DNA from: Cyclobacteriaceae bacterium | Lineage (GTDB): Bacteria; Bacteroidota; Bacteroidia; Cytophagales; Cyclobacteriaceae | NCBI GenBank assembly: GCA_012033595.1 | Contig: JAAUQL010000024.1 | Span: 1-60,070 of the forward strand | Length of the DNA: 60,070 bases | Direction of reading: 5' to 3' | In this document: positions 1-60,070 of the stretch, piece by piece | How the letters are laid out: each line of letters starts with the position of its first letter | Position numbering within the stretch: position 1 is the first letter of the stretch | The notes under the pieces: generated by a model | Told to the model about the DNA's origin: nothing | The model's input: only the letters and a program-made list of their open reading frames with translations | Databases searched by the model: none | Program-made: the position numbers and the translations under genes

Positions 1-120
1 CACTCTGAATGTAAATGGACAACATCGGTATAATAATCACCTTCAGTCGTCCCCTGCTAACACAAAGGTATATTGATAAAATGCAGTTATACAATAGTCA
101 AATTTAAATTGTCCGATTAA

Positions 121-149
121 TAGGGGGTCAGACCACCCGCTCTCCCCTA
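121..149. other. Hairpin at the 3' side of the IS91-type element
   Basis: TAGGGG at 121-126 and CCCCTA at 144-149 form a 6-bp stem around a 17-nt loop, just beyond the stop codon of the minus-strand transposase. IS91-type elements lack long terminal inverted repeats and instead have subterminal hairpins at their ori and ter ends, so this may mark the terminus. The exact element boundary cannot be fixed from one copy. Confidence 0.4.
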
Positions 150-159
150 TAAGACATTT

Positions 160-1341
160 CTAAAAAGTTGATTTATAAGCTGTTTGGTCAAGGAGTTTTT
201 CAGGCGGTGCCCTTGTCTGTTTATGTAACTGATCGGGGATGACTTCCACTATGAGCATCGCACCGCCACAGCATTTGCATATCCCCGGCTGGATGCCCAT
301 CCGTTCAAAAACTGTCTGTTGCCACGGTTTCGGAGGGGTATCGGCACCTATGTGCTTTATCCCCAACGATTTTCTGATAGTAGCCAAAGATATTCTTTTG
401 GAGGCGCTCGAAAGAAAACCGTAATGCCTGATACGGGTATAGCCGGGCGGCAGGATGTGCTGGCAAAACAGATCGAGGAAATCATGCCCTTCCATTGTGG
501 TCACCTGCCTGGCATATTTATTGGCATAGTCCCTCCAACAGAAAGTGACCTTTTCTTGCGTCACGTTCAATATTCTGTCATTGGAAATGGCCGTGCGGTG
601 CGTGTAGCGCCCCAGATAGCCGACCACCTGTTTCGGCCCGCCAAAGGGCTGTTTGGCATAGACGACCCACGGCTTTTCGTACAGGCCTGTTGGCATAGTG
701 CCCATGATCTCCCTGGCGGCAAGCAGTCCTCTTGCCCTGGCAACGAACTTGCCGCGGAAAGCATTGCTGAGCATATCGACCTTGAAAAGGTACTTTCCGC
801 GTTTTCTGGAATGTTTCCATGCACCGTTTCCCATGAGCGCACCGGCAGGCACGATCATGTGCAAATGGGGATGGTAATTGAGCTTTTGCCCCCAGGTATG
901 GAGAATGGCAGTGGCTCCGATGCGACCACCGATCCATTTCTTGTCCTTGCCAAAATCACTGAGTACGTCCCAAGCCACGCTGAACAGCAGATTGTACATC
1001 TGCTGTTGATTGACCAGAAACAGCTTGTTGAGCTTATCGGGAACGGTGAATACTACATGAAAGTATTTTACCTCCAGCAGGTCGGCTTCCCTGGCGACCA
1101 CCCGCTTCTCTTTATCAATGGCACCACATTTGGGGCAGTGCCTGTTGCGACAGCTATTGTGTGCCACTCGCACCTGTCCGCAGTCCCCGCAAACTTCCAC
1201 GTGCCCGCCCATGTACGGGGTACGGCATTTGAGCAGGGCATCCAATGCCCGCAGCTTATGGGCGGGGAGTTTTTGTGAGGATTGAATGGATGGCAGGAAG
1301 TGGCCGATCACATCTGCCAACTCATGCATCGAGAGGGCCAT
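160..1341 (-). CDS. IS91-family HUH transposase
   Basis: This is a rolling-circle (HUH/Y) transposase of about 393 residues that would nick and transfer one DNA strand of its element. An N-terminal zinc-binding region carries CGDC and CRNRHCPKC, which is typical of IS91 and ISCR transposases. HPHLHMIVP near residue 160 is the HUH metal site. The segment YLGRYTHRTAIS follows, where the family's catalytic tyrosine region lies, and a C-terminal CKCC pair is present. I take the ATG at 1341 as the start; a TTG at 1362 is also in frame. It overlaps the end of the upstream tyrosine recombinase by about 20 bp, so the two genes form one operon. The frame is intact, so the copy may be active. Confidence 0.93.
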   Translation of the reverse strand: MALSMHELADVIGHFLPSIQSSQKLPAHKLRALDALLKCRTPYMGGHVEVCGDCGQVRVAHNSCRNRHCPKCGAIDKEKRVVAREADLLEVKYFHVVFTVPDKLNKLFLVNQQQMYNLLFSVAWDVLSDFGKDKKWIGGRIGATAILHTWGQKLNYHPHLHMIVPAGALMGNGAWKHSRKRGKYLFKVDMLSNAFRGKFVARARGLLAAREIMGTMPTGLYEKPWVVYAKQPFGGPKQVVGYLGRYTHRTAISNDRILNVTQEKVTFCWRDYANKYARQVTTMEGHDFLDLFCQHILPPGYTRIRHYGFLSSASKRISLATIRKSLGIKHIGADTPPKPWQQTVFERMGIQPGICKCCGGAMLIVEVIPDQLHKQTRAPPEKLLDQTAYKSTF

Positions 1342-2218
1342 AGATGGTATCCATGCACCCAAACTTGTTGACCATGGCCAGTTGGGACATATGCAGGTAC
1401 ATCAAGGTAGTGCTGATATGCCCGTGCCCCAACAGGTCTTTTAGCGTCATGATGTTTTGTCCCGCTTCCAGTTGATGGGTGGCATAGGTGTGCCTGAGCG
1501 TGTGCACGCAAACGTCCTTGCGAATCCCGGCCCGGACAATGGCCTCTTTGAGCAGGTTGCGGATGAGCGTTTTGCTGATCGGGATGCCTTTGCGCTTGGG
1601 GCTCTCGAACAGGTAGTCTTTGGGACTGTTCAGGGCGAGGTGTTTCCTCACTCCCCGTACTGCATGACCCGAGATGGGCACATACCTGTCCTTCTTGTTT
1701 TTTGATTGGCGGACATGCACCTGACCCCTGTCAAGGTCCACATCGCCGATCAACAGGTTGGTCAGCTCGCTGATGCGCAGCCCCGCATCGTATATCAGGC
1801 CAAACATCACCCGGTCACCAATGCGGCCAGAAGCTTTTAGCAGGCGCTTCACCTCGTGGCCGGAGAGCACCACCGGCAGTTTGTTTGGCCTGCTGATCGA
1901 GGGCAGGGAAATCTGAAGGTCATCTTTGCCAAACAGGTGGTAGAGTTTGCGCAGTCCATAGACCAGGTGCTTGAACGAACTCCGGCTGTCCGAGTCGTTT
2001 TGGACCAGGTGGTAGAGGTACTCTTCGAGCTGGTCGATCTCAAGATCAAGGGGGGACTCGTTGTAGTGCACCGCCAGCTTGGCCATCTGCCTGAGATAAT
2101 TTTCATGCGTGGACTTAGACCTGCCGTAAATGACCAGCTTGCGCGTGAATTCTTCACTCATCGAACGAAAGCCCGCAACCTTGTTGCATGCTTTCTCATA
2201 AATAGTATTTTTGCTCAT
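1322..2218 (-). CDS. Tyrosine recombinase paired with the IS91 transposase
   Basis: This is a phage-integrase/XerD-like tyrosine recombinase of about 298 residues. It has an N-terminal SAM-like core-binding domain (about residues 15-95) and a C-terminal catalytic domain. Visible catalytic elements are GLRISEL (first Arg), HTLRHTYATH (His-x-x-Arg), LGH and the nucleophile region TLMYLHM. The start is ATG 2218; an upstream ATG at 2239 is possible. It precedes and overlaps the HUH transposase, a pairing often seen in Bacteroidota IS91-type elements. Whether the recombinase resolves transposition products or captures cassettes is not known from this sequence. It lacks an obvious integron IntI-specific insertion, but I could not align it to confirm that. 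Confidence 0.9.
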   Translation of the reverse strand: MSKNTIYEKACNKVAGFRSMSEEFTRKLVIYGRSKSTHENYLRQMAKLAVHYNESPLDLEIDQLEEYLYHLVQNDSDSRSSFKHLVYGLRKLYHLFGKDDLQISLPSISRPNKLPVVLSGHEVKRLLKASGRIGDRVMFGLIYDAGLRISELTNLLIGDVDLDRGQVHVRQSKNKKDRYVPISGHAVRGVRKHLALNSPKDYLFESPKRKGIPISKTLIRNLLKEAIVRAGIRKDVCVHTLRHTYATHQLEAGQNIMTLKDLLGHGHISTTLMYLHMSQLAMVNKFGCMDTIYGPLDA

Positions 2219-2269
2219 AATGTATTTGATTATGGGCATGATACTGATTTTTGGTGGAATGCTCAGGCT

Positions 2270-2287
2270 ACCTCCCGAAAGGGAGGT
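2270..2287. other. Hairpin with GAAA loop at the 5' side of the IS91-type element
   Basis: ACCTCCC (2270-2276) and GGGAGGT (2281-2287) form a perfect 7-bp stem closed by a GAAA tetraloop, about 50 bp upstream of the recombinase start. Its position mirrors the hairpin at 121-149 on the other side of the gene pair. It could be an element-end recognition structure or a 5'-UTR structure. Confidence 0.45.
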
Positions 2288-2389
2288 TTAGTTCAACATC
2301 GTATATAAAACATTGGGGTTTAAGTGGTTATTTAAATATTCTGCCACGCATCAAGTTCGGTGTAACAGGACAGGAATGTAGCCCGCAAT

Positions 2390-2422
2390 CCCCAACGATT
2401 TCATACCGCCAACCGTTGTGGG
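2390..2422. other. Imperfect inverted repeat resembling a recombination site
   Basis: CCCCAACG at 2390-2397 faces CGTTGTGGG at 2414-2422, giving an imperfect stem with an internal CCAAC at 2409-2413. The shape resembles an integron attC core pair (RYYYAAC/GTTRRRY), but neither half matches that consensus exactly. It lies between the recombinase/IS91 unit and the Fic gene, so it is a candidate element end or recombination site. Confidence 0.25.
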
Positions 2423-2462
2423 TAATGCCATGAGAGCTGCACGTTTTCAATAATAAGCTAAT

Positions 2463-2492
2463 TTTCAAACAGGAATTAAAAGATTATCTTTG
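2463..2492 (+). promoter_or_regulatory. Bacteroidota-type promoter for the Fic gene
   Basis: A perfect -7 box TAtcTTTG lies at 2485-2492, 18 bp upstream of the Fic ATG at 2511. The -33 region at about 2463 reads TTTC rather than TTTG, so this is a good -7 match with a weak -33 element. Confidence 0.5.
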
Positions 2493-2510
2493 TATATAAA
2501 TTGATAATAA

Positions 2511-3293
2511 ATGGATTTTAAAATTCTGACTGATAAATTACTGGATGATTACACCAAAGCTGTAAGAGAATCACCTTTAGATAAAATTGATAAAATAAAA
2601 AAACTGGAAATGCCAGTTGATTATTTTCAATTCTACAAGTCGGTTTCATCAGTTTATTCCTCAAAGATTGAGGGAGAGGATATTGACTTTGATAGTTATT
2701 TTAAACACAAATTCTTAAAAGTTAAATTTAAACCTGATTATACCAGAAAAGCAGATGATTTATTCACAGCATATGATTTTATAGACAATAATACCTTGAC
2801 ACTTGAAAATGTTCAAAAAGCACACTCGATACTGAGCAAGAATCTTTTGCCTAAGAGTCAACAAGGATTTATTCGTAATAATCCAATGTTTGTAATAAAT
2901 AGTGATGATAGAATCGAGTATGTTGCCGCAAGCCCTGAGATTGTCCAAAAGGAACTTAATAAATTATTTCACGATATTGACGTATTACAACGGACTGATT
3001 TAAATCCGTTTGAGATTTTTTATTATTCATCATTATTGCATTTAGTTTTCGTAAAAATTCATCCATTCCAAGATGGAAACGGACGCACCGCACGGTTGAT
3101 TGAAAAATGGTTCCTGATTGAGAAAATTGGAGAAAAGGCGACATCAGTTCAGTTAGAGAAAAACTATTATAAGAGACTTAAAGATTATTACTCAAATATC
3201 CGTAAGATTGGACTTGAATATGAGGATTTGGACTATTCAAAGAGCCTTGATTTTTTACTATTGACAGTTAAAGGGATTGATGACCAAAAATAG
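2511..3293 (+). CDS. Fic-domain protein AMPylator, class II
   Basis: This is a Fic/DOC family protein of 260 residues that would transfer AMP (or a related group) from a nucleotide to a hydroxyl side chain of a target protein. The Fic core is complete: HPFQDGNGRTAR, with the catalytic His at residue 184. Near residue 48 lies SSKIEGE, matching the inhibitory motif (S/T)xxxE(G/N), which places it among the class II (N-terminal inhibitory helix) Fic proteins. No antitoxin partner gene is adjacent, as expected for self-inhibited Fics. It stands alone, next to the IS91-type element and behind its own promoter. Its A/T-rich codon use differs visibly from the neighbouring metabolic genes and suggests transfer. 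The target is unknown. Confidence 0.9.
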   Translation: MDFKILTDKLLDDYTKAVRESPLDKIDKIKKLEMPVDYFQFYKSVSSVYSSKIEGEDIDFDSYFKHKFLKVKFKPDYTRKADDLFTAYDFIDNNTLTLENVQKAHSILSKNLLPKSQQGFIRNNPMFVINSDDRIEYVAASPEIVQKELNKLFHDIDVLQRTDLNPFEIFYYSSLLHLVFVKIHPFQDGNGRTARLIEKWFLIEKIGEKATSVQLEKNYYKRLKDYYSNIRKIGLEYEDLDYSKSLDFLLLTVKGIDDQK

Positions 3294-3745
3294 GCACATA
3301 CCCACAATAAATAGGAATATGAGCGGCCTGTAAGGCCCAGCGAATATTCCAGGTTGAACTACATCCGCTGGCAGCGTACTCGCGAAAGCGTTATGCACTT
3401 TAAGAAGGTAAGGGAAGATTTGTTCCTGGTTTTTGTCAGGTACAAAAACGACTGAGAGGAGCTTTCTTTTGATGATTTTGGCACTCAGACATATCCAAAG
3501 TGTACGGCCATTGCCGACATTTGGGCTTAAACTATGTCTTTGGGCATAAAGGAAATGCACTACATGCCCGGTGATTGACCCATAAAACATGATAATTGGC
3601 GTTATTCTGCAATCCTAAGCATATTCCAGAAAATTGGGTGCTGGTGAGACAGCCGTGTGGCATTTTTTCTCAATTCCGGCTTCTCGTCGGGTTATCAGCA
3701 CACCAATCACCACCGGGTAGTAAATTTGCTCTTGGTATTGAGGTA
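3294..3745. other. Gene-free stretch with a possible decayed reading frame
   Basis: No recognisable gene. On the + strand a frame from about 3330 to 3531 reads as protein-like sequence interrupted by one TGA around 3456 (LNYIRWQRTRESVMHFKK before it, EELSFDDFGTQTYPKC after it). I do not recognise a family. It may be a gene remnant left beside the mobile DNA, or chance. Confidence 0.2.
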
Positions 3746-5110
3746 TCAGTGTAAAAACAGGCTCAGCAGTAATATAAGCGAAAAACCTACTACTGATATG
3801 ATGGTTTCCATGATGCTCCAGGAGCGGAGTGTTTGTTTTTCGGTCATATTCAGGTATTTGCCAACGAGCCAAAAACCGCTGTCGTTCACGTGAGAAAAGG
3901 TAGTTGCACCGGCAGCTATAGCTAAAACCACCAAAGCTTTGCCTATTTCTCCTGTGCCAACCACTTCAATAACAGGCGCCACCATGCCTGCCGCAGTGAT
4001 CATTGCCACTGTGGCCGATCCCTGGGTAAGCCTAATTATCGCAGCCAGCAGATAAGCCAATACTACGGGGGGTACATTCTTGTTGCTCACCATATCGGCA
4101 AGGGCTGCTCCAACGCCACTATCCACCAGTATTTGCTTAAAAACTCCCCCGGCTCCGGTCACCAGAATGATAAGCCCTGCAGGACCTAATGCCTTATTGG
4201 CGACTTGCATCAATTGGCTGCCGGTGTAATTCCGTTTCACTCCCAACACATACATGGCCAGGAGTGTGGCTATGAGCAAGGCAATAAATGGATGGCCAAT
4301 AAAGCGCACGACCTCCAGAAATATGTTGTCCTGTACCCAGTCTGAAGATAGGGCCAACCCCGCAATGGTGCTGAGGAGGATGAGCACCAGCGGCAGACCG
4401 ATCAACGAAATGACCCAACTAAACGAGGGCAAATCTTCCTGTCTGTTTTCAGAGAGCATTTTCTGCTCCACACTGATGTCTGGCGGTGCGATGTATATTT
4501 TTTTAGCGATATACCTGCCAAAATATGGGCCCGCTACCACGGCGGTAGGAAAGCCTACCACAAAGCCAAATAAGATGACCCAACCCAATTGAGCCTCAAT
4601 GATCTCAGCCACGGCAATCGGTCCGGGAGTAGGAGGGACGAAGGCGTGTGTCACAGCCAGACCGGCCAACAGCGGAATGGCGTAGTATAGTACCGAACGC
4701 CCGGTTTTGCGAGACAATGCGTAGGCCATGGGCACCAGTATGATAAAACCTACATCCAGGAAAACCGGAATGGCTATGATGAACCCCGTGGTCATTAAGG
4801 CCCATGACGAACGCTCCTCTCCAAACCGGCGCAACATGGTGCGCGAAAGGGTTTCGGCACCCCCAGACACTTGAAGGATTTCACCAAAAATAGACCCTAT
4901 ACCTACCACAATGGCGATAAAACCCAGTACATTGCCCATGCCATCCTGTACGCTTTTGATGATGTCCATCAGAGGCATTCCGGTGAGTAAACCCACAAAG
5001 ACACTGGTAAGCATAAGCGAAATAAAAGCATGGATTTTCAGCTTGATAACCAGAAAAAACAATAGGCCAATGGCTACCAGGGTGACCAAAAACAGGGTAA
5101 GGGTACTCAT
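3746..5110 (-). CDS. GntP-family gluconate/organic acid permease
   Basis: This is an inner-membrane secondary transporter of about 454 residues that would import gluconate or a related sugar acid with protons. The protein is almost entirely hydrophobic helices. It contains the family-typical AIPVFLDVGFIILVPMAYAL and the segment HAFVPPTPGPIAVAE, and ends in a final transmembrane helix. The ATG at 5110 (MSTLTLF) is preferred over an in-frame ATG at 5146, which would overlap the upstream gene. It lies 32 bp downstream of the aldo/keto reductase on the same strand, so the two are probably co-transcribed and act on the same carbon source. Exact substrate is not determinable. Confidence 0.92.
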   Translation of the reverse strand: MSTLTLFLVTLVAIGLLFFLVIKLKIHAFISLMLTSVFVGLLTGMPLMDIIKSVQDGMGNVLGFIAIVVGIGSIFGEILQVSGGAETLSRTMLRRFGEERSSWALMTTGFIIAIPVFLDVGFIILVPMAYALSRKTGRSVLYYAIPLLAGLAVTHAFVPPTPGPIAVAEIIEAQLGWVILFGFVVGFPTAVVAGPYFGRYIAKKIYIAPPDISVEQKMLSENRQEDLPSFSWVISLIGLPLVLILLSTIAGLALSSDWVQDNIFLEVVRFIGHPFIALLIATLLAMYVLGVKRNYTGSQLMQVANKALGPAGLIILVTGAGGVFKQILVDSGVGAALADMVSNKNVPPVVLAYLLAAIIRLTQGSATVAMITAAGMVAPVIEVVGTGEIGKALVVLAIAAGATTFSHVNDSGFWLVGKYLNMTEKQTLRSWSIMETIISVVGFSLILLLSLFLH

Positions 5111-5142
5111 GGGAATTTGCTTAGTTTCATGCCAAAAAAAAA

Positions 5143-6117
5143 TCACTTGCCACTATACCATATTCCGCGTCTCCAGACATGGCCACGGAGCTTTATCATC
5201 AAGTCATCTGGCAGGTCAGGTATATCTGTGGTTTTCATATTTTGTGTCGCCTGGTTTTTATTTCTGATGCCGGTAATGACCGTACTCACAGCGGGGTGCG
5301 CCAAAACAAATTTGAGTGCTGCCTGGGCTATGGTAAAGTCGGTATGTTCAAGTTCTTTTTTTATCAGCTCCACCCGGTGCAATGCGCGGGGCATTCTGTC
5401 GCCCTCAAAATATTTACTTCGAAAGTCGTCTTTGGGAAACAAATGACCAGACTTATATTTTCCCGTAAGGATACCTTCATCAAGGGCTACACGAACGATT
5501 ACGCCTATGTTTTTGTCTAAGGCAACGGGTAGCAACTCTGCTGCCGGCTCCTGTTCAAATATGTTGTAGATGAGCTGAACCGTGTCCAGATAGCCTTCGC
5601 GCATCAGAAATATCAGCGCATTCTGATCTTGCTCAGGGGTGCTCAAGCCTATATGCCTGATCACACCTTCCTCTTTTAACTTGTGCAAAATATCAAGTGG
5701 TCTGGGGTTGCGGTTCCATGCCCGTGTCCAGGTGTGTAGTTGTAGAATATCTATGCTATCGGTGTCCAGATTTTTCCGGCAGGTATCTATGGCATTGCGG
5801 ATGTATGTTTCCGGATAGCGGTCGCTACTGCTGCAATATGGCGAGGGGGGCCAGGGTCCTTCTACAGGTGGTATTTTGGTGGCGACAATTACTTTTTCGC
5901 GCCTTTCTTTCAGCACCTCAGCAATGATTTGTTCGCTTTTGCCGTTGCCATATCCAAGGGCAGTATCGATAAAATTGAGCCCCATATCGATGGCTTTGTT
6001 CAGGGCTTCGACAGAGTCAGAGATACTTTGCCGCCCCCAATTAGATCCAATAGCCCAGGCTCCAAAGCCTATTTCGGATACACGCAGGCCAGTGCGGCCC
6101 AAAAGTCTATATTTCAT
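5143..6117 (-). CDS. Aldo/keto reductase
   Basis: This is an NADP(H)-dependent oxidoreductase of 324 residues with a TIM-barrel fold. The N-terminus MKYRLLGRTGLRVSEIGFG is typical. The catalytic Asp lies in NFIDTALGYGNGKSE, with the active-site Tyr at the Y of that segment. The Lys region (IVATKIPP) and the His region (DILQLHTWT) follow in the usual order. The C-terminal NADP-binding part includes STVITGIRN. It precedes the GntP permease by 32 bp in an apparent operon, suggesting it processes the imported sugar acid or a derived keto-sugar; that link is inference from position. Confidence 0.93.
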   Translation of the reverse strand: MKYRLLGRTGLRVSEIGFGAWAIGSNWGRQSISDSVEALNKAIDMGLNFIDTALGYGNGKSEQIIAEVLKERREKVIVATKIPPVEGPWPPSPYCSSSDRYPETYIRNAIDTCRKNLDTDSIDILQLHTWTRAWNRNPRPLDILHKLKEEGVIRHIGLSTPEQDQNALIFLMREGYLDTVQLIYNIFEQEPAAELLPVALDKNIGVIVRVALDEGILTGKYKSGHLFPKDDFRSKYFEGDRMPRALHRVELIKKELEHTDFTIAQAALKFVLAHPAVSTVITGIRNKNQATQNMKTTDIPDLPDDLMIKLRGHVWRRGIWYSGK

Positions 6118-6432
6118 AATATGCTCCTGGTTTTGGTTTGAGCAACAAGATATAAACTATATCTAAATATTCACGAAACCACCCGGACAGAACACCAATT
6201 CATTGCATACATAAGCTCGGGGAATTGGTACGTTAAGTGAAATTGATTGCATGTTTGCTGACGTGAAATTGCCTATTGGAATATCGGCCAATAACTGTAT
6301 AAAAAGGCCAACCGAATCGCTGATCGCTTTAAAAAGACTTGAAGTGGATTTGGCGCCTGCGATAGAATTTAGACATAACAATTATTAATATATGTGATAC
6401 TCATGCTAACTTGCAGCTAAAATTCAGGTGTA

Positions 6433-8831
6433 TTGAAACGAAAAAAGATAAAACCCAGGCGCAGGAAAAAAGCCCTGCTGCAGCCGCTTACATTTAGCAA
6501 AAAACCATGGCGCAAAATAGGACTCTATGTGCTGCTTGGCATCATTTGCTTTCCATTTATCATTTTGTTCTCCATCAAGACGGGCATCGTCGGCAATATG
6601 CCCGACAAAGATCAGCTACGCAGTATCCGAAATTTTGAAGCTTCGGAAGTTTATAGTGCCGACCACCAACTGTTGGGGCGCTATTATATTCAAAACCGCA
6701 TAGTGCTGGATTATGAGCACATCTCCAGCCATATCAAGGATGCACTCGTTGCCACGGAAGATGAGCGCTTTTACCAACACCACGGCATCGATTTCAAAAG
6801 CCTCCCCGGGTTTTTTTTAAAACCTTCTTACTGGGCGATAGAAGCGGGGGAGGTGGATCCACCATTACACAGCAGTTGGCCAAAAATATTTATCATCGCC
6901 AGCAATATGCTGTTTTTTCCATGTTAATGACCAAAATGCGTGAAATGCTCATTGCCAAAGACCTGGAAAGAATTTATAGCAAAAATGAAATATTGACATT
7001 GTATCTCAACACCGTCCCCTTTGGAGGCAATATTTTTGGCGTGGAAGCAGCCAGCCAACAATTCTTCTCCAAATCTGCCAAGGCAATTAACATTCAGGAA
7101 GCCGCCGTACTGATCGGAATGCTAAAAGCGACGACCTATTACAATCCGAAAAATAATCCAGAGGGGGCTCTTCGACGCAGAAATGTGGTTTTGGCTCAGT
7201 TGCATCGTACCGACAAGATCGGAAAACAAGAGCTTGATTCCCTCAAAAACCTGCCTATAGAATTGAAATACAAAAAAACAGATCAAAATGATGGACTGGC
7301 GACCTACTTTCGTGAGCAGGTAAGGCTTACCCTCAACAAACTAATTCCTCAGATCGCGGACAGCCTGGGCGAGAGCTACAACCTGTACACCGACGGACTT
7401 AAGATTTATACCACACTCGATTCACGGCTGCAAACTTTTGCCGAAAAGGCCGTGTACAAACACATGCGGCAGTTGCAGGAGACCTTTGATGTGCACTGGA
7501 AAGGCAGGACAAAACCCTGGGAAAACGACCGAAACCTGATGCACTTGTCTCTGAAGCAAAGTGGTGTCACAGACCGTCTGGCGGCCAGTGGCGTGCCCGC
7601 CGACTCTGTAAATTACTTTATGAATCTGAAAAAGGAAACAGAAGTGTATTCGTGGGCAGGCAAAGAAACGCACCTGATGAGCACCCTCGATTCTGTCAAA
7701 TTCTACCTCCGATTTTTGAATACCGGCTTTTTGTCGGTGGATCCGGCCACCGGCGAAGTAAAGGCATGGGTGGGTGGCATCAACCACCGTTTTTTTAAAT
7801 ATGACCATGTAAATGAACATTCAAAACGTCAGGTGGGCTCCGTCTTTAAGCCGATTGTATATGCAGCAGCTTTGGAGCAAGATGTATCACCCTGCGAATA
7901 CATAGAAGCAGAGCAGGAAAGCTACCGCGAAAAGGACAAAGAATGGAAGCCCGCCAATGCCGACAATGCCTACGAAGGAAAATATTCACTGGAAGGCGCC
8001 CTTACCGAATCGGTAAATACGGTATCGGTAAAGGTGCTGGAAAAGGCAGGGATAGACTTTACTGTCGCGCTTGCACGTGATATGGGCATCAGCAGTCAGG
8101 TACCCAAGGTGCCCTCTATTGCCCTGGGCACACCGAGCATTTCACTTATTGAAATGGTAAGGGCCTATTGCACTTTCGTGAATAAAGGAAAAAGTGTATC
8201 GCCATATTTTATTACAAAAATTGAAGACAAAGAAGGACGCGTGATATGGCAGCAGGCAAAACCAAAATCCAGACCGGTAATGTCGCTGGCTACCAGCCAG
8301 ATGATGATAGAAATGCTAAAAAATGTGGTTAATACCGGGACAGCCGCCCGCTTACGAAATACTTACAAACTACCTAACGATATCGCTGGAAAAACCGGCA
8401 CAACCCAGTCAAATGCCGACGGTTGGTTTATGGCCATGACCCCGGAGCTGGTCACTGGCATCTGGGTGGGAGGTGAATTTCCAGCCATTCATTTCAGGAG
8501 CACCGCACTAGGCCAGGGGGCAAATATGGCGTTGCCCATTTATGCGCTATTCCAACAGCAAATCAACAACAGTAGTCCTTTTGCCAAGCTGGCACGGGCA
8601 CGGTTTCCCAATCCACCGGCATCGGTACGCAACCAGCTCGACTGTGACCCTTTCAGGGAAGACGTGAATTTTTGGGAATCATTATTTGGTAAAAAGAAAG
8701 AAAAAATTGATGGCGGCGTGGCAGGAAGTGAAGAAGAAGGGGAGCGGCAATACTCCAAAAAACCAGTGCCGGAAAAAGAAGAAAAGGGAATCTTCAAAGG
8801 ATTGAAAAAGCTGTTCAAAAGGAAAGATTAG
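6433..8831 (+). pseudogene. Penicillin-binding protein 1A, split by a -1 frameshift in a T8 run
   Basis: This is a bifunctional class A PBP (GT51 glycosyltransferase plus transpeptidase) that polymerises and crosslinks peptidoglycan at the outer face of the inner membrane. A basic cytoplasmic tail and one membrane helix (about residues 35-55) lead into GT51. The first GT51 motif, ATEDERFYQHHGID, lies in the first frame. The second, GGGGSTITQQLAKN, lies in the -1 frame. Transpeptidase motifs are intact: GSVFKP (SxxK), SVN, KTGT. The break is at T8 (6811-6818); adding one T restores SLPGFFFKTFLLGD, which matches the usual family spacing. The tract also contains T TTT TTA, a classic -1 slippery heptamer, in the right phase. 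The start is TTG 6433, just after an in-frame stop. It is either an assembly error, phase variation, recoding or a true pseudogene. Confidence 0.88.
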
Positions 8832-8975
8832 TTGATGACGGCCAATGGTGGCGGCATGTACGTTGGTGGGTAGAATATACTTCGTTCTCAATGTCGTGCA
8901 TTATTCTTTCAGCTTTGCCGTGCATGCTCCCCTGTAAATCCCTAAATTGCCATAATCAAACCCATTTTCACAAAA

Positions 8976-9518
8976 ATGAACATCGAGACTTCAAGACTAA
9001 TACTAAGCGAGGTGAGTTGGGATGACGTAGATGATATCCACCATCTGCATTCCATCGCCGAAGTTGATGAATACAATACGCTGGGTATTCCTGCAAGTGA
9101 GGTGGAAACCAGAGAGATCATCAGGCCTGTCATGGAAGATCAGCAGTCGGAATGCAGAAAATTGTATATGTGGAAGATAGTGCGTAAAATCGAGGGGAAC
9201 TTTATTGGTGTAGCCGGTTTGATACTCTCAGCAGACCGTTTCAGATTGGGAGAAATTTACTACAAACTTTTGCCTTCTTCGTGGGGGCATGGGTATGCCA
9301 CAGAAGTAGGCAGGGCACTGATCAAATCTGGTTTCGAACATTTTAAACTACATAAAATCGAAGCCGGCGTTGCCACCGAAAATGAAAAATCTGTTAGGGT
9401 GTTAGAAAAACTCTCTATGCTGAGGGAAGGAGTGAGAAGAAAAATCCTGCCCATACGCGGTGAATGGAAAGACAGCTACCATTATGGTATTGTGGAAGAT
9501 GATCGGCGCAACTATTGA
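8976..9518 (+). CDS. GNAT-family N-acetyltransferase (RimJ/RimL-like)
   Basis: This protein of 180 residues would transfer an acetyl group from acetyl-CoA to an amine, possibly a protein N-terminus or small molecule. It begins with the RimJ/RimL-type ETSRLILSEVSWDD. The acetyl-CoA binding region lies around YYKLLPSSWGHGYATEVGRAL, which matches the Q/RxxGxG/A loop in form (WGHGYA). It continues with HKIEAGVATENEKSVRVLEK, a characteristic GNAT_3 segment. It stands alone on the + strand, about 145 bp after the PBP gene. The substrate is unknown. Confidence 0.9.
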   Translation: MNIETSRLILSEVSWDDVDDIHHLHSIAEVDEYNTLGIPASEVETREIIRPVMEDQQSECRKLYMWKIVRKIEGNFIGVAGLILSADRFRLGEIYYKLLPSSWGHGYATEVGRALIKSGFEHFKLHKIEAGVATENEKSVRVLEKLSMLREGVRRKILPIRGEWKDSYHYGIVEDDRRNY

Positions 9519-9650
9519 TTAATGAAAAGAGAAAATCTATTGATTTAAACTATTGCAAACGATTGCAGGATTTGTTTTCTTTCCGTTTTCAAATAGCTCA
9601 CTGTGGTATGGGAGCTTATTTTTTAATATTTGGTAAAACATAAATCTAAA

Positions 9651-10996
9651 ATGATGAATACAAACAGAAGAATTTTTTGCGCAAAGCAGTAGCCGGAGCC
9701 ACCGGTGCGGCCATCACAGGCACGGCGCTGGCTTCGTCAGCCAAAAGTTACGAAAAAATAATTGGCGCCAATGACCGGCTAAATGTCGCTATTATCGGCC
9801 TTGGTCGTAGGTTGGGGGCTTATTACGATCCCATTTCTCGTAAAGAAAGCAATGTGGAATTGACCTACCTTTGCGATGTGATGAAAAGCCAGCGCGAAAA
9901 AGCAGCTGCTAAGTTTTCCGAGCTTATTAAAAATAAGCCCAAGTTGGAAAATGACGTCCGTAAAGTACTCGAAGACCCCAAGCTCGATGCCATTTTCAAT
10001 GCCACACCAGATCACTGGCATACACCAGGAGCTTGCATGGCCATGGAGGCAGGCAAGCACGTCTATCTCGAAAAGCCATGTAGCCACAACCCCGCCGAAG
10101 GCGAGATTGTAGTAGCATTTCAACAAAAATATAATAAAGTAGTACAGATGGGCAACCAACAGCGCTCATCGCCAGAGTCTATAGAAATCATCAAAGACAT
10201 ACATAATGGGGTAATCGGCAAACCCTACAAGGCAGTGGCGTTCTATACCAATGGCAGGGGCGAAGTACCAATTCCTAAAAAGCAAGCGCCGCCCGAAGGG
10301 CTGGATTGGGATCTGTTTCAGGGACCTTCACCACGAAAACCCTATGAACACGACACCTGGGACTACAACTGGCACTGGTACGGATGGGATTTTGGGACAG
10401 CCGAAATGGGCAACAATGCCACTCACGAACTCGACGTGGCACGCTGGGCGCTCGATGTCGAGTACCCTCTTTATGTTAATGTAAATGCCGGAAAATACCA
10501 CTATGTAAATGATGGATGGAGTATGTATGATACTATGGAGGCGTTTTTCCACTTTGACAACGATCGCCTGATCAAATGGGATGGGCAAAGTCGGGAAGGA
10601 TACGAAACCTACGGAGCCGGTCGCGGTACCATTATTTATGGCAGCGAGGGCACAGTATTTGTTGACCGGGGTGGATATAAATTATACGACCTCAAAGGCA
10701 AACTGATAAGAGAGAAAAAAGGCTCAGGCGATGAAGGCGGCACCACACTGGGAGGTGGCGGAGGCATGACCACCCTCCATGCCATTAATTTTTTCGAGAC
10801 CATCAGGGGCAAGCAAAAGCTCACCTCCCCGATAGAGCAAGGCGTGGTAAGCCAAAACCTGACGCACTATGCCAATATTGCTTCCAGAATAGGTAAGGGA
10901 TTTGATGTGGACGTAAAAACCGGCAGAATCTTCGACCGGGATGCTATGGCCCTGTGGAGCAGGGAGTATGAGCCCGGTTGGGAGCCTAAGATTTAA
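9651..10996 (+). pseudogene. Tat-exported Gfo/Idh/MocA oxidoreductase, frameshifted in its signal peptide
   Basis: This is an NAD(P)-dependent sugar oxidoreductase of the Gfo/Idh/MocA family. The Rossmann motif is near VAIIGLGRRLG, the catalytic EKP motif is EKPCSHNP, and the C-terminal alpha/beta domain runs to the end. The ATG at 9651 opens with NRRIF and hits TAG at once after the T6 run at 9673-9678. Adding one T gives RRIFLRKAVAG, a textbook twin-arginine signal, read continuously into the main frame. So the true product is very likely Tat-exported, and the break is one missing T. Relatives in Bacteroidota and Planctomycetes act on glycosides, often as oxidation/keto-sugar enzymes; here the substrate is inferred only. 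Confidence 0.88.
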
Positions 10997-11014
10997 TTAA
11001 ATAATAAACATTGT

Positions 11015-11041
11015 AAAAAGCCTGGTAACTCCGGGCTTTTT
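11015..11041 (+). terminator. Rho-independent terminator after the Gfo/Idh/MocA gene
   Basis: AAAAAGCCTGG (11015-11025) pairs with CCGGGCTTTTT (11031-11041) around TAACT, with one G-U pair. The A and T flanks make it usable on both strands. It lies about 20 bp after the stop codon. Confidence 0.8.
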
Positions 11042-11155
11042 AATTTTATGGCCAGAAAGCCTCCATTTGGGAGTTGAACTCTTCATCTTCAATTTTTGTT
11101 TTCCTTGTGCATGGCAAAGCACAACCTTGCTCGTGTTACACTAAATCTTACTACG

Positions 11156-11368
11156 ATGAGCACCATGGAATTAACCCTCTACCTTTTGGCATTTATTGCC
11201 TATTTCGTACCATTTTATATCGCCCGATATCGACGTATTAGTGGACAACATCTGGTATTTTGGTTCAATCTACTGTTTGGATGGACATTGATCGCCTGGG
11301 CTATATTAATTGTAGTGGCACTGTCGGTGCACTCCGACAATTCGTCAAGACATAGTTACAGTGCCTAG
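11156..11368 (+). CDS. Superinfection immunity-like small membrane protein
   Basis: This protein of 70 residues has two membrane helices. The second carries FNLLFGWTLIAWAILIVVAL, the core pattern of the Imm_superinfect family named after the phage T4 Imm protein, which blocks DNA entry by later phages. Bacterial members are widespread and mostly not prophage genes, so a phage defence role is not established. The start is taken at ATG 11156 (MSTMELTL), where the hydrophobic segment begins. It stands alone with no phage genes around it. Confidence 0.8.
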   Translation: MSTMELTLYLLAFIAYFVPFYIARYRRISGQHLVFWFNLLFGWTLIAWAILIVVALSVHSDNSSRHSYSA

Positions 11369-11531
11369 CGTTTCACAGCCATTTTCAAATAACATAGCAC
11401 CTGACACTTCATTAGACTTTAGCTCTGCCGACGATCATATGCCTAATTTGATGTAAAAAAAATCAGGAAGTTGAGTTGCGACCCGGCCAGGAACCGTATT
11501 ACCTGGAGCGGGGAGTTTATGTCCTTTGCAG

Positions 11532-12251
11532 TTATTCAAAAATCAATCTGCCAAATTTTTCGTATTCATGGAAGGTCTTTTCTATTGCCTGCCACGCCCA
11601 GGTTTCCCGCTCACCACTATCGTAATCCATCCGGTAAAAATTGCCTCGCCATTCCGTGCCCGGTTTTGGCGGAACATTTTGCAGAGCCGTCAATAGTTTG
11701 TAAGGTATGAATATTTCCACGCTCCAGGCCTTGATTTTCTCACCCGGATCGGGGGTTCCTCCATGGATTTTCACCGCCTTTCTTATCTTTCTGTCGCCTT
11801 CGTAATGCCACGGCGACCAGCCAAAAAAAGTGCCCTGATCATTGGGAACAAGTATGGCTAATTCTGCGCCAAGCGGATTAATCTCATATTCAAAATACAG
11901 GGGCTGATTTATCCCTGTTTGCAGAAAAATTTCAAACACATCTCCGTTCCAAATATCGCCCTGGTCGGTGCGATACCTGGTAGAAATCAACCGATCTTCG
12001 CAGTGGCCAAGTACATATACACCGGTAGCCGAGTACATCATTTTTATTTGTGTCTTATAGGCGGCATTGTTGGCGCTTTGCAAAGTAGTCCATGGGATTT
12101 CGTCCCAATGCCCCTGGTCTCCATTACCATTCAATTCAAAGTCTTCGCATGGAGTAATGAGCAAAGTTGATTCATTAATATTTTGACTTATCGTTTTCAT
12201 AGGAATAATCAGCAGGGTAGTGATGATAAAATAATAGTTTAAAGTGTGCAT
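11532..12251 (-). CDS. Secreted CBM9-like carbohydrate-binding protein
   Basis: This protein of about 239 residues has an N-terminal hydrophobic export segment (MHTLNYYFIITTLLIIP). The rest is one domain similar to the family 9 carbohydrate-binding fold (CBM9_1/DOMON-like), with markers such as GHWDEIPWT, DIWNGDVFEIFL, YFEYEINPLGAE, AWSVEIFIPY and GTEWRGNFYRMD. Such stand-alone proteins are common in Bacteroidota and are thought to bind sugars or haem-like ligands at the surface; no catalytic domain is present. The start ATG 12251 is chosen so that the signal segment begins the protein. It is monocistronic and is transcribed toward the superinfection-immunity gene. Confidence 0.83.
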   Translation of the reverse strand: MHTLNYYFIITTLLIIPMKTISQNINESTLLITPCEDFELNGNGDQGHWDEIPWTTLQSANNAAYKTQIKMMYSATGVYVLGHCEDRLISTRYRTDQGDIWNGDVFEIFLQTGINQPLYFEYEINPLGAELAILVPNDQGTFFGWSPWHYEGDRKIRKAVKIHGGTPDPGEKIKAWSVEIFIPYKLLTALQNVPPKPGTEWRGNFYRMDYDSGERETWAWQAIEKTFHEYEKFGRLIFE

Positions 12252-12493
12252 GAGCAAAAGCGGAATTGTAATGCTAAATGTGGACAAATTAAAGCAAAGA
12301 AGTTGTATTTATTTTAACGGTTTTACAGTAAGGCAAAATAATTTGGTCTGTCGGTTTCTTATATAAACTTGATTAAAAAGGGAGGTAATTATAAGAAGAA
12401 AACATAAAAACTGATAAGATGGGGAGAATATTTGAGGGCATAGTTCTTTTTGATACCAAGCCGACCTGATATTATCATTGGTAATTATTGTTC

Positions 12494-12506
12494 GTTTTTA
12501 TCGATA
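12494..12506 (+). repeat. 13-bp direct repeat, copy 1
   Basis: GTTTTTATCGATA occurs here and again exactly at 12560-12572, 66 bp apart. Both contain the palindromic core TATCGATA. Their position upstream of the histidine kinase promoter suggests a pair of protein-binding sites. Confidence 0.5.
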
Positions 12507-12559
12507 TTTGAAAGAAATAATTAACCAGCTAAATGGGTTAGTTTATCGGACACTCGCCT

Positions 12560-12575
12560 GTTTTTATCGATAAAA
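12560..12575 (+). promoter_or_regulatory. Operator-like palindrome, copy 2 of the repeat
   Basis: The second copy of GTTTTTATCGATA extends here into a perfect 14-bp palindrome, TTTTATCGATAAAA (12562-12575). It sits about 12 bp upstream of the -33 element of the histidine kinase promoter, where an activator would be expected to bind. Confidence 0.45.
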
Positions 12576-12586
12576 TGTTATAAGCG

Positions 12587-12617
12587 ATTGATGATTAACA
12601 TAATAACTGTAACTTTG
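12587..12617 (+). promoter_or_regulatory. Promoter of the histidine kinase gene
   Basis: ATTG at 12587-12590, a 19-bp spacer and TAacTTTG at 12610-12617 match the Bacteroidota housekeeping promoter (TTTG, 19-21 bp, TAnnTTTG) with one mismatch. It predicts a leader of about 70 nt before ATG 12697. Confidence 0.65.
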
Positions 12618-12696
12618 AATCCATTCAGACCTACCTGCCACCAGCTACCTTTCAATTGTAACAGACAAACCATTAATTGAAAATGAAATATTAATT

Positions 12697-14241
12697 ATGC
12701 TGGCAAAGTTTTGGAATAATATAAGCAATGCTGGTATCGAACTTGAGCATAGCCAATCTGCGTCCAGATACATCATTCTTACCAACCGATTCGCATTTAT
12801 TTCCGGTTTAATCAGTTTCCTCGTGTTGGCCTTGCTGTATTGGAGTGCCGCTGACCAGGAGGTGAAGACCGCCTGGCTGTTTATATTATTTACCGGCATA
12901 GTGTTTTTTCTGGTGTTGTTCATCAACAAATATGGCCAACACGAACTGGCCAAATGGCTTATTTGCTGGCTCCCCGCTATTTTGGTCATTTTTTTGTCTA
13001 TCAGCGACAAGTCATTGAGCAAGCATATCAGCATTCAGGATTTTTTCTCATATCGTTTCTTTTTGATGGCCACGGTGATCATTCCACTTATGGTTTTTGG
13101 CACCTCCAATCCATTAAAATTGATTTTCAATCTTTTGCCAAGCTTTATTGGCACTGTGTTTTTCGATTATTTCCACCGGCCTTTTGGTTTGGCATTTAAT
13201 CAACTCGGCTATAATGACCCCAATTTTTATATTCTTGACATCATGATCGCCCTGGCCTACTTTGGTTTAGTTGGCTTTTTGCTCAACCAGGTGGTCATTT
13301 CCGAAAAGTTTGAACAAAAAATGAACGAACAACAGCAGGCTTTGCAAGAAAAGAACAGGGAGTTGGTTCATATGAATTCATTCATCAATGAGCAAAATTA
13401 TGAAATGAATGCCCAGGCCGACAGGCTGACCGAGAGCAGGGATGCGCTGTTGAAGGCGAGTCAGATCATCGAAAATCAAAAGCAACAATTGATCAATCAG
13501 AATAAAACGCTGGAAAAGCAGGTGGTGGACAAAACAAAGGATTTGTCTAGGGTAAACGAAGAGTTGATCATCATCAATAGCGAATTGCGCCAGTTCTCCC
13601 ATACATTATCGCATAATCTCAGGTCACCGGTGTCCACATTTCAGGGTTTGCTCAATCTCATAGATCGTAAAAACCTGAGTCAGGCCAACCTGGAGTTGCT
13701 GGATTATCTACACGATACTGTTCGCAAAATGCATGAGGTATTTTCTGATATGAACGAAATGCTTGAATTGCGCAATACACTATATCAATCTATCGAAGAG
13801 GTTGATCTACAGAAGTTGATTGATGAATTGTACAATATTTTCTATGCAGAAATGCAGGGCAACAATATTTCGTTCAAATATGATTTTAATGGCCAGAAGG
13901 TATTGAAGACCAATGAACGACGACTAAATGGTATCCTGTTCCACCTGATTTCCAATTCGATTAAGTTCCGTTCAGAATGCAGGCCTCCGGAGATAAATAT
14001 TAGCCTTAGAAAGATGGATGGCTACTACAGTATCGTGATTCGTGACAATGGGGTGGGCATAGACCTGGAAAAATACGGTCATAAGCTTTTCTATCCCTAT
14101 CAAAGGTTTCACTCATATAAATGTGGAAAGGGTCTGGGATTGTACCTGGTAAAACTTCAGACCGAATCGCTGGGTGGTAAAGTGATGGTTCGCAGCCAAC
14201 CCGATCGCTTTACCGAAGTGGAAGTGCAATTTTTATCATAA
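12697..14241 (+). CDS. Membrane-bound sensor histidine kinase
   Basis: This is a sensor kinase of 514 residues. Six membrane helices fill about residues 28-205 (for example FISGLISFLVLALLYWSA and IALAYFGLVGFLLNQVV). A long coiled coil follows (about 210-290). The dimerisation/phosphoacceptor box is FSHTLSHNLRSPV, with the acceptor His near residue 306. The ATP-binding domain has the N-box LISNSIKF, the G1 region RDNGVGID and the G2 region GKGLGLYLVK. There is no extracellular sensor domain and no receiver domain, so it may sense a membrane or intracellular signal. No response regulator gene is adjacent, so its partner lies elsewhere. It is preceded by a promoter with paired palindromic sites. 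Confidence 0.93.
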   Translation: MLAKFWNNISNAGIELEHSQSASRYIILTNRFAFISGLISFLVLALLYWSAADQEVKTAWLFILFTGIVFFLVLFINKYGQHELAKWLICWLPAILVIFLSISDKSLSKHISIQDFFSYRFFLMATVIIPLMVFGTSNPLKLIFNLLPSFIGTVFFDYFHRPFGLAFNQLGYNDPNFYILDIMIALAYFGLVGFLLNQVVISEKFEQKMNEQQQALQEKNRELVHMNSFINEQNYEMNAQADRLTESRDALLKASQIIENQKQQLINQNKTLEKQVVDKTKDLSRVNEELIIINSELRQFSHTLSHNLRSPVSTFQGLLNLIDRKNLSQANLELLDYLHDTVRKMHEVFSDMNEMLELRNTLYQSIEEVDLQKLIDELYNIFYAEMQGNNISFKYDFNGQKVLKTNERRLNGILFHLISNSIKFRSECRPPEINISLRKMDGYYSIVIRDNGVGIDLEKYGHKLFYPYQRFHSYKCGKGLGLYLVKLQTESLGGKVMVRSQPDRFTEVEVQFLS

Positions 14242-14330
14242 AATTTCATGGGTGTGAGGCCACTGTTCAAGCACCAAAAATCAAATAACAAATAATGATC
14301 AAAACCCAAAAGCCAAATGCTCAAACCCCT

Positions 14331-14405
14331 TGGATTTTGAATTTTTCGAAATTGGAATTTATTTGAGATTTGACCCTTGGGATTTGTGAATTTTCAATAG
14401 TGCCG
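14331..14405 (+). repeat. Intergenic dispersed repeat, copy A
   Basis: An AT-rich segment built of TTTGAATTTT/GAAATTGG-like units and ending GAATTTTCAATAGTGCCG. A shorter diverged copy at 23202-23262 shares the start TGGAnTTTGAATTTT, the middle GAAATTG and the end TGAATTTTCAnnAGnGCCG. The A-rich sequence just before it (14277-14330) is partly complementary, so a long imperfect hairpin is possible. Both copies follow the 3' ends of + strand genes. Confidence 0.5.
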
Positions 14406-14422
14406 TTAAGGACAGGACTAAG

Positions 14423-15478
14423 TTATTCGGGGATTTCGGGTCTGATCCATAAATGACTGTACCAATACCATGCATTGCCTTTTTTTGCCGGAGCCGTTAG
14501 GGTATATAATGTTCGGCGTTTGTCGAGTTTCTTTTTGGCGATCATACTAATTTTATTGCCTTCGACCTTGATGTCACATGCTCCATCGGTAAAACAGCTG
14601 ATCCTGGACAGGTCTGCACCGCATGAATCCACCGCAATGGAAATGGTGGGTGGATTAGCGCCTTGCAACACAAATGACGGCGAATTGTCACATTTTACAC
14701 GCAAAGCTTTCATATTGGCTTTTTCGATAAAGCCGTCCATTTTAGTATAGGGTCCGGCCATGGGGTAGCGTGGCATGGCAAAATTGTCGCATTGATGCAT
14801 AATGCCCGAATTTTGTGCTGCGGCGGCTTTAAAACCCATTTCTGCAACCGCCTTTTTCATTTCCAGGTCAAATTCACCGTAGGGATAGACAAAGACATCA
14901 GGATAAAAACCAAGGTGCTGGTTAATCTCCTCCTGGCATTTTTGTACATCCTGCTTAAAAAAATCGATCCTTTGAGCTGAGGGCGTATTGAGAAAGTAGG
15001 CGTGGCTGTGGCTGTGGTTACCGATCTCTATGCCCTGCTCATGTATCTGCTTTAGTTCCTGCCAGTCCATGTAGGTGCCTCCACCCACGCTTTCGGAATT
15101 GATGAAAATACTGGCTTTAAAACCATACTTTTGCAGCAAAGGCAAGCCATTGGACACAAAGGACTTGTAGCCATCGTCAATGGTGATACAAGCAGCTTTT
15201 TTAGTGTATGGTATCTCCGGATCGTTGAGGTAAGCGTAGGCTTCGCCAAAAGTCATCACCTTAAAATCGTGGCTCTTGAGATACGCCAGGTGCTTTTCAA
15301 ATAAATCAAGTGAAATATTGGTAGAGGGATATTTGTCGTCTCCAAATCGATGGTACACAAATGCCACCACTTCTTTTTGTTGATGGTGGAGTAGTGTGGC
15401 ATCAGAATAAGATTTGGGCTGTTCCTTGCTTTGGCAGTGCAAAAACACCAGCAGGCACAGCATGGTTAAAATTTTCAT
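14423..15478 (-). CDS. Polysaccharide deacetylase lipoprotein (CE4/NodB)
   Basis: This is a probable lipoprotein of 351 residues: a short hydrophobic leader ends at LVFLHC, where the Cys would be lipidated. The NodB domain shows motif 1 ITIDDGYKS (catalytic and metal-binding Asp pair) and motif 2 GNHSHSHAYF (HxxxH-type metal site), then FVYPYGEFD and a C-terminal region of about 90 residues of unknown role. CE4 enzymes remove N-acetyl groups from peptidoglycan, chitin or exopolysaccharide. Its ATG overlaps the stop of the Bax-like glucosaminidase by ATGA, so the two are translationally coupled, which points to a cell-wall or amino-sugar polymer substrate. Confidence 0.9.
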   Translation of the reverse strand: MKILTMLCLLVFLHCQSKEQPKSYSDATLLHHQQKEVVAFVYHRFGDDKYPSTNISLDLFEKHLAYLKSHDFKVMTFGEAYAYLNDPEIPYTKKAACITIDDGYKSFVSNGLPLLQKYGFKASIFINSESVGGGTYMDWQELKQIHEQGIEIGNHSHSHAYFLNTPSAQRIDFFKQDVQKCQEEINQHLGFYPDVFVYPYGEFDLEMKKAVAEMGFKAAAAQNSGIMHQCDNFAMPRYPMAGPYTKMDGFIEKANMKALRVKCDNSPSFVLQGANPPTISIAVDSCGADLSRISCFTDGACDIKVEGNKISMIAKKKLDKRRTLYTLTAPAKKGNAWYWYSHLWIRPEIPE

Positions 15479-16353
15479 TGCTTGGACAGGTTAAACAAAT
15501 CTGGCTTTTTATCTGGGTAATCATAATAAGCCGGATCCAGAATGTATTCATCATAGTTGGTGAGCTGGTTAGCTGCAATCACATTTCGCAACATAATTAC
15601 ATACTGATCTCTCCTTTCTGAATAGGTGCGCAAATACCATATCAGTTCAAAAACATTGTTGCCGCGCTGAATACAATCTCTGAAGTCGCTGTAATGATCG
15701 GAGCTGGCCAGAAGCAAGTGGTAATCTTCGACAGATCCCAACAAATTGGAGTATTTTTTCAGGTAAATGGCTTTGCCATCCCGTGAAAGGTTGGCGACAA
15801 TGCGTTCGTCATTTTCGCTAAATGACCAAATGCCAAAGACATTGTTGGCTTCTTTGAAGAAGCGCGAACTACCCCATCCGCTTTCCAATGCCGCCTGAGC
15901 TATAGCGAGGCTGGTTGGGGGCGGCTCCATGCGGTCTATCAGTTCTTCAAATTCGTCAGTCTTGTACCTTTGGAAAACAGGCTGAACAAACATACTGTCT
16001 TCTATCGACCAGGCGACTTCATTTCTATATTTTTCGTGCAGTATTTTTACTTTTTCACGCTCCTGGCCAAGTTGATGGTGATAGATGAGAATAGTGGGAA
16101 GGATAACCTCCACAAACTTTTTTTTGCGTGTTTCCATATCCAATTCGTTGAGCAGTTTCACATCGCTATAAAGGATAGGAGGGACGAGGTTATTTTCTAT
16201 AGATACAATATCATCTGCCTTTTCTACGGTGACATATTCTATCTTCAGCACGGTCTTATCTATCTTTTTGCTCAACACAATAAGGGCAACTATGATGATG
16301 ATCACACTGGAAATAATCCAAAACTTTCCACGGTAAAAAAAATTCGTTTGCAT
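15475..16353 (-). CDS. Bax-like glucosaminidase domain protein
   Basis: This protein of 292 residues has one N-terminal membrane helix (FWIISSVIIIIVALIVL), leaving the rest in the periplasm. The catalytic domain belongs to the glucosaminidase family of FlgJ, LytD and E. coli Bax, with the marker AIAQAALESGWGSSRF (the Glu is the likely general acid) and NNVFGIWSF. It would cleave N-acetylglucosaminyl bonds in peptidoglycan. It is the first gene of a two-gene operon with the polysaccharide deacetylase, overlapping by 4 bp. The pairing suggests coordinated glycan cleavage and deacetylation. Confidence 0.9.
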   Translation of the reverse strand: MQTNFFYRGKFWIISSVIIIIVALIVLSKKIDKTVLKIEYVTVEKADDIVSIENNLVPPILYSDVKLLNELDMETRKKKFVEVILPTILIYHHQLGQEREKVKILHEKYRNEVAWSIEDSMFVQPVFQRYKTDEFEELIDRMEPPPTSLAIAQAALESGWGSSRFFKEANNVFGIWSFSENDERIVANLSRDGKAIYLKKYSNLLGSVEDYHLLLASSDHYSDFRDCIQRGNNVFELIWYLRTYSERRDQYVIMLRNVIAANQLTNYDEYILDPAYYDYPDKKPDLFNLSKQ

Positions 16354-16641
16354 GTAAGGGAAAATATGAGCCTTGAATATACCAAGATTTGGCCTTAATT
16401 ATATCCGTCGTGATACCATAATTGTATAAAACCCATAAAATCCATTATAAATCCATGATATTATCAAGACATAATGCTTAAGGAATTTTATTCCCCATAC
16501 CGAGATGCAGCATTCAGGCTGGAATTTCTATGCTGTCAAAACGCCGTCAGGAGGATTTTTGGTATGAAATATTTTTCAATATTTTCGGATGCGAACTACA
16601 TTTATCTTAACAAAATCTACATGCATGACGTTTTTAGAGGA

Positions 16642-17928
16642 ATGAAAAATTCCTTTGTTTTTCTATCAGTATTTTCGCTTTTGCTTGCTTCATTTATTTC
16701 CACGGCTCAGCAACGGGTGTTGGAAGGATTTATATATGATAGCCATAGTCACGAGGCCCTTCCATTTGCTACGGTGGGCATCAGAGGAACCACCATTGGT
16801 ACGGCTACCAATGTGGAAGGGTACTTTGTGTTGGCGGTGCCTGCCCAATTGCGAGATTCCATCCTCATGTGCTCGTATATGGGGTACAAAAATTATGAAA
16901 AGAGCATATCTCTGCTAAACGACAGACCCGAAATAGCCATGGAGCTTGATGTTTTTACTTTAGACGAAGTAGAAATACGACCCTGGGAGCCATGGGATTA
17001 TATACACAATGCCATGCAGCATATTGACCAAAACTATCCGAATAACGCCTACATGACCAATGAATACTACAGTGAATACATCACCGAAAACGATGTTTTT
17101 CTCAAATTTACAGAAGCTGTAATCGAAACGTACAATCCTCCTTATTTGCTTGATTCGGGTAGCCAGTCAAAGGTGTTGAAAGCGCGACGGGGGGCTGATT
17201 TGGGCAAATTGCAGTTTATGCGAGATAAACTTGACAAAAAATTTGAAAAGGAAAAGCGCAAAGCAAAGAAGAAGGGCGAAGATTGGCAAAATGAAGAGAC
17301 CATAGACGCGCAAATAGTAGCGGCATCTTTTGGTGGTCCCGAGATGATATTAAGCGCTGATCCACTGCGAGATACCGCCTCTTACCTCAATTCCTCCCAT
17401 AAGAAAGAGTATGTTTACAGTATCGAGGGATATTCCCGATTTTACGGGGAGCAAGTCATCATAATTGGCTTCGAAAGCAAGGGAAAGTTTGAACATCAAA
17501 GGCAGAAAGGAAGTGTATATATTTCGCTGGAAAGTGATGCCATTATGGCCATAGAATACAGCAGCGAAGTAGTGATTCCCGTGGCGATAAGGCCCTTGCT
17601 GTTTGTGGTTGGTTTTGGAATATCCAATCCGGAGATACACGCCATGGTACACTATAAACCTATAGGCACACGCTGGTTCCTCAATGATATTTCTATTCAG
17701 GGAAGTATGCAATTGACCAAGAAAAAGATGTTTAGCAAAAATGACCGCAGCGTATTTGGCATGCAAATGGGGCTGGTCAATACTAAATTTGAGCTTCAAA
17801 AAGTACATGAAATCCCAAAAGAGGAGCGTCTGAATCCTGAAAAACCGCTCGAAGAGCAGGTTGCCGCCGATCCTGCTTTTTGGCGCAACTACCGGGTGGT
17901 TCGACCCGGAAAATTAAAACTGAATTGA
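16642..17928 (+). CDS. CarboxypepD_reg-like outer-surface protein
   Basis: This protein of about 428 residues has a signal peptide (MKNSFVFLSVFSLLLASF, cut before QQR). A CarboxypepD_reg-like beta-sandwich follows (about residues 25-105; GFIYDSHSHEALPFATVGI and TNVEGYFVLAVP), as found at the N-terminus of many Bacteroidota outer-membrane proteins. The rest (about 120-428) is not a TonB-dependent barrel by length and I do not recognise its family. The start ATG 16642 is chosen because the signal peptide begins there; longer in-frame starts exist up to 16474. No operon partner. Role unknown, probably cell envelope. Confidence 0.78.
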   Translation: MKNSFVFLSVFSLLLASFISTAQQRVLEGFIYDSHSHEALPFATVGIRGTTIGTATNVEGYFVLAVPAQLRDSILMCSYMGYKNYEKSISLLNDRPEIAMELDVFTLDEVEIRPWEPWDYIHNAMQHIDQNYPNNAYMTNEYYSEYITENDVFLKFTEAVIETYNPPYLLDSGSQSKVLKARRGADLGKLQFMRDKLDKKFEKEKRKAKKKGEDWQNEETIDAQIVAASFGGPEMILSADPLRDTASYLNSSHKKEYVYSIEGYSRFYGEQVIIIGFESKGKFEHQRQKGSVYISLESDAIMAIEYSSEVVIPVAIRPLLFVVGFGISNPEIHAMVHYKPIGTRWFLNDISIQGSMQLTKKKMFSKNDRSVFGMQMGLVNTKFELQKVHEIPKEERLNPEKPLEEQVAADPAFWRNYRVVRPGKLKLN

Positions 17929-17966
17929 TACCGCCGCACCGTACCACGCTCTATCGGTTTTTCTTG

Positions 17967-20750
17967 TTATTCTTCTTTATTTAAAAATTGTCGCAAAACA
18001 TATTGCAGGATGCCTCCATTTAAGTAGTATTCAATTTCAATTTTTGAATCGAGACGTGCTATCACATTGAATTTGATCTCTTTCTCGCCCGCATCATCCC
18101 TGGCAATTACCTCGAGCTCTTTTTGGGGTTCCAACCCAGATGCAATGCCAATAAATGAGAATGTTTCCTTTCCACTGAGGCCAAGAGATGAGGCCGTGTC
18201 GCCTGTTTTGTATTGAAGCGGCAACACGCCCATGCCCACCAGATTGCTTCGGTGGATGCGTTCGTAACTTTCGGCCAGCACACATTTGATACCGAGCAAA
18301 AACGTTCCTTTTGCAGCCCAGTCGCGTGAGGAGCCACTCCCATACTCCTTTCCGGCCAATACTATCAAAGGCGTATTGGCTTGCCTGTATTTAACCGAAG
18401 CATCATACACGCTCATTTCTTCACCACTTGCCAGGTATGTTGTATAGCCACCTTCTTTTTCGGCCAGTTTGTTTTTTATCCGTACATTGGCAAAAGTGCC
18501 CCGTACCATTACTTCATCGTTGCCTCTGCGCGAACCATAAGAATTGAACGATTTTTCCTCAACCCCTTTTTCCAAAAGGTATAGGCCTGCCACAGCCTCC
18601 TTGCCGAAAGCTCCCGCAGGGGAGATGTGGTCAGTAGTGATGCTATCTCCCAAAACCAGCAATGCTTTGGCATTTTCAATATTCCCGGGCTTTTGGGGTA
18701 TTTCGGGAATATCCTGAAAAAATGGAATTTCTTTGATATAAGTAGAATGCTGATCCCACTGATAAACTTTGTCCGTAGGAATTTCTAAATTCCTCCATAT
18801 TTCATTTCCTTCGAATATCTTCCCATAGTTTTTAGAAAAATCACCGGGCGAGAGCACCTTGTCCATTATTTCCTGAATTTCTGCTTCCGATGGCCAAATG
18901 TCTTTTAAAAATACGGCTTGCTGGTTTCGGTCGTAGCTTATTGGGTCATTGAGCAAGTCAATATCCACTCTGCCTGCCAGGGCATAGGCCACCACCAACA
19001 TGGGCGACATCAAAAAATTCATTTTTACCTGCGGGTGTACCCGCGCTTCAAAGTTGCGATTGCCCGAGAGTACAGAAGCAACCACCAATTCATAATCTTT
19101 TATGGCTTGGGCAATCTCTGGCTGCAAGGGGCCTGAGTTGCCGATGCAGGATGTACAGCCATAGCCTACCAAATGAAATTGAAGCGCTTCGAGGTCTTTC
19201 ATTAAGTCGGCCTTCATCAAATAATCTGTCACTACTTTTGAGCCTGGTGCCAGGGAGGTTTTTACCCACGGTTTCACGTCGATGCCGCGTTCCCGGGCTT
19301 TTCTGGCTACCAAGCCGGCTCCGATCATCACATATGGGTTGGAGGTATTGGTGCATGAGGTAATGGCTGCAATAGCAATAGATCCATCAGAAAGCATAAA
19401 TTTATCCTGCCCATGGGTAATTGATACCGTTTTCAATCCATTTTTGTCTCTGGTTTCTATTTCGGTTTCCAGGTTTTTTGTCTTGGTTTCCGGAACTTGC
19501 TGATTGCCTCCTTCGGCCTTCCAGCGTGCAATATCCCGCTCTTCAGGTTCGACGTATGCCCGATCGAACCCCTTATCCAACAGATCGATAAATGTATTTT
19601 TAAAAGATTTAAGATTGATTTTATCCTGAGGCCGCTTGGGGCCGGCCACCGTGGGTTCCACTTCGGCAATATTCAATTCGAGCACAGATGAGTAGGTAAT
19701 CTTATCTTCTTGCTGTCGCCATAGCAAATTAGCTTTGCAATACTGTTCCACGAGGTTTACCTGGTTCTCGTCACGATTGGTCTTTCGCATATAATCCAGG
19801 GTTTTGTCATCTATGGGAAAATAGGTCACGGTGCATCCAAACTCAGGCGACATATTGCCGATAGTAGCCCTGTCGGGCACAGAAAGGTGATCGAGTCCCG
19901 GGCCGAAAACTTCTACGAATTTACCAACAACTCCATGTGTTCTCAGCAGATGGGCTATGTTCAATACCAGGTCGGTGGCCGTAGATCCGACTGGTAATTT
20001 GCCGGTGAGTTTCAGCCCGACTACTTGTGGCATGATAAAATAAATTGGCTGACCCAGAATAGCTGCTTCGGCTTCTATGCCGCCAACGCCCCAGGCCAAC
20101 ACTCCTATGCCATTGACCATAGGCGTATGGCTATCTGTGCCTACCAGGGTATCAGGAAACACTTCCTCGTGGCGGGCGACCACTCCTTTGGCCAAATATT
20201 CCAGGTTTACCTGATGACAAATGCCCATGCCTGGAGGTACCACACTAAAATTATCAAAAGATTGCTGAGCCCATTTCAGAAACTGATACCGCTCCCTATT
20301 GCGTTTATATTCTTCGTCCATATTGCGTTGGTACGAATAATTGGTACCGAAATAATCCACTTGTACTGAGTGATCCACTACCAAATCCACGGGGATCAAT
20401 GGGTTGATGATTTGCGGGTCTTTGCCTTTTCGGGCCGCCTCGGCACGCAGTGAAGCTATGTCAACCACGGCTGGCACACCGGTAAAATCCTGCATCAATA
20501 CCCTGCCGGGTTTAAAAGGAATGTCAAGGCCTGTGGTTTCGGGTTTCCAATGCAACAGGGTTTCTACATGCGCTCGGGTAACAGCATAATCATCAAAATT
20601 GCGCAAGGCATTCTCCAGCAAAATACGAATGGAGAATGGCAGATGACTGATATTATGACCTTGTTTTTCGAGCTCGGACAGGCTGTAGAAAGTATAACTC
20701 TTCTGCTCAATTTGCAGGGTTTGCTTCACCTGGTATGGAAGTTTGAACAT
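17967..20750 (-). CDS. acnA: Aconitate hydratase A
   Basis: This is the TCA-cycle enzyme that isomerises citrate and isocitrate through cis-aconitate, of the AcnA/IRP1 type. Its 927 residues fit the family length (about 890-930). The [4Fe-4S] ligands are visible as one Cys in ITSCTNTSNP and two in GYGCTSCIGNSGP. The N-terminal segment LLENALRNFDD and the substrate-binding SSRDWAAKG near the C-terminus (domain 4) are intact. It is monocistronic on the minus strand. A 10-bp palindrome, TTATCGATAA, lies about 28 bp before the start. Confidence 0.97.
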   Translation of the reverse strand: MFKLPYQVKQTLQIEQKSYTFYSLSELEKQGHNISHLPFSIRILLENALRNFDDYAVTRAHVETLLHWKPETTGLDIPFKPGRVLMQDFTGVPAVVDIASLRAEAARKGKDPQIINPLIPVDLVVDHSVQVDYFGTNYSYQRNMDEEYKRNRERYQFLKWAQQSFDNFSVVPPGMGICHQVNLEYLAKGVVARHEEVFPDTLVGTDSHTPMVNGIGVLAWGVGGIEAEAAILGQPIYFIMPQVVGLKLTGKLPVGSTATDLVLNIAHLLRTHGVVGKFVEVFGPGLDHLSVPDRATIGNMSPEFGCTVTYFPIDDKTLDYMRKTNRDENQVNLVEQYCKANLLWRQQEDKITYSSVLELNIAEVEPTVAGPKRPQDKINLKSFKNTFIDLLDKGFDRAYVEPEERDIARWKAEGGNQQVPETKTKNLETEIETRDKNGLKTVSITHGQDKFMLSDGSIAIAAITSCTNTSNPYVMIGAGLVARKARERGIDVKPWVKTSLAPGSKVVTDYLMKADLMKDLEALQFHLVGYGCTSCIGNSGPLQPEIAQAIKDYELVVASVLSGNRNFEARVHPQVKMNFLMSPMLVVAYALAGRVDIDLLNDPISYDRNQQAVFLKDIWPSEAEIQEIMDKVLSPGDFSKNYGKIFEGNEIWRNLEIPTDKVYQWDQHSTYIKEIPFFQDIPEIPQKPGNIENAKALLVLGDSITTDHISPAGAFGKEAVAGLYLLEKGVEEKSFNSYGSRRGNDEVMVRGTFANVRIKNKLAEKEGGYTTYLASGEEMSVYDASVKYRQANTPLIVLAGKEYGSGSSRDWAAKGTFLLGIKCVLAESYERIHRSNLVGMGVLPLQYKTGDTASSLGLSGKETFSFIGIASGLEPQKELEVIARDDAGEKEIKFNVIARLDSKIEIEYYLNGGILQYVLRQFLNKEE

Positions 20751-20777
20751 GGCAATGGTAATTTTTGATTTTCAACT

Positions 20778-20787
20778 TTATCGATAA
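20778..20787. promoter_or_regulatory. Palindrome upstream of acnA
   Basis: TTATCGATAA is a perfect 10-bp palindrome 28 bp before the acnA start codon. The same core appears within the longer palindrome before the histidine kinase (12562-12575). It is a candidate operator only; the short length means chance is possible. Confidence 0.3.
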
Positions 20788-21049
20788 TGACACGACTCGA
20801 CAACAAGTTTAAAACCTTGCACATACCGGATTGTTTGATGAAAATGAGGTTTGAGCGCCCGGAAAGACAGAGGCATAAAGGACAGGGCAGGGGAAGTGGC
20901 AAAGCAGATTAGCAACCCAAACTACAGATTGGCAGTCAATGTTAAGTTTTCGCCAGGTATGGAACAAATCAGCAAATAAATGCTATTTGTCCCATTTTTT
21001 CGCTTAAATTTATTCACTTACACTATTTAACTACATTCTAATATTTATT

Positions 21050-21607
21050 ATGTCAAAAGGTGACACCAACGTAACAGAAAAAAAGCAGCTTTCGAAGCTG
21101 AAAAAAGTAATCAAGAAACTTGAAGTTTTTGAAGATGAGCTTAAAGACAAGGAAAAGAAGATTGACAAAAAGCTGAAGAAATCTGACAAACTGAAAAAAA
21201 GCAAGGTCAAAAAACTAAAGGCAAAATCTGCCAAATCGGAGGAAAAGGCAAAAAAAATCGCCGCAAAACTTCTCAAGAAAAAAGAGGAGGCCAGGCAACT
21301 GAAAGAAAAAGCCAAAAAACTTACCGAACCCCCCAAAGCTTCTAAAAGTGCACAAGAAAGCGATGCAAGCGACACCATTATCGACGAGGTTTTTGAAATA
21401 GAACATCCTCTGGTGGCAAATAAGGATGAAGAAGGGGCAAAAGATGGCTCAACGTCGATCAGCAGAGATTTTAATTCCAAAGAAGCAATCGCTTATGTCA
21501 GACAATTGAACTCTGAAGAGGAAATTGACCTTTTTGTGAAAAACGACGACCGGGTTACGGTTAGCAATGCAGCTAAATCGAGAAAAAACGCCATAGCAGC
21601 CAAATAA
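21050..21607 (+). CDS. Lys-rich coiled-coil protein of unknown function
   Basis: I do not recognise a named family. The 185 residues fall into three parts: an N-terminal stretch (about 1-100) extremely rich in Lys and Glu with heptad spacing, predicted as a long charged coiled coil with histone-H1-like KKLKAKSAK runs; an acidic linker (about 105-140); and a C-terminal segment of about 40 residues (EAIAYVRQLNSEEEIDLFV, then DDRVTVSNAAKSRKNAI) that looks like a small helical module. No signal peptide or membrane helix is present, so it is cytoplasmic. The basic tail suggests nucleic-acid or ribosome binding. It stands alone between acnA (divergent) and the sulfatase. Confidence 0.75.
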   Translation: MSKGDTNVTEKKQLSKLKKVIKKLEVFEDELKDKEKKIDKKLKKSDKLKKSKVKKLKAKSAKSEEKAKKIAAKLLKKKEEARQLKEKAKKLTEPPKASKSAQESDASDTIIDEVFEIEHPLVANKDEEGAKDGSTSISRDFNSKEAIAYVRQLNSEEEIDLFVKNDDRVTVSNAAKSRKNAIAAK

Positions 21608-21696
21608 TCAATCTTTGGCTGCTACTCATTACTTTTTGTTTTATCCTTTTGTTGAATAATTTCCGGAATGGATTATTCATTTTAAACAATATTTTT

Positions 21697-23157
21697 ATGC
21701 TTATTAAAAACCTGAAGCATGCGCTCTTTTTTTTGCTAATAATGAGCGCTTGCGGTACTGAAAAACCACCCAAAACTGACCGTTTGCCCAATATTGTAAT
21801 TGTTTTTACCGATGACCAGGGGTATGGTGATGTCGGTTGCTTTGGTGCAACTGGTTTTCAAACGCCTCATATCGATCAATTGGCTGCAAAGGGCATGAGA
21901 TTCACCAATTTTTATTCAGCTCAGCCTGTCTGTAGTGCTTCCCGCGCCGGGTTGTTAACCGGTTGCTATCCCAACAGGTTGGGCATATCTGGCGCCTTGT
22001 TTCCCAAAGACGAGGTGGGCATTAATGACGACGAGGTCACTATAGCAGAAATGCTCAAGCAACAAGGCTATGCCACCGCTATATTTGGCAAATGGCACCT
22101 GGGGCATCACAAGCAATTTCTCCCTCAACAGCACGGTTTTGATGAATATACCGGCTTGCCTTATTCCAACGATATGTGGCCCATCAATGTAGATGGTAGT
22201 CGATCTGCCCCGGGCACTGGCAGGGGAGATTTCCCTGACCTGCCTCTCATAGAGGGCGATAGCACCATGGAGCTGATAGACAGTTTTGCCGGGCAAGACA
22301 AACTGACGACACTCTATACCCAAAAGGCTGTCGACTTTATCAATCGCAACAAAGAAAATCCATTTTTTCTCTACGTTCCGCATAGTATGCCACATGTTCC
22401 CTTGGGTGTTTCGGACAAATTTAAGGGGAAAAGCGAGCAGGGAATGTACGGTGATGTGATGATGGAAATAGACTGGTCGGTAGGACAGATATTAGCAGCG
22501 CTCGAGTCAAACGGACTCAGTGAGCATACCATCGTTATTTTTAATACCGACAATGGCCCTTGGCTAAACTATGGCAACCATGCCGGATCTTCGGGTGGCT
22601 TGCGCGAAGGTAAAACCACCAGTTGGGAAGGTGGCCAGCGCGTACCTTGCATCGTAAAATGGCCGGGTACAGTGCCTGCGGGTACGGTATGCAATCAATT
22701 GGCTTCCTCTATCGATTTTTTTCCAACGCTGGCGTCAGTTGTTGGTGGCGAATTGCCCTCGCATAAGATTGACGGGGTAAGCATTTTGGATTTATGGAAA
22801 GGAGATTTCGAAGCCAGCCCCAGAGAATTGCTGTATTATTACTATGGAAAAAACAACCTGAATGCAGTACGGAAAGGGAATTGGAAGTTGGTATATCCAC
22901 ATACCTACGAATCGTACGAAGCTACCGTGCCCGGCAATGACGGTCACGGAGGGGGGCGCATTAAGACTACGGTAGATTCTCTTGAACTCTATAATTTAAT
23001 GCGCGACCCCGGTGAGCGATACAATGTGGTGCATATGTATCCTGATGTGGTGGCAGCGCTGATGGAAGCTGGCGACGAGGCCAGGGCGGACTTGGGAGAT
23101 CTCAATACAGGGGTAGAAGGCACAGGTACCAGGCCAATAGGCAAATTGAGAAAATAA
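21697..23157 (+). CDS. Sulfatase lipoprotein (arylsulfatase A-like)
   Basis: This is a type I sulfatase of about 486 residues that would hydrolyse a sulfate ester, probably on a polysaccharide. The lipobox is MSAC, so it is likely a lipoprotein. The metal site opens with VIVFTDDQGYGDVG. The modification motif is CSASR with Cys at residue 79, which must be converted to formylglycine by a maturase not present here. GKWHLGHH and the second metal pair in NTDNGPW follow, and the C-terminal subdomain is complete. The start is ATG 21697, where the signal begins. It is not in a polysaccharide utilisation cluster. Marine Bacteroidota use such enzymes on algal glycans. Confidence 0.93.
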   Translation: MLIKNLKHALFFLLIMSACGTEKPPKTDRLPNIVIVFTDDQGYGDVGCFGATGFQTPHIDQLAAKGMRFTNFYSAQPVCSASRAGLLTGCYPNRLGISGALFPKDEVGINDDEVTIAEMLKQQGYATAIFGKWHLGHHKQFLPQQHGFDEYTGLPYSNDMWPINVDGSRSAPGTGRGDFPDLPLIEGDSTMELIDSFAGQDKLTTLYTQKAVDFINRNKENPFFLYVPHSMPHVPLGVSDKFKGKSEQGMYGDVMMEIDWSVGQILAALESNGLSEHTIVIFNTDNGPWLNYGNHAGSSGGLREGKTTSWEGGQRVPCIVKWPGTVPAGTVCNQLASSIDFFPTLASVVGGELPSHKIDGVSILDLWKGDFEASPRELLYYYYGKNNLNAVRKGNWKLVYPHTYESYEATVPGNDGHGGGRIKTTVDSLELYNLMRDPGERYNVVHMYPDVVAALMEAGDEARADLGDLNTGVEGTGTRPIGKLRK

Positions 23158-23201
23158 ATCTCATAATTACCGATCCACTACAAGGTTTGACCATAGCACC
23201 G

Positions 23202-23262
23202 TGGAGTTTGAATTTTCTGAAATTGAAATATATTTGGAATATTTGAATTTTCATAAGAGCCG
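23202..23262 (+). repeat. Intergenic dispersed repeat, copy B
   Basis: A diverged, shorter copy of the repeat at 14331-14405, lacking about 14 bp of its middle. The shared edges (TGGAnTTTGAATTTT at one end, TGAATTTTCA and GCCG at the other) make common origin likely. Confidence 0.5.
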
Positions 23263-23374
23263 ACTTTTAGACAGCCGTTGGAAAGTCCCTCTAGGTGATA
23301 TTAGTTACCGATGATTGACCCGTTTCGGGCTTATTTTTACGTAAGTATTGATTAGGCTAAATAATATATTGATT

Positions 23375-23587
23375 ATGAAAAAGAATATGGGAACTATCGA
23401 TCGGGTATTGAGGATCGTAATTGCATTGGCAATCGCCGCATTGTTTTTTACCGGAGTAATTACGGGTCTTTTGGGCATGGTGTTGCTTGTACTAGCAGGG
23501 GTTTTTGTGCTCACGAGTTTCGTAGGCATGTGTCCGCTGTATATGCCTTTTGGCATCAAGACCTGCAAGACCAAAAGTAATGCATGA
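23375..23587 (+). CDS. DUF2892 (YgaP-type) membrane protein
   Basis: This small protein of 70 residues has two membrane helices and matches the DUF2892 family, whose best-known example is the membrane part of the E. coli rhodanese YgaP. Family markers are MKKNMGTIDRVLRI at the start and FVGMCPLYMPFGIKTC at the end, with two conserved Cys. Function of the stand-alone form is unknown. The start ATG 23375 fits the family N-terminus; an in-frame ATG at 23348 would add nine residues. A strong terminator follows. Confidence 0.9.
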   Translation: MKKNMGTIDRVLRIVIALAIAALFFTGVITGLLGMVLLVLAGVFVLTSFVGMCPLYMPFGIKTCKTKSNA

Positions 23588-23608
23588 TTAGCTCCAAGAA
23601 ATCCCTCC

Positions 23609-23641
23609 AAAAGCCCGGACAGTTGCTGTCCGGGCTTTTTT
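23609..23641 (+). terminator. Rho-independent terminator after the DUF2892 gene
   Basis: AAAGCCCGGACAG and CTGTCCGGGCTTT form a perfect 13-bp stem with a TTG loop, followed by a run of T, 22 bp after the stop. Confidence 0.92.
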
Positions 23642-23782
23642 GCTTTATCCGGGTATTTTTCCACCACTTTTTTTGAATGTCGTTCCTACTCCTTAGTATT
23701 GCTTCATCAATATGCTTTTTTGCATATCGATCAATGCTGTATTCTATTAATCGGGCTTTAGTCCACCTAAAAAGAGAAAATC

Positions 23783-25072
23783 ATGAGATATACCCCTGCC
23801 GCAAAGGAGCTGTACATTTTGAACAGATCGAAGTTTACCAAACAAATGGCCGACCATGCCATCGCGATATTTCATTCGAATGATCAAATGCCTACCAGTG
23901 CTGATGGCACCATGCCTTTTATTCAGCAAACAGACTTATTTTACCTGAGTGGCATAGATCAGGAAGAAAGTATTCTTTTGTTGTTTCCTCAGGCCAAAGA
24001 AAAGCAATACAGGGAAATGCTGTTTATTAAAGAAACCAATGAAGAAATAGCCGTTTGGGAAGGGGAAAAGCTCAGCAAAGTCGAAGCGCGGGAACTTTCG
24101 GGCATTTCCACAGTCATGTGGTTAAGTCAATTTGAGGATGCGCTTAAGTCACTTGTTCCCCAGTTCGAAACCGTATATCTCAATTCAAACGAACATCTTA
24201 GAGCTAAGGTGGAAGTAGAAACACGCGATGCACGCTTTGCCAGGTGGTTTACCACCAAATACCCTTATCACAAAATAGAGCGCTCACAGCCCATCTTGCA
24301 CCAGATACGCACTATTAAATCTCAGACCGAAATTGATCAACTCAAAGAGGCCATCAACATTACCGAAAAGGGCTTTAAAAGGGTCTTGAAATTTATAAAA
24401 CCGGGGGTAATGGAATATGAAATTGAAGCAGAATTGCTTCATGAATTTATTTCGAACCGTAGTCGCAGATTTGCCTTTCAGCCCATCATTGCCTCAGGTT
24501 ATAACGCTTGCGTTTTGCACTATATCGAAAACAAGAATGTATGCCGCGACGGTGAATTGGTGCTCATGGATATCGGTGCCGAATACGGCAACTACAATGC
24601 AGATTTGACACGCTGTGTGCCGGTGAATGGGCGGTTTACCAAGCGACAAAAAGAAGTGTATAACGCCGTACTCAGGGTGCAACGAGCTGCTATGGATATG
24701 CTGGTGCCGGGCAATACCATCATCGCCTATCACAAAGAAGTGGGTAAAATAATGGAAAGCGAACTGATCGGCCTGGGTTTGCTGACCAGAACCGAAGTGA
24801 AGAAGCAGGACGTTAATCAGCCTGCGTACAAAAAGTATTTTATGCACGGCACCTCGCACCACCTCGGGCTCGATGTGCATGATTATGGATATCCTGATAT
24901 GAAGATGAAAAATGGGATGGTTTTTACCGTGGAGCCCGGCATTTACATTAGAGCAGAAAAGCTGGGCATACGACTCGAAAATGACATTGTGATTAGTGAC
25001 AAGGGCAATATCGATCTCATGAAAAACATACCTATAGAAGTGGAGGAAATTGAAGCTTGGATGGCCGGGTAA
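23783..25072 (+). CDS. pepP: Xaa-Pro aminopeptidase (M24B)
   Basis: This is a cytoplasmic metallopeptidase of 429 residues that removes N-terminal residues before proline. It has an N-terminal aminopeptidase P domain (about 1-130, FIQQTDLFYLSGIDQEES) and a pita-bread catalytic domain. The dimetal ligands appear in order: Asp in LVLMDIGAEYGNYNADLTR (two Asp), His in MHGTSHHLGLDVHD, Glu in FTVEPGIYI and Glu in GIRLENDIV. The length fits bacterial PepP (about 430-440). It is monocistronic. Confidence 0.95.
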   Translation: MRYTPAAKELYILNRSKFTKQMADHAIAIFHSNDQMPTSADGTMPFIQQTDLFYLSGIDQEESILLLFPQAKEKQYREMLFIKETNEEIAVWEGEKLSKVEARELSGISTVMWLSQFEDALKSLVPQFETVYLNSNEHLRAKVEVETRDARFARWFTTKYPYHKIERSQPILHQIRTIKSQTEIDQLKEAINITEKGFKRVLKFIKPGVMEYEIEAELLHEFISNRSRRFAFQPIIASGYNACVLHYIENKNVCRDGELVLMDIGAEYGNYNADLTRCVPVNGRFTKRQKEVYNAVLRVQRAAMDMLVPGNTIIAYHKEVGKIMESELIGLGLLTRTEVKKQDVNQPAYKKYFMHGTSHHLGLDVHDYGYPDMKMKNGMVFTVEPGIYIRAEKLGIRLENDIVISDKGNIDLMKNIPIEVEEIEAWMAG

Positions 25073-25132
25073 TGCAAAATGTTGCGGCGCGGATTTGTAT
25101 TCACTCCGCGAGGTGACTTTAGCAAGCGGTAA

Positions 25133-25159
25133 GGGCTTGTCGTGGCGGATGACAAGCCC
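25133..25159. other. Intergenic hairpin
   Basis: GGGCTTGTC (25133-25141) and GACAAGCCC (25151-25159) form a perfect 9-bp stem with a 9-nt loop, about 60 bp after the pepP stop. No T-run follows, so it is at best a weak terminator or an mRNA 3'-end stabiliser. Confidence 0.4.
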
Positions 25160-25328
25160 GGATGGCGGTTGTTGTTATGCTATTCTAGTTTTTGACCATG
25201 CTATTGGGAGAAACAATTTAAACCCGCCAGTGAGTAGAAATTTTGGCTGTTTTCCCGTCTCTACTTTATTCTTTCAAAAACTCATCGTACCAGCATCCTT
25301 CACCTTCCGGAGATGAGGTGATCAGGCA

Positions 25329-25721
25329 TTAAACTCTGAATTTCAAAGCTTTTTCGCGCAACATTTCTCGGTCGGCAGTTATGCTCGGATCGCTATAAAT
25401 GTTTTTAGACAGCTCAGAAACTACCTTTTTCTTATAACCAAGTCGCTCAGCTATATCTTCGCAAAACACAATTTCTGATTTGAAAACCTGCCCATCGATT
25501 TTCATGAGTTGAATCACCATATAGAGGTATTCAAAACGCTCATCTTCCGAAAGATGCAAAAGATCAGGGATCGGCAAAGGCTTATTGAGCATTTGTTTGA
25601 TTTCGGCTTCATCCACATTGTTTACTTTGGCGATATGTTCTATGAGTTTGCGTTCTTTAGAAGCAAGTGAACCATCTATGGTGGCCAATTGAATTAGAAT
25701 GTTTAGCTGTCTAGTGATCAT
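25329..25721 (-). CDS. TerB-like protein
   Basis: This protein of 130 residues is all-helical and similar to the TerB family, first described in tellurite resistance and phage-stress gene clusters. Typical features are an N-terminal LIQLATIDGSLASKERKLI and a second acidic helix pair, VIQLMKIDGQVFKSEIVFCEDIAERLG. Both repeats show the DG-x-x-x-x-E metal-binding form seen in TerB. No other ter genes are nearby, so a role in tellurite resistance is not implied. It stands alone. Confidence 0.85.
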   Translation of the reverse strand: MITRQLNILIQLATIDGSLASKERKLIEHIAKVNNVDEAEIKQMLNKPLPIPDLLHLSEDERFEYLYMVIQLMKIDGQVFKSEIVFCEDIAERLGYKKKVVSELSKNIYSDPSITADREMLREKALKFRV

Positions 25722-25879
25722 TTCGTGAGTATTACAGTGATATTATTATTCGAAATGCCAAATTTAAACATATTTATGACTTTTGAACTTTTGCCCGGGT
25801 CAGGAATATTTTAGTACATGTAATATTTTCTACTTTTCTAACAGCAAAGCCCTCAATAGCTTATAGGACTTAACCTCAA

Positions 25880-26653
25880 TTAGTGGTTTATCTTCATTTT
25901 GAAATTTTTCTCCGATACTATTCTTCTGTTTTCATCAAAGGTGACCTCATGAAAGTATAATTTATTTTGTCTGTCAAGGAGCATGGCCGTAGAGCAGCGC
26001 GTTCCGTAGCCATTCATGGAAATAAAGACAGGTGAAAGTTTTTTTTCAAGTTCATACGAAATACCGGTACCTGGCAATAAATTGTCTGCCGCCTGCTGGT
26101 CATTTTGCAGTATCGAGATGAGGTCATCCACCTTTATGGCTTCCTTTTCCATCAGCGCAGCCAACCCTTGTTTGCCAATTTCCACTTTTGGCCAATTGGT
26201 ATTGAGCAGGTGGTTGCTCAGTCCATGGATTCCTGCTGGTATGTTTGTGGGATGATTGCTCACATTAGAATAATGATACATGCTATTGAAGCCATCGTCG
26301 CTGAGCAAGAGGTTGAATCCATTGTAGCTGTGCCTTTTTTCCCTAATCTCTTTTGTAAAATCAGCAAGGCTCGTATCCTTCATCAGGTAGTTATAGGACA
26401 ATTCGCCCCGGGAGGTGGCTTTTGGGTCGATGAATTTTGGGTCGCGATAATTGGTGATGGCAATAAATTTTCCATTGCGGTGTGTTGCAAGCCATGTGCC
26501 CAGAGAAGCAACATCGCGGCCACCGAGTATTTCGGGGCTGTCATCCCAGAATTGGGCCGACTTGGTGGGCCGGTCAAAAAACTCATCCCTGTTGGCAGCC
26601 AGTACCAGCTTATATTTGGGATGTTGATGTAAAGCGAAAAGGATGAGACACAT
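25880..26653 (-). CDS. NRDE/TANGO2 family protein
   Basis: This protein of 257 residues begins with MCLILFA and the family signature AANRDEFFDRPT. In this family the Cys at position 2 could become an N-terminal nucleophile (Ntn-hydrolase-like fold). Other family markers are GGRDVASLGTWLATHRNGKF and GLSNHLLNTNWPKV. Human TANGO2 is linked to membrane trafficking and haem handling, but the bacterial role is not established. It is monocistronic with no signal peptide, so it is cytoplasmic. Confidence 0.92.
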   Translation of the reverse strand: MCLILFALHQHPKYKLVLAANRDEFFDRPTKSAQFWDDSPEILGGRDVASLGTWLATHRNGKFIAITNYRDPKFIDPKATSRGELSYNYLMKDTSLADFTKEIREKRHSYNGFNLLLSDDGFNSMYHYSNVSNHPTNIPAGIHGLSNHLLNTNWPKVEIGKQGLAALMEKEAIKVDDLISILQNDQQAADNLLPGTGISYELEKKLSPVFISMNGYGTRCSTAMLLDRQNKLYFHEVTFDENRRIVSEKNFKMKINH

Positions 26654-26806
26654 AATGGTAATTATACAAGAAATAATATGACAGCTTTTTTTACAGTGGG
26701 TATTAATTCATAATTTTGAGCCTAAATAAGATAAGTAATTGGTGAATTGCGAACCTGGCTTGCTTTATTTTGTGTTTATATCGTTTCCCGTATCAACCCC
26801 ATTTGA

Positions 26807-27058
26807 ATGTTTGGGTTTTTGAAAAATAATAGAAAAAATAAAAAGGTGGATTTGCCAGCCTTAATTGACTTAAATGGAAATAAGTTGATTGCTGGCGATA
26901 TGGTCATTTCTTATCGCTACGATCTGGGCAAGTGTAAAGTCGTAGATGGAGCGCAAGGCCTCGAATACGAATCGCTATCCAGCCACAAAAAGGTAAATTA
27001 TACCTTGATGATCGATGCGGTTACACAACGTCAAAAAGTTGAAAAAATCGATTCTTAA
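26807..27058 (+). CDS. Small conserved-looking protein of unknown function
   Basis: A protein of 83 residues that I do not recognise. It begins with a basic amphipathic FGFLKNNRKNKKVDLP, then LIDLNGNKLIAGDMVISYRY, which reads like a small beta-rich (SH3- or KOW-like) domain. No signal or membrane segment. It lies 85 bp before gmd on the same strand and may share its transcript. Reading-frame composition looks coding, but the function is unknown. Confidence 0.6.
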   Translation: MFGFLKNNRKNKKVDLPALIDLNGNKLIAGDMVISYRYDLGKCKVVDGAQGLEYESLSSHKKVNYTLMIDAVTQRQKVEKIDS

Positions 27059-27143
27059 CTATTTCACAATTGCAAAAGCACTTTTTTTAAATGGCATAAG
27101 CTGCCACTAAAACTGCAAATTATTTATCAACTAATCAATCTAC

Positions 27144-28256
27144 ATGAAAAAAGCACTCATTACAGGAATCACAGGTCAGGATGGCGCCTACCTCACCGAA
27201 TTGCTATTGGGAAAAGGCTATGAAGTACATGGCATCAAGCGCAGAAGTTCGCTGTTCAATACAGACCGGATCGACCATCTCTACCAGGATCCACACGAAA
27301 AGGAGATTAAACTCAAATTGCATTATGGCGACCTGACCGATTCAGCCAATATTATACGCATCATTCAGGAGGTGCAACCCGATGAGATCTATAATCTCGG
27401 CGCGATGTCGCATGTAAAAGTGAGTTTTGACACGCCGGAATACACCGCCAATGTCGATGGGCTGGGTACCCTAAGGATACTGGAAGCTGTAAGGCTGTTG
27501 GGGCTGGTCGATAAAACCCGCATTTATCAAGCTTCCACCTCAGAGCTTTATGGGTTGGTACAGCAAGTTCCTCAGTCAGAAAGTACCCCATTTTACCCGC
27601 GATCACCCTATGCCGTTGCCAAATTATACGGTTTTTGGATTACCAAAAATTACCGGGAAGCCTACCAGGTCTATGCCTGCAATGGTATTTTGTTCAATCA
27701 CGAATCGCCTTTGCGTGGTGAGACGTTCGTAACCCGCAAAATCACAAGAGCGGTTGCCCGAATTGCCCTGGGACTGCAAGAAGTACTTTACCTGGGCAAT
27801 ATCGATGCGAAAAGGGATTGGGGTCATGCCAAAGACTTTGTAAAAGCGATGTGGCTCATCTTGCAGCAAGACACTGCAGATGACTACGTAATCGCCACCG
27901 GTGTAACCACCACCGTCAGGGACTTTGTGAAGATGAGCTTTGCCGAGGTGGGCATCGAACTGGAATTTGAAGGTGAAGGCGTAGAGGAAGTTGCCAGGGT
28001 AAAGACTTGTAGCAATCGTGAGTATCAGTTGCAGGCCGGACAGGTAGTTTTAAAGATAGATCCGAGGTACTACAGGCCTACCGAGGTGGAACTGCTCATT
28101 GGCGATCCGACAAAATCGAAGCAAATGCTGGGCTGGGAGCCTGAATACGACCTGAAGGCGCTGGTAAATGACATGATGACGGCTGACATTGACCTATTTA
28201 AACGGGATAAATTTTTACTAAAAGGAGGTCACAAAATTCTCAATTATCACGAATAA
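27144..28256 (+). CDS. gmd: GDP-mannose 4,6-dehydratase
   Basis: This cytoplasmic extended short-chain dehydrogenase of 370 residues converts GDP-D-mannose to GDP-4-keto-6-deoxymannose, the first step to GDP-L-fucose. The nucleotide-binding motif is [10 protein letters not shown]. The catalytic set is Thr/Ser-Glu in QASTSELYG and Tyr-Lys in [25 protein letters not shown] is the GMD signature, and the C-terminus has the usual [12 protein letters not shown]. The stop and the ATG of fcl overlap as TAATG, so the two are translationally coupled. Confidence 0.97.
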
Positions 28257-29185
28257 TGGACAAAGGAAACAAAATATATGTGGCCGGCCACCGCGGTATG
28301 GTAGGCTCGGCCCTCATACGGAAGTTGCTATCCGAAGGCTATGAGCATATCATCACACGTACATCATCCGAGCTGGACTTGCGGTCACAACTCGATGTGG
28401 CCAACTTTTTCGTTGAGGAGCAGCCGGATTATGTATTTTTGGCTGCGGCCAAAGTAGGAGGGATCATTGCCAACAACACTTTCCGGGCAGAATTTTTATA
28501 TGACAATTTAATGATCCAAAACAATGTGATCCACCAGTCATACCTGGCAAAGGTAAAAAAGTTGATGTTCTTGGGAAGTTCGTGCATTTATCCTAAAATG
28601 GCTCCACAGCCACTCAGGGAGGATGCCCTGCTTACAGGCTTGCTCGAGCCGACCAACGAGCCTTATGCTATAGCTAAGATAGCGGGCATGAAAATGTGCG
28701 ATGCCTACAGAGATCAATACGGCTGCAATTTTATATCGGTGATGCCCACCAATCTCTATGGTCCAAATGACAATTATGACCTGAAAAACTCACATGTGCT
28801 GCCGGCTTTGATCCGAAAATTTCATGAGGCAAAAACCAATAGCCAGCAAAAGGTGGAGATTTGGGGCACGGGTAGCCCAAAACGGGAATTTATGCATGTA
28901 GATGATTTGGCCTCGGCTTGCTTTTTTCTCATGCAGCATTTCGACGAGCCCGGATTTGTAAATATCGGGGTGGGCAAAGATGTTTCTATCAAAGACCTGG
29001 CGATGTTGATCAAAACGATTGTGGGCTTCGAAGGGGAGCTGACCTACGATACCTCTAAGCCAGACGGCACCCCGCGAAAACTGATGGATGTGTCTAAGTT
29101 GGAAAGCCTGGGCTTTAAGTACAAAATTGAGTTGGAAGAGGGTATTCGTTCTGTTTACAGCGATTATCTCAAACAAGTGCAATAA
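28256..29185 (+). CDS. fcl: GDP-L-fucose synthase
   Basis: This NADP-dependent epimerase-reductase of 309 residues converts GDP-4-keto-6-deoxymannose to GDP-L-fucose. The Rossmann motif is [12 protein letters not shown]. The Ser and the Tyr-Lys of the active site are in [15 protein letters not shown] and [26 protein letters not shown] is diagnostic of Fcl/WcaG. It follows gmd with a one-base overlap. Products would feed fucose or colitose into lipopolysaccharide or capsule, but no glycosyltransferase cluster follows, so this is a free-standing supply operon. Confidence 0.97.
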
Positions 29186-29586
29186 AAAAACCCATCATTG
29201 GAGCAAGGAAGTTAATTCAAACCCCAGTAATTCAGGATTTGAGCTGCTTCGTTGTCTCAACAATCCACTGTTAACCATGATAAATCATGGGCCCCGACGA
29301 GTCGGGGATGAGGCCCGGTTTCAACACAAAGCTTCACTCGGTTCTTAATAAATGTTAGGTTTGAAAAACAATTACCTTAACTCCGATGGGTATTATCTTT
29401 GTTTATTCAGAACTTCAAAGCAAACGCCTGATCAGCTTTTGATCAGGCTTTTTATCGTTGCAAATATAAAGTTAAACCACTGATTATAGAAATCTGTTTT
29501 GATAAAATGCCAAAATCCACATCTTGAGCAGACCCTTCACGCCATTTTCAACACTGTGGATGTGGCCTCTGATAAGTTAATAAAAC
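29186..29586. other. Gene-free stretch between convergent genes
   Basis: 400 bp between fcl and the Dph6-like gene. It holds a short GC-rich hairpin, CCCCGA-CGAG-TCGGGG (29292-29307), a TAtcTTTG box at 29394-29401 without a matching upstream element, and the terminator described separately. A short transcript from that box to the terminator would be only about 50 nt; there is no further support for it. Confidence 0.35.
29426..29453 (+). terminator. Rho-independent terminator downstream of gmd-fcl
   Basis: GCCTGATCA (29426-29434) and TGATCAGGC (29440-29448) form a perfect 9-bp stem with a GCTTT loop and five T after it. It lies 240 bp after fcl, the nearest upstream + strand gene. Confidence 0.8.
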
Positions 29587-30372
29587 TCAGATTTTCATTA
29601 ACTTATCTGGCTGTAATCCAGCCCGATCTGCTGGTAATATATCGCAATACCAAAAACCATTATCAAAGGGATTGGCGGCAGTTTGGCCTTCGTCACTATT
29701 TGAGTTCTTGTCTGAAACTTCCCTTTCAGGGGCATATTTTTTATACACCATTTCACCTTTCGCAATAGCAATTGGAGCCTGAAAAATTGGCCCTTCGAAA
29801 ACGAAAGTATGAAATTCACCATTTTCACCACATGGGTCAACATTCCAAGGCAAATCGTTCAGAAATTCATGGTCAATGATTCGACCGCAAAAACTCCTGT
29901 CGAGGTATTGATCATTGACACACGTAACGATGGTCTTAAAGCCCAAATCGATAAACTCACGAATGAGCAGGTCAGTAGGAAATTTCCATAAGGGAAAAGT
30001 CGCTTTTAATCCAATTGCGGCCAGCTTTTCTTCCCGATACTTCCGTAAATCTTCCAGAAAGATATCTCCAAAAATGGAATGGCTCACCCCACGGTCTTTT
30101 AAGTCCTGCATGGTTGCTCGCATATTATTTTCATAGCTTTCCATGTCCGGCATTTCGGGCAGTTTGAGTAAAGTCAATGGTAGTCCGATCATTTTGGCTT
30201 GCCGTTCCAACAGTTGCAACCGAACGCCATGCATGGATATTCGCTGGTTTGCTGTGTTGATGGAGGTGAGCAAGGTCTCAATATGAAACTCTTTCGACTG
30301 CATTATTTTATACAATGCCAATGCTGAATCTTTTCCTCCACTCCAATTAAAAACTGCCTTTTGTTTGCTCAT
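29587..30372 (-). CDS. Dph6-like ATP pyrophosphatase (adenine nucleotide alpha-hydrolase family)
   Basis: This protein of about 261 residues belongs to the PP-loop ATP pyrophosphatases related to eukaryotic diphthine-ammonia ligase. The PP-loop is FNWSGGKDSALALYK. Family markers are SHSIFGDIFLEDLRKYRE, ATFPLWKFPT, GFKTIVTCVNDQYLDRSF and NVDPCGENGEFHTFVFEGP. Bacteria lack diphthamide, so the substrate differs: ATP-driven amidation or thiolation of an unknown acceptor. The start is ATG 30372 (MSKQKAVF); a weaker ATG lies 12 bp upstream. A TActTTTG promoter box lies at 30417-30410 on the minus strand. It is monocistronic. Confidence 0.9.
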   Translation of the reverse strand: MSKQKAVFNWSGGKDSALALYKIMQSKEFHIETLLTSINTANQRISMHGVRLQLLERQAKMIGLPLTLLKLPEMPDMESYENNMRATMQDLKDRGVSHSIFGDIFLEDLRKYREEKLAAIGLKATFPLWKFPTDLLIREFIDLGFKTIVTCVNDQYLDRSFCGRIIDHEFLNDLPWNVDPCGENGEFHTFVFEGPIFQAPIAIAKGEMVYKKYAPEREVSDKNSNSDEGQTAANPFDNGFWYCDILPADRAGLQPDKLMKI

Positions 30373-30482
30373 GCGTGCATACAACTAAATTGGGGATTGA
30401 TTTGAGGCTCAAAAGTAGTTTTTTTTGTCTTTTGGCCTACGCGGAGCCGGTAAAAATATGGTGGAGAAGCATTACTGTACTA

Positions 30483-31115
30483 TTAACCAAGCAGATACCC
30501 TACCGAGGTAGGTTGATAGAGCAACCAACCGGTAAGACTGTATCTGCTTTTGTTGGCCATCAAGACTTCATGCTCTATGATATTGCTTTTGAAAATCACC
30601 GCCCTCCGGGCGATAGGCGCCACAACCAGCTCACTTTTTCCTTCACGAAATATGCGCAATTCGCCGCCATCGCCAGGTTCCCATTGATCGTTGAAGTAGA
30701 TAATGAGGGTGATCAGGCGGTTGTTCCGGCCTTTGAACTGATCGAGATGTTTTTTGTAAAACGACCCCTTGGGATAATGCGCCAGGTGGAATTCATACCC
30801 GCCAAGACTTAAAAAGCAAAGTTCATTTAGTTTCGATTTAAAAGTAATGATAAGATCAAAGAGCTCTTCGAGTGCCGTGTCGCGCACTTTATCGAGCCAA
30901 TAGACAAAATCGGTGCGAATTTCACTATTTACCTGATGGGCCGCAAGAGCGCCAATGCCCGCTTTGGCAAATGCATCTTCCTGCAGCTTATCGAGCAAAA
31001 ATACTTTTATTTTGTCGTAGAGTGTATCGGAAATAAATTCATCTATGATCAGATAATCATCTAAAGACAAGTTATCCACCCAGTCTATCCATTGTTGCTC
31101 CGATATGTAGTTCAT
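30483..31115 (-). CDS. 2OG-Fe(II) oxygenase (prolyl 4-hydroxylase-like)
   Basis: This cytoplasmic protein of 210 residues belongs to the iron/2-oxoglutarate dioxygenases. The facial triad is visible: His-x-Asp in KKHLDQF, the distal His in IIEHEV, and the 2-oxoglutarate-binding Arg or Lys in NKSRYSLTGW. GGELRIFRE and the preceding LITLIIYFND are typical of the P4H/SM-20 branch. The substrate is probably a protein, but it is not identifiable. A TAatTTTG box on the minus strand (31139-31132) lies 17 bp upstream of the start. Confidence 0.9.
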   Translation of the reverse strand: MNYISEQQWIDWVDNLSLDDYLIIDEFISDTLYDKIKVFLLDKLQEDAFAKAGIGALAAHQVNSEIRTDFVYWLDKVRDTALEELFDLIITFKSKLNELCFLSLGGYEFHLAHYPKGSFYKKHLDQFKGRNNRLITLIIYFNDQWEPGDGGELRIFREGKSELVVAPIARRAVIFKSNIIEHEVLMANKSRYSLTGWLLYQPTSVGYLLG

Positions 31116-31535
31116 TTCAAATTGATTTGAACAAAATTATAGAATGAAGTGAGAGTTTGATCTTAAGCCCGATCAATTTTTTTGTGCATAAGACGCATGC
31201 CTGCCGGCGTTAAAAACAAAATGAGAGATACCAAAAAATTATTTACGCTTCTTCAAACAAATAAGCTTCAATGTTTGAATATCTAATGTTGAAGTGTATA
31301 CTTTGCACTGTTTTTTTTTAAAAACAGATGCACCAAGCTTTAGAGCCTGAGGGAGTGGCACAGGATGTGAAATTCCCTTTTATTCCCACTCTGGCCATAC
31401 CAGTTTTCTACTGGTTTTTTCATACATTTTCTTTTCCAACTAATAAATTTCGACCAGATGCTTGCTTTGGTAAAACGTTTTCCTTTTGTGTCATTTTATC
31501 CATTATCTCCAAACTACTAGAATTTTCAAAAACAA
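31116..31535. other. Gene-free stretch between divergent genes
   Basis: About 420 bp. The left end holds the promoter box of the oxygenase gene (CAAAATTA at 31132-31139, read on the minus strand). The rest is AT-rich; open frames here are not convincing as proteins. Confidence 0.4.
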
Positions 31536-32159
31536 ATGATTCATCCAAAAACTGAGCTAAAATTCATAAGCGACCAGGTCGGTTATGGCGTCTTCGCCAC
31601 CGAAGACATTCCCGAAGGTACCATAGTGTATGTTAAAGACAGCCTGGAGCTGGTAATTACCCCTTCTGATTTTCGCAGTCAGACCAGCGAAATGAAAGAA
31701 GTGATAGAAAAATATTCGTATATCGATGAAAATGGCAACCGCATCATAAGCTGGGATTTTGCCAAATATGTGAACCACTGCTGCAACTGCAACACCATGA
31801 GTACAGGCTATGGATTCGAAATCGCCATTAGGGATATCAAAAAAGGTGAAGAAATCACCGACGAGTATGGGCTGTTTAATCTACAGGAAGAAATGGACTT
31901 ACTTTGCGGCGAAGCATGTTGTCGCAAAAAAGTTGCTCCTTCCGATTTTGATACATACTACAAGCAGTGGGATCAAATTATAAAAAAATCAATATTAAAA
32001 TTATTTGAGGTCGATCAGCCCCTGGTGCCCTATGTCGATGAAGATACCAGACTGCAACTGGAACTGTTGCACCACAATCCCAAACATTACAAATCGGTAT
32101 ATGCCCTCAAGTTCCAGCCGGAAAAACACCTGAACGGGACTAAAAAAATAATAGTATAA
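31536..32159 (+). CDS. SET-domain protein, putative lysine methyltransferase
   Basis: This protein of 207 residues has a SET fold, which transfers methyl from S-adenosylmethionine to lysine. The N-terminal part GYGVFATEDIPEGTIVY is the SET-N beta segment. The AdoMet/active-site core is YVNHCCNCNT (the NHSCxPN equivalent) followed by IKKGEEITDEYG, with the catalytic Tyr. A Cys cluster, CGEACCRKK, looks like a post-SET zinc site. The C-terminal 60 residues are extra. Bacterial stand-alone SET proteins are uncommon and their targets are mostly unknown. It is monocistronic, ending at a strong terminator. Confidence 0.9.
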   Translation: MIHPKTELKFISDQVGYGVFATEDIPEGTIVYVKDSLELVITPSDFRSQTSEMKEVIEKYSYIDENGNRIISWDFAKYVNHCCNCNTMSTGYGFEIAIRDIKKGEEITDEYGLFNLQEEMDLLCGEACCRKKVAPSDFDTYYKQWDQIIKKSILKLFEVDQPLVPYVDEDTRLQLELLHHNPKHYKSVYALKFQPEKHLNGTKKIIV

Positions 32160-32252
32160 AAAAATAGGATCGGAGGGTGACCTTTTGCCATAGCGTGCAT
32201 TAAGGCTGTATCCTCCATACAACTATGATCCTCACGAAGGATTTCGATAATT

Positions 32253-32282
32253 CCCGGGCGCTCTGCCCGGGTTTTGTTTTTT
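32253..32282 (+). terminator. Rho-independent terminator after the SET gene
   Basis: CCCGGGC (32253-32259) and GCCCGGG (32265-32271) pair around GCTCT, and a T-rich run (TTTTGTTTTTT) follows, about 95 bp after the SET stop. Confidence 0.85.
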
Positions 32283-32497
32283 AGCCCAAACCATTCACTT
32301 GGTCATTGGCTGCGAGCAACACCTGCTTGCAAAGCGATAAAAAAACGACAGTCGGATGCCCTGTGGGTTTTTATTCACATTTCGTCGAAAAAGCACATGC
32401 GATTTGTAGGCCTGAAAAATATTTAAGCTATATTCGAATTGGATTGCTGGTCTGTCCGCAGGTCAACTTCTTAAGTTATTGATTTAAAATCACTTTT

Positions 32498-32812
32498 ATG
32501 GGAAAAATAGTAATCGCAACTTACAAGCCCAAAGCAGGCAAAGAGAAGGCGCTTGATGCCCTGGTAAAAAACCATGTAAAAGTACTTAGAAACCAAGGAT
32601 TGGCTACCCTGCGGCCTCCCATGGTCATGAAAGCTGCCGATGGCACCGTTGTAGAGGTGTTTGAGTGGATATCGAAGGAAGCCATTGAGGAGGCCAAAAA
32701 GAACAAAGATGTTGTGGCCTACTGGGACAAATACAGGGAAGTATGCGAAATCATGCCCATAAGCTCTTTGATCGAATCCAAAAATTCATTTTCGGAGTTC
32801 AACCCATTTTAG
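32498..32812 (+). CDS. ABM-like dimeric alpha/beta barrel protein
   Basis: This protein of 104 residues looks like an antibiotic-biosynthesis-monooxygenase-type ferredoxin-like fold: IVIATYKPKAGKEKALDALV (first strand and helix), then ADGTVVEVFEWISKEAIEEA and a final helix, VAYWDKYREVCEIMPI. Members range from cofactor-free monooxygenases to haem- or sugar-handling proteins, so function is open. The start is ATG 32498. It lies upstream of a small membrane-protein gene and a DUF1080 gene on the same strand. Confidence 0.78.
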   Translation: MGKIVIATYKPKAGKEKALDALVKNHVKVLRNQGLATLRPPMVMKAADGTVVEVFEWISKEAIEEAKKNKDVVAYWDKYREVCEIMPISSLIESKNSFSEFNPF

Positions 32813-32877
32813 TTACATCGTTTTTTTAGGTAGCGCTAATGCTGCCCCGGTTTTTTTGTTGTCCATAATATAGTTGT

Positions 32878-33051
32878 ATGAAGTTTTTCAGAAGCACACT
32901 GCCTTTTGTATCTCTTGGTATATTTTTTTTAGGACTTAGCCTCTACGCTGGCGATCCACGGCATTTTGGATTTGGGGTGGTTTTTATCCTCATAGCCTCT
33001 GCCAAGCATCTGCTTATTTCAGGCAAACCCAACGTAAACAGACCTGGTTGA
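32878..33051 (+). CDS. Small two-helix membrane protein
   Basis: A 57-residue open frame with a clean ATG and TGA. It has two hydrophobic helices, LPFVSLGIFFLGLSLYAG and FGFGVVFILIASAKHLLI, separated by DPRHF, and a short basic tail. It lies 65 bp after the ABM-like gene and 78 bp before the DUF1080 gene, all on the + strand. I do not recognise the family. Its length and composition are typical of small bacterial membrane proteins. Confidence 0.55.
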   Translation: MKFFRSTLPFVSLGIFFLGLSLYAGDPRHFGFGVVFILIASAKHLLISGKPNVNRPG

Positions 33052-33129
33052 AATAGTATATCTGAAATAGTTTACATTAATTGCATGGCAATGAGTGCAA
33101 ACGTTTGTTAAACCTTTTAACCCACAAAA

Positions 33130-33732
33130 ATGAAAAAATCATTCTTATTGTTTTCGGTCATAGTTGCTATGGGCATGGCAACATTTTCCTCGGCCCAGCA
33201 GGAGCCAAAGCTCAAAAAAATATTCAACGGCAAAAACCTCGAAGGCTGGAAAGTGCCGGAAAATAATATATGGTGGTCAGCGTCCAAGGGCATTTTGTCT
33301 GCGCAAAGCGATCCCGACAAGCAGGGCACCATTCTGTGGACTAATAATGAATATCAGGACTTTATCATTCAGGTAGATTTCAAATTTGGAGCGGGCACTG
33401 TCGATAGTGGGATTTTTATCAGAACTGAAGGGGAACAAATACAAATCGGCGAATCAGGTTCACTAAAGCGCGACATGACTGGCTCGCCTTATATTCCCGG
33501 CAAGAGCTACCCTGTGGAAGCAAAAAATGTAAAGGAATTATTGAAAATGGAGGATTGGAACACCATGAAAGTAAAAGCCGTGGGCAACGACTACACGGTA
33601 TGGCTCAATGGACAAGAAGTGATGAATTACCAATCGGAAACATCAGTAGCAAACGGCCCGGTTGGTCTGCAACTGCACCCCAATCGCGACATGCATATTG
33701 ATTTTAAAAATATCCTGTTTGCCGAACTATAA
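33130..33732 (+). CDS. Secreted DUF1080 protein (3-keto-disaccharide hydrolase family)
   Basis: This protein of 200 residues has a signal peptide (MKKSFLLFSVIVAMGMATF, cut after SSA) and one concanavalin-like beta-jellyroll domain of the DUF1080 family. Typical markers are IFNGKNLEGWKV, the strand-rich DFIIQVDFKFG, DSGIFIRTEGEQ, the TGSPYIPG loop, WNTMKVKAVGNDYTVWLNGQ and GPVGLQLHPN. Some members hydrolyse 3-keto-glucosides made by Gfo/Idh/MocA-type oxidoreductases, and one such oxidoreductase lies at 9.7 kb. Direct cooperation is inference. A terminator follows. Confidence 0.92.
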   Translation: MKKSFLLFSVIVAMGMATFSSAQQEPKLKKIFNGKNLEGWKVPENNIWWSASKGILSAQSDPDKQGTILWTNNEYQDFIIQVDFKFGAGTVDSGIFIRTEGEQIQIGESGSLKRDMTGSPYIPGKSYPVEAKNVKELLKMEDWNTMKVKAVGNDYTVWLNGQEVMNYQSETSVANGPVGLQLHPNRDMHIDFKNILFAEL

Positions 33733-33756
33733 ATAATTGACAAAAACCAAGTTAAG

Positions 33757-33788
33757 GCCTGGAACCTGAAATGGGTTCAGGCTTTTTT
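33757..33788 (+). terminator. Terminator after the DUF1080 gene
   Basis: GCCTG-G-AACC and GGGTTCAGGC form a stem with one bulge, followed by TTTTTT at 33783-33788. It lies 25 bp after the stop. Confidence 0.65.
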
Positions 33789-33852
33789 GTTTCCTGCAAA
33801 ACAATCGGCTGCCCTTTTACCTTATTAGCTAACGATAGCACAACAAAAGAAT

Positions 33853-35298
33853 ATGAAGGTATTATTGACAGGTGCCAATGGGTATATTGGTAAAAGATTG
33901 TTGCCGGCACTGATACATCAGGGGCATTTCGTAGTGTGCTGTGTCAGAGACCATAACCGGTTTACCGTCGAAGAAGAATACGTCGGCAAAGTAGAGGTAG
34001 TCGAGGTGGATTTTCTTCAGGAAGACACTTTGGCCAATATTCCTCACGATATCGAAGGAGCCTATTTTCTGATCCATTCGATGTCGTCCAAAAACAGGGA
34101 TTTTGAATCCCTGGAAACTATGACTGCGCAAAATTTCAAAGTAGCCATGAACCGTTGTAAGGTAAAGCATGTCATCTACCTTGGCGGAATAATTAATGAT
34201 GAACAACTGTCGCGACATCTCCAGTCGCGCAAAAAAGTGGAGGATATCCTTGCAAAGGGGGACTATCAATTTACCGGCCTGCACGCCGGCATCATACTTG
34301 GTTCGGGGAGCGCGTCGTTTGAAATTATCCGTGATCTGGTAGAGAAGCTGCCATTTATGATCGCCCCAAAATGGCTGCTTACCCGATCGCAACCCATCGC
34401 CATCAGAAATGTAATAGAATTTCTATCCAGATCGTTGAGCAATCCTTATGCTTTTGGCAAAAGCTTCGATATCGCCGGTCCGGATATTATGACCTACAAA
34501 CAAATGCTGCTGAGATTTGCTAAGATCAGGGGTCTGCGCCGTTGGATTGTCACGGTGCCATTGATGACGCCCAAGCTCTCATCTTACTGGCTATATTTTG
34601 TCACATCTACATCGTACAAGCTCGCGTCTAACCTGGTGGAAAGCATGAAGGTGCCTATCATTGGTCAGAAGAATGATTTGGCCAGGCAACTGGATATTCA
34701 ATTGTTAGATTTTGAAACTGCCATAAAGCTGGCGTTTTTGAAAATACAACAAAATGACGTCCTGTCCAGTTGGACAGATTCCCTCACCAGTGGCATTCTC
34801 GATACCTCACTCAGCAATTTCGTGCAGGTGCCCACTTTTGGATGCTTCACCGATGTGAAAAAAAGGAAGATCACCGATGCAGAAAAAGTAATGGCAAGGA
34901 TATGGTCTATTGGTGGCAATACGGGCTGGTATTATGGTACGTGGCTTTGGAAAATTCGCGGCTTTATGGACAAACTCAGCGGTGGGGTAGGGCTCAGGCG
35001 GGGGCGAACCAACCTGCTCACCATCCATCCGGGTGATGCGCTTGATTTTTGGCGCGTGCTACTGGCCGACCGGGAAAAACAGCGTTTATTGTTGTTTGCT
35101 GAGATGAAACTACCCGGCGAAGCATGGCTCGAATTCCAGATTGACAGCCATAATTGCCTCTGTCAAAAGGCCACTTTTAGACCCAGAGGATTATTGGGGC
35201 GAATATATTGGTACACCGTGCTGCCATTTCATTATTTTATTTTTAATGGCATGATCAACAATATCATCAGCGAATATCGATCAGACGACAAGTGTTAA
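33853..35298 (+). CDS. SDR-family oxidoreductase with C-terminal DUF2867
   Basis: This protein of 481 residues has an atypical short-chain dehydrogenase/NmrA-like Rossmann domain (about 1-300): the dinucleotide motif is LTGANGYIGKRLL, with VIYLGGIIND and HAGIILGSGS typical of complex-I-assembly-like SDRs. The C-terminal DUF2867 domain (about 330-475) contains WKIRGFMDKLSGGVGLRRG and HPGDALDFWRVL. The combination is widespread in Bacteroidota; substrate and partner are unknown. No signal peptide. It is monocistronic. Confidence 0.92.
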   Translation: MKVLLTGANGYIGKRLLPALIHQGHFVVCCVRDHNRFTVEEEYVGKVEVVEVDFLQEDTLANIPHDIEGAYFLIHSMSSKNRDFESLETMTAQNFKVAMNRCKVKHVIYLGGIINDEQLSRHLQSRKKVEDILAKGDYQFTGLHAGIILGSGSASFEIIRDLVEKLPFMIAPKWLLTRSQPIAIRNVIEFLSRSLSNPYAFGKSFDIAGPDIMTYKQMLLRFAKIRGLRRWIVTVPLMTPKLSSYWLYFVTSTSYKLASNLVESMKVPIIGQKNDLARQLDIQLLDFETAIKLAFLKIQQNDVLSSWTDSLTSGILDTSLSNFVQVPTFGCFTDVKKRKITDAEKVMARIWSIGGNTGWYYGTWLWKIRGFMDKLSGGVGLRRGRTNLLTIHPGDALDFWRVLLADREKQRLLLFAEMKLPGEAWLEFQIDSHNCLCQKATFRPRGLLGRIYWYTVLPFHYFIFNGMINNIISEYRSDDKC

Positions 35299-35687
35299 AA
35301 AGTATTTTCTCTCAGTTTTCCTATCTATATAGACAGGAATAACTTCAAACAAAATGACTTCAACTAAAGATGCAGGCTATTTGAGGGCGCTATCGGATAT
35401 GATTAACTAGTTCACACGTTCAGGAAGAGGTAGTGCCACTTACCGAACAACAGAAAATAATGCTGGTGATGCGCGAAGAAGTAGAACTATTGATCAGCTC
35501 ACACTCAACGAATTAATAAATAACTTTGTTATATAATTTACATTATGTTAAATAGAAGCTGAGAACACCTGTCTCCCCCTAGATGATTGTAGTTTATGTA
35601 ACCCGGAGAATTCTTCCTCTGTAGCTCCTATTGCAAACCCGGTCACATTTAAAAATTTAACCTGCGACCAACATGATAGCCGTCGAT
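35299..35687. other. Gene-free stretch with a possible broken small gene
   Basis: No intact gene. From ATG 35354 a short frame (MTSTKDAGYLRALSDMIN, then TAG) is followed in another frame by a protein-like run ending at TAA 35516 (QEEVVPLTEQQKIMLVMR is part of it). Together they read like a small helical protein with a frameshift. It needs a +1 (or -2) change, unlike the four -1 breaks elsewhere. It may be a decayed antitoxin-like gene or chance. Confidence 0.25.
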
Positions 35688-36869
35688 TTATTTTCTTTTA
35701 GCTGCGTCACACATCAATGGTTTTCTAAACTGTCGTATTTTCCAATAAATACCCGCAAGGCTCAAAAAATAAAAAGTGAACATGAGAAAAAGCAAACGTT
35801 GCATTTGAGGCAATATGTGCGTTAAGCCGGCCTGGTATAAGGTGATCTTGCGAAAGGCTTCAAGAAAATGTGTGAGCGGAATACAATATGCAATGTGCTG
35901 AACCCAGGTTGGCATCTGAGCCAACGGCCAGGTAAAACCACTGATGATAAAACTCGGCGTTGCGATAATCATCAACACTTCAGTTGCCTTCAACTGATTG
36001 GGAACAAAGACACTAACGCAAATTCCGATAGCAATAATTGCCAAAATAAAGACCGCACCGGAAAGATTGAGCAGCAAAAAACTACCCTGCAACGGAACAC
36101 CAAACAATGGAAACATCAGTCCCATACCTACCCATAGCCCAAGTCCTAATATGGCAAATGGCACCGTTTTGATAAGGATGATGCCAAATGCAGACTTGGT
36201 GTAGTTGAGCATAATGCCGAAAGTTTGCTCTTCAAATTCCCGTGCAAAGGTTAGCGCCAGGGCCAGCAAAAAAACCTGCTGGATAATGGTGCCCAATATT
36301 CCGGGCCAGAGAAACACCATGTAATTTGCCGTCTGATTGTAATGCCTGGCATAGCTTACCTGAAACGCTTCGAAGTGTTGCTGCGCCTGCCTGGCAGGCA
36401 TCCCGCCTTTTTGCAGCGCTTCTATTTCTATACCCGCATTGTAGCTCGCCAACACATGTTGTATGCCTCGGGATGCATAGTTGGCAGAAACGATATTACT
36501 GGTATTGATATCTACTATTATTTCCGGATGCTTTTTGCTGTATATGTCAGATTCGAAATGATCAGGTATGGTAATTACCGCGGCTATGTCATGGAGTTTT
36601 ACCGCATCCTCTACTCCATACTGATTTGATTTAATCTGGAAAATATCAACATATTCATTGTCATGAAGGGCTTCTCTTATATTTTCACTGAGCGGACTGG
36701 CATCTTCATCCACCACGATGATACTGATTTCTTTGGGCTCTCCTTTAATATACACATAGGCTGTAAGTACGCCATAAAGTACAGGAGCGCCAATAAATAT
36801 GGCCATCACCAGTTTGTTGCTGAAGAATAGCCTGAATTCTCTTTTCAATAAAATTACTATCCAATTCAT
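35688..36869 (-). CDS. ABC-2 type transporter permease
   Basis: This protein of 393 residues is the membrane permease of an ABC-2 (YhhJ-like) exporter. It has one N-terminal helix, a large periplasmic loop (about 50-180) and five C-terminal helices (for example FLWPGILGTIIQQVFLLALALTF and IPLTHFLEAFRKITLYQAG). It is the last gene of the TolC-HlyD-permease operon and follows HlyD with a 1-bp gap. An ATP-binding subunit is absent from the operon, so the ATPase must be encoded elsewhere or the locus has lost it. Confidence 0.93.
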   Translation of the reverse strand: MNWIVILLKREFRLFFSNKLVMAIFIGAPVLYGVLTAYVYIKGEPKEISIIVVDEDASPLSENIREALHDNEYVDIFQIKSNQYGVEDAVKLHDIAAVITIPDHFESDIYSKKHPEIIVDINTSNIVSANYASRGIQHVLASYNAGIEIEALQKGGMPARQAQQHFEAFQVSYARHYNQTANYMVFLWPGILGTIIQQVFLLALALTFAREFEEQTFGIMLNYTKSAFGIILIKTVPFAILGLGLWVGMGLMFPLFGVPLQGSFLLLNLSGAVFILAIIAIGICVSVFVPNQLKATEVLMIIATPSFIISGFTWPLAQMPTWVQHIAYCIPLTHFLEAFRKITLYQAGLTHILPQMQRLLFLMFTFYFLSLAGIYWKIRQFRKPLMCDAAKRK

Positions 36870-36870
36870 A

Positions 36871-37836
36871 TCAGCGTCGCATTAATACGGTGGTATTGTG
36901 GTACATTCCCGATAAATCATCGTGACGTGCGGGCACTATCTTTAGCTCAAAACTGGTCTCTCCTATGGTATTTTCGGGCCAGACGGACGTTTTGTCGGCA
37001 TACCGGGGCAATTGCCTGATGGCGCCTACCCGGCCGGTTATTTCACGTTTGTCAAATGGAAGGATCACCTGAACTTCTGATCCGGGAGAAATGGTGTGTA
37101 TGGCATTTTCTGGCAGGGTAAACCTGAAATATACCGACCCGGATTCATAGGCAGACACCAGGGTATAACCCGCCAGGGCCAACTCCCCTACCCTCACACT
37201 TATCGAGCTGATTTCCATAGATTTAGGTGCGATAACATATTGTTCGGCTTTAGCAATAAGTATTTCCTGCATGGCGCCTTCTGCACGTTGCAGTTGTCCG
37301 TAAGCCATTTTTATTTGTTCACTTCTGGTTCCCTTTATCACTTCTTCCTGTCTGGCCAGGGCGCCTTCATATTGGGCTTTGGCGGCCTGTGCTTTCATTT
37401 TCGATTCTTCGTACTGTTGGGTGCTCATCATCGAATCGCGAAACATGGGTTCCATCCGCTTTATTGAATTTTCCGCAAACTGATACTGCTCTCTGGCTGC
37501 CATTACTTTCGCCTCTATTTGCCGGAGCTGTTCGCCGGTGGCACCGGTGCGGGCCATTTCATAGTTAGACTGTGCCGTGAGCAAGGCGCCTTCAGTTTGT
37601 TGATATTTGGCGTCCACCTCGGGGATATCGAGTACGAGCAAAGTGTCGCCCGCTTGTACAAAGTCGCCCTCTGCAATCCGGCATTCGACTACCCGTCCCG
37701 GAATTTTAGATGCTATCGACAGCGATTCTCTTTTTATTTTTCCCTGCCAGTAGCTTTCTTTCAAATTTTTATGGCATGAGCTGGCCATGACGACTCCAGC
37801 CATCAGTAATAGTGCAATTGATATCTTATTCATCAT
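36871..37836 (-). CDS. HlyD-family membrane fusion lipoprotein
   Basis: This periplasmic adaptor of 321 residues bridges an inner-membrane permease and an outer-membrane TolC channel. The lipobox is VVMASSC. The first half of the lipoyl domain is SKIPGRVVECRIAEGDFVQAGD, the long coiled-coil hairpin spans about residues 70-180, and the beta-barrel follows near VRVGELALAGYTLVSAYE. It sits between TolC (11 bp away) and the ABC-2 permease. The neighbours suggest export of a hydrophobic compound. Confidence 0.95.
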   Translation of the reverse strand: MMNKISIALLLMAGVVMASSCHKNLKESYWQGKIKRESLSIASKIPGRVVECRIAEGDFVQAGDTLLVLDIPEVDAKYQQTEGALLTAQSNYEMARTGATGEQLRQIEAKVMAAREQYQFAENSIKRMEPMFRDSMMSTQQYEESKMKAQAAKAQYEGALARQEEVIKGTRSEQIKMAYGQLQRAEGAMQEILIAKAEQYVIAPKSMEISSISVRVGELALAGYTLVSAYESGSVYFRFTLPENAIHTISPGSEVQVILPFDKREITGRVGAIRQLPRYADKTSVWPENTIGETSFELKIVPARHDDLSGMYHNTTVLMRR

Positions 37837-37847
37837 TTATTTCAATT

Positions 37848-39245
37848 TTATTCAAATAGCAAAGTGTAGGTGGTTTGAAGGTCGCCACGAACTTTGAGGA
37901 GTTCCATAGCTGCGTGGCGCTGGTCAAAAATGGATTTTTGATAATTAAGCTGAGCTTTTTGGAAGTCATTGTCGGCTGCAAGCCAGGCAGAAATATCGCA
38001 CAATCCCCGGGCATATTCTTTCGATTTGATTTCCAGCGCCAACCCCGCCTTCTCCACTATCTTTTCCTGCAATGCGATCTGCGCTTCGGCCTGAGCAGCG
38101 GTTGACCTTTTCAATTCCATATCTAGTTGAAGCAGTTCACGAATACGTGCTTGTTCCGTTTGCTCCCGGAGCATTTCCAGTTTTATTAGCTGCTTTTCGC
38201 GCGATGTTTTCAATCCGTCGAATAGCTCCCATTTTGCTCCCAGACCTACAAAGGCCAGCGGATCCACTTTCATCACATCCAAATCGGCATATTGGTAGTT
38301 GGCCATGGCAGCTATCTGCGGCAAATATCCTGCATTGGCAGATTTTAGCTTGTTTTCCATGGCAAGATGCTTTTCATGCAGAGCCCGCATTTCCGGTCTT
38401 TCATCATCAGTATACGCCACCGGGCCATTACCCAATGGCGCCACGACTGCATTCATCGACAAAAGTTCCTCCTCACTTAGCCCACATAGTTGTTTTAACT
38501 TATAGATTATCAGTCGTTTATTATTTTCAATCTCCAGTGCCCTGGAGTCCAGTTCCAGCGCTGCAATCTCTATTTTTTGTTGATCATATATGGTAATCAG
38601 CCCTTGGGCAAGCGCCTTGTCAACTCGCTCCTTTTCTTTGCTCAGCCTTTTTCTACTATTGGAGATCACCATTTCTGATTGTCTGGTCAGGCTCAGCTTA
38701 TCGTAGTATTCAACCACTTCTGCTACCACTGCAGATGCATGCTTATCGATCATTTCCTGTTGGGCATTGCTGGTATGCGCCAGGGCACGTTGGGTATAGC
38801 TAGCCCTCATGCCGGTAAAGAGTACCCATTGTGCATTGATACCGGCGGTAAACACCTGAAGATCATTGTATTTCAAGCTGAGGTCGGTGGTCAATTCCGG
38901 GGGTACCGGATTTTGAGCTAAGCCAAGTACCGGAGCCAAAGCTCCTCCAAGCGATTGAATTTTTGAGGATATGGGAATATTCAAATGGAAATCAGTGAGG
39001 CCAAACTGACCATAGCCATATATTGCATTGGCATGTATGGTTGGAATAAAGGTCGATCGGACGAGTTTTTTTTTGACTTCAGTTCCATCTTGCTCCAGTC
39101 GAAGCTTACTCAACTCATGGTCTTGCTGCAAGGCATTTTCAATGAGCAGGCGCAGGGTTGGAGTTTGTGCTGTATGTGCCTGGGCTTTCAATTCAAATGA
39201 AAAGACTACCAGCAAAACAGCCAGGATTACCGTTGGTTTCTGCAT
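37848..39245 (-). CDS. TolC-family outer-membrane channel
   Basis: This outer-membrane efflux protein of about 465 residues has a signal peptide (MQKPTVILAVLLVVFSFE) and two OEP repeats. The first begins at TLRLLIENALQQDHELSKLRLE. The long helices of the trans-periplasmic tunnel include KANLSLK-like and KLKSANAGYLPQIAAMANY segments. The start ATG 39245 is preferred over an upstream TTG at 39260. It is the first gene of the export operon with HlyD and the ABC-2 permease. Upstream, on the same strand, is a Crp/Fnr-type regulator. Confidence 0.94.
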   Translation of the reverse strand: MQKPTVILAVLLVVFSFELKAQAHTAQTPTLRLLIENALQQDHELSKLRLEQDGTEVKKKLVRSTFIPTIHANAIYGYGQFGLTDFHLNIPISSKIQSLGGALAPVLGLAQNPVPPELTTDLSLKYNDLQVFTAGINAQWVLFTGMRASYTQRALAHTSNAQQEMIDKHASAVVAEVVEYYDKLSLTRQSEMVISNSRKRLSKEKERVDKALAQGLITIYDQQKIEIAALELDSRALEIENNKRLIIYKLKQLCGLSEEELLSMNAVVAPLGNGPVAYTDDERPEMRALHEKHLAMENKLKSANAGYLPQIAAMANYQYADLDVMKVDPLAFVGLGAKWELFDGLKTSREKQLIKLEMLREQTEQARIRELLQLDMELKRSTAAQAEAQIALQEKIVEKAGLALEIKSKEYARGLCDISAWLAADNDFQKAQLNYQKSIFDQRHAAMELLKVRGDLQTTYTLLFE

Positions 39246-39409
39246 ATTTTTTTTCTGCAAAAGTCAACGCTACGCCATCGCTATCCTTTGCAAAAGTCAA
39301 AAAAAAAAGGATGATAGGGAAAATGATCGGTGGACAAACTTTGGGGCTGCCTGCGTTTCTCAGCCGCACTTGAACCCTGTCCTTTCTGGTGTCGCCAGCG
39401 TCAATGAGG

Positions 39410-39976
39410 CTATCTGATCTTCTTTCTGATCCGGCTAAGGGTTTCCTGCGTTATGCCCAGGTAAGAGGCGATATGGCCAAGCGAAGCCAGTTGCAGTAAT
39501 TCCGAATGCTCGGCTAGCAATAGCTGATAGCGCTCCAGTGCAGATTTACTCTGCAACATCATGATCCTTTCTTCACGTTTCAAAAAGTAATCTTCCAGAA
39601 TTTTTCTACCCAGCCGCTCAAGTACATGATGTTTTTCAAATTCTATTTCAAGTGCCTTGTACGGAATCATCACCACTTCCGAATACGCTATGGCCTGGAT
39701 ATTTTCCAATGTTGGAGTACGGGAAATCAAACTATAAAATGAAGTGATCACCGTGCCGGGCGTGGTAAATCTGGAAGTGATTTCTTTCCCTTCGCTATAT
39801 TGAAAAACACGCAAAGCACCCGTCGTAACCAGGTAGATATGCTTACACACCGTCCCCTGCTGTAGCAGCAGTGCGCCTTTTTCGACTTTTCTCTTGAAGG
39901 CAAGTGCCTGGATAATCTCATAAACCTCATCGCTGATGGGGGTGATGCTATCAACAAATTTTTTAAGTTGTTCCAT
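39410..39976 (-). CDS. Crp/Fnr-family transcriptional regulator
   Basis: This DNA-binding regulator of 188 residues has a cyclic-nucleotide-type beta-roll (about 20-115: KGALLLQQGTVCKHIYLVTTGALRVF), a dimer helix and a C-terminal helix-turn-helix (about 145-188: LGHIASYLGITQETLSRIRKK). The cAMP-contact residues and any FNR-type cysteine cluster are not evident, so the ligand is unknown. It lies 165 bp upstream of the TolC-HlyD-permease operon on the same strand and is a natural candidate for its regulator. A TAttTTTG box lies at 40010-40003. Confidence 0.93.
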   Translation of the reverse strand: MEQLKKFVDSITPISDEVYEIIQALAFKRKVEKGALLLQQGTVCKHIYLVTTGALRVFQYSEGKEITSRFTTPGTVITSFYSLISRTPTLENIQAIAYSEVVMIPYKALEIEFEKHHVLERLGRKILEDYFLKREERIMMLQSKSALERYQLLLAEHSELLQLASLGHIASYLGITQETLSRIRKKIR

Positions 39977-40002
39977 TCGGGATACTGATAATTACCAGAG
40001 TG

Positions 40003-40010
40003 CAAAAATA
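40003..40010 (-). promoter_or_regulatory. -7 box of the Crp/Fnr regulator gene
   Basis: Read on the minus strand this is TAttTTTG, 27 bp upstream of the start codon. No good -33 partner was found. Confidence 0.4.
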
Positions 40011-40055
40011 CTCCGGACTTTGTGATAACATTTTGATAAATCGATAGCAATTCGC

Positions 40056-42413
40056 CTACTCATTCACTGCCTCAAACGCCACCGCAAGGCTCCTGCCCTG
40101 TTCGTCCGTGACATTGATCACATGCAGTCCAATTTCAGGAAAAAGACCCATTTGATGGGGCTGGCTTGTTTCTCCGACAAACTGATCGTCCAGATACCAA
40201 AACAAGCGTGCCCGGGCATTGCGGTGCGCTGCCTCAAAGATTACTTTGCCCGGATGTCCGTCTATTTCTATAGGTACAAATACTTTCGTGAAAGTCCTCG
40301 GATAGATCATTTCCATAGTCTCATTGCCCTGGGGCACACATCCTGGCAGATAATCAGGTGGCTCAGCGTAGTCTGCGTTGAATTTTTTGTAAAACCAGGC
40401 CTGTGCCGGGGGCAGCACAAACCATGGTTTTTGTGCCATTTTGTGTATGGGATAGCATATAGAGCTGACTTGGTGCTGTTTAGATTCATCCAGATTAAGC
40501 AAAACATGAAGTTGGCATGTTGGGGTGTTTGTGGCACTTTTGGCTATGGGCATCAGTTCCGTTTCGGGGCAGATGGCACTTGCTCTGCTTCCACTCTGTC
40601 TGCAAATGCGCATCATGTGTACATCTGCCACCGGCATCGGGAAGTTCGCCTCACCATCAAGGGTTTCGAAAATCCGAAACATCAGTGGGGCAGCAGCCAT
40701 CACCCCGGTCAGGTCTGGCCGTCCTTCACCATCGGCATTGCCAATCCATATTCCGACAAGGTAACGCTCGTTTAGTCCGATGGCCCAGGCATCTTTGAGC
40801 CCATAGCTGGTGCCTGTTTTCCAGGCGATGGACTGGCTGTTGCCAAATTGTTGCCAGTTAGATTCGGCATCGGGTCGGCGCAATTGCTGCATGGCCTTGA
40901 GCATATGCCAGGTGGCGGCAGCACTTACTTTGCCGCTGGATGTCATTTCACTTTTTAATGTAGCGCTGGAATTGATATAGTTCAAATTCCTGAATACGTG
41001 TGCATTATACCTGTTTGCTCCTTTTGAGTTGTTGAAATCATCCAGATTTCTCACCAGGGCGGCATACACTCCGGCTACTTCCCAGAGGGTGACTTCTCCC
41101 CCACCTAAAATCATCGAAAGTCCATAGTGCGCCGCGGGCTTGTCGAGGCTTTTAATGCCAAGCTGCACCAGGTCGTAGTGAAATTGTTCATAGCCATAGT
41201 CTCTGAGCAAACTAACGAAAGGAACATTGAGCGAACTGCGCAAAGCCAGATTGGCTGCTACCGCACCCTTAAATTGCTTGTCGAAATTTTGCGGAGCAAA
41301 GCCCTGGAAATATAGCGGAATATCCGGCAGCAGATTATAGGGCGTGATGATACCCCGGTCGATGGATAGGGCATAAAGAATGGGCTTTAACAAACTGCCC
41401 GGACTCCTTTTGCTGTTGATGATATCTACCTGTTGCCCATGATCTACCTTGCTGTTTTCTCTTACATTGCCCACATAGGCCAGCACTTCTCCGCTGTGGA
41501 TGTCGGCGACAATGGCGGCAGCGTTGTGAATTTCTTTGTATTGGCAAACCTGGTGATGTCTTTTAATTAACTCATTTACAGTATTTTGAGTATTGTACAT
41601 TAATGTAGATTTTACCTTTCGCTGCTCCAGCCCATCTTTGATACACCGATCAACAAGGTGTGGAGCCATATCGGGCAAGGGGGCGGGTTTAGACGGTATC
41701 GCCTCATCGATAGCTAAGCGATAGGTCGTATGGTCGATGGTCTGGTTTTCAAATAGTTCTTTTAAAATACGGTTTCTCCTGGTCTTCAGCCTGTCATCGT
41801 TGGTGCCGGGAAAAGCCAGCCCGGGTGCATTGGGCAATACGGCAAGTCCTGCTGCTTCTGCCCAAGAGAGTTCAAAAGCTGAGCGACCATGGTATCGCCA
41901 CGAAGCCGCCGAGATACCAACCACATTGCCACCAAACGGGGCATTGTTGGCATAGAGGGCCAGGATTTCCTTTTTGGAATAGCGCATCTCGATACGCAGT
42001 GCCAGCCATATTTCCCTCATTTTTTGCGAAACTGTGCGGGGCTTGTTGCCCATTGCCATCCTAGCAATTTGCATGGTGATGGTACTACCCCCGCTCACTG
42101 TTCGCTTCGCTTCGAGGTTTTGCCTTATGGCACGAAATATCGCCAGGGGGTTGATACCCGGATGTGTGTAAAAGTGCCGGTCTTCGAACTGCAACAGACA
42201 GGTGATATAATTGGCTGGCAACGAATCGACCGGAGGAAAACGCCATTGACCATCGGCGGCGATGCGCGCACCAAGTAGTTGAGCTTCACGACTTTCCAAT
42301 ACGGTAGAAAATGGCTGGTCGAATAGCGGCTTGGGAATAGGCATGAAAATCCCGAGCAAAAAAAACACGATCAATCCGGCAAGGAGGTAAAGCTTGTTTT
42401 TACTGATTGACAT
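40056..42413 (-). CDS. pbpC: Penicillin-binding protein 1C
   Basis: This class A PBP of 785 residues has an N-terminal membrane anchor (LYLLAGLIVFFLLGIFM), a GT51 glycosyltransferase domain with FEDRHFYTHPGINP and GGSTITMQIARM, a transpeptidase domain with SLLK (SxxK), SLN and KTGTSYG, and the PbpC-type C-terminal domain (about 690-785). The full length matches the family. PbpC often neighbours an alpha-2-macroglobulin gene (yfhM); none is present here. It is a monocistronic gene on the minus strand. Confidence 0.96.
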   Translation of the reverse strand: MSISKNKLYLLAGLIVFFLLGIFMPIPKPLFDQPFSTVLESREAQLLGARIAADGQWRFPPVDSLPANYITCLLQFEDRHFYTHPGINPLAIFRAIRQNLEAKRTVSGGSTITMQIARMAMGNKPRTVSQKMREIWLALRIEMRYSKKEILALYANNAPFGGNVVGISAASWRYHGRSAFELSWAEAAGLAVLPNAPGLAFPGTNDDRLKTRRNRILKELFENQTIDHTTYRLAIDEAIPSKPAPLPDMAPHLVDRCIKDGLEQRKVKSTLMYNTQNTVNELIKRHHQVCQYKEIHNAAAIVADIHSGEVLAYVGNVRENSKVDHGQQVDIINSKRSPGSLLKPILYALSIDRGIITPYNLLPDIPLYFQGFAPQNFDKQFKGAVAANLALRSSLNVPFVSLLRDYGYEQFHYDLVQLGIKSLDKPAAHYGLSMILGGGEVTLWEVAGVYAALVRNLDDFNNSKGANRYNAHVFRNLNYINSSATLKSEMTSSGKVSAAATWHMLKAMQQLRRPDAESNWQQFGNSQSIAWKTGTSYGLKDAWAIGLNERYLVGIWIGNADGEGRPDLTGVMAAAPLMFRIFETLDGEANFPMPVADVHMMRICRQSGSRASAICPETELMPIAKSATNTPTCQLHVLLNLDESKQHQVSSICYPIHKMAQKPWFVLPPAQAWFYKKFNADYAEPPDYLPGCVPQGNETMEMIYPRTFTKVFVPIEIDGHPGKVIFEAAHRNARARLFWYLDDQFVGETSQPHQMGLFPEIGLHVINVTDEQGRSLAVAFEAVNE

Positions 42414-42898
42414 TTAAAAATGAAATAATTACGATCTGCCGAAAAAGTGTAAAACACAGGGATGATTTGTTCATAAAAATTATTTTTCAATCCAAAAAAA
42501 AACTATACCTCCATGTACAGCGTGTCTCTATATTTTTTTGTGGCCTGATAAAATACCGGATGAGGAATGACTGATAAGCAAAAGCCCCTTTTGCATAGGC
42601 GTTTAAGCAGATGCCACATCCATGCATATCGACAAAGGTATCATTACGCCATCATCTTTACCAACAACCAGGTCTAAGTTTCAGATATTTTGATAAGAAA
42701 CCGAAATCATCAAATCATGCAATCGATTAAAGAATAGCTTGCTAAGGGGTCTTCGGCACCTGGGCTCCATTTGCATTTTAGAAGCCCTGTAAAAGATGCC
42801 GAAAATCCGGCAAACAGACATGACCTTGGTTTTGACGGCTCGCTGAAGTTTGAACCCAGATGAAGGGTAAAAGAAGCGATGGAACCTGTAAATCAGAT
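42414..42898. other. Gene-free stretch
   Basis: About 485 bp between the pbpC start and the end of the permease gene. No coding, RNA or repeat signal was recognised. Confidence 0.4.
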
Positions 42899-44131
42899 TT
42901 ATTCGTATCTCAGCGACTCAATGGGGTCGAGCTTAGAGGCTTTATATGCCGGATAATATCCGGAAATAAGGCCAACAACCAGGCAAACTATAAATCCCAT
43001 AAACACCCACTCCCAAGGAGCTACAAAATTCCCTGCCTTAATGAGGTTGGCTACCACATTACCTATTGCAAGCCCGAGGATGACGCCGCCCAGCCCACCC
43101 ATTATACAAATAAGTATGGCTTCGATCAGGAATTGAAGCCGGATTTTTAGTGGTGTGGCGCCTATGGCTTTGCGTATGCCAATCTCGCGGGTGCGCTCCG
43201 TTACCGATACCAGCATTATGTTCATCAGCCCGATAGAGGCGCCAACCAAGGTGATAAAACCAATAGAAAAACCTCCGATCCTCAGGTATGAGGCCATTTC
43301 GTTGAGCTCTTCTTCCAGTGTTTTATTGGCGCTTATGTCAAAGGAATTCTCTTCACCTATGCCATCTTTTCTAATGGTGCGCATCAGGCTGGTCGCTTCG
43401 CCGATGGCATGTTCCATTCTGGTTTGGTCGCGCAAGCTTATCGTAAGCACATAGTCGAGCCATCCTCTGTCGGCTATGCGGATGGCATTTTTTAATGGCA
43501 AAAATACCGTGCGATCGGCATTGGTATTGCCGCCAAATCCTCCCTTTTTTTCCAATACCCCTATTACTATAAAGGTATTGCCATAAAAAGAGATTTTTTT
43601 GTTGATGGGGTCTTCATTTTTAAAAAGGTTTTCAACTACCTCATTTCCAATCAGTACATAGTTGGCTCCATTTTGTATATCCAACGCGGTGAAATTCCTG
43701 CCATTTTCAATATTGTAATTTCTGATCAGCATGTAGTTTTCGTCGATGCCCTGCACAGAAAAATTAGGGGTGGTTTTTTTCGACAATCTCTTGATTTCGG
43801 CTGTTCCCGATACCCACATGTGCAGGGTGGTGGTGCCTTCGGTAAATCGGTCTTTAAATTCCAATACCTCGTCTTTTTGCAGCAATGGATATTTCTTCTG
43901 TTCCTTTCCATCCTGCACCGTACGATCGGGTCGTTTGCGCCGGATATCGAACGAGTTGGCGCCCAGACTGGAAAAACTGGTATCTATAGAAGATCGAATG
44001 CCATCTATAGCGGTGAGTATGCCCACCAGCGAAGTAATGCCAATAGCGATGATAGATGCCGTAAGTATAGTGCGGAGCAAATTAGACTTGATCGACTTGA
44101 ATCCTTCTCTGATATTTTCTTTTAAATTCAT
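42899..44131 (-). CDS. MacB-type ABC transporter permease
   Basis: This inner-membrane permease of 410 residues has the MacB/FtsX layout: one N-terminal helix ([19 protein letters not shown]), a large periplasmic MacB core domain (about 45-270) and three C-terminal helices ending in [27 protein letters not shown]-like sequence. Family markers include [17 protein letters not shown]. Proteins of this type move substrates or transmit mechanical force without moving solute. Neither ATPase nor fusion protein lies next to it, so it pairs with genes elsewhere. Confidence 0.93.
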   Translation of the reverse strand: [410 protein letters not shown]

Positions 44132-44232
44132 ACTTTTGAATTTGCCTAAAATTATAATTAGTCCGGCTATTCTCTTACTATTATTATTTCAGTTCCGTTA
44201 TACGTACATCATCGGTCGAAAAGGATTTTAAA

Positions 44233-45498
44233 ATGCATTTCAAAACAATACTTATAGGTCTTATACTTTGTCTTCCTTCCTTGAATTCGTTTGCCAACTC
44301 CATTTTTATACCGATGGACAATACGCAAACCAACCATCTGAAGGCCTACGGCATTGCCTATTGGATCGTGGAGCAAGGCGTGGAAGTGGACTGGCTGCTC
44401 AACTACAAGGGCGGTAGTTTTATGGTAGATTACTATCAGAAGCTCGAAAACGAACTTATTATCAGGGGTGTGAGCTACACCATTATTTCTGCCGGTGAGC
44501 AGGGGCGCATTTTGGCAGAGATTGCTTCGCCATCGTCCAACACCGATGTGATGCGACTGGAAAAAGCACCTAAAATCGCTGTGTACTCTCCAAAAAGTGC
44601 TTTGCCCTGGGACGACGCCGTCACGCTGGTGCTCACCTATGCCGAAATTCCCTACGACGTTATTTTTGATGATGAGGTAATGTACAACGAGCTGCCCCAA
44701 TACGATTGGCTTCATTTACACCATGAGGACTTTACCGGGCAATTTGGCAAATTCGAACAGTCGTATGGCAATTTTCCCTGGTACAGGAGACAGAAAATGG
44801 AATTTATGGAATCGGCAAAAAAACACGGATTTGACAAGGTCTCGGAACTAAAATTAGCAGTGGTAAAAAAAATCCAAACCTTTGTGGCCGGAGGGGGCTT
44901 TATGTTTGCCATGTGCTCGGCTACAGATACCTACGATATTGCGCTGGCGGCGGCAGGAATAGACATAGTAGGCAGTGTGTACGACGGCGACCCGGCAGAC
45001 CCTGACGCTCAAAAAAAGCTCGATTATTCCAATACCTTTGCCTTTAGAGATTTCAAACTCCGTATGAATCCCATGGAATATGAATATGCAGATATAGACA
45101 ACCAACCTGCCGAAAGGGGACTGAACCAAAATAACGACTATTTTACCCTTTTTGAATTCTCGGCCAAATGGGATCCCATCCCCACCATGCTCACCCAAAA
45201 CCACGAAAGAATATTAAAAGGTTTTATGGGTCAGACCACCGGATACAAGAAAAAACTGGTGAAATCGGATGTAGTAGTGATGGGCGAGAGCAATGGCATA
45301 GATGAAGCAAAATACATCCATGGCGTGTATGGCAGGGGATTCTGGACATTTTACGGAGGACACGATCCGGAAGACTACCAACACCGGGTGGGCGAAGATC
45401 CAACCGACCTCAATCTGCATCCCAACTCAGCCGGATACCGGCTAATTCTCAACAATATCCTCTTTCCTGCTGCCAAAAAGAAAAAACAAAAAACCTGA
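44233..45498 (+). CDS. Secreted glutamine-amidotransferase-like protein
   Basis: This exported protein of 421 residues (signal MHFKTILIGLILCLPSLNSFA) is of a Bacteroidota-specific type often labelled asparagine synthetase B in databases. It lacks the N-terminal Cys nucleophile and synthetase domain of true AsnB. Its middle part shows a class I amidotransferase-like elbow, FVAGGGFMFAMCSATD, with a candidate nucleophilic Cys near residue 230. I therefore read it as a GATase1-like periplasmic protein of unknown substrate. It is convergent with the porin gene. Confidence 0.8.
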   Translation: MHFKTILIGLILCLPSLNSFANSIFIPMDNTQTNHLKAYGIAYWIVEQGVEVDWLLNYKGGSFMVDYYQKLENELIIRGVSYTIISAGEQGRILAEIASPSSNTDVMRLEKAPKIAVYSPKSALPWDDAVTLVLTYAEIPYDVIFDDEVMYNELPQYDWLHLHHEDFTGQFGKFEQSYGNFPWYRRQKMEFMESAKKHGFDKVSELKLAVVKKIQTFVAGGGFMFAMCSATDTYDIALAAAGIDIVGSVYDGDPADPDAQKKLDYSNTFAFRDFKLRMNPMEYEYADIDNQPAERGLNQNNDYFTLFEFSAKWDPIPTMLTQNHERILKGFMGQTTGYKKKLVKSDVVVMGESNGIDEAKYIHGVYGRGFWTFYGGHDPEDYQHRVGEDPTDLNLHPNSAGYRLILNNILFPAAKKKKQKT

Positions 45499-45619
45499 TA
45501 CCAATAGTGTGCATGAGTCCGGGGCATCAATAATTACATCCTTAATGAGCTGTCCATCAGCCATTTCCACGCTTTTGGCTATTGCATTCGGGGGATAATA
45601 ATTACCGACACACCTGCAA

Positions 45620-47461
45620 CTAATCAAAAAATATCCAGCGGACTCCAATATCGAATACCCTGGGCTGGCCAATATAATACGGGTAGGTGAAGTATCCGCT
45701 GGCTCTTGACTGGTTTACATGTTCCATTTTTAAGAAGGCGGTGAGTTGGTCGATCTGAAACTCGACAAAAACATCGAGTACGGTGTATGAAGGAATAAGA
45801 AAATCATCCTGAAGGTAGAATTGCTGCAATACCGGGTTGTACGCCGGGGCGAAATACGCACTTTTGTAATGAGCATCCACGCCGATTTTTACATAAATCT
45901 TGTCCACAAACCAATAGCTGCCATAGTACAAGGTAGCATTGACAAACACCTCAGGTATGCGAAACGAATTGACCGCTTCCTGTTCTCCTGTGACTCGGGT
46001 ATAAATTACCTCGTTTTCCCAGAAGATGGTTTTGAAAAACGAAAAGTCCAGATCGAGACCAATATTCAACAACTGAGCAGAACCTTCGGCCTGAGCCGGA
46101 GCCTTGTCGTATCCATAGTAAATATTATTTTTCACATTGGTCACCGATGCAAATGGCTCTATTCGCAGGGCTTTATTGGCATAGATGAGGCTGCCTTTTA
46201 GCAGATCAGAAGCCGGAGTGGCCAAATCTTGTTGCCAAAAAAAGTGGTTGCCAAAGTAGCTGTCTTCGATTATGGCCGGTCTCGACTGGGTACGCCAGTA
46301 TTCTAGCGTAAAAAACTTATTGAAATAGGCACCGCCAAATCTATAAAAACCCCCGATAATATATTCGCCGCTTGCTTTTACATTTTGCAGTGAATCAAAA
46401 TCATACCTCAACTCAAACCCGCCTGAATTTTCAAAATATAACTTTTTGCCGGCCTGATAATTCGAGATATAATTCACATTGCGGAATTTGATAAAAAAAC
46501 TATAGAACATTTTTTCCAGATCGCCCTTGATGCCAAACTCATTGGCAAATTGATTGGTTTGAGACTGGTCGGTAGTTGAGTCTGGATTGATCAGCACCTG
46601 GTCATAGAATGGCAGGTCGTTGGTGAGGGGCACATCTTTATAAAAATTTTTGTTTTTGATAAACTTAGACGATTGGTATAATTGAAAGATGTCGCGCAGC
46701 TTGTATTGATTATAAATATGTATGCCAAATCTAAAATCCTGACTCCGGGCATCATCCAGTCTTACGTTAGCATCCTCATCGAAGTATGAATTGATGGGGT
46801 CTCCTTCTGTTATTTCTATTCCCCCCTGCTCCCATACTTTGTGGTTCAGGCGCGATATACTGCCCAGCCCGTGGTATTTTCCGTTGGGTGATTGATAGTC
46901 TGTGTGCAGGTAGTAGGCAGTAGATGTCGCGTGGTTATCGCCTTTGCCGGTTGAGGCCACCTGTTTGTCGGCGTTGATCTTGTGAAAGTGAAACCCGATA
47001 TTCCAGTAGGGATTTATGTTTCTGGTGTGTTTTATGGTGGTCACTGCACGGCCTTTGCCCCCTATCACCACATTGAGGGGCGTGTAGGGAGATTTGGTAT
47101 CGAAGTATTCAATGTCTTCGGCAGTGATGTAGTATGGTGTGTAGGCATCATAACCCGACCTGATACCGATATCTGTTGGCGGCGTGTAAAAAACCGGTCG
47201 CATGGCTGTGCCCAAAAAACCAAGGTTCTGAAATTTGTTTTCAAGCTTTTCCTGCATGCTGATGCGGTGCATCTTGCCAAACGTGGTGTCAACTTTTTGC
47301 AGATGGTCGCGGTTGTACTTGATATCTTCGAAATGTCGAAAAAAGGTGGTGTACGCCCCGTATACCTGCTTGGTAGAGTCGTCTACGATCTGGCTCTGGG
47401 CCATTGCGCCCATGGACAGGAAACACAATAAAAGTATAATTCCGTTTTTAGCCAATGTCAT
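45620..47461 (-). CDS. Putative porin (Porin_10 family)
   Basis: This outer-membrane beta-barrel of 613 residues has a signal peptide (GIILLLCFLSMGAMAQ). Markers of the Bacteroidota Porin_10 type are NLGFLGTAMRPVFYTPP, GYDAYTPYYITAEDIEYFD, GKGRAVTTIKHTRNINPYW and many alternating aromatic strands, ending in a C-terminal aromatic strand (VRWIFFD). It lies directly downstream of lpxK on the same strand, with a 4-bp gap, so lipid A synthesis and porin production share a transcript. Confidence 0.88.
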   Translation of the reverse strand: MTLAKNGIILLLCFLSMGAMAQSQIVDDSTKQVYGAYTTFFRHFEDIKYNRDHLQKVDTTFGKMHRISMQEKLENKFQNLGFLGTAMRPVFYTPPTDIGIRSGYDAYTPYYITAEDIEYFDTKSPYTPLNVVIGGKGRAVTTIKHTRNINPYWNIGFHFHKINADKQVASTGKGDNHATSTAYYLHTDYQSPNGKYHGLGSISRLNHKVWEQGGIEITEGDPINSYFDEDANVRLDDARSQDFRFGIHIYNQYKLRDIFQLYQSSKFIKNKNFYKDVPLTNDLPFYDQVLINPDSTTDQSQTNQFANEFGIKGDLEKMFYSFFIKFRNVNYISNYQAGKKLYFENSGGFELRYDFDSLQNVKASGEYIIGGFYRFGGAYFNKFFTLEYWRTQSRPAIIEDSYFGNHFFWQQDLATPASDLLKGSLIYANKALRIEPFASVTNVKNNIYYGYDKAPAQAEGSAQLLNIGLDLDFSFFKTIFWENEVIYTRVTGEQEAVNSFRIPEVFVNATLYYGSYWFVDKIYVKIGVDAHYKSAYFAPAYNPVLQQFYLQDDFLIPSYTVLDVFVEFQIDQLTAFLKMEHVNQSRASGYFTYPYYIGQPRVFDIGVRWIFFD

Positions 47462-47465
47462 AGCA

Positions 47466-48527
47466 TCAATGCGCTTGTCGATTTATTTCTTCTTCCATAC
47501 GGGAATTTAAATAATTGGCAAAAAAATCTCCATTTTCCGTGAAATACAATTCAATAGGCAAATAAAAAACAGGGTAAGTATCCAGTCCGTCACCTTCTTT
47601 CATGCCCAGCAACCTCACCATATCTTTTTCGGTGGTGAGCAAACACTTTTCATCGAAGGTAACTTCATCAAAAATTGCGATCAATTCCCTGATGTCGTCC
47701 TGGGTAAACGAATAATGGTCGGGATATCGTTTGTGTGTCACCAGGTTAAAATGCTTATCCACATAGTTTTCGAATTGGTCTGCATTGGCAATACCTGAAA
47801 AAAGCACTACGTTTTTCGAAAACTGTTGATTGCCATAGAGCTTTTGAGGCTTAAGGTAAGTTACACCTGTAAAAAAAACGGGTTTTTCGCGTCCGCCATA
47901 TTTGCCGATCTGTTGTATGATTGATTCCTTTTCTTTGAGGGCCAGTTCGTGTGGGCATTTGGTCACCACCACCACATCGGCGCGTTTTGCATGGCGTCGC
48001 GATTCGCGCAATAAGCCAGCCGGCAATACCGCATCTTTATAAAATGGTCTGTGATAGTCACTGAGCAGGATGTCCAGGTCGCGCGCAACACTGCGGTGCT
48101 GAAAGGCATCGTCAAGGATGATCACCTCGAGTTTGTTGATTTTCGCAATTAACCTGGGGATGGCCAGGGCACGCTTCTCTCCCACTGCCACAGCTATTTC
48201 TCTTCCGAATTTGGAATAATACTGAAAAGGCTCGTCACCAATGCTCTTTGCATTTGCTGTCGCATCGGCCAGCACAAATCCTTTGGTTTGCCGCCGATAG
48301 CCCCTGCTAAGTACTGCCACCGTATAGCGGTCTTTAAGCAGCCTGATCAGTAATTCGACAAAGGGTGTTTTGCCCGTGCCGCCCGCAGTGATATTGCCTA
48401 CACTAATGATGAAAGGGTCGAAAGCAGTGGTTTTTTTTATTCCCCAATCAAACATCCGGTTTCGGAGGTCAGTGGCCAGCGCATACAAGCAGGAAAAAGG
48501 CAATAGAAGTATCCTAAGTATAGGCAT
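47466..48527 (-). CDS. lpxK: Tetraacyldisaccharide 4'-kinase
   Basis: This inner-membrane enzyme of about 353 residues phosphorylates the 4' position of the lipid A disaccharide, which makes the outer membrane of this organism lipopolysaccharide-bearing. The N-terminal hydrophobic region is MPILRILLLPFSCLYAL. The P-loop is VGNITAGGTGKTPFVELL, and the DDAFQHR segment holds a conserved catalytic Asp. The start ATG 48527 is preferred: it begins the family N-terminus, whereas an ORF extending to 48608 overlaps the divergent gene. Confidence 0.95.
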   Translation of the reverse strand: MPILRILLLPFSCLYALATDLRNRMFDWGIKKTTAFDPFIISVGNITAGGTGKTPFVELLIRLLKDRYTVAVLSRGYRRQTKGFVLADATANAKSIGDEPFQYYSKFGREIAVAVGEKRALAIPRLIAKINKLEVIILDDAFQHRSVARDLDILLSDYHRPFYKDAVLPAGLLRESRRHAKRADVVVVTKCPHELALKEKESIIQQIGKYGGREKPVFFTGVTYLKPQKLYGNQQFSKNVVLFSGIANADQFENYVDKHFNLVTHKRYPDHYSFTQDDIRELIAIFDEVTFDEKCLLTTEKDMVRLLGMKEGDGLDTYPVFYLPIELYFTENGDFFANYLNSRMEEEINRQAH

Positions 48528-48578
48528 GGTCGAAAAGCGGAATTGATTATTTTTGAGCCAGCGCAAAGTTCTACAATT

Positions 48579-49682
48579 ATGACTAAAATAAAAGATATCA
48601 TTCAACATTTGGAATCACAGGCGCCACTGGCTTACCAGGAAGACTACGACAATTCAGGCCTGATCACCGGGGATAACAACCTCGAAATTAGTGGCGTATT
48701 GATCGCCCTCGATTGCACAGAAGAGGTGATAGAAGAAGCCATTCGCAAGCAATGCACTATGGTTATTGCCCATCATCCCATCGTATTCAAAGGCTTAAAA
48801 AGACTGACTGGTAAGCACTACGTGGAGCGCACGGTGATTAAAGCCATCAAAAATGACATTGCCATTTATGCCATACATACCAACCTCGACCACGTGGACT
48901 GGGGCGTGAATAAACAAATAGCCGACAGGCTCGGTCTGGTGCACACCAGAATCCTGAGACCAAAAACCGAAATCCTGCTAAAGCTAACGACCTTTGTGCC
49001 CATCGAAAATACCGGAGAAGTGCTGGCTGCCCTGCACCAGGCCGGAGCCGGTATGATCGGTAACTACCAAAATTGCAGTTTCCGCAATGAAGGCATTGGC
49101 ACTTTTTTGCCGGGCGATCATACCCATCCTACAATAGGAACCATCGGAAAGACTGAAGAAGTGAAAGAAAACCGGCTTGAATTGATATTTCCGGCGCATC
49201 TGCAAAAAAAAATACTGGTAGCGCTGTTCGAGGCCCATCCATATGAAGAAGTGGCCTACTACCTGCAGGAGCTTCAAAATGCGCACTACCAGGTAGGAGC
49301 CGGCATGATCGGCAGCCTGCGTGAGGCTATGGATGCTCGGCAGTTTATAGCTTTGGTGAAGGAAAAATTACAAACCGATGTGGTGCGCCATACCGCCCTG
49401 GTCAAAGACAGCATAATTACCGTTGCAGTATGCGGCGGATCGGGAAGTTTCTTATTGCAAGATGCCATGGCACAGCGGGCAGATGTATTCATCAGCGGTG
49501 ATTTCAAATATCATGAGTTTTTTGAGGCTGATGGCAAGATCATTATTGCTGATGTGGGACATTATGAAAGCGAACAGTTCACAAAAGAATTAATTTATAA
49601 TAATATAACTGAAAAATTCCCTAATATTGCACTCCATTTTACGGAAGTAAATACAAATCCAATATTTTACGCATATAATTAA
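48579..49682 (+). CDS. Nif3/YbgI-type dinuclear metal protein
   Basis: This protein of 367 residues belongs to the Nif3-like family, which forms hexameric toroids with two metal ions per subunit. The family start MTKIKDIIQHLESQAPLAYQEDYDNSGL is present, with metal ligands in IAHHPIVF, HTNLDHVDWGVN and the C-terminal DVGHYESEQ. An insert of about 100 residues in the middle is the CutA-like extra domain of the longer Nif3 proteins. Function is unknown, with proposed GTP cyclohydrolase-like or nucleic-acid roles. It overlaps the next gene by one base (TAATG). Confidence 0.95.
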   Translation: MTKIKDIIQHLESQAPLAYQEDYDNSGLITGDNNLEISGVLIALDCTEEVIEEAIRKQCTMVIAHHPIVFKGLKRLTGKHYVERTVIKAIKNDIAIYAIHTNLDHVDWGVNKQIADRLGLVHTRILRPKTEILLKLTTFVPIENTGEVLAALHQAGAGMIGNYQNCSFRNEGIGTFLPGDHTHPTIGTIGKTEEVKENRLELIFPAHLQKKILVALFEAHPYEEVAYYLQELQNAHYQVGAGMIGSLREAMDARQFIALVKEKLQTDVVRHTALVKDSIITVAVCGGSGSFLLQDAMAQRADVFISGDFKYHEFFEADGKIIIADVGHYESEQFTKELIYNNITEKFPNIALHFTEVNTNPIFYAYN

Positions 49683-50458
49683 TGGAAAGTACTGTTGCAC
49701 AAAAACTCGATTCATTAAAGAAACTCCAGCAAATAGATTCCAAACTTGACGACATTGTCAAAATCCGGGGGGCGCTGCCTGAAGAAGTGGGTGACCTTGA
49801 AGATGAAATCGTTGGATACCAAACCAGGGTTGCCAAGCACAACTCTGAAATAGAAGCCCAAAACGAACAAATAGCCAACAATAAGGCCGCCATTGTAGAT
49901 GCCAACAAGCTCATAAAAAAGTATGCGGAGCAGCAAATGAATGTGAGGAACAACAGGGAGTATGATGCCATTACCAAAGAAACTGAGCTCCAAACCCTGG
50001 AAATCCAAATTTGCGAAAAACGCATCAGAGAGGCAGAATTAAAAATAGAAGGCAAAAAGGCTGAAATCGCCGAAACCGAAACCATACTCGATGAGCGAAA
50101 GAAAGACCTGGAAAGCAAGAAAAAGGAGCTGATCATGATCACTTCCGAAAGCATGGAAGATGAAAACAAGCTGAAGGAAGCCAGAGAAAAAGCCGTATCC
50201 AAAGTGGAGGATCGTCTACTCAATTCATACAATAAAATAAGAAACAATGCATCTAACGGCCTTGGCGTGGTAACCATCACCAGAAGTGCCTGTGGAGGTT
50301 GTTTCAACATAGTGCCCCCACAGAGACAAGCTGAAGTGCGGGAAAGAAAGAAAATAATCGTGTGTGAGCATTGCGGGCGAATCTTCGCAGACATCGAAGA
50401 CCTGCAAGTGGCAGAAGACAAAAAGCCAAAAAAAGCAAAAAATAGCCTATGGCTATAG
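49682..50458 (+). CDS. CdsZ-type coiled-coil zinc-ribbon protein
   Basis: This protein of 258 residues has a long coiled coil (about 1-185) and a C-terminal zf-RING_7/C4 zinc ribbon with Cys pairs in SACGGCFNIVPP and VCEHCGRIFAD. Related proteins (CT398/CdsZ) act as chaperone or scaffold factors; the bacterial role is not firmly set. It follows Nif3 with a one-base overlap, a pairing seen repeatedly in Bacteroidota, so a shared function is likely. It overlaps the TPR gene by 10 bp. Confidence 0.92.
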   Translation: MESTVAQKLDSLKKLQQIDSKLDDIVKIRGALPEEVGDLEDEIVGYQTRVAKHNSEIEAQNEQIANNKAAIVDANKLIKKYAEQQMNVRNNREYDAITKETELQTLEIQICEKRIREAELKIEGKKAEIAETETILDERKKDLESKKKELIMITSESMEDENKLKEAREKAVSKVEDRLLNSYNKIRNNASNGLGVVTITRSACGGCFNIVPPQRQAEVRERKKIIVCEHCGRIFADIEDLQVAEDKKPKKAKNSLWL

Positions 50459-51954
50459 CGCTAAGTAAGGTATTTGACAAGGCGAATCTCAGTATTTGCC
50501 TTTTTTTATTTATACTCTTTGCACCCTATTTGATTGGCGCACAGTCGCAAACACCCTCCATTACGGACATTAGCGAAGCCTACTGGCAATTCTTCAATTT
50601 CCAACTCGACTCCACCCGGATTGCCCTTGCCAGCCTGCCCAATCTACCGGAAACCTTTCACCTCGATATCCTGCTCACTTCCACCCAGGCCATCCTTCGC
50701 GACGATGCTACAGCTTGTACGACATGCAATGACCAGGAAAACCGCCTGCTGGAAAAATTATCAAAGTTTGAAAATGAATTCGCAACATCTGACTTCAATT
50801 ATCTCAAGGCTGAGATCAGACTACAATGGGCACTGATCAAATTAAAAAACAATGAGGAACTTGCCGCCTTTTGGAACCTGAAACAAGCCTACTCCATAGC
50901 GACCTCTAATGTCAGCAACTATCCGGAACATCTGCCCACTGTCAGAACCCTGGGGCTGATGCACGTATTGCTTGGCGCCTTTCCCGAAAAGTATAAGTGG
51001 ATACTACCACTCTTTGGCATGGAAGCCAATATTTCGCAGGGTCTGAGGCAGATCGACAAGGCTCAAAATGACCGGGGATTTGCCTCTGTGGAGAGCAGCC
51101 TCATCCTCGCACTCATTCATACCTACTGGCTCAGCGACCCGGGCAGAGCGGTCGAAATATTGAAACCTCTCAGGCAAAAGCAGCAGCTGTTGGTGTGCGA
51201 TTATGTATTGTCACTTGCCTTGATGAAAGATGCGCGAAGTGAGGAAGCGTTGAGCATAATAAATGAAACCGCGACCAGTCACACCCAGCCATTTGCTATT
51301 CCACAGTTCTATTATTTGCTGGGTGAGATTTATTTGCAAAAAGGACAGTTTGAAGCCTCGATTGCTAATTATCGATTGTTCATTCGGCAGTATGAAGGTA
51401 ACAACCTGAAAAAAGACAGTTACTACAAAATGGGGGTTAGCCAGACACTGATGAACAATGTATCTGCGGCCCGGCAAAACTTCGAAAAATCTGCCTCATT
51501 AGCCTGGGCGGAGATCGAAGCTGATAAAAATGCCCGATATGCAGTTGAAAATGAACAGATTACCTGTGCAGCATTGTACAAAATGCGATATGCCACCGAT
51601 GGCGGTTATTACGAAAAGGCTTTAAAAGCCCGGCATTCCATCGATCCGACCACCCTCAATGCACATGACCGGTGCGAATACCACTATCGAACGGCCAGAC
51701 TGCACCACAAAATGGATCGCCTTGAAGCTGCAAAAGCGGCATATCAAAAAGCCATAGATACACAATTGCAAAATGACTGGTATTTTGCACCCAATGCTGC
51801 CCTTCAATTGGCAGGGATGTTTTACGATGACAACCAATTGGACAACGCCAAGACATTTCTGAAAAGGATAAACGAATATGATGGATACCCCTATCAGGGC
51901 AGCATCAGCCAACAGGCCGCCGCCCTTGGCAAAAAACTGGCGATAGCAGATTGA
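50449..51954 (+). CDS. Secreted TPR-repeat protein
   Basis: This protein of 501 residues has a hydrophobic N-terminal export segment (LSICLFLFILFAPYLIGAQ) and tetratricopeptide repeats, most clearly in the C-terminal half (YLLGEIYLQKGQFEASIANY, then GRYHYRTAR-type units such as YHYRTARLHHKMDRLEAAK). TPRs bind other proteins. It overlaps the zinc-ribbon gene by 10 bp, so its translation is coupled, but the partner is unknown. It ends about 75 bp before dnaB, which is read toward it. Confidence 0.88.
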   Translation: MAIALSKVFDKANLSICLFLFILFAPYLIGAQSQTPSITDISEAYWQFFNFQLDSTRIALASLPNLPETFHLDILLTSTQAILRDDATACTTCNDQENRLLEKLSKFENEFATSDFNYLKAEIRLQWALIKLKNNEELAAFWNLKQAYSIATSNVSNYPEHLPTVRTLGLMHVLLGAFPEKYKWILPLFGMEANISQGLRQIDKAQNDRGFASVESSLILALIHTYWLSDPGRAVEILKPLRQKQQLLVCDYVLSLALMKDARSEEALSIINETATSHTQPFAIPQFYYLLGEIYLQKGQFEASIANYRLFIRQYEGNNLKKDSYYKMGVSQTLMNNVSAARQNFEKSASLAWAEIEADKNARYAVENEQITCAALYKMRYATDGGYYEKALKARHSIDPTTLNAHDRCEYHYRTARLHHKMDRLEAAKAAYQKAIDTQLQNDWYFAPNAALQLAGMFYDDNQLDNAKTFLKRINEYDGYPYQGSISQQAAALGKKLAIAD

Positions 51955-52030
51955 AACCTGATTTATCCATGCTAACTGATCACATCGGCAAAAATGCAAG
52001 CTGACGCAAGGCTTTGAATATTAAAAAAAC

Positions 52031-53602
52031 CTAAAATGGAACATTGCCACCAGATGGATTAAAATCTCCACCGGTGCCGGGGTTATTGGCTTTGCTTTGG
52101 AAGGTGATGGTATTGGTTTCTTTATTGAATTGGCCTTCGAAATCGCCACCGGAGGGAAAGCCGCCACCAAAATGCCCCCCGTTGTCCAGGTCGCAAAATT
52201 TAGTGAATTTGCCGATAAACTTGAGCCGTACGGTATCGAGCGATCCGTTTCTGTGCTTAGCGATAATCACCTCTCCTACCCCCTGCACACTATTGCCCTC
52301 TTCGTCGGCAGTAATGCCATAATACTCAGGCCGGTAAAGGAAAAGTACCATATCGGCATCTTGCTCTATCGAACCAGATTCCCTGAGGTCAGAGAGTTGA
52401 GGTTTTTTGTCGCCACCCCTTACTTCCACAGCCCGGCTTAGCTGCGACAGCGCAATGATGGGAATATTGAGCTCTTTTGCGATGTTTTTGAGCGATCGGG
52501 ATATGGATGCAATCTCTTGTTCCCTGTTGCCCGCTCCACCACCATTCTTGCTGCTATCGCCCGACATCAGCTGCAGGTAGTCTATAATGATGAGTTCGAC
52601 GCCGTGTTGGGCTACTAATTTCCTTGCTTTGGCGCGCAACTCCAGAATGGTGAGCGCCGGGGTATCGTCTATAAAAATAGGCGCATCGGCCAGCTTGGCA
52701 GTTTTGTGGGTGAGCTGCTCCCACTCATATTCTTCCAGATTTCCTTTCTTTATTTTCTCACTTTCCAGCTCTGCTTCGGCAGAAATCAACCTGTTTACCA
52801 ACTGAATGCTCGACATTTCCAGCGAAAATATGGCCACAGGTTTCTTAAATTCTACTGCGGCATTGCGCATGGCCGAAACCACAAAGGCTGTCTTACCCAT
52901 ACCAGGCCGCGCCGCGATAATGACCATATCAGACTTTTGCCAACCCGAAGTGACCCTGTCAAGGGCGGTAAATCCCGTAGGGATACCGGTGAGTCCATCG
53001 CCTTGCAGCTTTTTGATTTCCAGTTCCTTCATGGCTTCGTGCATAATGGAAGCCATATTGGCGTAATTTTTACGGATATTGATCTCTGAGACTTCAAAAA
53101 GCGATTGCTCGGTTTTGTCCAGAAGTGAAAAAACATCTACAGTGTCTTCATAGGCATCGTGATGTATTTCCGAAGCTATCCTGATCAGTTCCCTCTTGAT
53201 GGCCTTTTCTATGATAATACGCGCATGTGACTCGATGTGCGCCGCTGAGCTAACTTTGGATGTCAGTTCGGTGATGTAGAAGGCCCCTCCCACAAAATCA
53301 AGTTTGCCTTTCTTGCGCAGCAGGTTGGTGACGGTAAGCAAATCGACCGGTTCGGAATTGTTGAACAAGTCAACTATGGTTTGGAATATTTCTTTGTGAC
53401 TTTCTTTGTAAAAGGTGTCGGGCTTTAAGATATCAATCACATTGGTGAGAGCGTCCTTTTCCAACATCAGTGCGCCGAGAACCGCCTCTTCCAAATCAAG
53501 GGCTTGTGGGGGCAATTTTCCCAGGCTAAGGCCTATTTCTTTGCTCACAAATGTTCTCGACTTGCTACCTAACCGCACTGACTGAATATTTCCTGATTCC
53601 AT
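52031..53602 (-). CDS. dnaB: Replicative DNA helicase
   Basis: This hexameric 5'-3' helicase of 523 residues unwinds the replication fork. The N-terminal DnaB domain begins at LGKLPPQALDLEEAVLGALMLE. The RecA-like motor has Walker A ARPGMGKTAF, Walker B IIIDYLQLMSG, and the arginine-finger region, and ends with the DnaB-typical LSQLSRAVE and DLRESGSIEQDADMVLFLYRPEYYG. A Gly/Asn-rich C-terminal tail of about 60 residues is extra. No intein insertion is present. It is monocistronic. Confidence 0.97.
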   Translation of the reverse strand: MESGNIQSVRLGSKSRTFVSKEIGLSLGKLPPQALDLEEAVLGALMLEKDALTNVIDILKPDTFYKESHKEIFQTIVDLFNNSEPVDLLTVTNLLRKKGKLDFVGGAFYITELTSKVSSAAHIESHARIIIEKAIKRELIRIASEIHHDAYEDTVDVFSLLDKTEQSLFEVSEINIRKNYANMASIMHEAMKELEIKKLQGDGLTGIPTGFTALDRVTSGWQKSDMVIIAARPGMGKTAFVVSAMRNAAVEFKKPVAIFSLEMSSIQLVNRLISAEAELESEKIKKGNLEEYEWEQLTHKTAKLADAPIFIDDTPALTILELRAKARKLVAQHGVELIIIDYLQLMSGDSSKNGGGAGNREQEIASISRSLKNIAKELNIPIIALSQLSRAVEVRGGDKKPQLSDLRESGSIEQDADMVLFLYRPEYYGITADEEGNSVQGVGEVIIAKHRNGSLDTVRLKFIGKFTKFCDLDNGGHFGGGFPSGGDFEGQFNKETNTITFQSKANNPGTGGDFNPSGGNVPF

Positions 53603-54009
53603 ATGTAAATGATACGAAGCTTAGCTTCAAAAAATTTTAATGATGCTGTAATCTTGATTAATAATAAAGTAGCGCAATGACGATTTTTAGAAGATTTGCT
53701 CAAGCGGGGCAATTATGCCCTATAAGCCTTGTGTGATTGTGCTGCACAAACATAGACCAAATGCCGTCCTTCTGAAAAGATATCAGGCTATAGTTTTGAT
53801 TTAACTTTTCAACAGGTATTTGACGCTATCCACATGGTTCATCCACATTTTGTCCGATAGACCCGATTGAAAAAGCAAGAAGCGGCCAGTGGAATAAGAG
53901 TGGGCAAATTGATTCAAAAACGCAATAAGGGACTTTTGGGAGGCTGGTAGATGAAAGCTTTGTCACCACATCAAATTGTGCTATCTTTGAAATCCAAATT
54001 AGCTCATAG
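53603..54009. other. Intergenic region between divergent dnaB and the Mpl-like ligase
   Basis: About 405 bp. The right end holds the promoter described separately. No reading frame in the rest looks like a gene. Confidence 0.4.
53959..53989 (+). promoter_or_regulatory. Canonical Bacteroidota promoter of the Mpl-like gene
   Basis: TTTG at 53959-53962, a 19-bp spacer and TAtcTTTG at 53982-53989 match the TTTG/TAnnTTTG promoter consensus at every fixed position. The predicted start lies a few bases downstream, leaving a leader of about 15 nt before ATG 54010. Confidence 0.85.
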
Positions 54010-55392
54010 ATGACTTTAAAAAATAATGAAAAAGTACACTTTATCGCCATTGGCGGAAGTGTAATGCACAGCCTGGCCATCGCCCTCAAAATGAAGGGTC
54101 TTACCGTTACTGGTTCTGACGATAGCATTTATGACCCTTCGCGACAGCGATTGGCTGAGCATGGCCTTCTTCCTGAAAATTTTGGCTGGGATGCCGCTCG
54201 CATTACTCCCGATCTGGATGCGGTAATTTTGGGGATGCATGCCAAAGATGACAACCCCGAACTGATCAGGACCCGCGAACTGGGAATCCCGATTTATTCA
54301 TTCCCCGAGTATATTCGAAAGCAATCGGACGACAAGCAAAGAATCGTAATAGCAGGAAGCCATGGCAAAACCACCATTACAGCCATGATCATGCACGTGC
54401 TCAACTACGCCAAACGCGATTTTGACTATGTGGTAGGAGCCTACCTGGAAGGCTTTAACAACATAGTAAAACTATCAGATGCACCCATTATCATAATAGA
54501 AGGCGATGAGTACTTTTCTTCAGCATTGGACAAAACTCCCAAATTCCTAAATTACGAGCATCACCTGGGCCTCATCAGTGGCATTTCCTGGGATCATATC
54601 AATGCCTTTAAGACGGTGGACGATTATGTAAAACAATTTGAAATGTTTGCCGATGCCACGCCAAAAAGCGGTACACTTATTTTTTGCGAAGAAGATGATA
54701 TGGCCATGGTTATAGCCAGCAACCAACGCATCGATGTGGTACAGTTGCATTATTCTGTGCATCCCTATGTGATCAAAAACGAAATTACCTATCTGAAGAC
54801 CTCCAATGGCATGGTACCGGTGAAGATATTTGGTCAGCACAATATGCTCAACCTCAATGGCGCCAAAAAGCTATTGAGCAGGATCGGCATTACCGAAGAG
54901 GTATTTTATGAGGCCATCAGTTCTTTTGAAGGGGCGTCGAAACGTTTACAATTGCTACAAAAAAATAAGAGCGTGGCAGTGTTTCTTGATTTTGCCCACG
55001 CACCATCCAAAGTGGAAGCCACCACTTCGGCGATAAAAGAGCGCTATGCCACCCGCCACCTGGTGGCCTGCCTCGAGTTACATACCTTCAGCAGCCTCAA
55101 CAAAGATTTTATTTCCAGCTACCAATACACACTGCAAAGTGCTGATGAAGCATGCATTTATTTCAATCCGCACAACAACAAGCAGAGCACCGAAACAAAA
55201 ATAAATGTGAAAGACGTGGAAAATGCCTTCAATTTTCCGGGACTAAAAGTATTTACAGAAATAGAAAACCTCGAGAAATATTTGCTTGAAAAAAATTGGG
55301 GCAACTCCAATTTGCTATTGATGAGCTCAGGAAACTTTGGCAACATCGATCTTAAATCATTGGCTGCCAATATCGTAGCCTCAACAAACTAA
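54010..55392 (+). CDS. mpl: Mpl-type UDP-MurNAc-tripeptide ligase
   Basis: This Mur ligase of 460 residues resembles Mpl, which attaches recycled murein tripeptide to UDP-MurNAc. The N-terminal domain has IAIGGSVMHSLAIAL, the ATP site is AGSHGKTTITAMIMH, the carbamylated-Lys/metal region follows near IIIEGDEYFSSALDKTPKF (typical Mpl signature), and the C-terminal domain starts near DFAHAPSKV. The length fits Mpl (about 450-460) rather than MurC. It is followed by the exonuclease gene after 7 bp. Together with PBPs and Bax-like hydrolase it points to murein recycling. Confidence 0.94.
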   Translation: MTLKNNEKVHFIAIGGSVMHSLAIALKMKGLTVTGSDDSIYDPSRQRLAEHGLLPENFGWDAARITPDLDAVILGMHAKDDNPELIRTRELGIPIYSFPEYIRKQSDDKQRIVIAGSHGKTTITAMIMHVLNYAKRDFDYVVGAYLEGFNNIVKLSDAPIIIIEGDEYFSSALDKTPKFLNYEHHLGLISGISWDHINAFKTVDDYVKQFEMFADATPKSGTLIFCEEDDMAMVIASNQRIDVVQLHYSVHPYVIKNEITYLKTSNGMVPVKIFGQHNMLNLNGAKKLLSRIGITEEVFYEAISSFEGASKRLQLLQKNKSVAVFLDFAHAPSKVEATTSAIKERYATRHLVACLELHTFSSLNKDFISSYQYTLQSADEACIYFNPHNNKQSTETKINVKDVENAFNFPGLKVFTEIENLEKYLLEKNWGNSNLLLMSSGNFGNIDLKSLAANIVASTN

Positions 55393-55399
55393 ACCATTA

Positions 55400-56205
55400 A
55401 TGAATTTAAAACTTAAGAACCCCCTGGCTTTCTTCGATTTAGAAACCACCGGCATCAACATCACACACGACCGAATAGTAGAGATATCGATTTTGAAAAT
55501 CTCGCCCAATGGCGAAGAAGAATCCCTAACCCAACTGATTAACCCAGGTTTTCCCATTCCATTGGAGAGCAGTCTGATACATGGCATTTATGACGACAAT
55601 GTGAAGGAGGCGCCGCAATTCAAAGATGTGGCCAAATCTCTGGTGAAATTCCTGGAAGGATGCGATCTCGGAGGTTTTAATATCCTCAAATTTGACATTC
55701 CGGTACTGGTAGAAGAATTTTTGCGCACAGGAATCAACTTCGACATCAGCAAACGCAAATTGATCGATGCACAAAAGATTTCCATCTGATGGAAAAACGT
55801 AACCTCTCTGCCGCCTACCAGTTTTATTGCGGTCAGACGCTCGAAAATGCCCACAGTGCCGAGGCAGACACCAAGGCTACTTACGAGATATTCAAAAAGC
55901 AAATCGAACGCTATGACGGCCAGGAAGTAGAAGATATGAAAGGTGCCAAACTTGGCGTGATATGTAACGATATGGAGGCTGTTCATCAGATTACGCTTCA
56001 GAAAATGGTCGATCTGGCCGGCCGTATAGTCTTTGATGATGAAGGCAACGAGGTATTCAATTTTGGCAAGCACAAAGGCAGAAAAATAGTGGATATTCTC
56101 GAAAAAGAACCCATGTACTACGACTGGATTCAAAAGAATGATTTTACGCTCGATACCAAAAGGAAGCTTACGGAAATAAAACTAAGGCAATTCAATAAAA
56201 AATGA
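55400..56205 (+). pseudogene. DnaQ-like 3'-5' exonuclease, split by a -1 frameshift
   Basis: This DEDD-type 3'-5' exonuclease has Exo I AFFDLETTG (metal Asp/Glu), Exo II near LGGFNILKFDIPVL and Exo III AHSAEADTKATYEIF. A C-terminal DUF3820-like module follows (FNFGKHKGRKIVDILE). The gene breaks at a T3 run (55779-55781): the first frame ends AQKISI-stop, whereas one added T reads AQKIFHLMEKRNLSAAY into the second frame at 55789, which is the expected family sequence. It lies 7 bp after mpl, so it shares its transcript. Read as an intact gene, it would proofread or repair DNA/RNA ends. Confidence 0.88.
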
Positions 56206-56267
56206 GTATTCTACTTACCAGACTTCATCATTTTTTATAATTCATATCTTTTTTTGCATTGCGCACT

Positions 56268-58444
56268 ATGGGCAAAACCATTATCGTATCCAACAGACTT
56301 CCCATCAAAATCGTACACGAAGACGATTCGTTTTACTATGTACCTAGCGAAGGCGGTCTGGCTACCGGGTTGAGTTCCATTTATAAAGAAGGAGAAAACC
56401 TATGGATAGGCTGGCCTGGACAAAGCATAAAAAAACCAGAGGAAAAAACGCAGATCACCAAAGACCTGAAAGAGGAAAACATGATCCCTGTTTTCCTTAC
56501 AAAAAATTGATCGAAGATTTTTACGAAGGTTTTAGCAACGATACCATCTGGCCTATTTTCCATTATTTCCTTCAATATGCAAATTTCGACCATAATCTAT
56601 ATCAAGCCTATGTAGAGGCGAACAAGCTCTTTTGCGATGCCATAGTGGAGGTAGCCGAAGATGGCGATACCATCTGGATACATGACTACCAACTGCTCTT
56701 GTTGCCTCGCATGGTCAGAAAGCTGCTGCCTAATGCAGGGATAGGTTTCTTTCAGCATATTCCTTTTCCATCTTACGAGGTATTTAGAATGATGCCCTGG
56801 CGAAAGAGGATTTTGCGCGGCATGTTGGGCGCGGACCTCATCGGCTTCCATACCTACGACGATATGCGGCATTTCTTATCTTCGGTCAGCAGGCTGGTAG
56901 GCATACCCAATTCGAGTGGCAGGATAGAAACCGGCAACAGGATCATTGAAGTGGACTCCTTTCCCATGGGAATAGATTACCATAAATATGCCGTGGCAGC
57001 GGCCTCGCCCAAGACCATAGATCAAGAGATAAAATTCAGGTCCTCTCTGGGCAATCAGAAGTTGATAGTGTCCATCGACCGGCTTGACTATTCCAAAGGA
57101 CTACCCAGGCGCCTGCGGGCATTCGAAATGTTCCTGAAGAAATATCCTGAATTTGAGCAAAAGGTGTCTATCATTATGATAGTGGTGCCCTCACGCGACA
57201 ATGTAGGCAAATACAAGGCGCTCAAAGAAGAGGTGGATCTGCTGGTGGGCCGCATCAACGGCAACTTTGGCATGCTCAACTGGACGCCAATCCACTATTT
57301 CTATCGCTCCTTCGATCTTGAATCGCTATCAGCTTTTTACAGAATGGCTCACGTGGCGCTGGTTACACCCATGCGCGATGGCATGAACCTGGTGTGCAAG
57401 GAATATATCGCCAGTAAGCTGGATAAAACCGGCGTACTGATCCTCAGCGAAATGGCAGGAGCCTCCAAGGAATTGTCGGATGCCATCCTCATCAACCCCA
57501 ACAACACCGAGCAGGTGGTAGAGGCCATTTACAAGGCGCTCACCATGCCCGAGGAGGAGCAGATTATGCATATCAGCATTATGCAAGACACCCTGAAGCG
57601 ATACAACATTCACCATTGGGTGAAAATGTTTATGGATCGCCTTCATTTTGTTTTAGAACTTCAACAATCTATGGCTACTAAAAAGCTCGACGAACAGACA
57701 GGCAAAGGAATAAAAGAACAATACGACCTGGCACACACGAGGATGCTTTTCCTCGATTATGATGGTACTTTGACAGGATTTCAGCCGGAACCTCAAATGG
57801 CCAAGCCCGACAAGACGCTTATACAGATGCTCCTCAATCTGACTTCCGATGATAAAAACCGCGTGGTAATCATCAGTGGCAGAGATAAAGAAACACTCGA
57901 TTCCTGGTTGGGGCACCTGCCGCTGGATATCATCGCCGAGCATGGAGTTTGGCTCAAAGAAAGAGGCACCAGGTGGCAAACCATAGCCAAATTGAAAAGT
58001 AGTTGGAAAAGTGAATTCAGACCGGTGCTCGATGCCTACGTCAATCGCACCCCGGGTTCATTTATCGAAGAAAAAGATCATTCGCTGGTTTGGCACTTTC
58101 GCAAAGTAGAAACCGGACTGGGCGAACTCAGATCACGAGAGCTCACCAGCCATCTCAAATACCTGTCGACAGGCAAAAACCTGCAAGTACTGGAAGGCGA
58201 TATGGTGGTAGAAGTGAAAAATGCGGATGTAAACAAAGGTAGCGCAGCACAAAAATGGCTGGACACCTTCGATCATGAATTTACGCTGGCTCTTGGTGAT
58301 GACTGGACAGACGAAGACACTTTTAAAGCCATGCCCTCCGATGCGGTCACCATCAAAGTGGGAAATTCCTCTTCCGTAGCCAAATTCAATGTGCCTTCAT
58401 TTAAAGAAGCCCGTGCCTTTTTGAAAACCCTTTCTGATACATAA
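56268..58444 (+). pseudogene. Fused trehalose-6-phosphate synthase/phosphatase, split by a -1 frameshift
   Basis: This is a bifunctional enzyme that makes trehalose from UDP-glucose and glucose-6-phosphate. The OtsA half (about 1-470) has VSNRLPIKI, SEGGLATGL, HDYQLLLLPRMVR and GFFQHIPFPSYE. The OtsB phosphatase half follows with the HAD motif LFLDYDGTLTGF and the acidic end GDDWTDEDTF. The break is at A6 (56501-56506): the first frame ends LTKN-stop; adding one A restores KKLIEDFYEGF into the main frame. The start ATG 56268 (MGKTIIV) is typical of the family. The site A AAA AAT just before TGA could in principle allow -1 slippage. Confidence 0.9.
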
Positions 58445-58478
58445 AAAGGCCTGAAAGGATTAAAATCCGGTCAGGCCT
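58443..58478 (-). terminator. Terminator for the M48 protease gene
   Basis: AGGCCTGA (58447-58454) and TCAGGCCT (58471-58478) form a perfect 8-bp outer stem with an inner GGAT/ATCC stem. Read on the minus strand it is followed by TTTTT, about 85 bp after the protease stop. The hairpin also closes the OtsAB gene on the + strand, whose stop lies at its edge, though no T-run follows on that side. Confidence 0.75.
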
Positions 58479-58562
58479 GGGGACAATGTGAGTGAAAGTC
58501 CTTAAATATATCCGATTCAAACCCGGGCATCTGTGTTGCACCGGCTAAAGAGGGGACTGTTT

Positions 58563-59360
58563 TTATTGTTTTTTATAATATTTCAATGCTTCGGGGATTT
58601 GATCATTGAGATCTTTGATCCTGGTACCGTGCGACGGGTGCGTGGACATAAATTCAGGTGGGGCACTGCCTCCACTCAGTGAGGCCATTCTTTCCCAAAA
58701 TTTCGGTGCCTCCCTGGGGTCGTATCCCGCCATTGACATAAAAATCAAGCCCATTTGGTCTGCCTCCGATTCTTGTAGCCTGCTGAAAGGCAGCATCGCT
58801 CCATAGTTGGAGGCGATACCGTAAGCAGCACCAAACAAGGCCCTGGTCTCTGCCGGCTTTTGAGCCAGTGCCACACTTAGTGCTTCACCTCCCATTTGCT
58901 GAATCAGTCCCTGGCTCATTCGTTCGCTGCCATGGTTGGCAATAGCATGAGCTACTTCGTGCCCCATTACTACGGCCACGCCAGTTTCGTCCTCGCAAAT
59001 GGGCATTATACCGGTATAAAAAACCACCTTACCACCCGGCATGCACCATGCATTCACTGTATTATCTTCTATCAGGTTAAATTCCCAGGCATAGCCTTTT
59101 AGTTGACCCGAAGCATTGTTTTGCGCCATAAACTCCTCTACTGCACGTTGAATATTGTGTCCGACCGTCTTTATCATGGCCGTTTGTTGTTTGCTGTTAG
59201 ATATTTTGGCGCTATCCAGTACCGATTGATAATTGCTAAAACTCATGGGCAATAATTCGCTGTTTGGAATGAGCGACAATTGCTTTCGTCCGGTAAGTGG
59301 CACCGTGGCACAATTGTACCCTATAAAGGTGAGGAGTATGACAAAGAGTATTTTTTTCAT
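58563..59360 (-). CDS. M48-family metallopeptidase lipoprotein
   Basis: This zinc protease of about 265 residues has an N-terminal signal and lipobox (FVILLTFIGYNC), so it is anchored in the envelope. The zinc motif is HEVAHAIANH (HEXXH), and ESEADQMGL supplies the third ligand. GKVVFYTGIMPICEDETG precedes it, as in the LoiP/YcaL/BepA branch, which controls outer-membrane protein quality. The start ATG 59360 gives the signal peptide; a longer in-frame form up to 59411 lacks that sense. It is monocistronic. Confidence 0.94.
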   Translation of the reverse strand: MKKILFVILLTFIGYNCATVPLTGRKQLSLIPNSELLPMSFSNYQSVLDSAKISNSKQQTAMIKTVGHNIQRAVEEFMAQNNASGQLKGYAWEFNLIEDNTVNAWCMPGGKVVFYTGIMPICEDETGVAVVMGHEVAHAIANHGSERMSQGLIQQMGGEALSVALAQKPAETRALFGAAYGIASNYGAMLPFSRLQESEADQMGLIFMSMAGYDPREAPKFWERMASLSGGSAPPEFMSTHPSHGTRIKDLNDQIPEALKYYKKQ

Positions 59361-59389
59361 GATCGTAAATTTTTTTGACTTTTGGAATT

Positions 59390-59397
59390 CAAAAATA
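59390..59397 (-). promoter_or_regulatory. -7 box of the M48 protease gene
   Basis: Read on the minus strand this is TAttTTTG, 29 bp before ATG 59360. No clear -33 element was found. Confidence 0.4.
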
Positions 59398-59543
59398 ATG
59401 CAAAAATGCATCTCACTACACTGCGAGCTGAGTTAAACTTTTAGAAAATTTTACATGAGCGACTAGTGTGAGGTAAAATGGTAACCAGAAAGTACAGGAA
59501 GACACCCTCCTTTTTGTCATTTTAATGAATAACTGGTAACCAA

Positions 59544-59786
59544 TTGTGCATCATTGTTGCCATATTTTGCATTTCCTTCGTTGCCAATTGTAGTTACTGG
59601 TTACACCAACTGATCGAGGCGGTGAAAAAGAAGGAGTTGACCCTGTCTGCCCACCCTGGATATGTTGCCGATGCCCCTGTTTGCCGGCACTGCAAACAGG
59701 GGCGCATGCTGGTCATAAAGCATTTGCCACGCATACGTTCACCCGCCGGGCACTTGCCTTCGATCTTCTTAAAGGCTTTGCTATAG
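59544..59786 (+). pseudogene. Probable C-terminal remnant of an IS91-type transposase
   Basis: A frame of about 80 residues whose C-terminal part (CRHCKQGRMLVIKHLPRIR, then SPAGHLPSI) resembles the end of IS91-type transposases: a Cys pair, a basic hydrophobic strand, then an R-x-x-x/P-rich tail. The intact transposase at 160-1341 ends with a similar CKCCGGAMLIVEVIP segment. No catalytic region lies upstream, so it is a fragment if the reading is right. Homology is judged from pattern only. Confidence 0.45.
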
Positions 59787-60008
59787 TAGGATCATCTGTA
59801 CATCCAAAAAACTTCATTTGCATGAAGTGCAGATTCGTATTGCCTAAAAACTCAGTTTAAGCCTGAAAATCGGCAATTTACAGTGCCATATGGACACTGG
59901 TGAGCGTTAAAATTGTTAAAGAGTATCTGATAAACTGCTTGTCGAGACTGTAAACTGAACTCTGTCTATTGCAAAAATAGTTTAAACTTGTATTAGAAAA
60001 CAGAGAGA

Positions 60009-60070
60009 ATGGAATCAGAAGAATTTAAAACAATGCAGGCCAAAGCACTGGATCAGTTGCGCAGAGGCCA
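60009..60070 (+). mobile_element. Start of an IS256-type transposase, cut by the window edge
   Basis: From ATG 60009 the frame (MESEEFKTMQAKALDQLRRG) runs off the window. Its composition resembles the start of IS256-family mutator transposases of Bacteroidota, where a similar AKALDQLRRG-type helix precedes a conserved GKDGAF region. The terminal inverted repeat of the element should lie in about 59850-60000 but cannot be fixed from this window alone. Confidence 0.5.

Follow-up and report, generated by a model that had tools for sequence, protein, structure and literature searches.

Single-base frame breaks in four conserved genes of a Cyclobacteriaceae draft genome are most probably deletion-biased consensus errors

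Four conserved genes in the stretch of DNA analysed here (the window, which is the whole 60,070-base contig C42 of draft genome G000) are each interrupted by a change of reading frame. This raises the question of whether the bacterium has lost these genes or whether the draft misrepresents them. A first-pass annotation had preferred assembly error to gene decay, and our analysis upholds that preference: breaks lacking one base recur across the sampled genome, are nearly absent from same-genus controls, and also split rpoC, leuS and secA. Judging from sequence comparisons, we consider it very probable that the four breaks are consensus sequence errors and not mutations; in the bacterium itself, the four window genes are most likely unbroken.

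The draft comprises 5,746,938 bases in 234 contigs, with an estimated completeness of 97.24% and contamination of 2.58%. A sample of 59 pieces totalling 1,053,285 bases, the window included, was used for the genome-wide comparisons; its GC content is about 44%. Six same-genus genomes, labelled G001-G006, were compared at the level of single genes, and three of them served as genome-wide controls, with samples of 685,118 bases for G001, 400,000 for G002 and 382,502 for G004. Among the best 80 of 438 loci, the closest named matches of OtsAB are metagenome-assembled genomes of uncultured Cytophagales, Cyclobacteriaceae and Bacteroidetes, with 79-83% amino-acid identity.

Three-frame translation confirms that all four genes are disrupted, each by one frame change of net -1, and bears out the earlier observation that all four changes are -1 and none is +1 (Table 1). 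Alignment with relatives, which had been put forward as a check, shows the versions of all four genes in the relatives examined reading through in one frame. More specifically, the two halves of each gene were searched in 116 loci of relatives and others, and a locus was counted if both halves lay on the same strand and less than 1,500 bases apart. The halves share one frame in 27/27 counted loci for PBP1A, in 23/23 for the DnaQ-like exonuclease and in 80/80 for OtsAB, out of 116 searched in each case. The Gfo/Idh/MocA gene was left out of this test because its first half is too short; in the eight loci listed, from six same-genus genomes (two places occurring twice), the twin-arginine motif and the Rossmann domain are joined by one unbroken frame. 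The body of this gene is 80-86% identical in five same-genus genomes and 61% identical in G005. The open frame of PBP1A measures 793-799 aa in G001, G002, G004 and G005, and 597 aa in G003, where the match starts from query residue 44. Wherever a piece of a broken gene has sufficient length for a Pfam scan, it matches part of a family expected for that gene. A programmed frameshift was considered and rejected: the relatives read in one frame, and there is no shared stop-linked slip site.

Table 1. Pieces of the four interrupted genes and the sites of their frame changes (window coordinates)
Feature	Position	Strand	Evidence
PBP1A-type class A penicillin-binding protein, first piece (transglycosylase start)	6433..6804	+	Pfam Transgly PF00912, E 6.6e-10, profile 5-48
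C4 run holding the PBP1A frame change (net -1)	6804..6807	+	best split 6805-6806; R-V kept in 10/10 relatives' rows
PBP1A-type protein, second piece (remaining transglycosylase part plus transpeptidase)	6819..8831	+	PF00912 profile 74-177, PF00905 (scanned from 6876)
Gfo/Idh/MocA frame change (net -1), at an A2T6 stretch within the twin-arginine signal	9671..9678	+	three-frame translation; relatives in one frame
Gfo/Idh/MocA oxidoreductase, gene body	9677..10996	+	Pfam PF01408 (GFO_IDH_MocA), E 1.3e-16 (scanned from 9680)
DnaQ-like 3'-5' exonuclease, first piece	55400..55780	+	Pfam RNase_T PF00929, E 5.6e-14
T3 run where the DnaQ frame shifts by net -1	55779..55781	+	split interval of 5 bases around the run; relatives continuous
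DnaQ-like exonuclease, second piece	55780..56205	+	Pfam ExoX-like_C PF20600, E 7.5e-10
OtsAB (trehalose-6-phosphate synthase/phosphatase), first piece	56259..56504	+	Pfam Glyco_transf_20 PF00982, profile 2-82
A6 run where the OtsAB frame shifts by net -1	56501..56506	+	split at the run edge, one cut within tolerance
OtsAB, second piece	56507..58444	+	PF00982 profile 86-472, Trehalose_PPase PF02358

To place each break, the two frames were translated to a cut of variable position, marked by X, and every such cut was scored against the best relative. The positions proposed earlier are correct for the DnaQ-like gene (T3) and OtsAB (A6), close for the Gfo/Idh/MocA gene, and wrong for PBP1A, where the sole cut within tolerance falls at 6805-6806, upstream of the T8 run (6811-6818) that had been named. 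In 10/10 printed rows of relatives the residues S-[L/M/Y]-x-R-V are kept before the phenylalanines; because this conserved stretch needs the frame change before T8, the break cannot be T8 itself. The claim that one added A or T restores each gene accordingly fails for PBP1A, as its break lies in a C4 run. The DnaQ and OtsAB breaks do lie in A/T runs and the Gfo/Idh/MocA break in an A/T stretch. In the latter gene the T run has a length of 6 in four of six same-genus genomes, as in the window, and the length difference therefore lies just upstream of T6.

The rest of the window contains further genes. Of 40 other ORFs, 34 match a Pfam family and six match none, and no fifth frame-split gene was seen among these 40 in the Pfam scan. 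One of the products (40056-42413, minus strand) is another bifunctional penicillin-binding protein, this one unbroken; it has a BiPBP_C domain and is probably PBP1C-like. At the contig start, an IS91-type transposase (163-2239, minus strand; Y2_Tnp, Zn_Tnp_IS91) adjoins a phage-type integrase.

Whether the breaks are particular to the window was addressed by translated searches with ORFs of relatives, in which clusters that change frame were counted per compared bases. This protein-guided scan gave 31 clusters in 211,438 compared bases of the draft, against 1 in 172,681 for G001, 1 in 68,602 for G002 and 2 in 98,549 for G004; the four control frame changes, from 340 kb of three same-genus genomes, are themselves doubtful. 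An earlier, smaller scan had yielded 20 clusters in 156,420 bases of the draft, 0 in 98,216 of G001 and 0 in 75,500 of G004. Net change was -1 modulo 3 in 27/31 clusters of the draft. After removal of two antisense duplicates and one poor alignment, 24 breaks were retained, spread over 17 of the 59 pieces, with three in the window. The four clusters with an extra base consist of one antisense cluster across a gene junction in the window, two weak alignments, and one obtained with a G001 reference ORF for which G004 shows a frame change as well. The protein-guided count corresponds to one base lost in about every 9 kb of coding DNA.

A count free of reference proteins comes from a three-periodic coding model with frameshift states, which learned from the long ORFs of the genome to which it was applied; pieces in which N made up at least half of the bases were excluded. 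With a first setting (penalty -18) only 15/116 planted deletions and 8/116 planted insertions were found, and because of this low recall the model was re-tuned before the comparison. At the setting used, 90/153 missing and 53/153 extra bases planted in G001 and G004 were recovered. In 864,787 coding bases of the draft, the model then called 96 missing and 15 extra bases. The three control genomes gave 31 and 20 in 1,268,322 bases, so that 21.1 and 13.6 calls would be expected in the draft. The weaker recall of extra bases is far too small to produce this imbalance. Within the window, three of the five calls at the main setting are true breaks, the other two are ordinary overlapping genes, and the Gfo/Idh/MocA break was missed; such a background of overlapping genes is common to the controls too. 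Corrected for recall, the model excess means that one base is lost in about every 7 kb of coding DNA.

Genes that a cell cannot dispense with are informative here. Eight families (rpoC, leuS, secA, dnaE, valS, gyrA, ileS and rpoB) were searched in the draft and in G001, G002 and G004. Three of them are split in two frames in the draft and lie in one frame in all three relatives: rpoC (956+515 aa; relatives 1439-1448 aa), leuS (190+803 aa; 924-956 aa) and secA (963+151 aa; 1121-1137 aa). Between equal model positions, the leuS span of the draft is one base shorter than in all three relatives, and so is the secA span if the model is ungapped there; the rpoC span exceeds that of G001 and G004 by two bases, equivalent in frame to one missing base. 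The family searches in the draft listed neither another rpoC nor another full leuS, but a secA C-terminal fragment occurs also at the start of contig C140. The draft holds dnaE (1,397 aa), valS (883), gyrA (844) and ileS (1,108) whole, and its rpoB spans two contigs, one piece having an internal stop. In the relatives 23/24 essential genes are whole, the exception being dnaE of G002, a shorter single frame of 1,237 aa with a frame change near its 3' end (L261, near 18242); it is the only shortened essential gene among the controls.

No cell lives without RNA polymerase beta', leucyl-tRNA synthetase or SecA, and the breaks in rpoC, leuS and secA are therefore not real as written. Essential genes are split and the excess is one-sided, which together argue that the breaks are deletion-biased consensus errors; the four breaks of the window have the same form as those in rpoC, leuS and secA. 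Further fragments of dnaE, of a valS-like synthetase and of secA lie on C159, C181 and C140, some with internal stops; these are perhaps foreign contigs in the bin. Synthetase-like genes on C136 and C187 have frames shorter than those of relatives (209 and 531 versus 685-703 aa, and 428 versus 500 aa).

The first-pass annotation had attributed the breaks to homopolymer undercalling. This holds for the 17 of 24 retained breaks that touch a run of at least 4 (21% expected); the other seven touch no such run. The longest run at the breaks averages 4.2, versus 2.7, and an average of 4.2 was reached in 0/2,000 random draws. Runs of A or T make up 15 of the 17 runs touched, which is no more than the 86% A/T share of bases in such runs genome-wide. 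Nor was a depletion of long runs found: A/T runs of 8 occur at 174 per Mb in the draft versus 133, 167 and 198 in three comparison sets, and A/T runs of 9 at 48 per Mb versus 23, 37 and 12. A collapse of all long runs is thus rejected. Runs of 4-6 are where the errors concentrate, and 'undercalling of long homopolymers' is too simple a description; a deletion-prone consensus that favours short runs at a low rate fits better.

The ends of the contigs bear on how the draft was built. The first ~137 bases of the window contig are also found near the ends of several other contigs of the draft, and window positions 2172-2298 share an exact 127-base match with the start of contig C163. This overlap suggests that the draft may be a de Bruijn assembly with k near 127; such a k would fit short reads better than long reads. 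Near-identical contig ends (for example L140, L142, L147, L151 and L189) differ by single-base gaps about as often as by mismatches, and gaps between shared ends would fit indel-prone reads.

Other readings have to be weighed against consensus error. The bin might hold a mixture of strains, the breaks arising where slightly different strains or copies were joined at repeats. Shared contig-end stretches do differ (8 pairs from 64 ends, with 11 mismatches and 9 gap positions over 1,016 aligned bases), and the additional dnaE, valS-like synthetase and secA fragments hint at foreign contigs. Such joins, however, should create plus-one changes as often as minus-one changes, whereas the observed excess is one-sided; they should also add substitutions, yet gaps alone separate three of the eight end pairs. 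We therefore hold a strain mixture to be very unlikely. Real decay, in which independent single-base deletions destroyed the genes, is an extremely unlikely account. Each break, as written, would inactivate its gene, and homopolymer runs are natural deletion hot spots. Decay would nonetheless have to produce a -1 break per ~7-9 kb of coding DNA without a matching plus-one excess and to strike single-copy rpoC, leuS and secA as well. It would also have to leave a protein identity to the best relative of 61-84% on both sides of the break at the three window sites found by the protein-guided scan, and the same-genus genomes compared do not have the pattern.

A living lineage could in principle tolerate missing bases through pervasive ribosomal frameshifting or transcriptional slippage. 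The preference of the breaks for runs, where slippage occurs, speaks for this, and rescue by slippage has been discussed for the poly-A tract frameshifts of insect endosymbionts. A genome of 5.75 Mb is, however, no reduced symbiont; the same-genus genomes do not show the pattern, and seven of 24 breaks touch no run of at least 4. Moreover, the first stop follows the break at a distance of anywhere between 1 and 54 codons (mean 15.8), and no slip site is tied to a stop. Rescue of this kind appears scarcely credible. It is equally hard to believe that this lineage, unlike its same-genus relatives, truly has hundreds of one-base deletions, including those in rpoC, leuS and secA, and lives by jumping frame at short runs.

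In the preferred reading, consensus error, single bases would drop out in the reads or in a polishing step, chiefly where a homopolymer run is about 4 to 6 long, and these losses would pass into the consensus about once in every 7 to 9 kb of coding DNA throughout the sampled genome. We infer that reads would show the longer form at the break sites. Nothing biological would then remain to explain; this would be an ordinary artefact, and the finding is useful only as a warning. False losses would be recorded if the draft were used for claims about gene content, pseudogenes or pathways, and the estimated rate, taken with the recall, suggests that several hundred genes could be affected. Because the draft is still scored as 97.24% complete, completeness scores do not reveal the fault. 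A quick test is to look for a one-sided excess of missing-base frame changes relative to same-genus controls.

Comparable patterns are known elsewhere. As in insect endosymbionts, frame changes linked to runs fall in genes that relatives keep, but endosymbiont genomes are small and AT-rich, whereas the present one has 5.75 Mb and its sample a GC content of about 44%. Draft assemblies offer further parallels. In the sections of the Kastor study of nanopore assemblies drawn on here (PMC12007338), deletions peak after runs of 4-5, with A and T affected most and a few outside runs. The draft resembles those assemblies in that single-base deletions dominate, some lie outside runs and genes appear split; unlike here, the platform of that study is known and truth genomes exist. 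An excerpt of a further report (PMC9600527) counts 124 to 189 ORFs missing or truncated in nanopore-heavy assemblies of one genome. For Ion Torrent assemblies, the part of the report used here (PMC12046094) describes frameshifts at runs of mean length 5.5, with adenine most affected. Frameshifts at short runs in draft assemblies are thus common to both; the Ion Torrent data, in that part, concern insertions as well as deletions and come from isolates, whereas here there is an excess of deletions only, in a draft genome.
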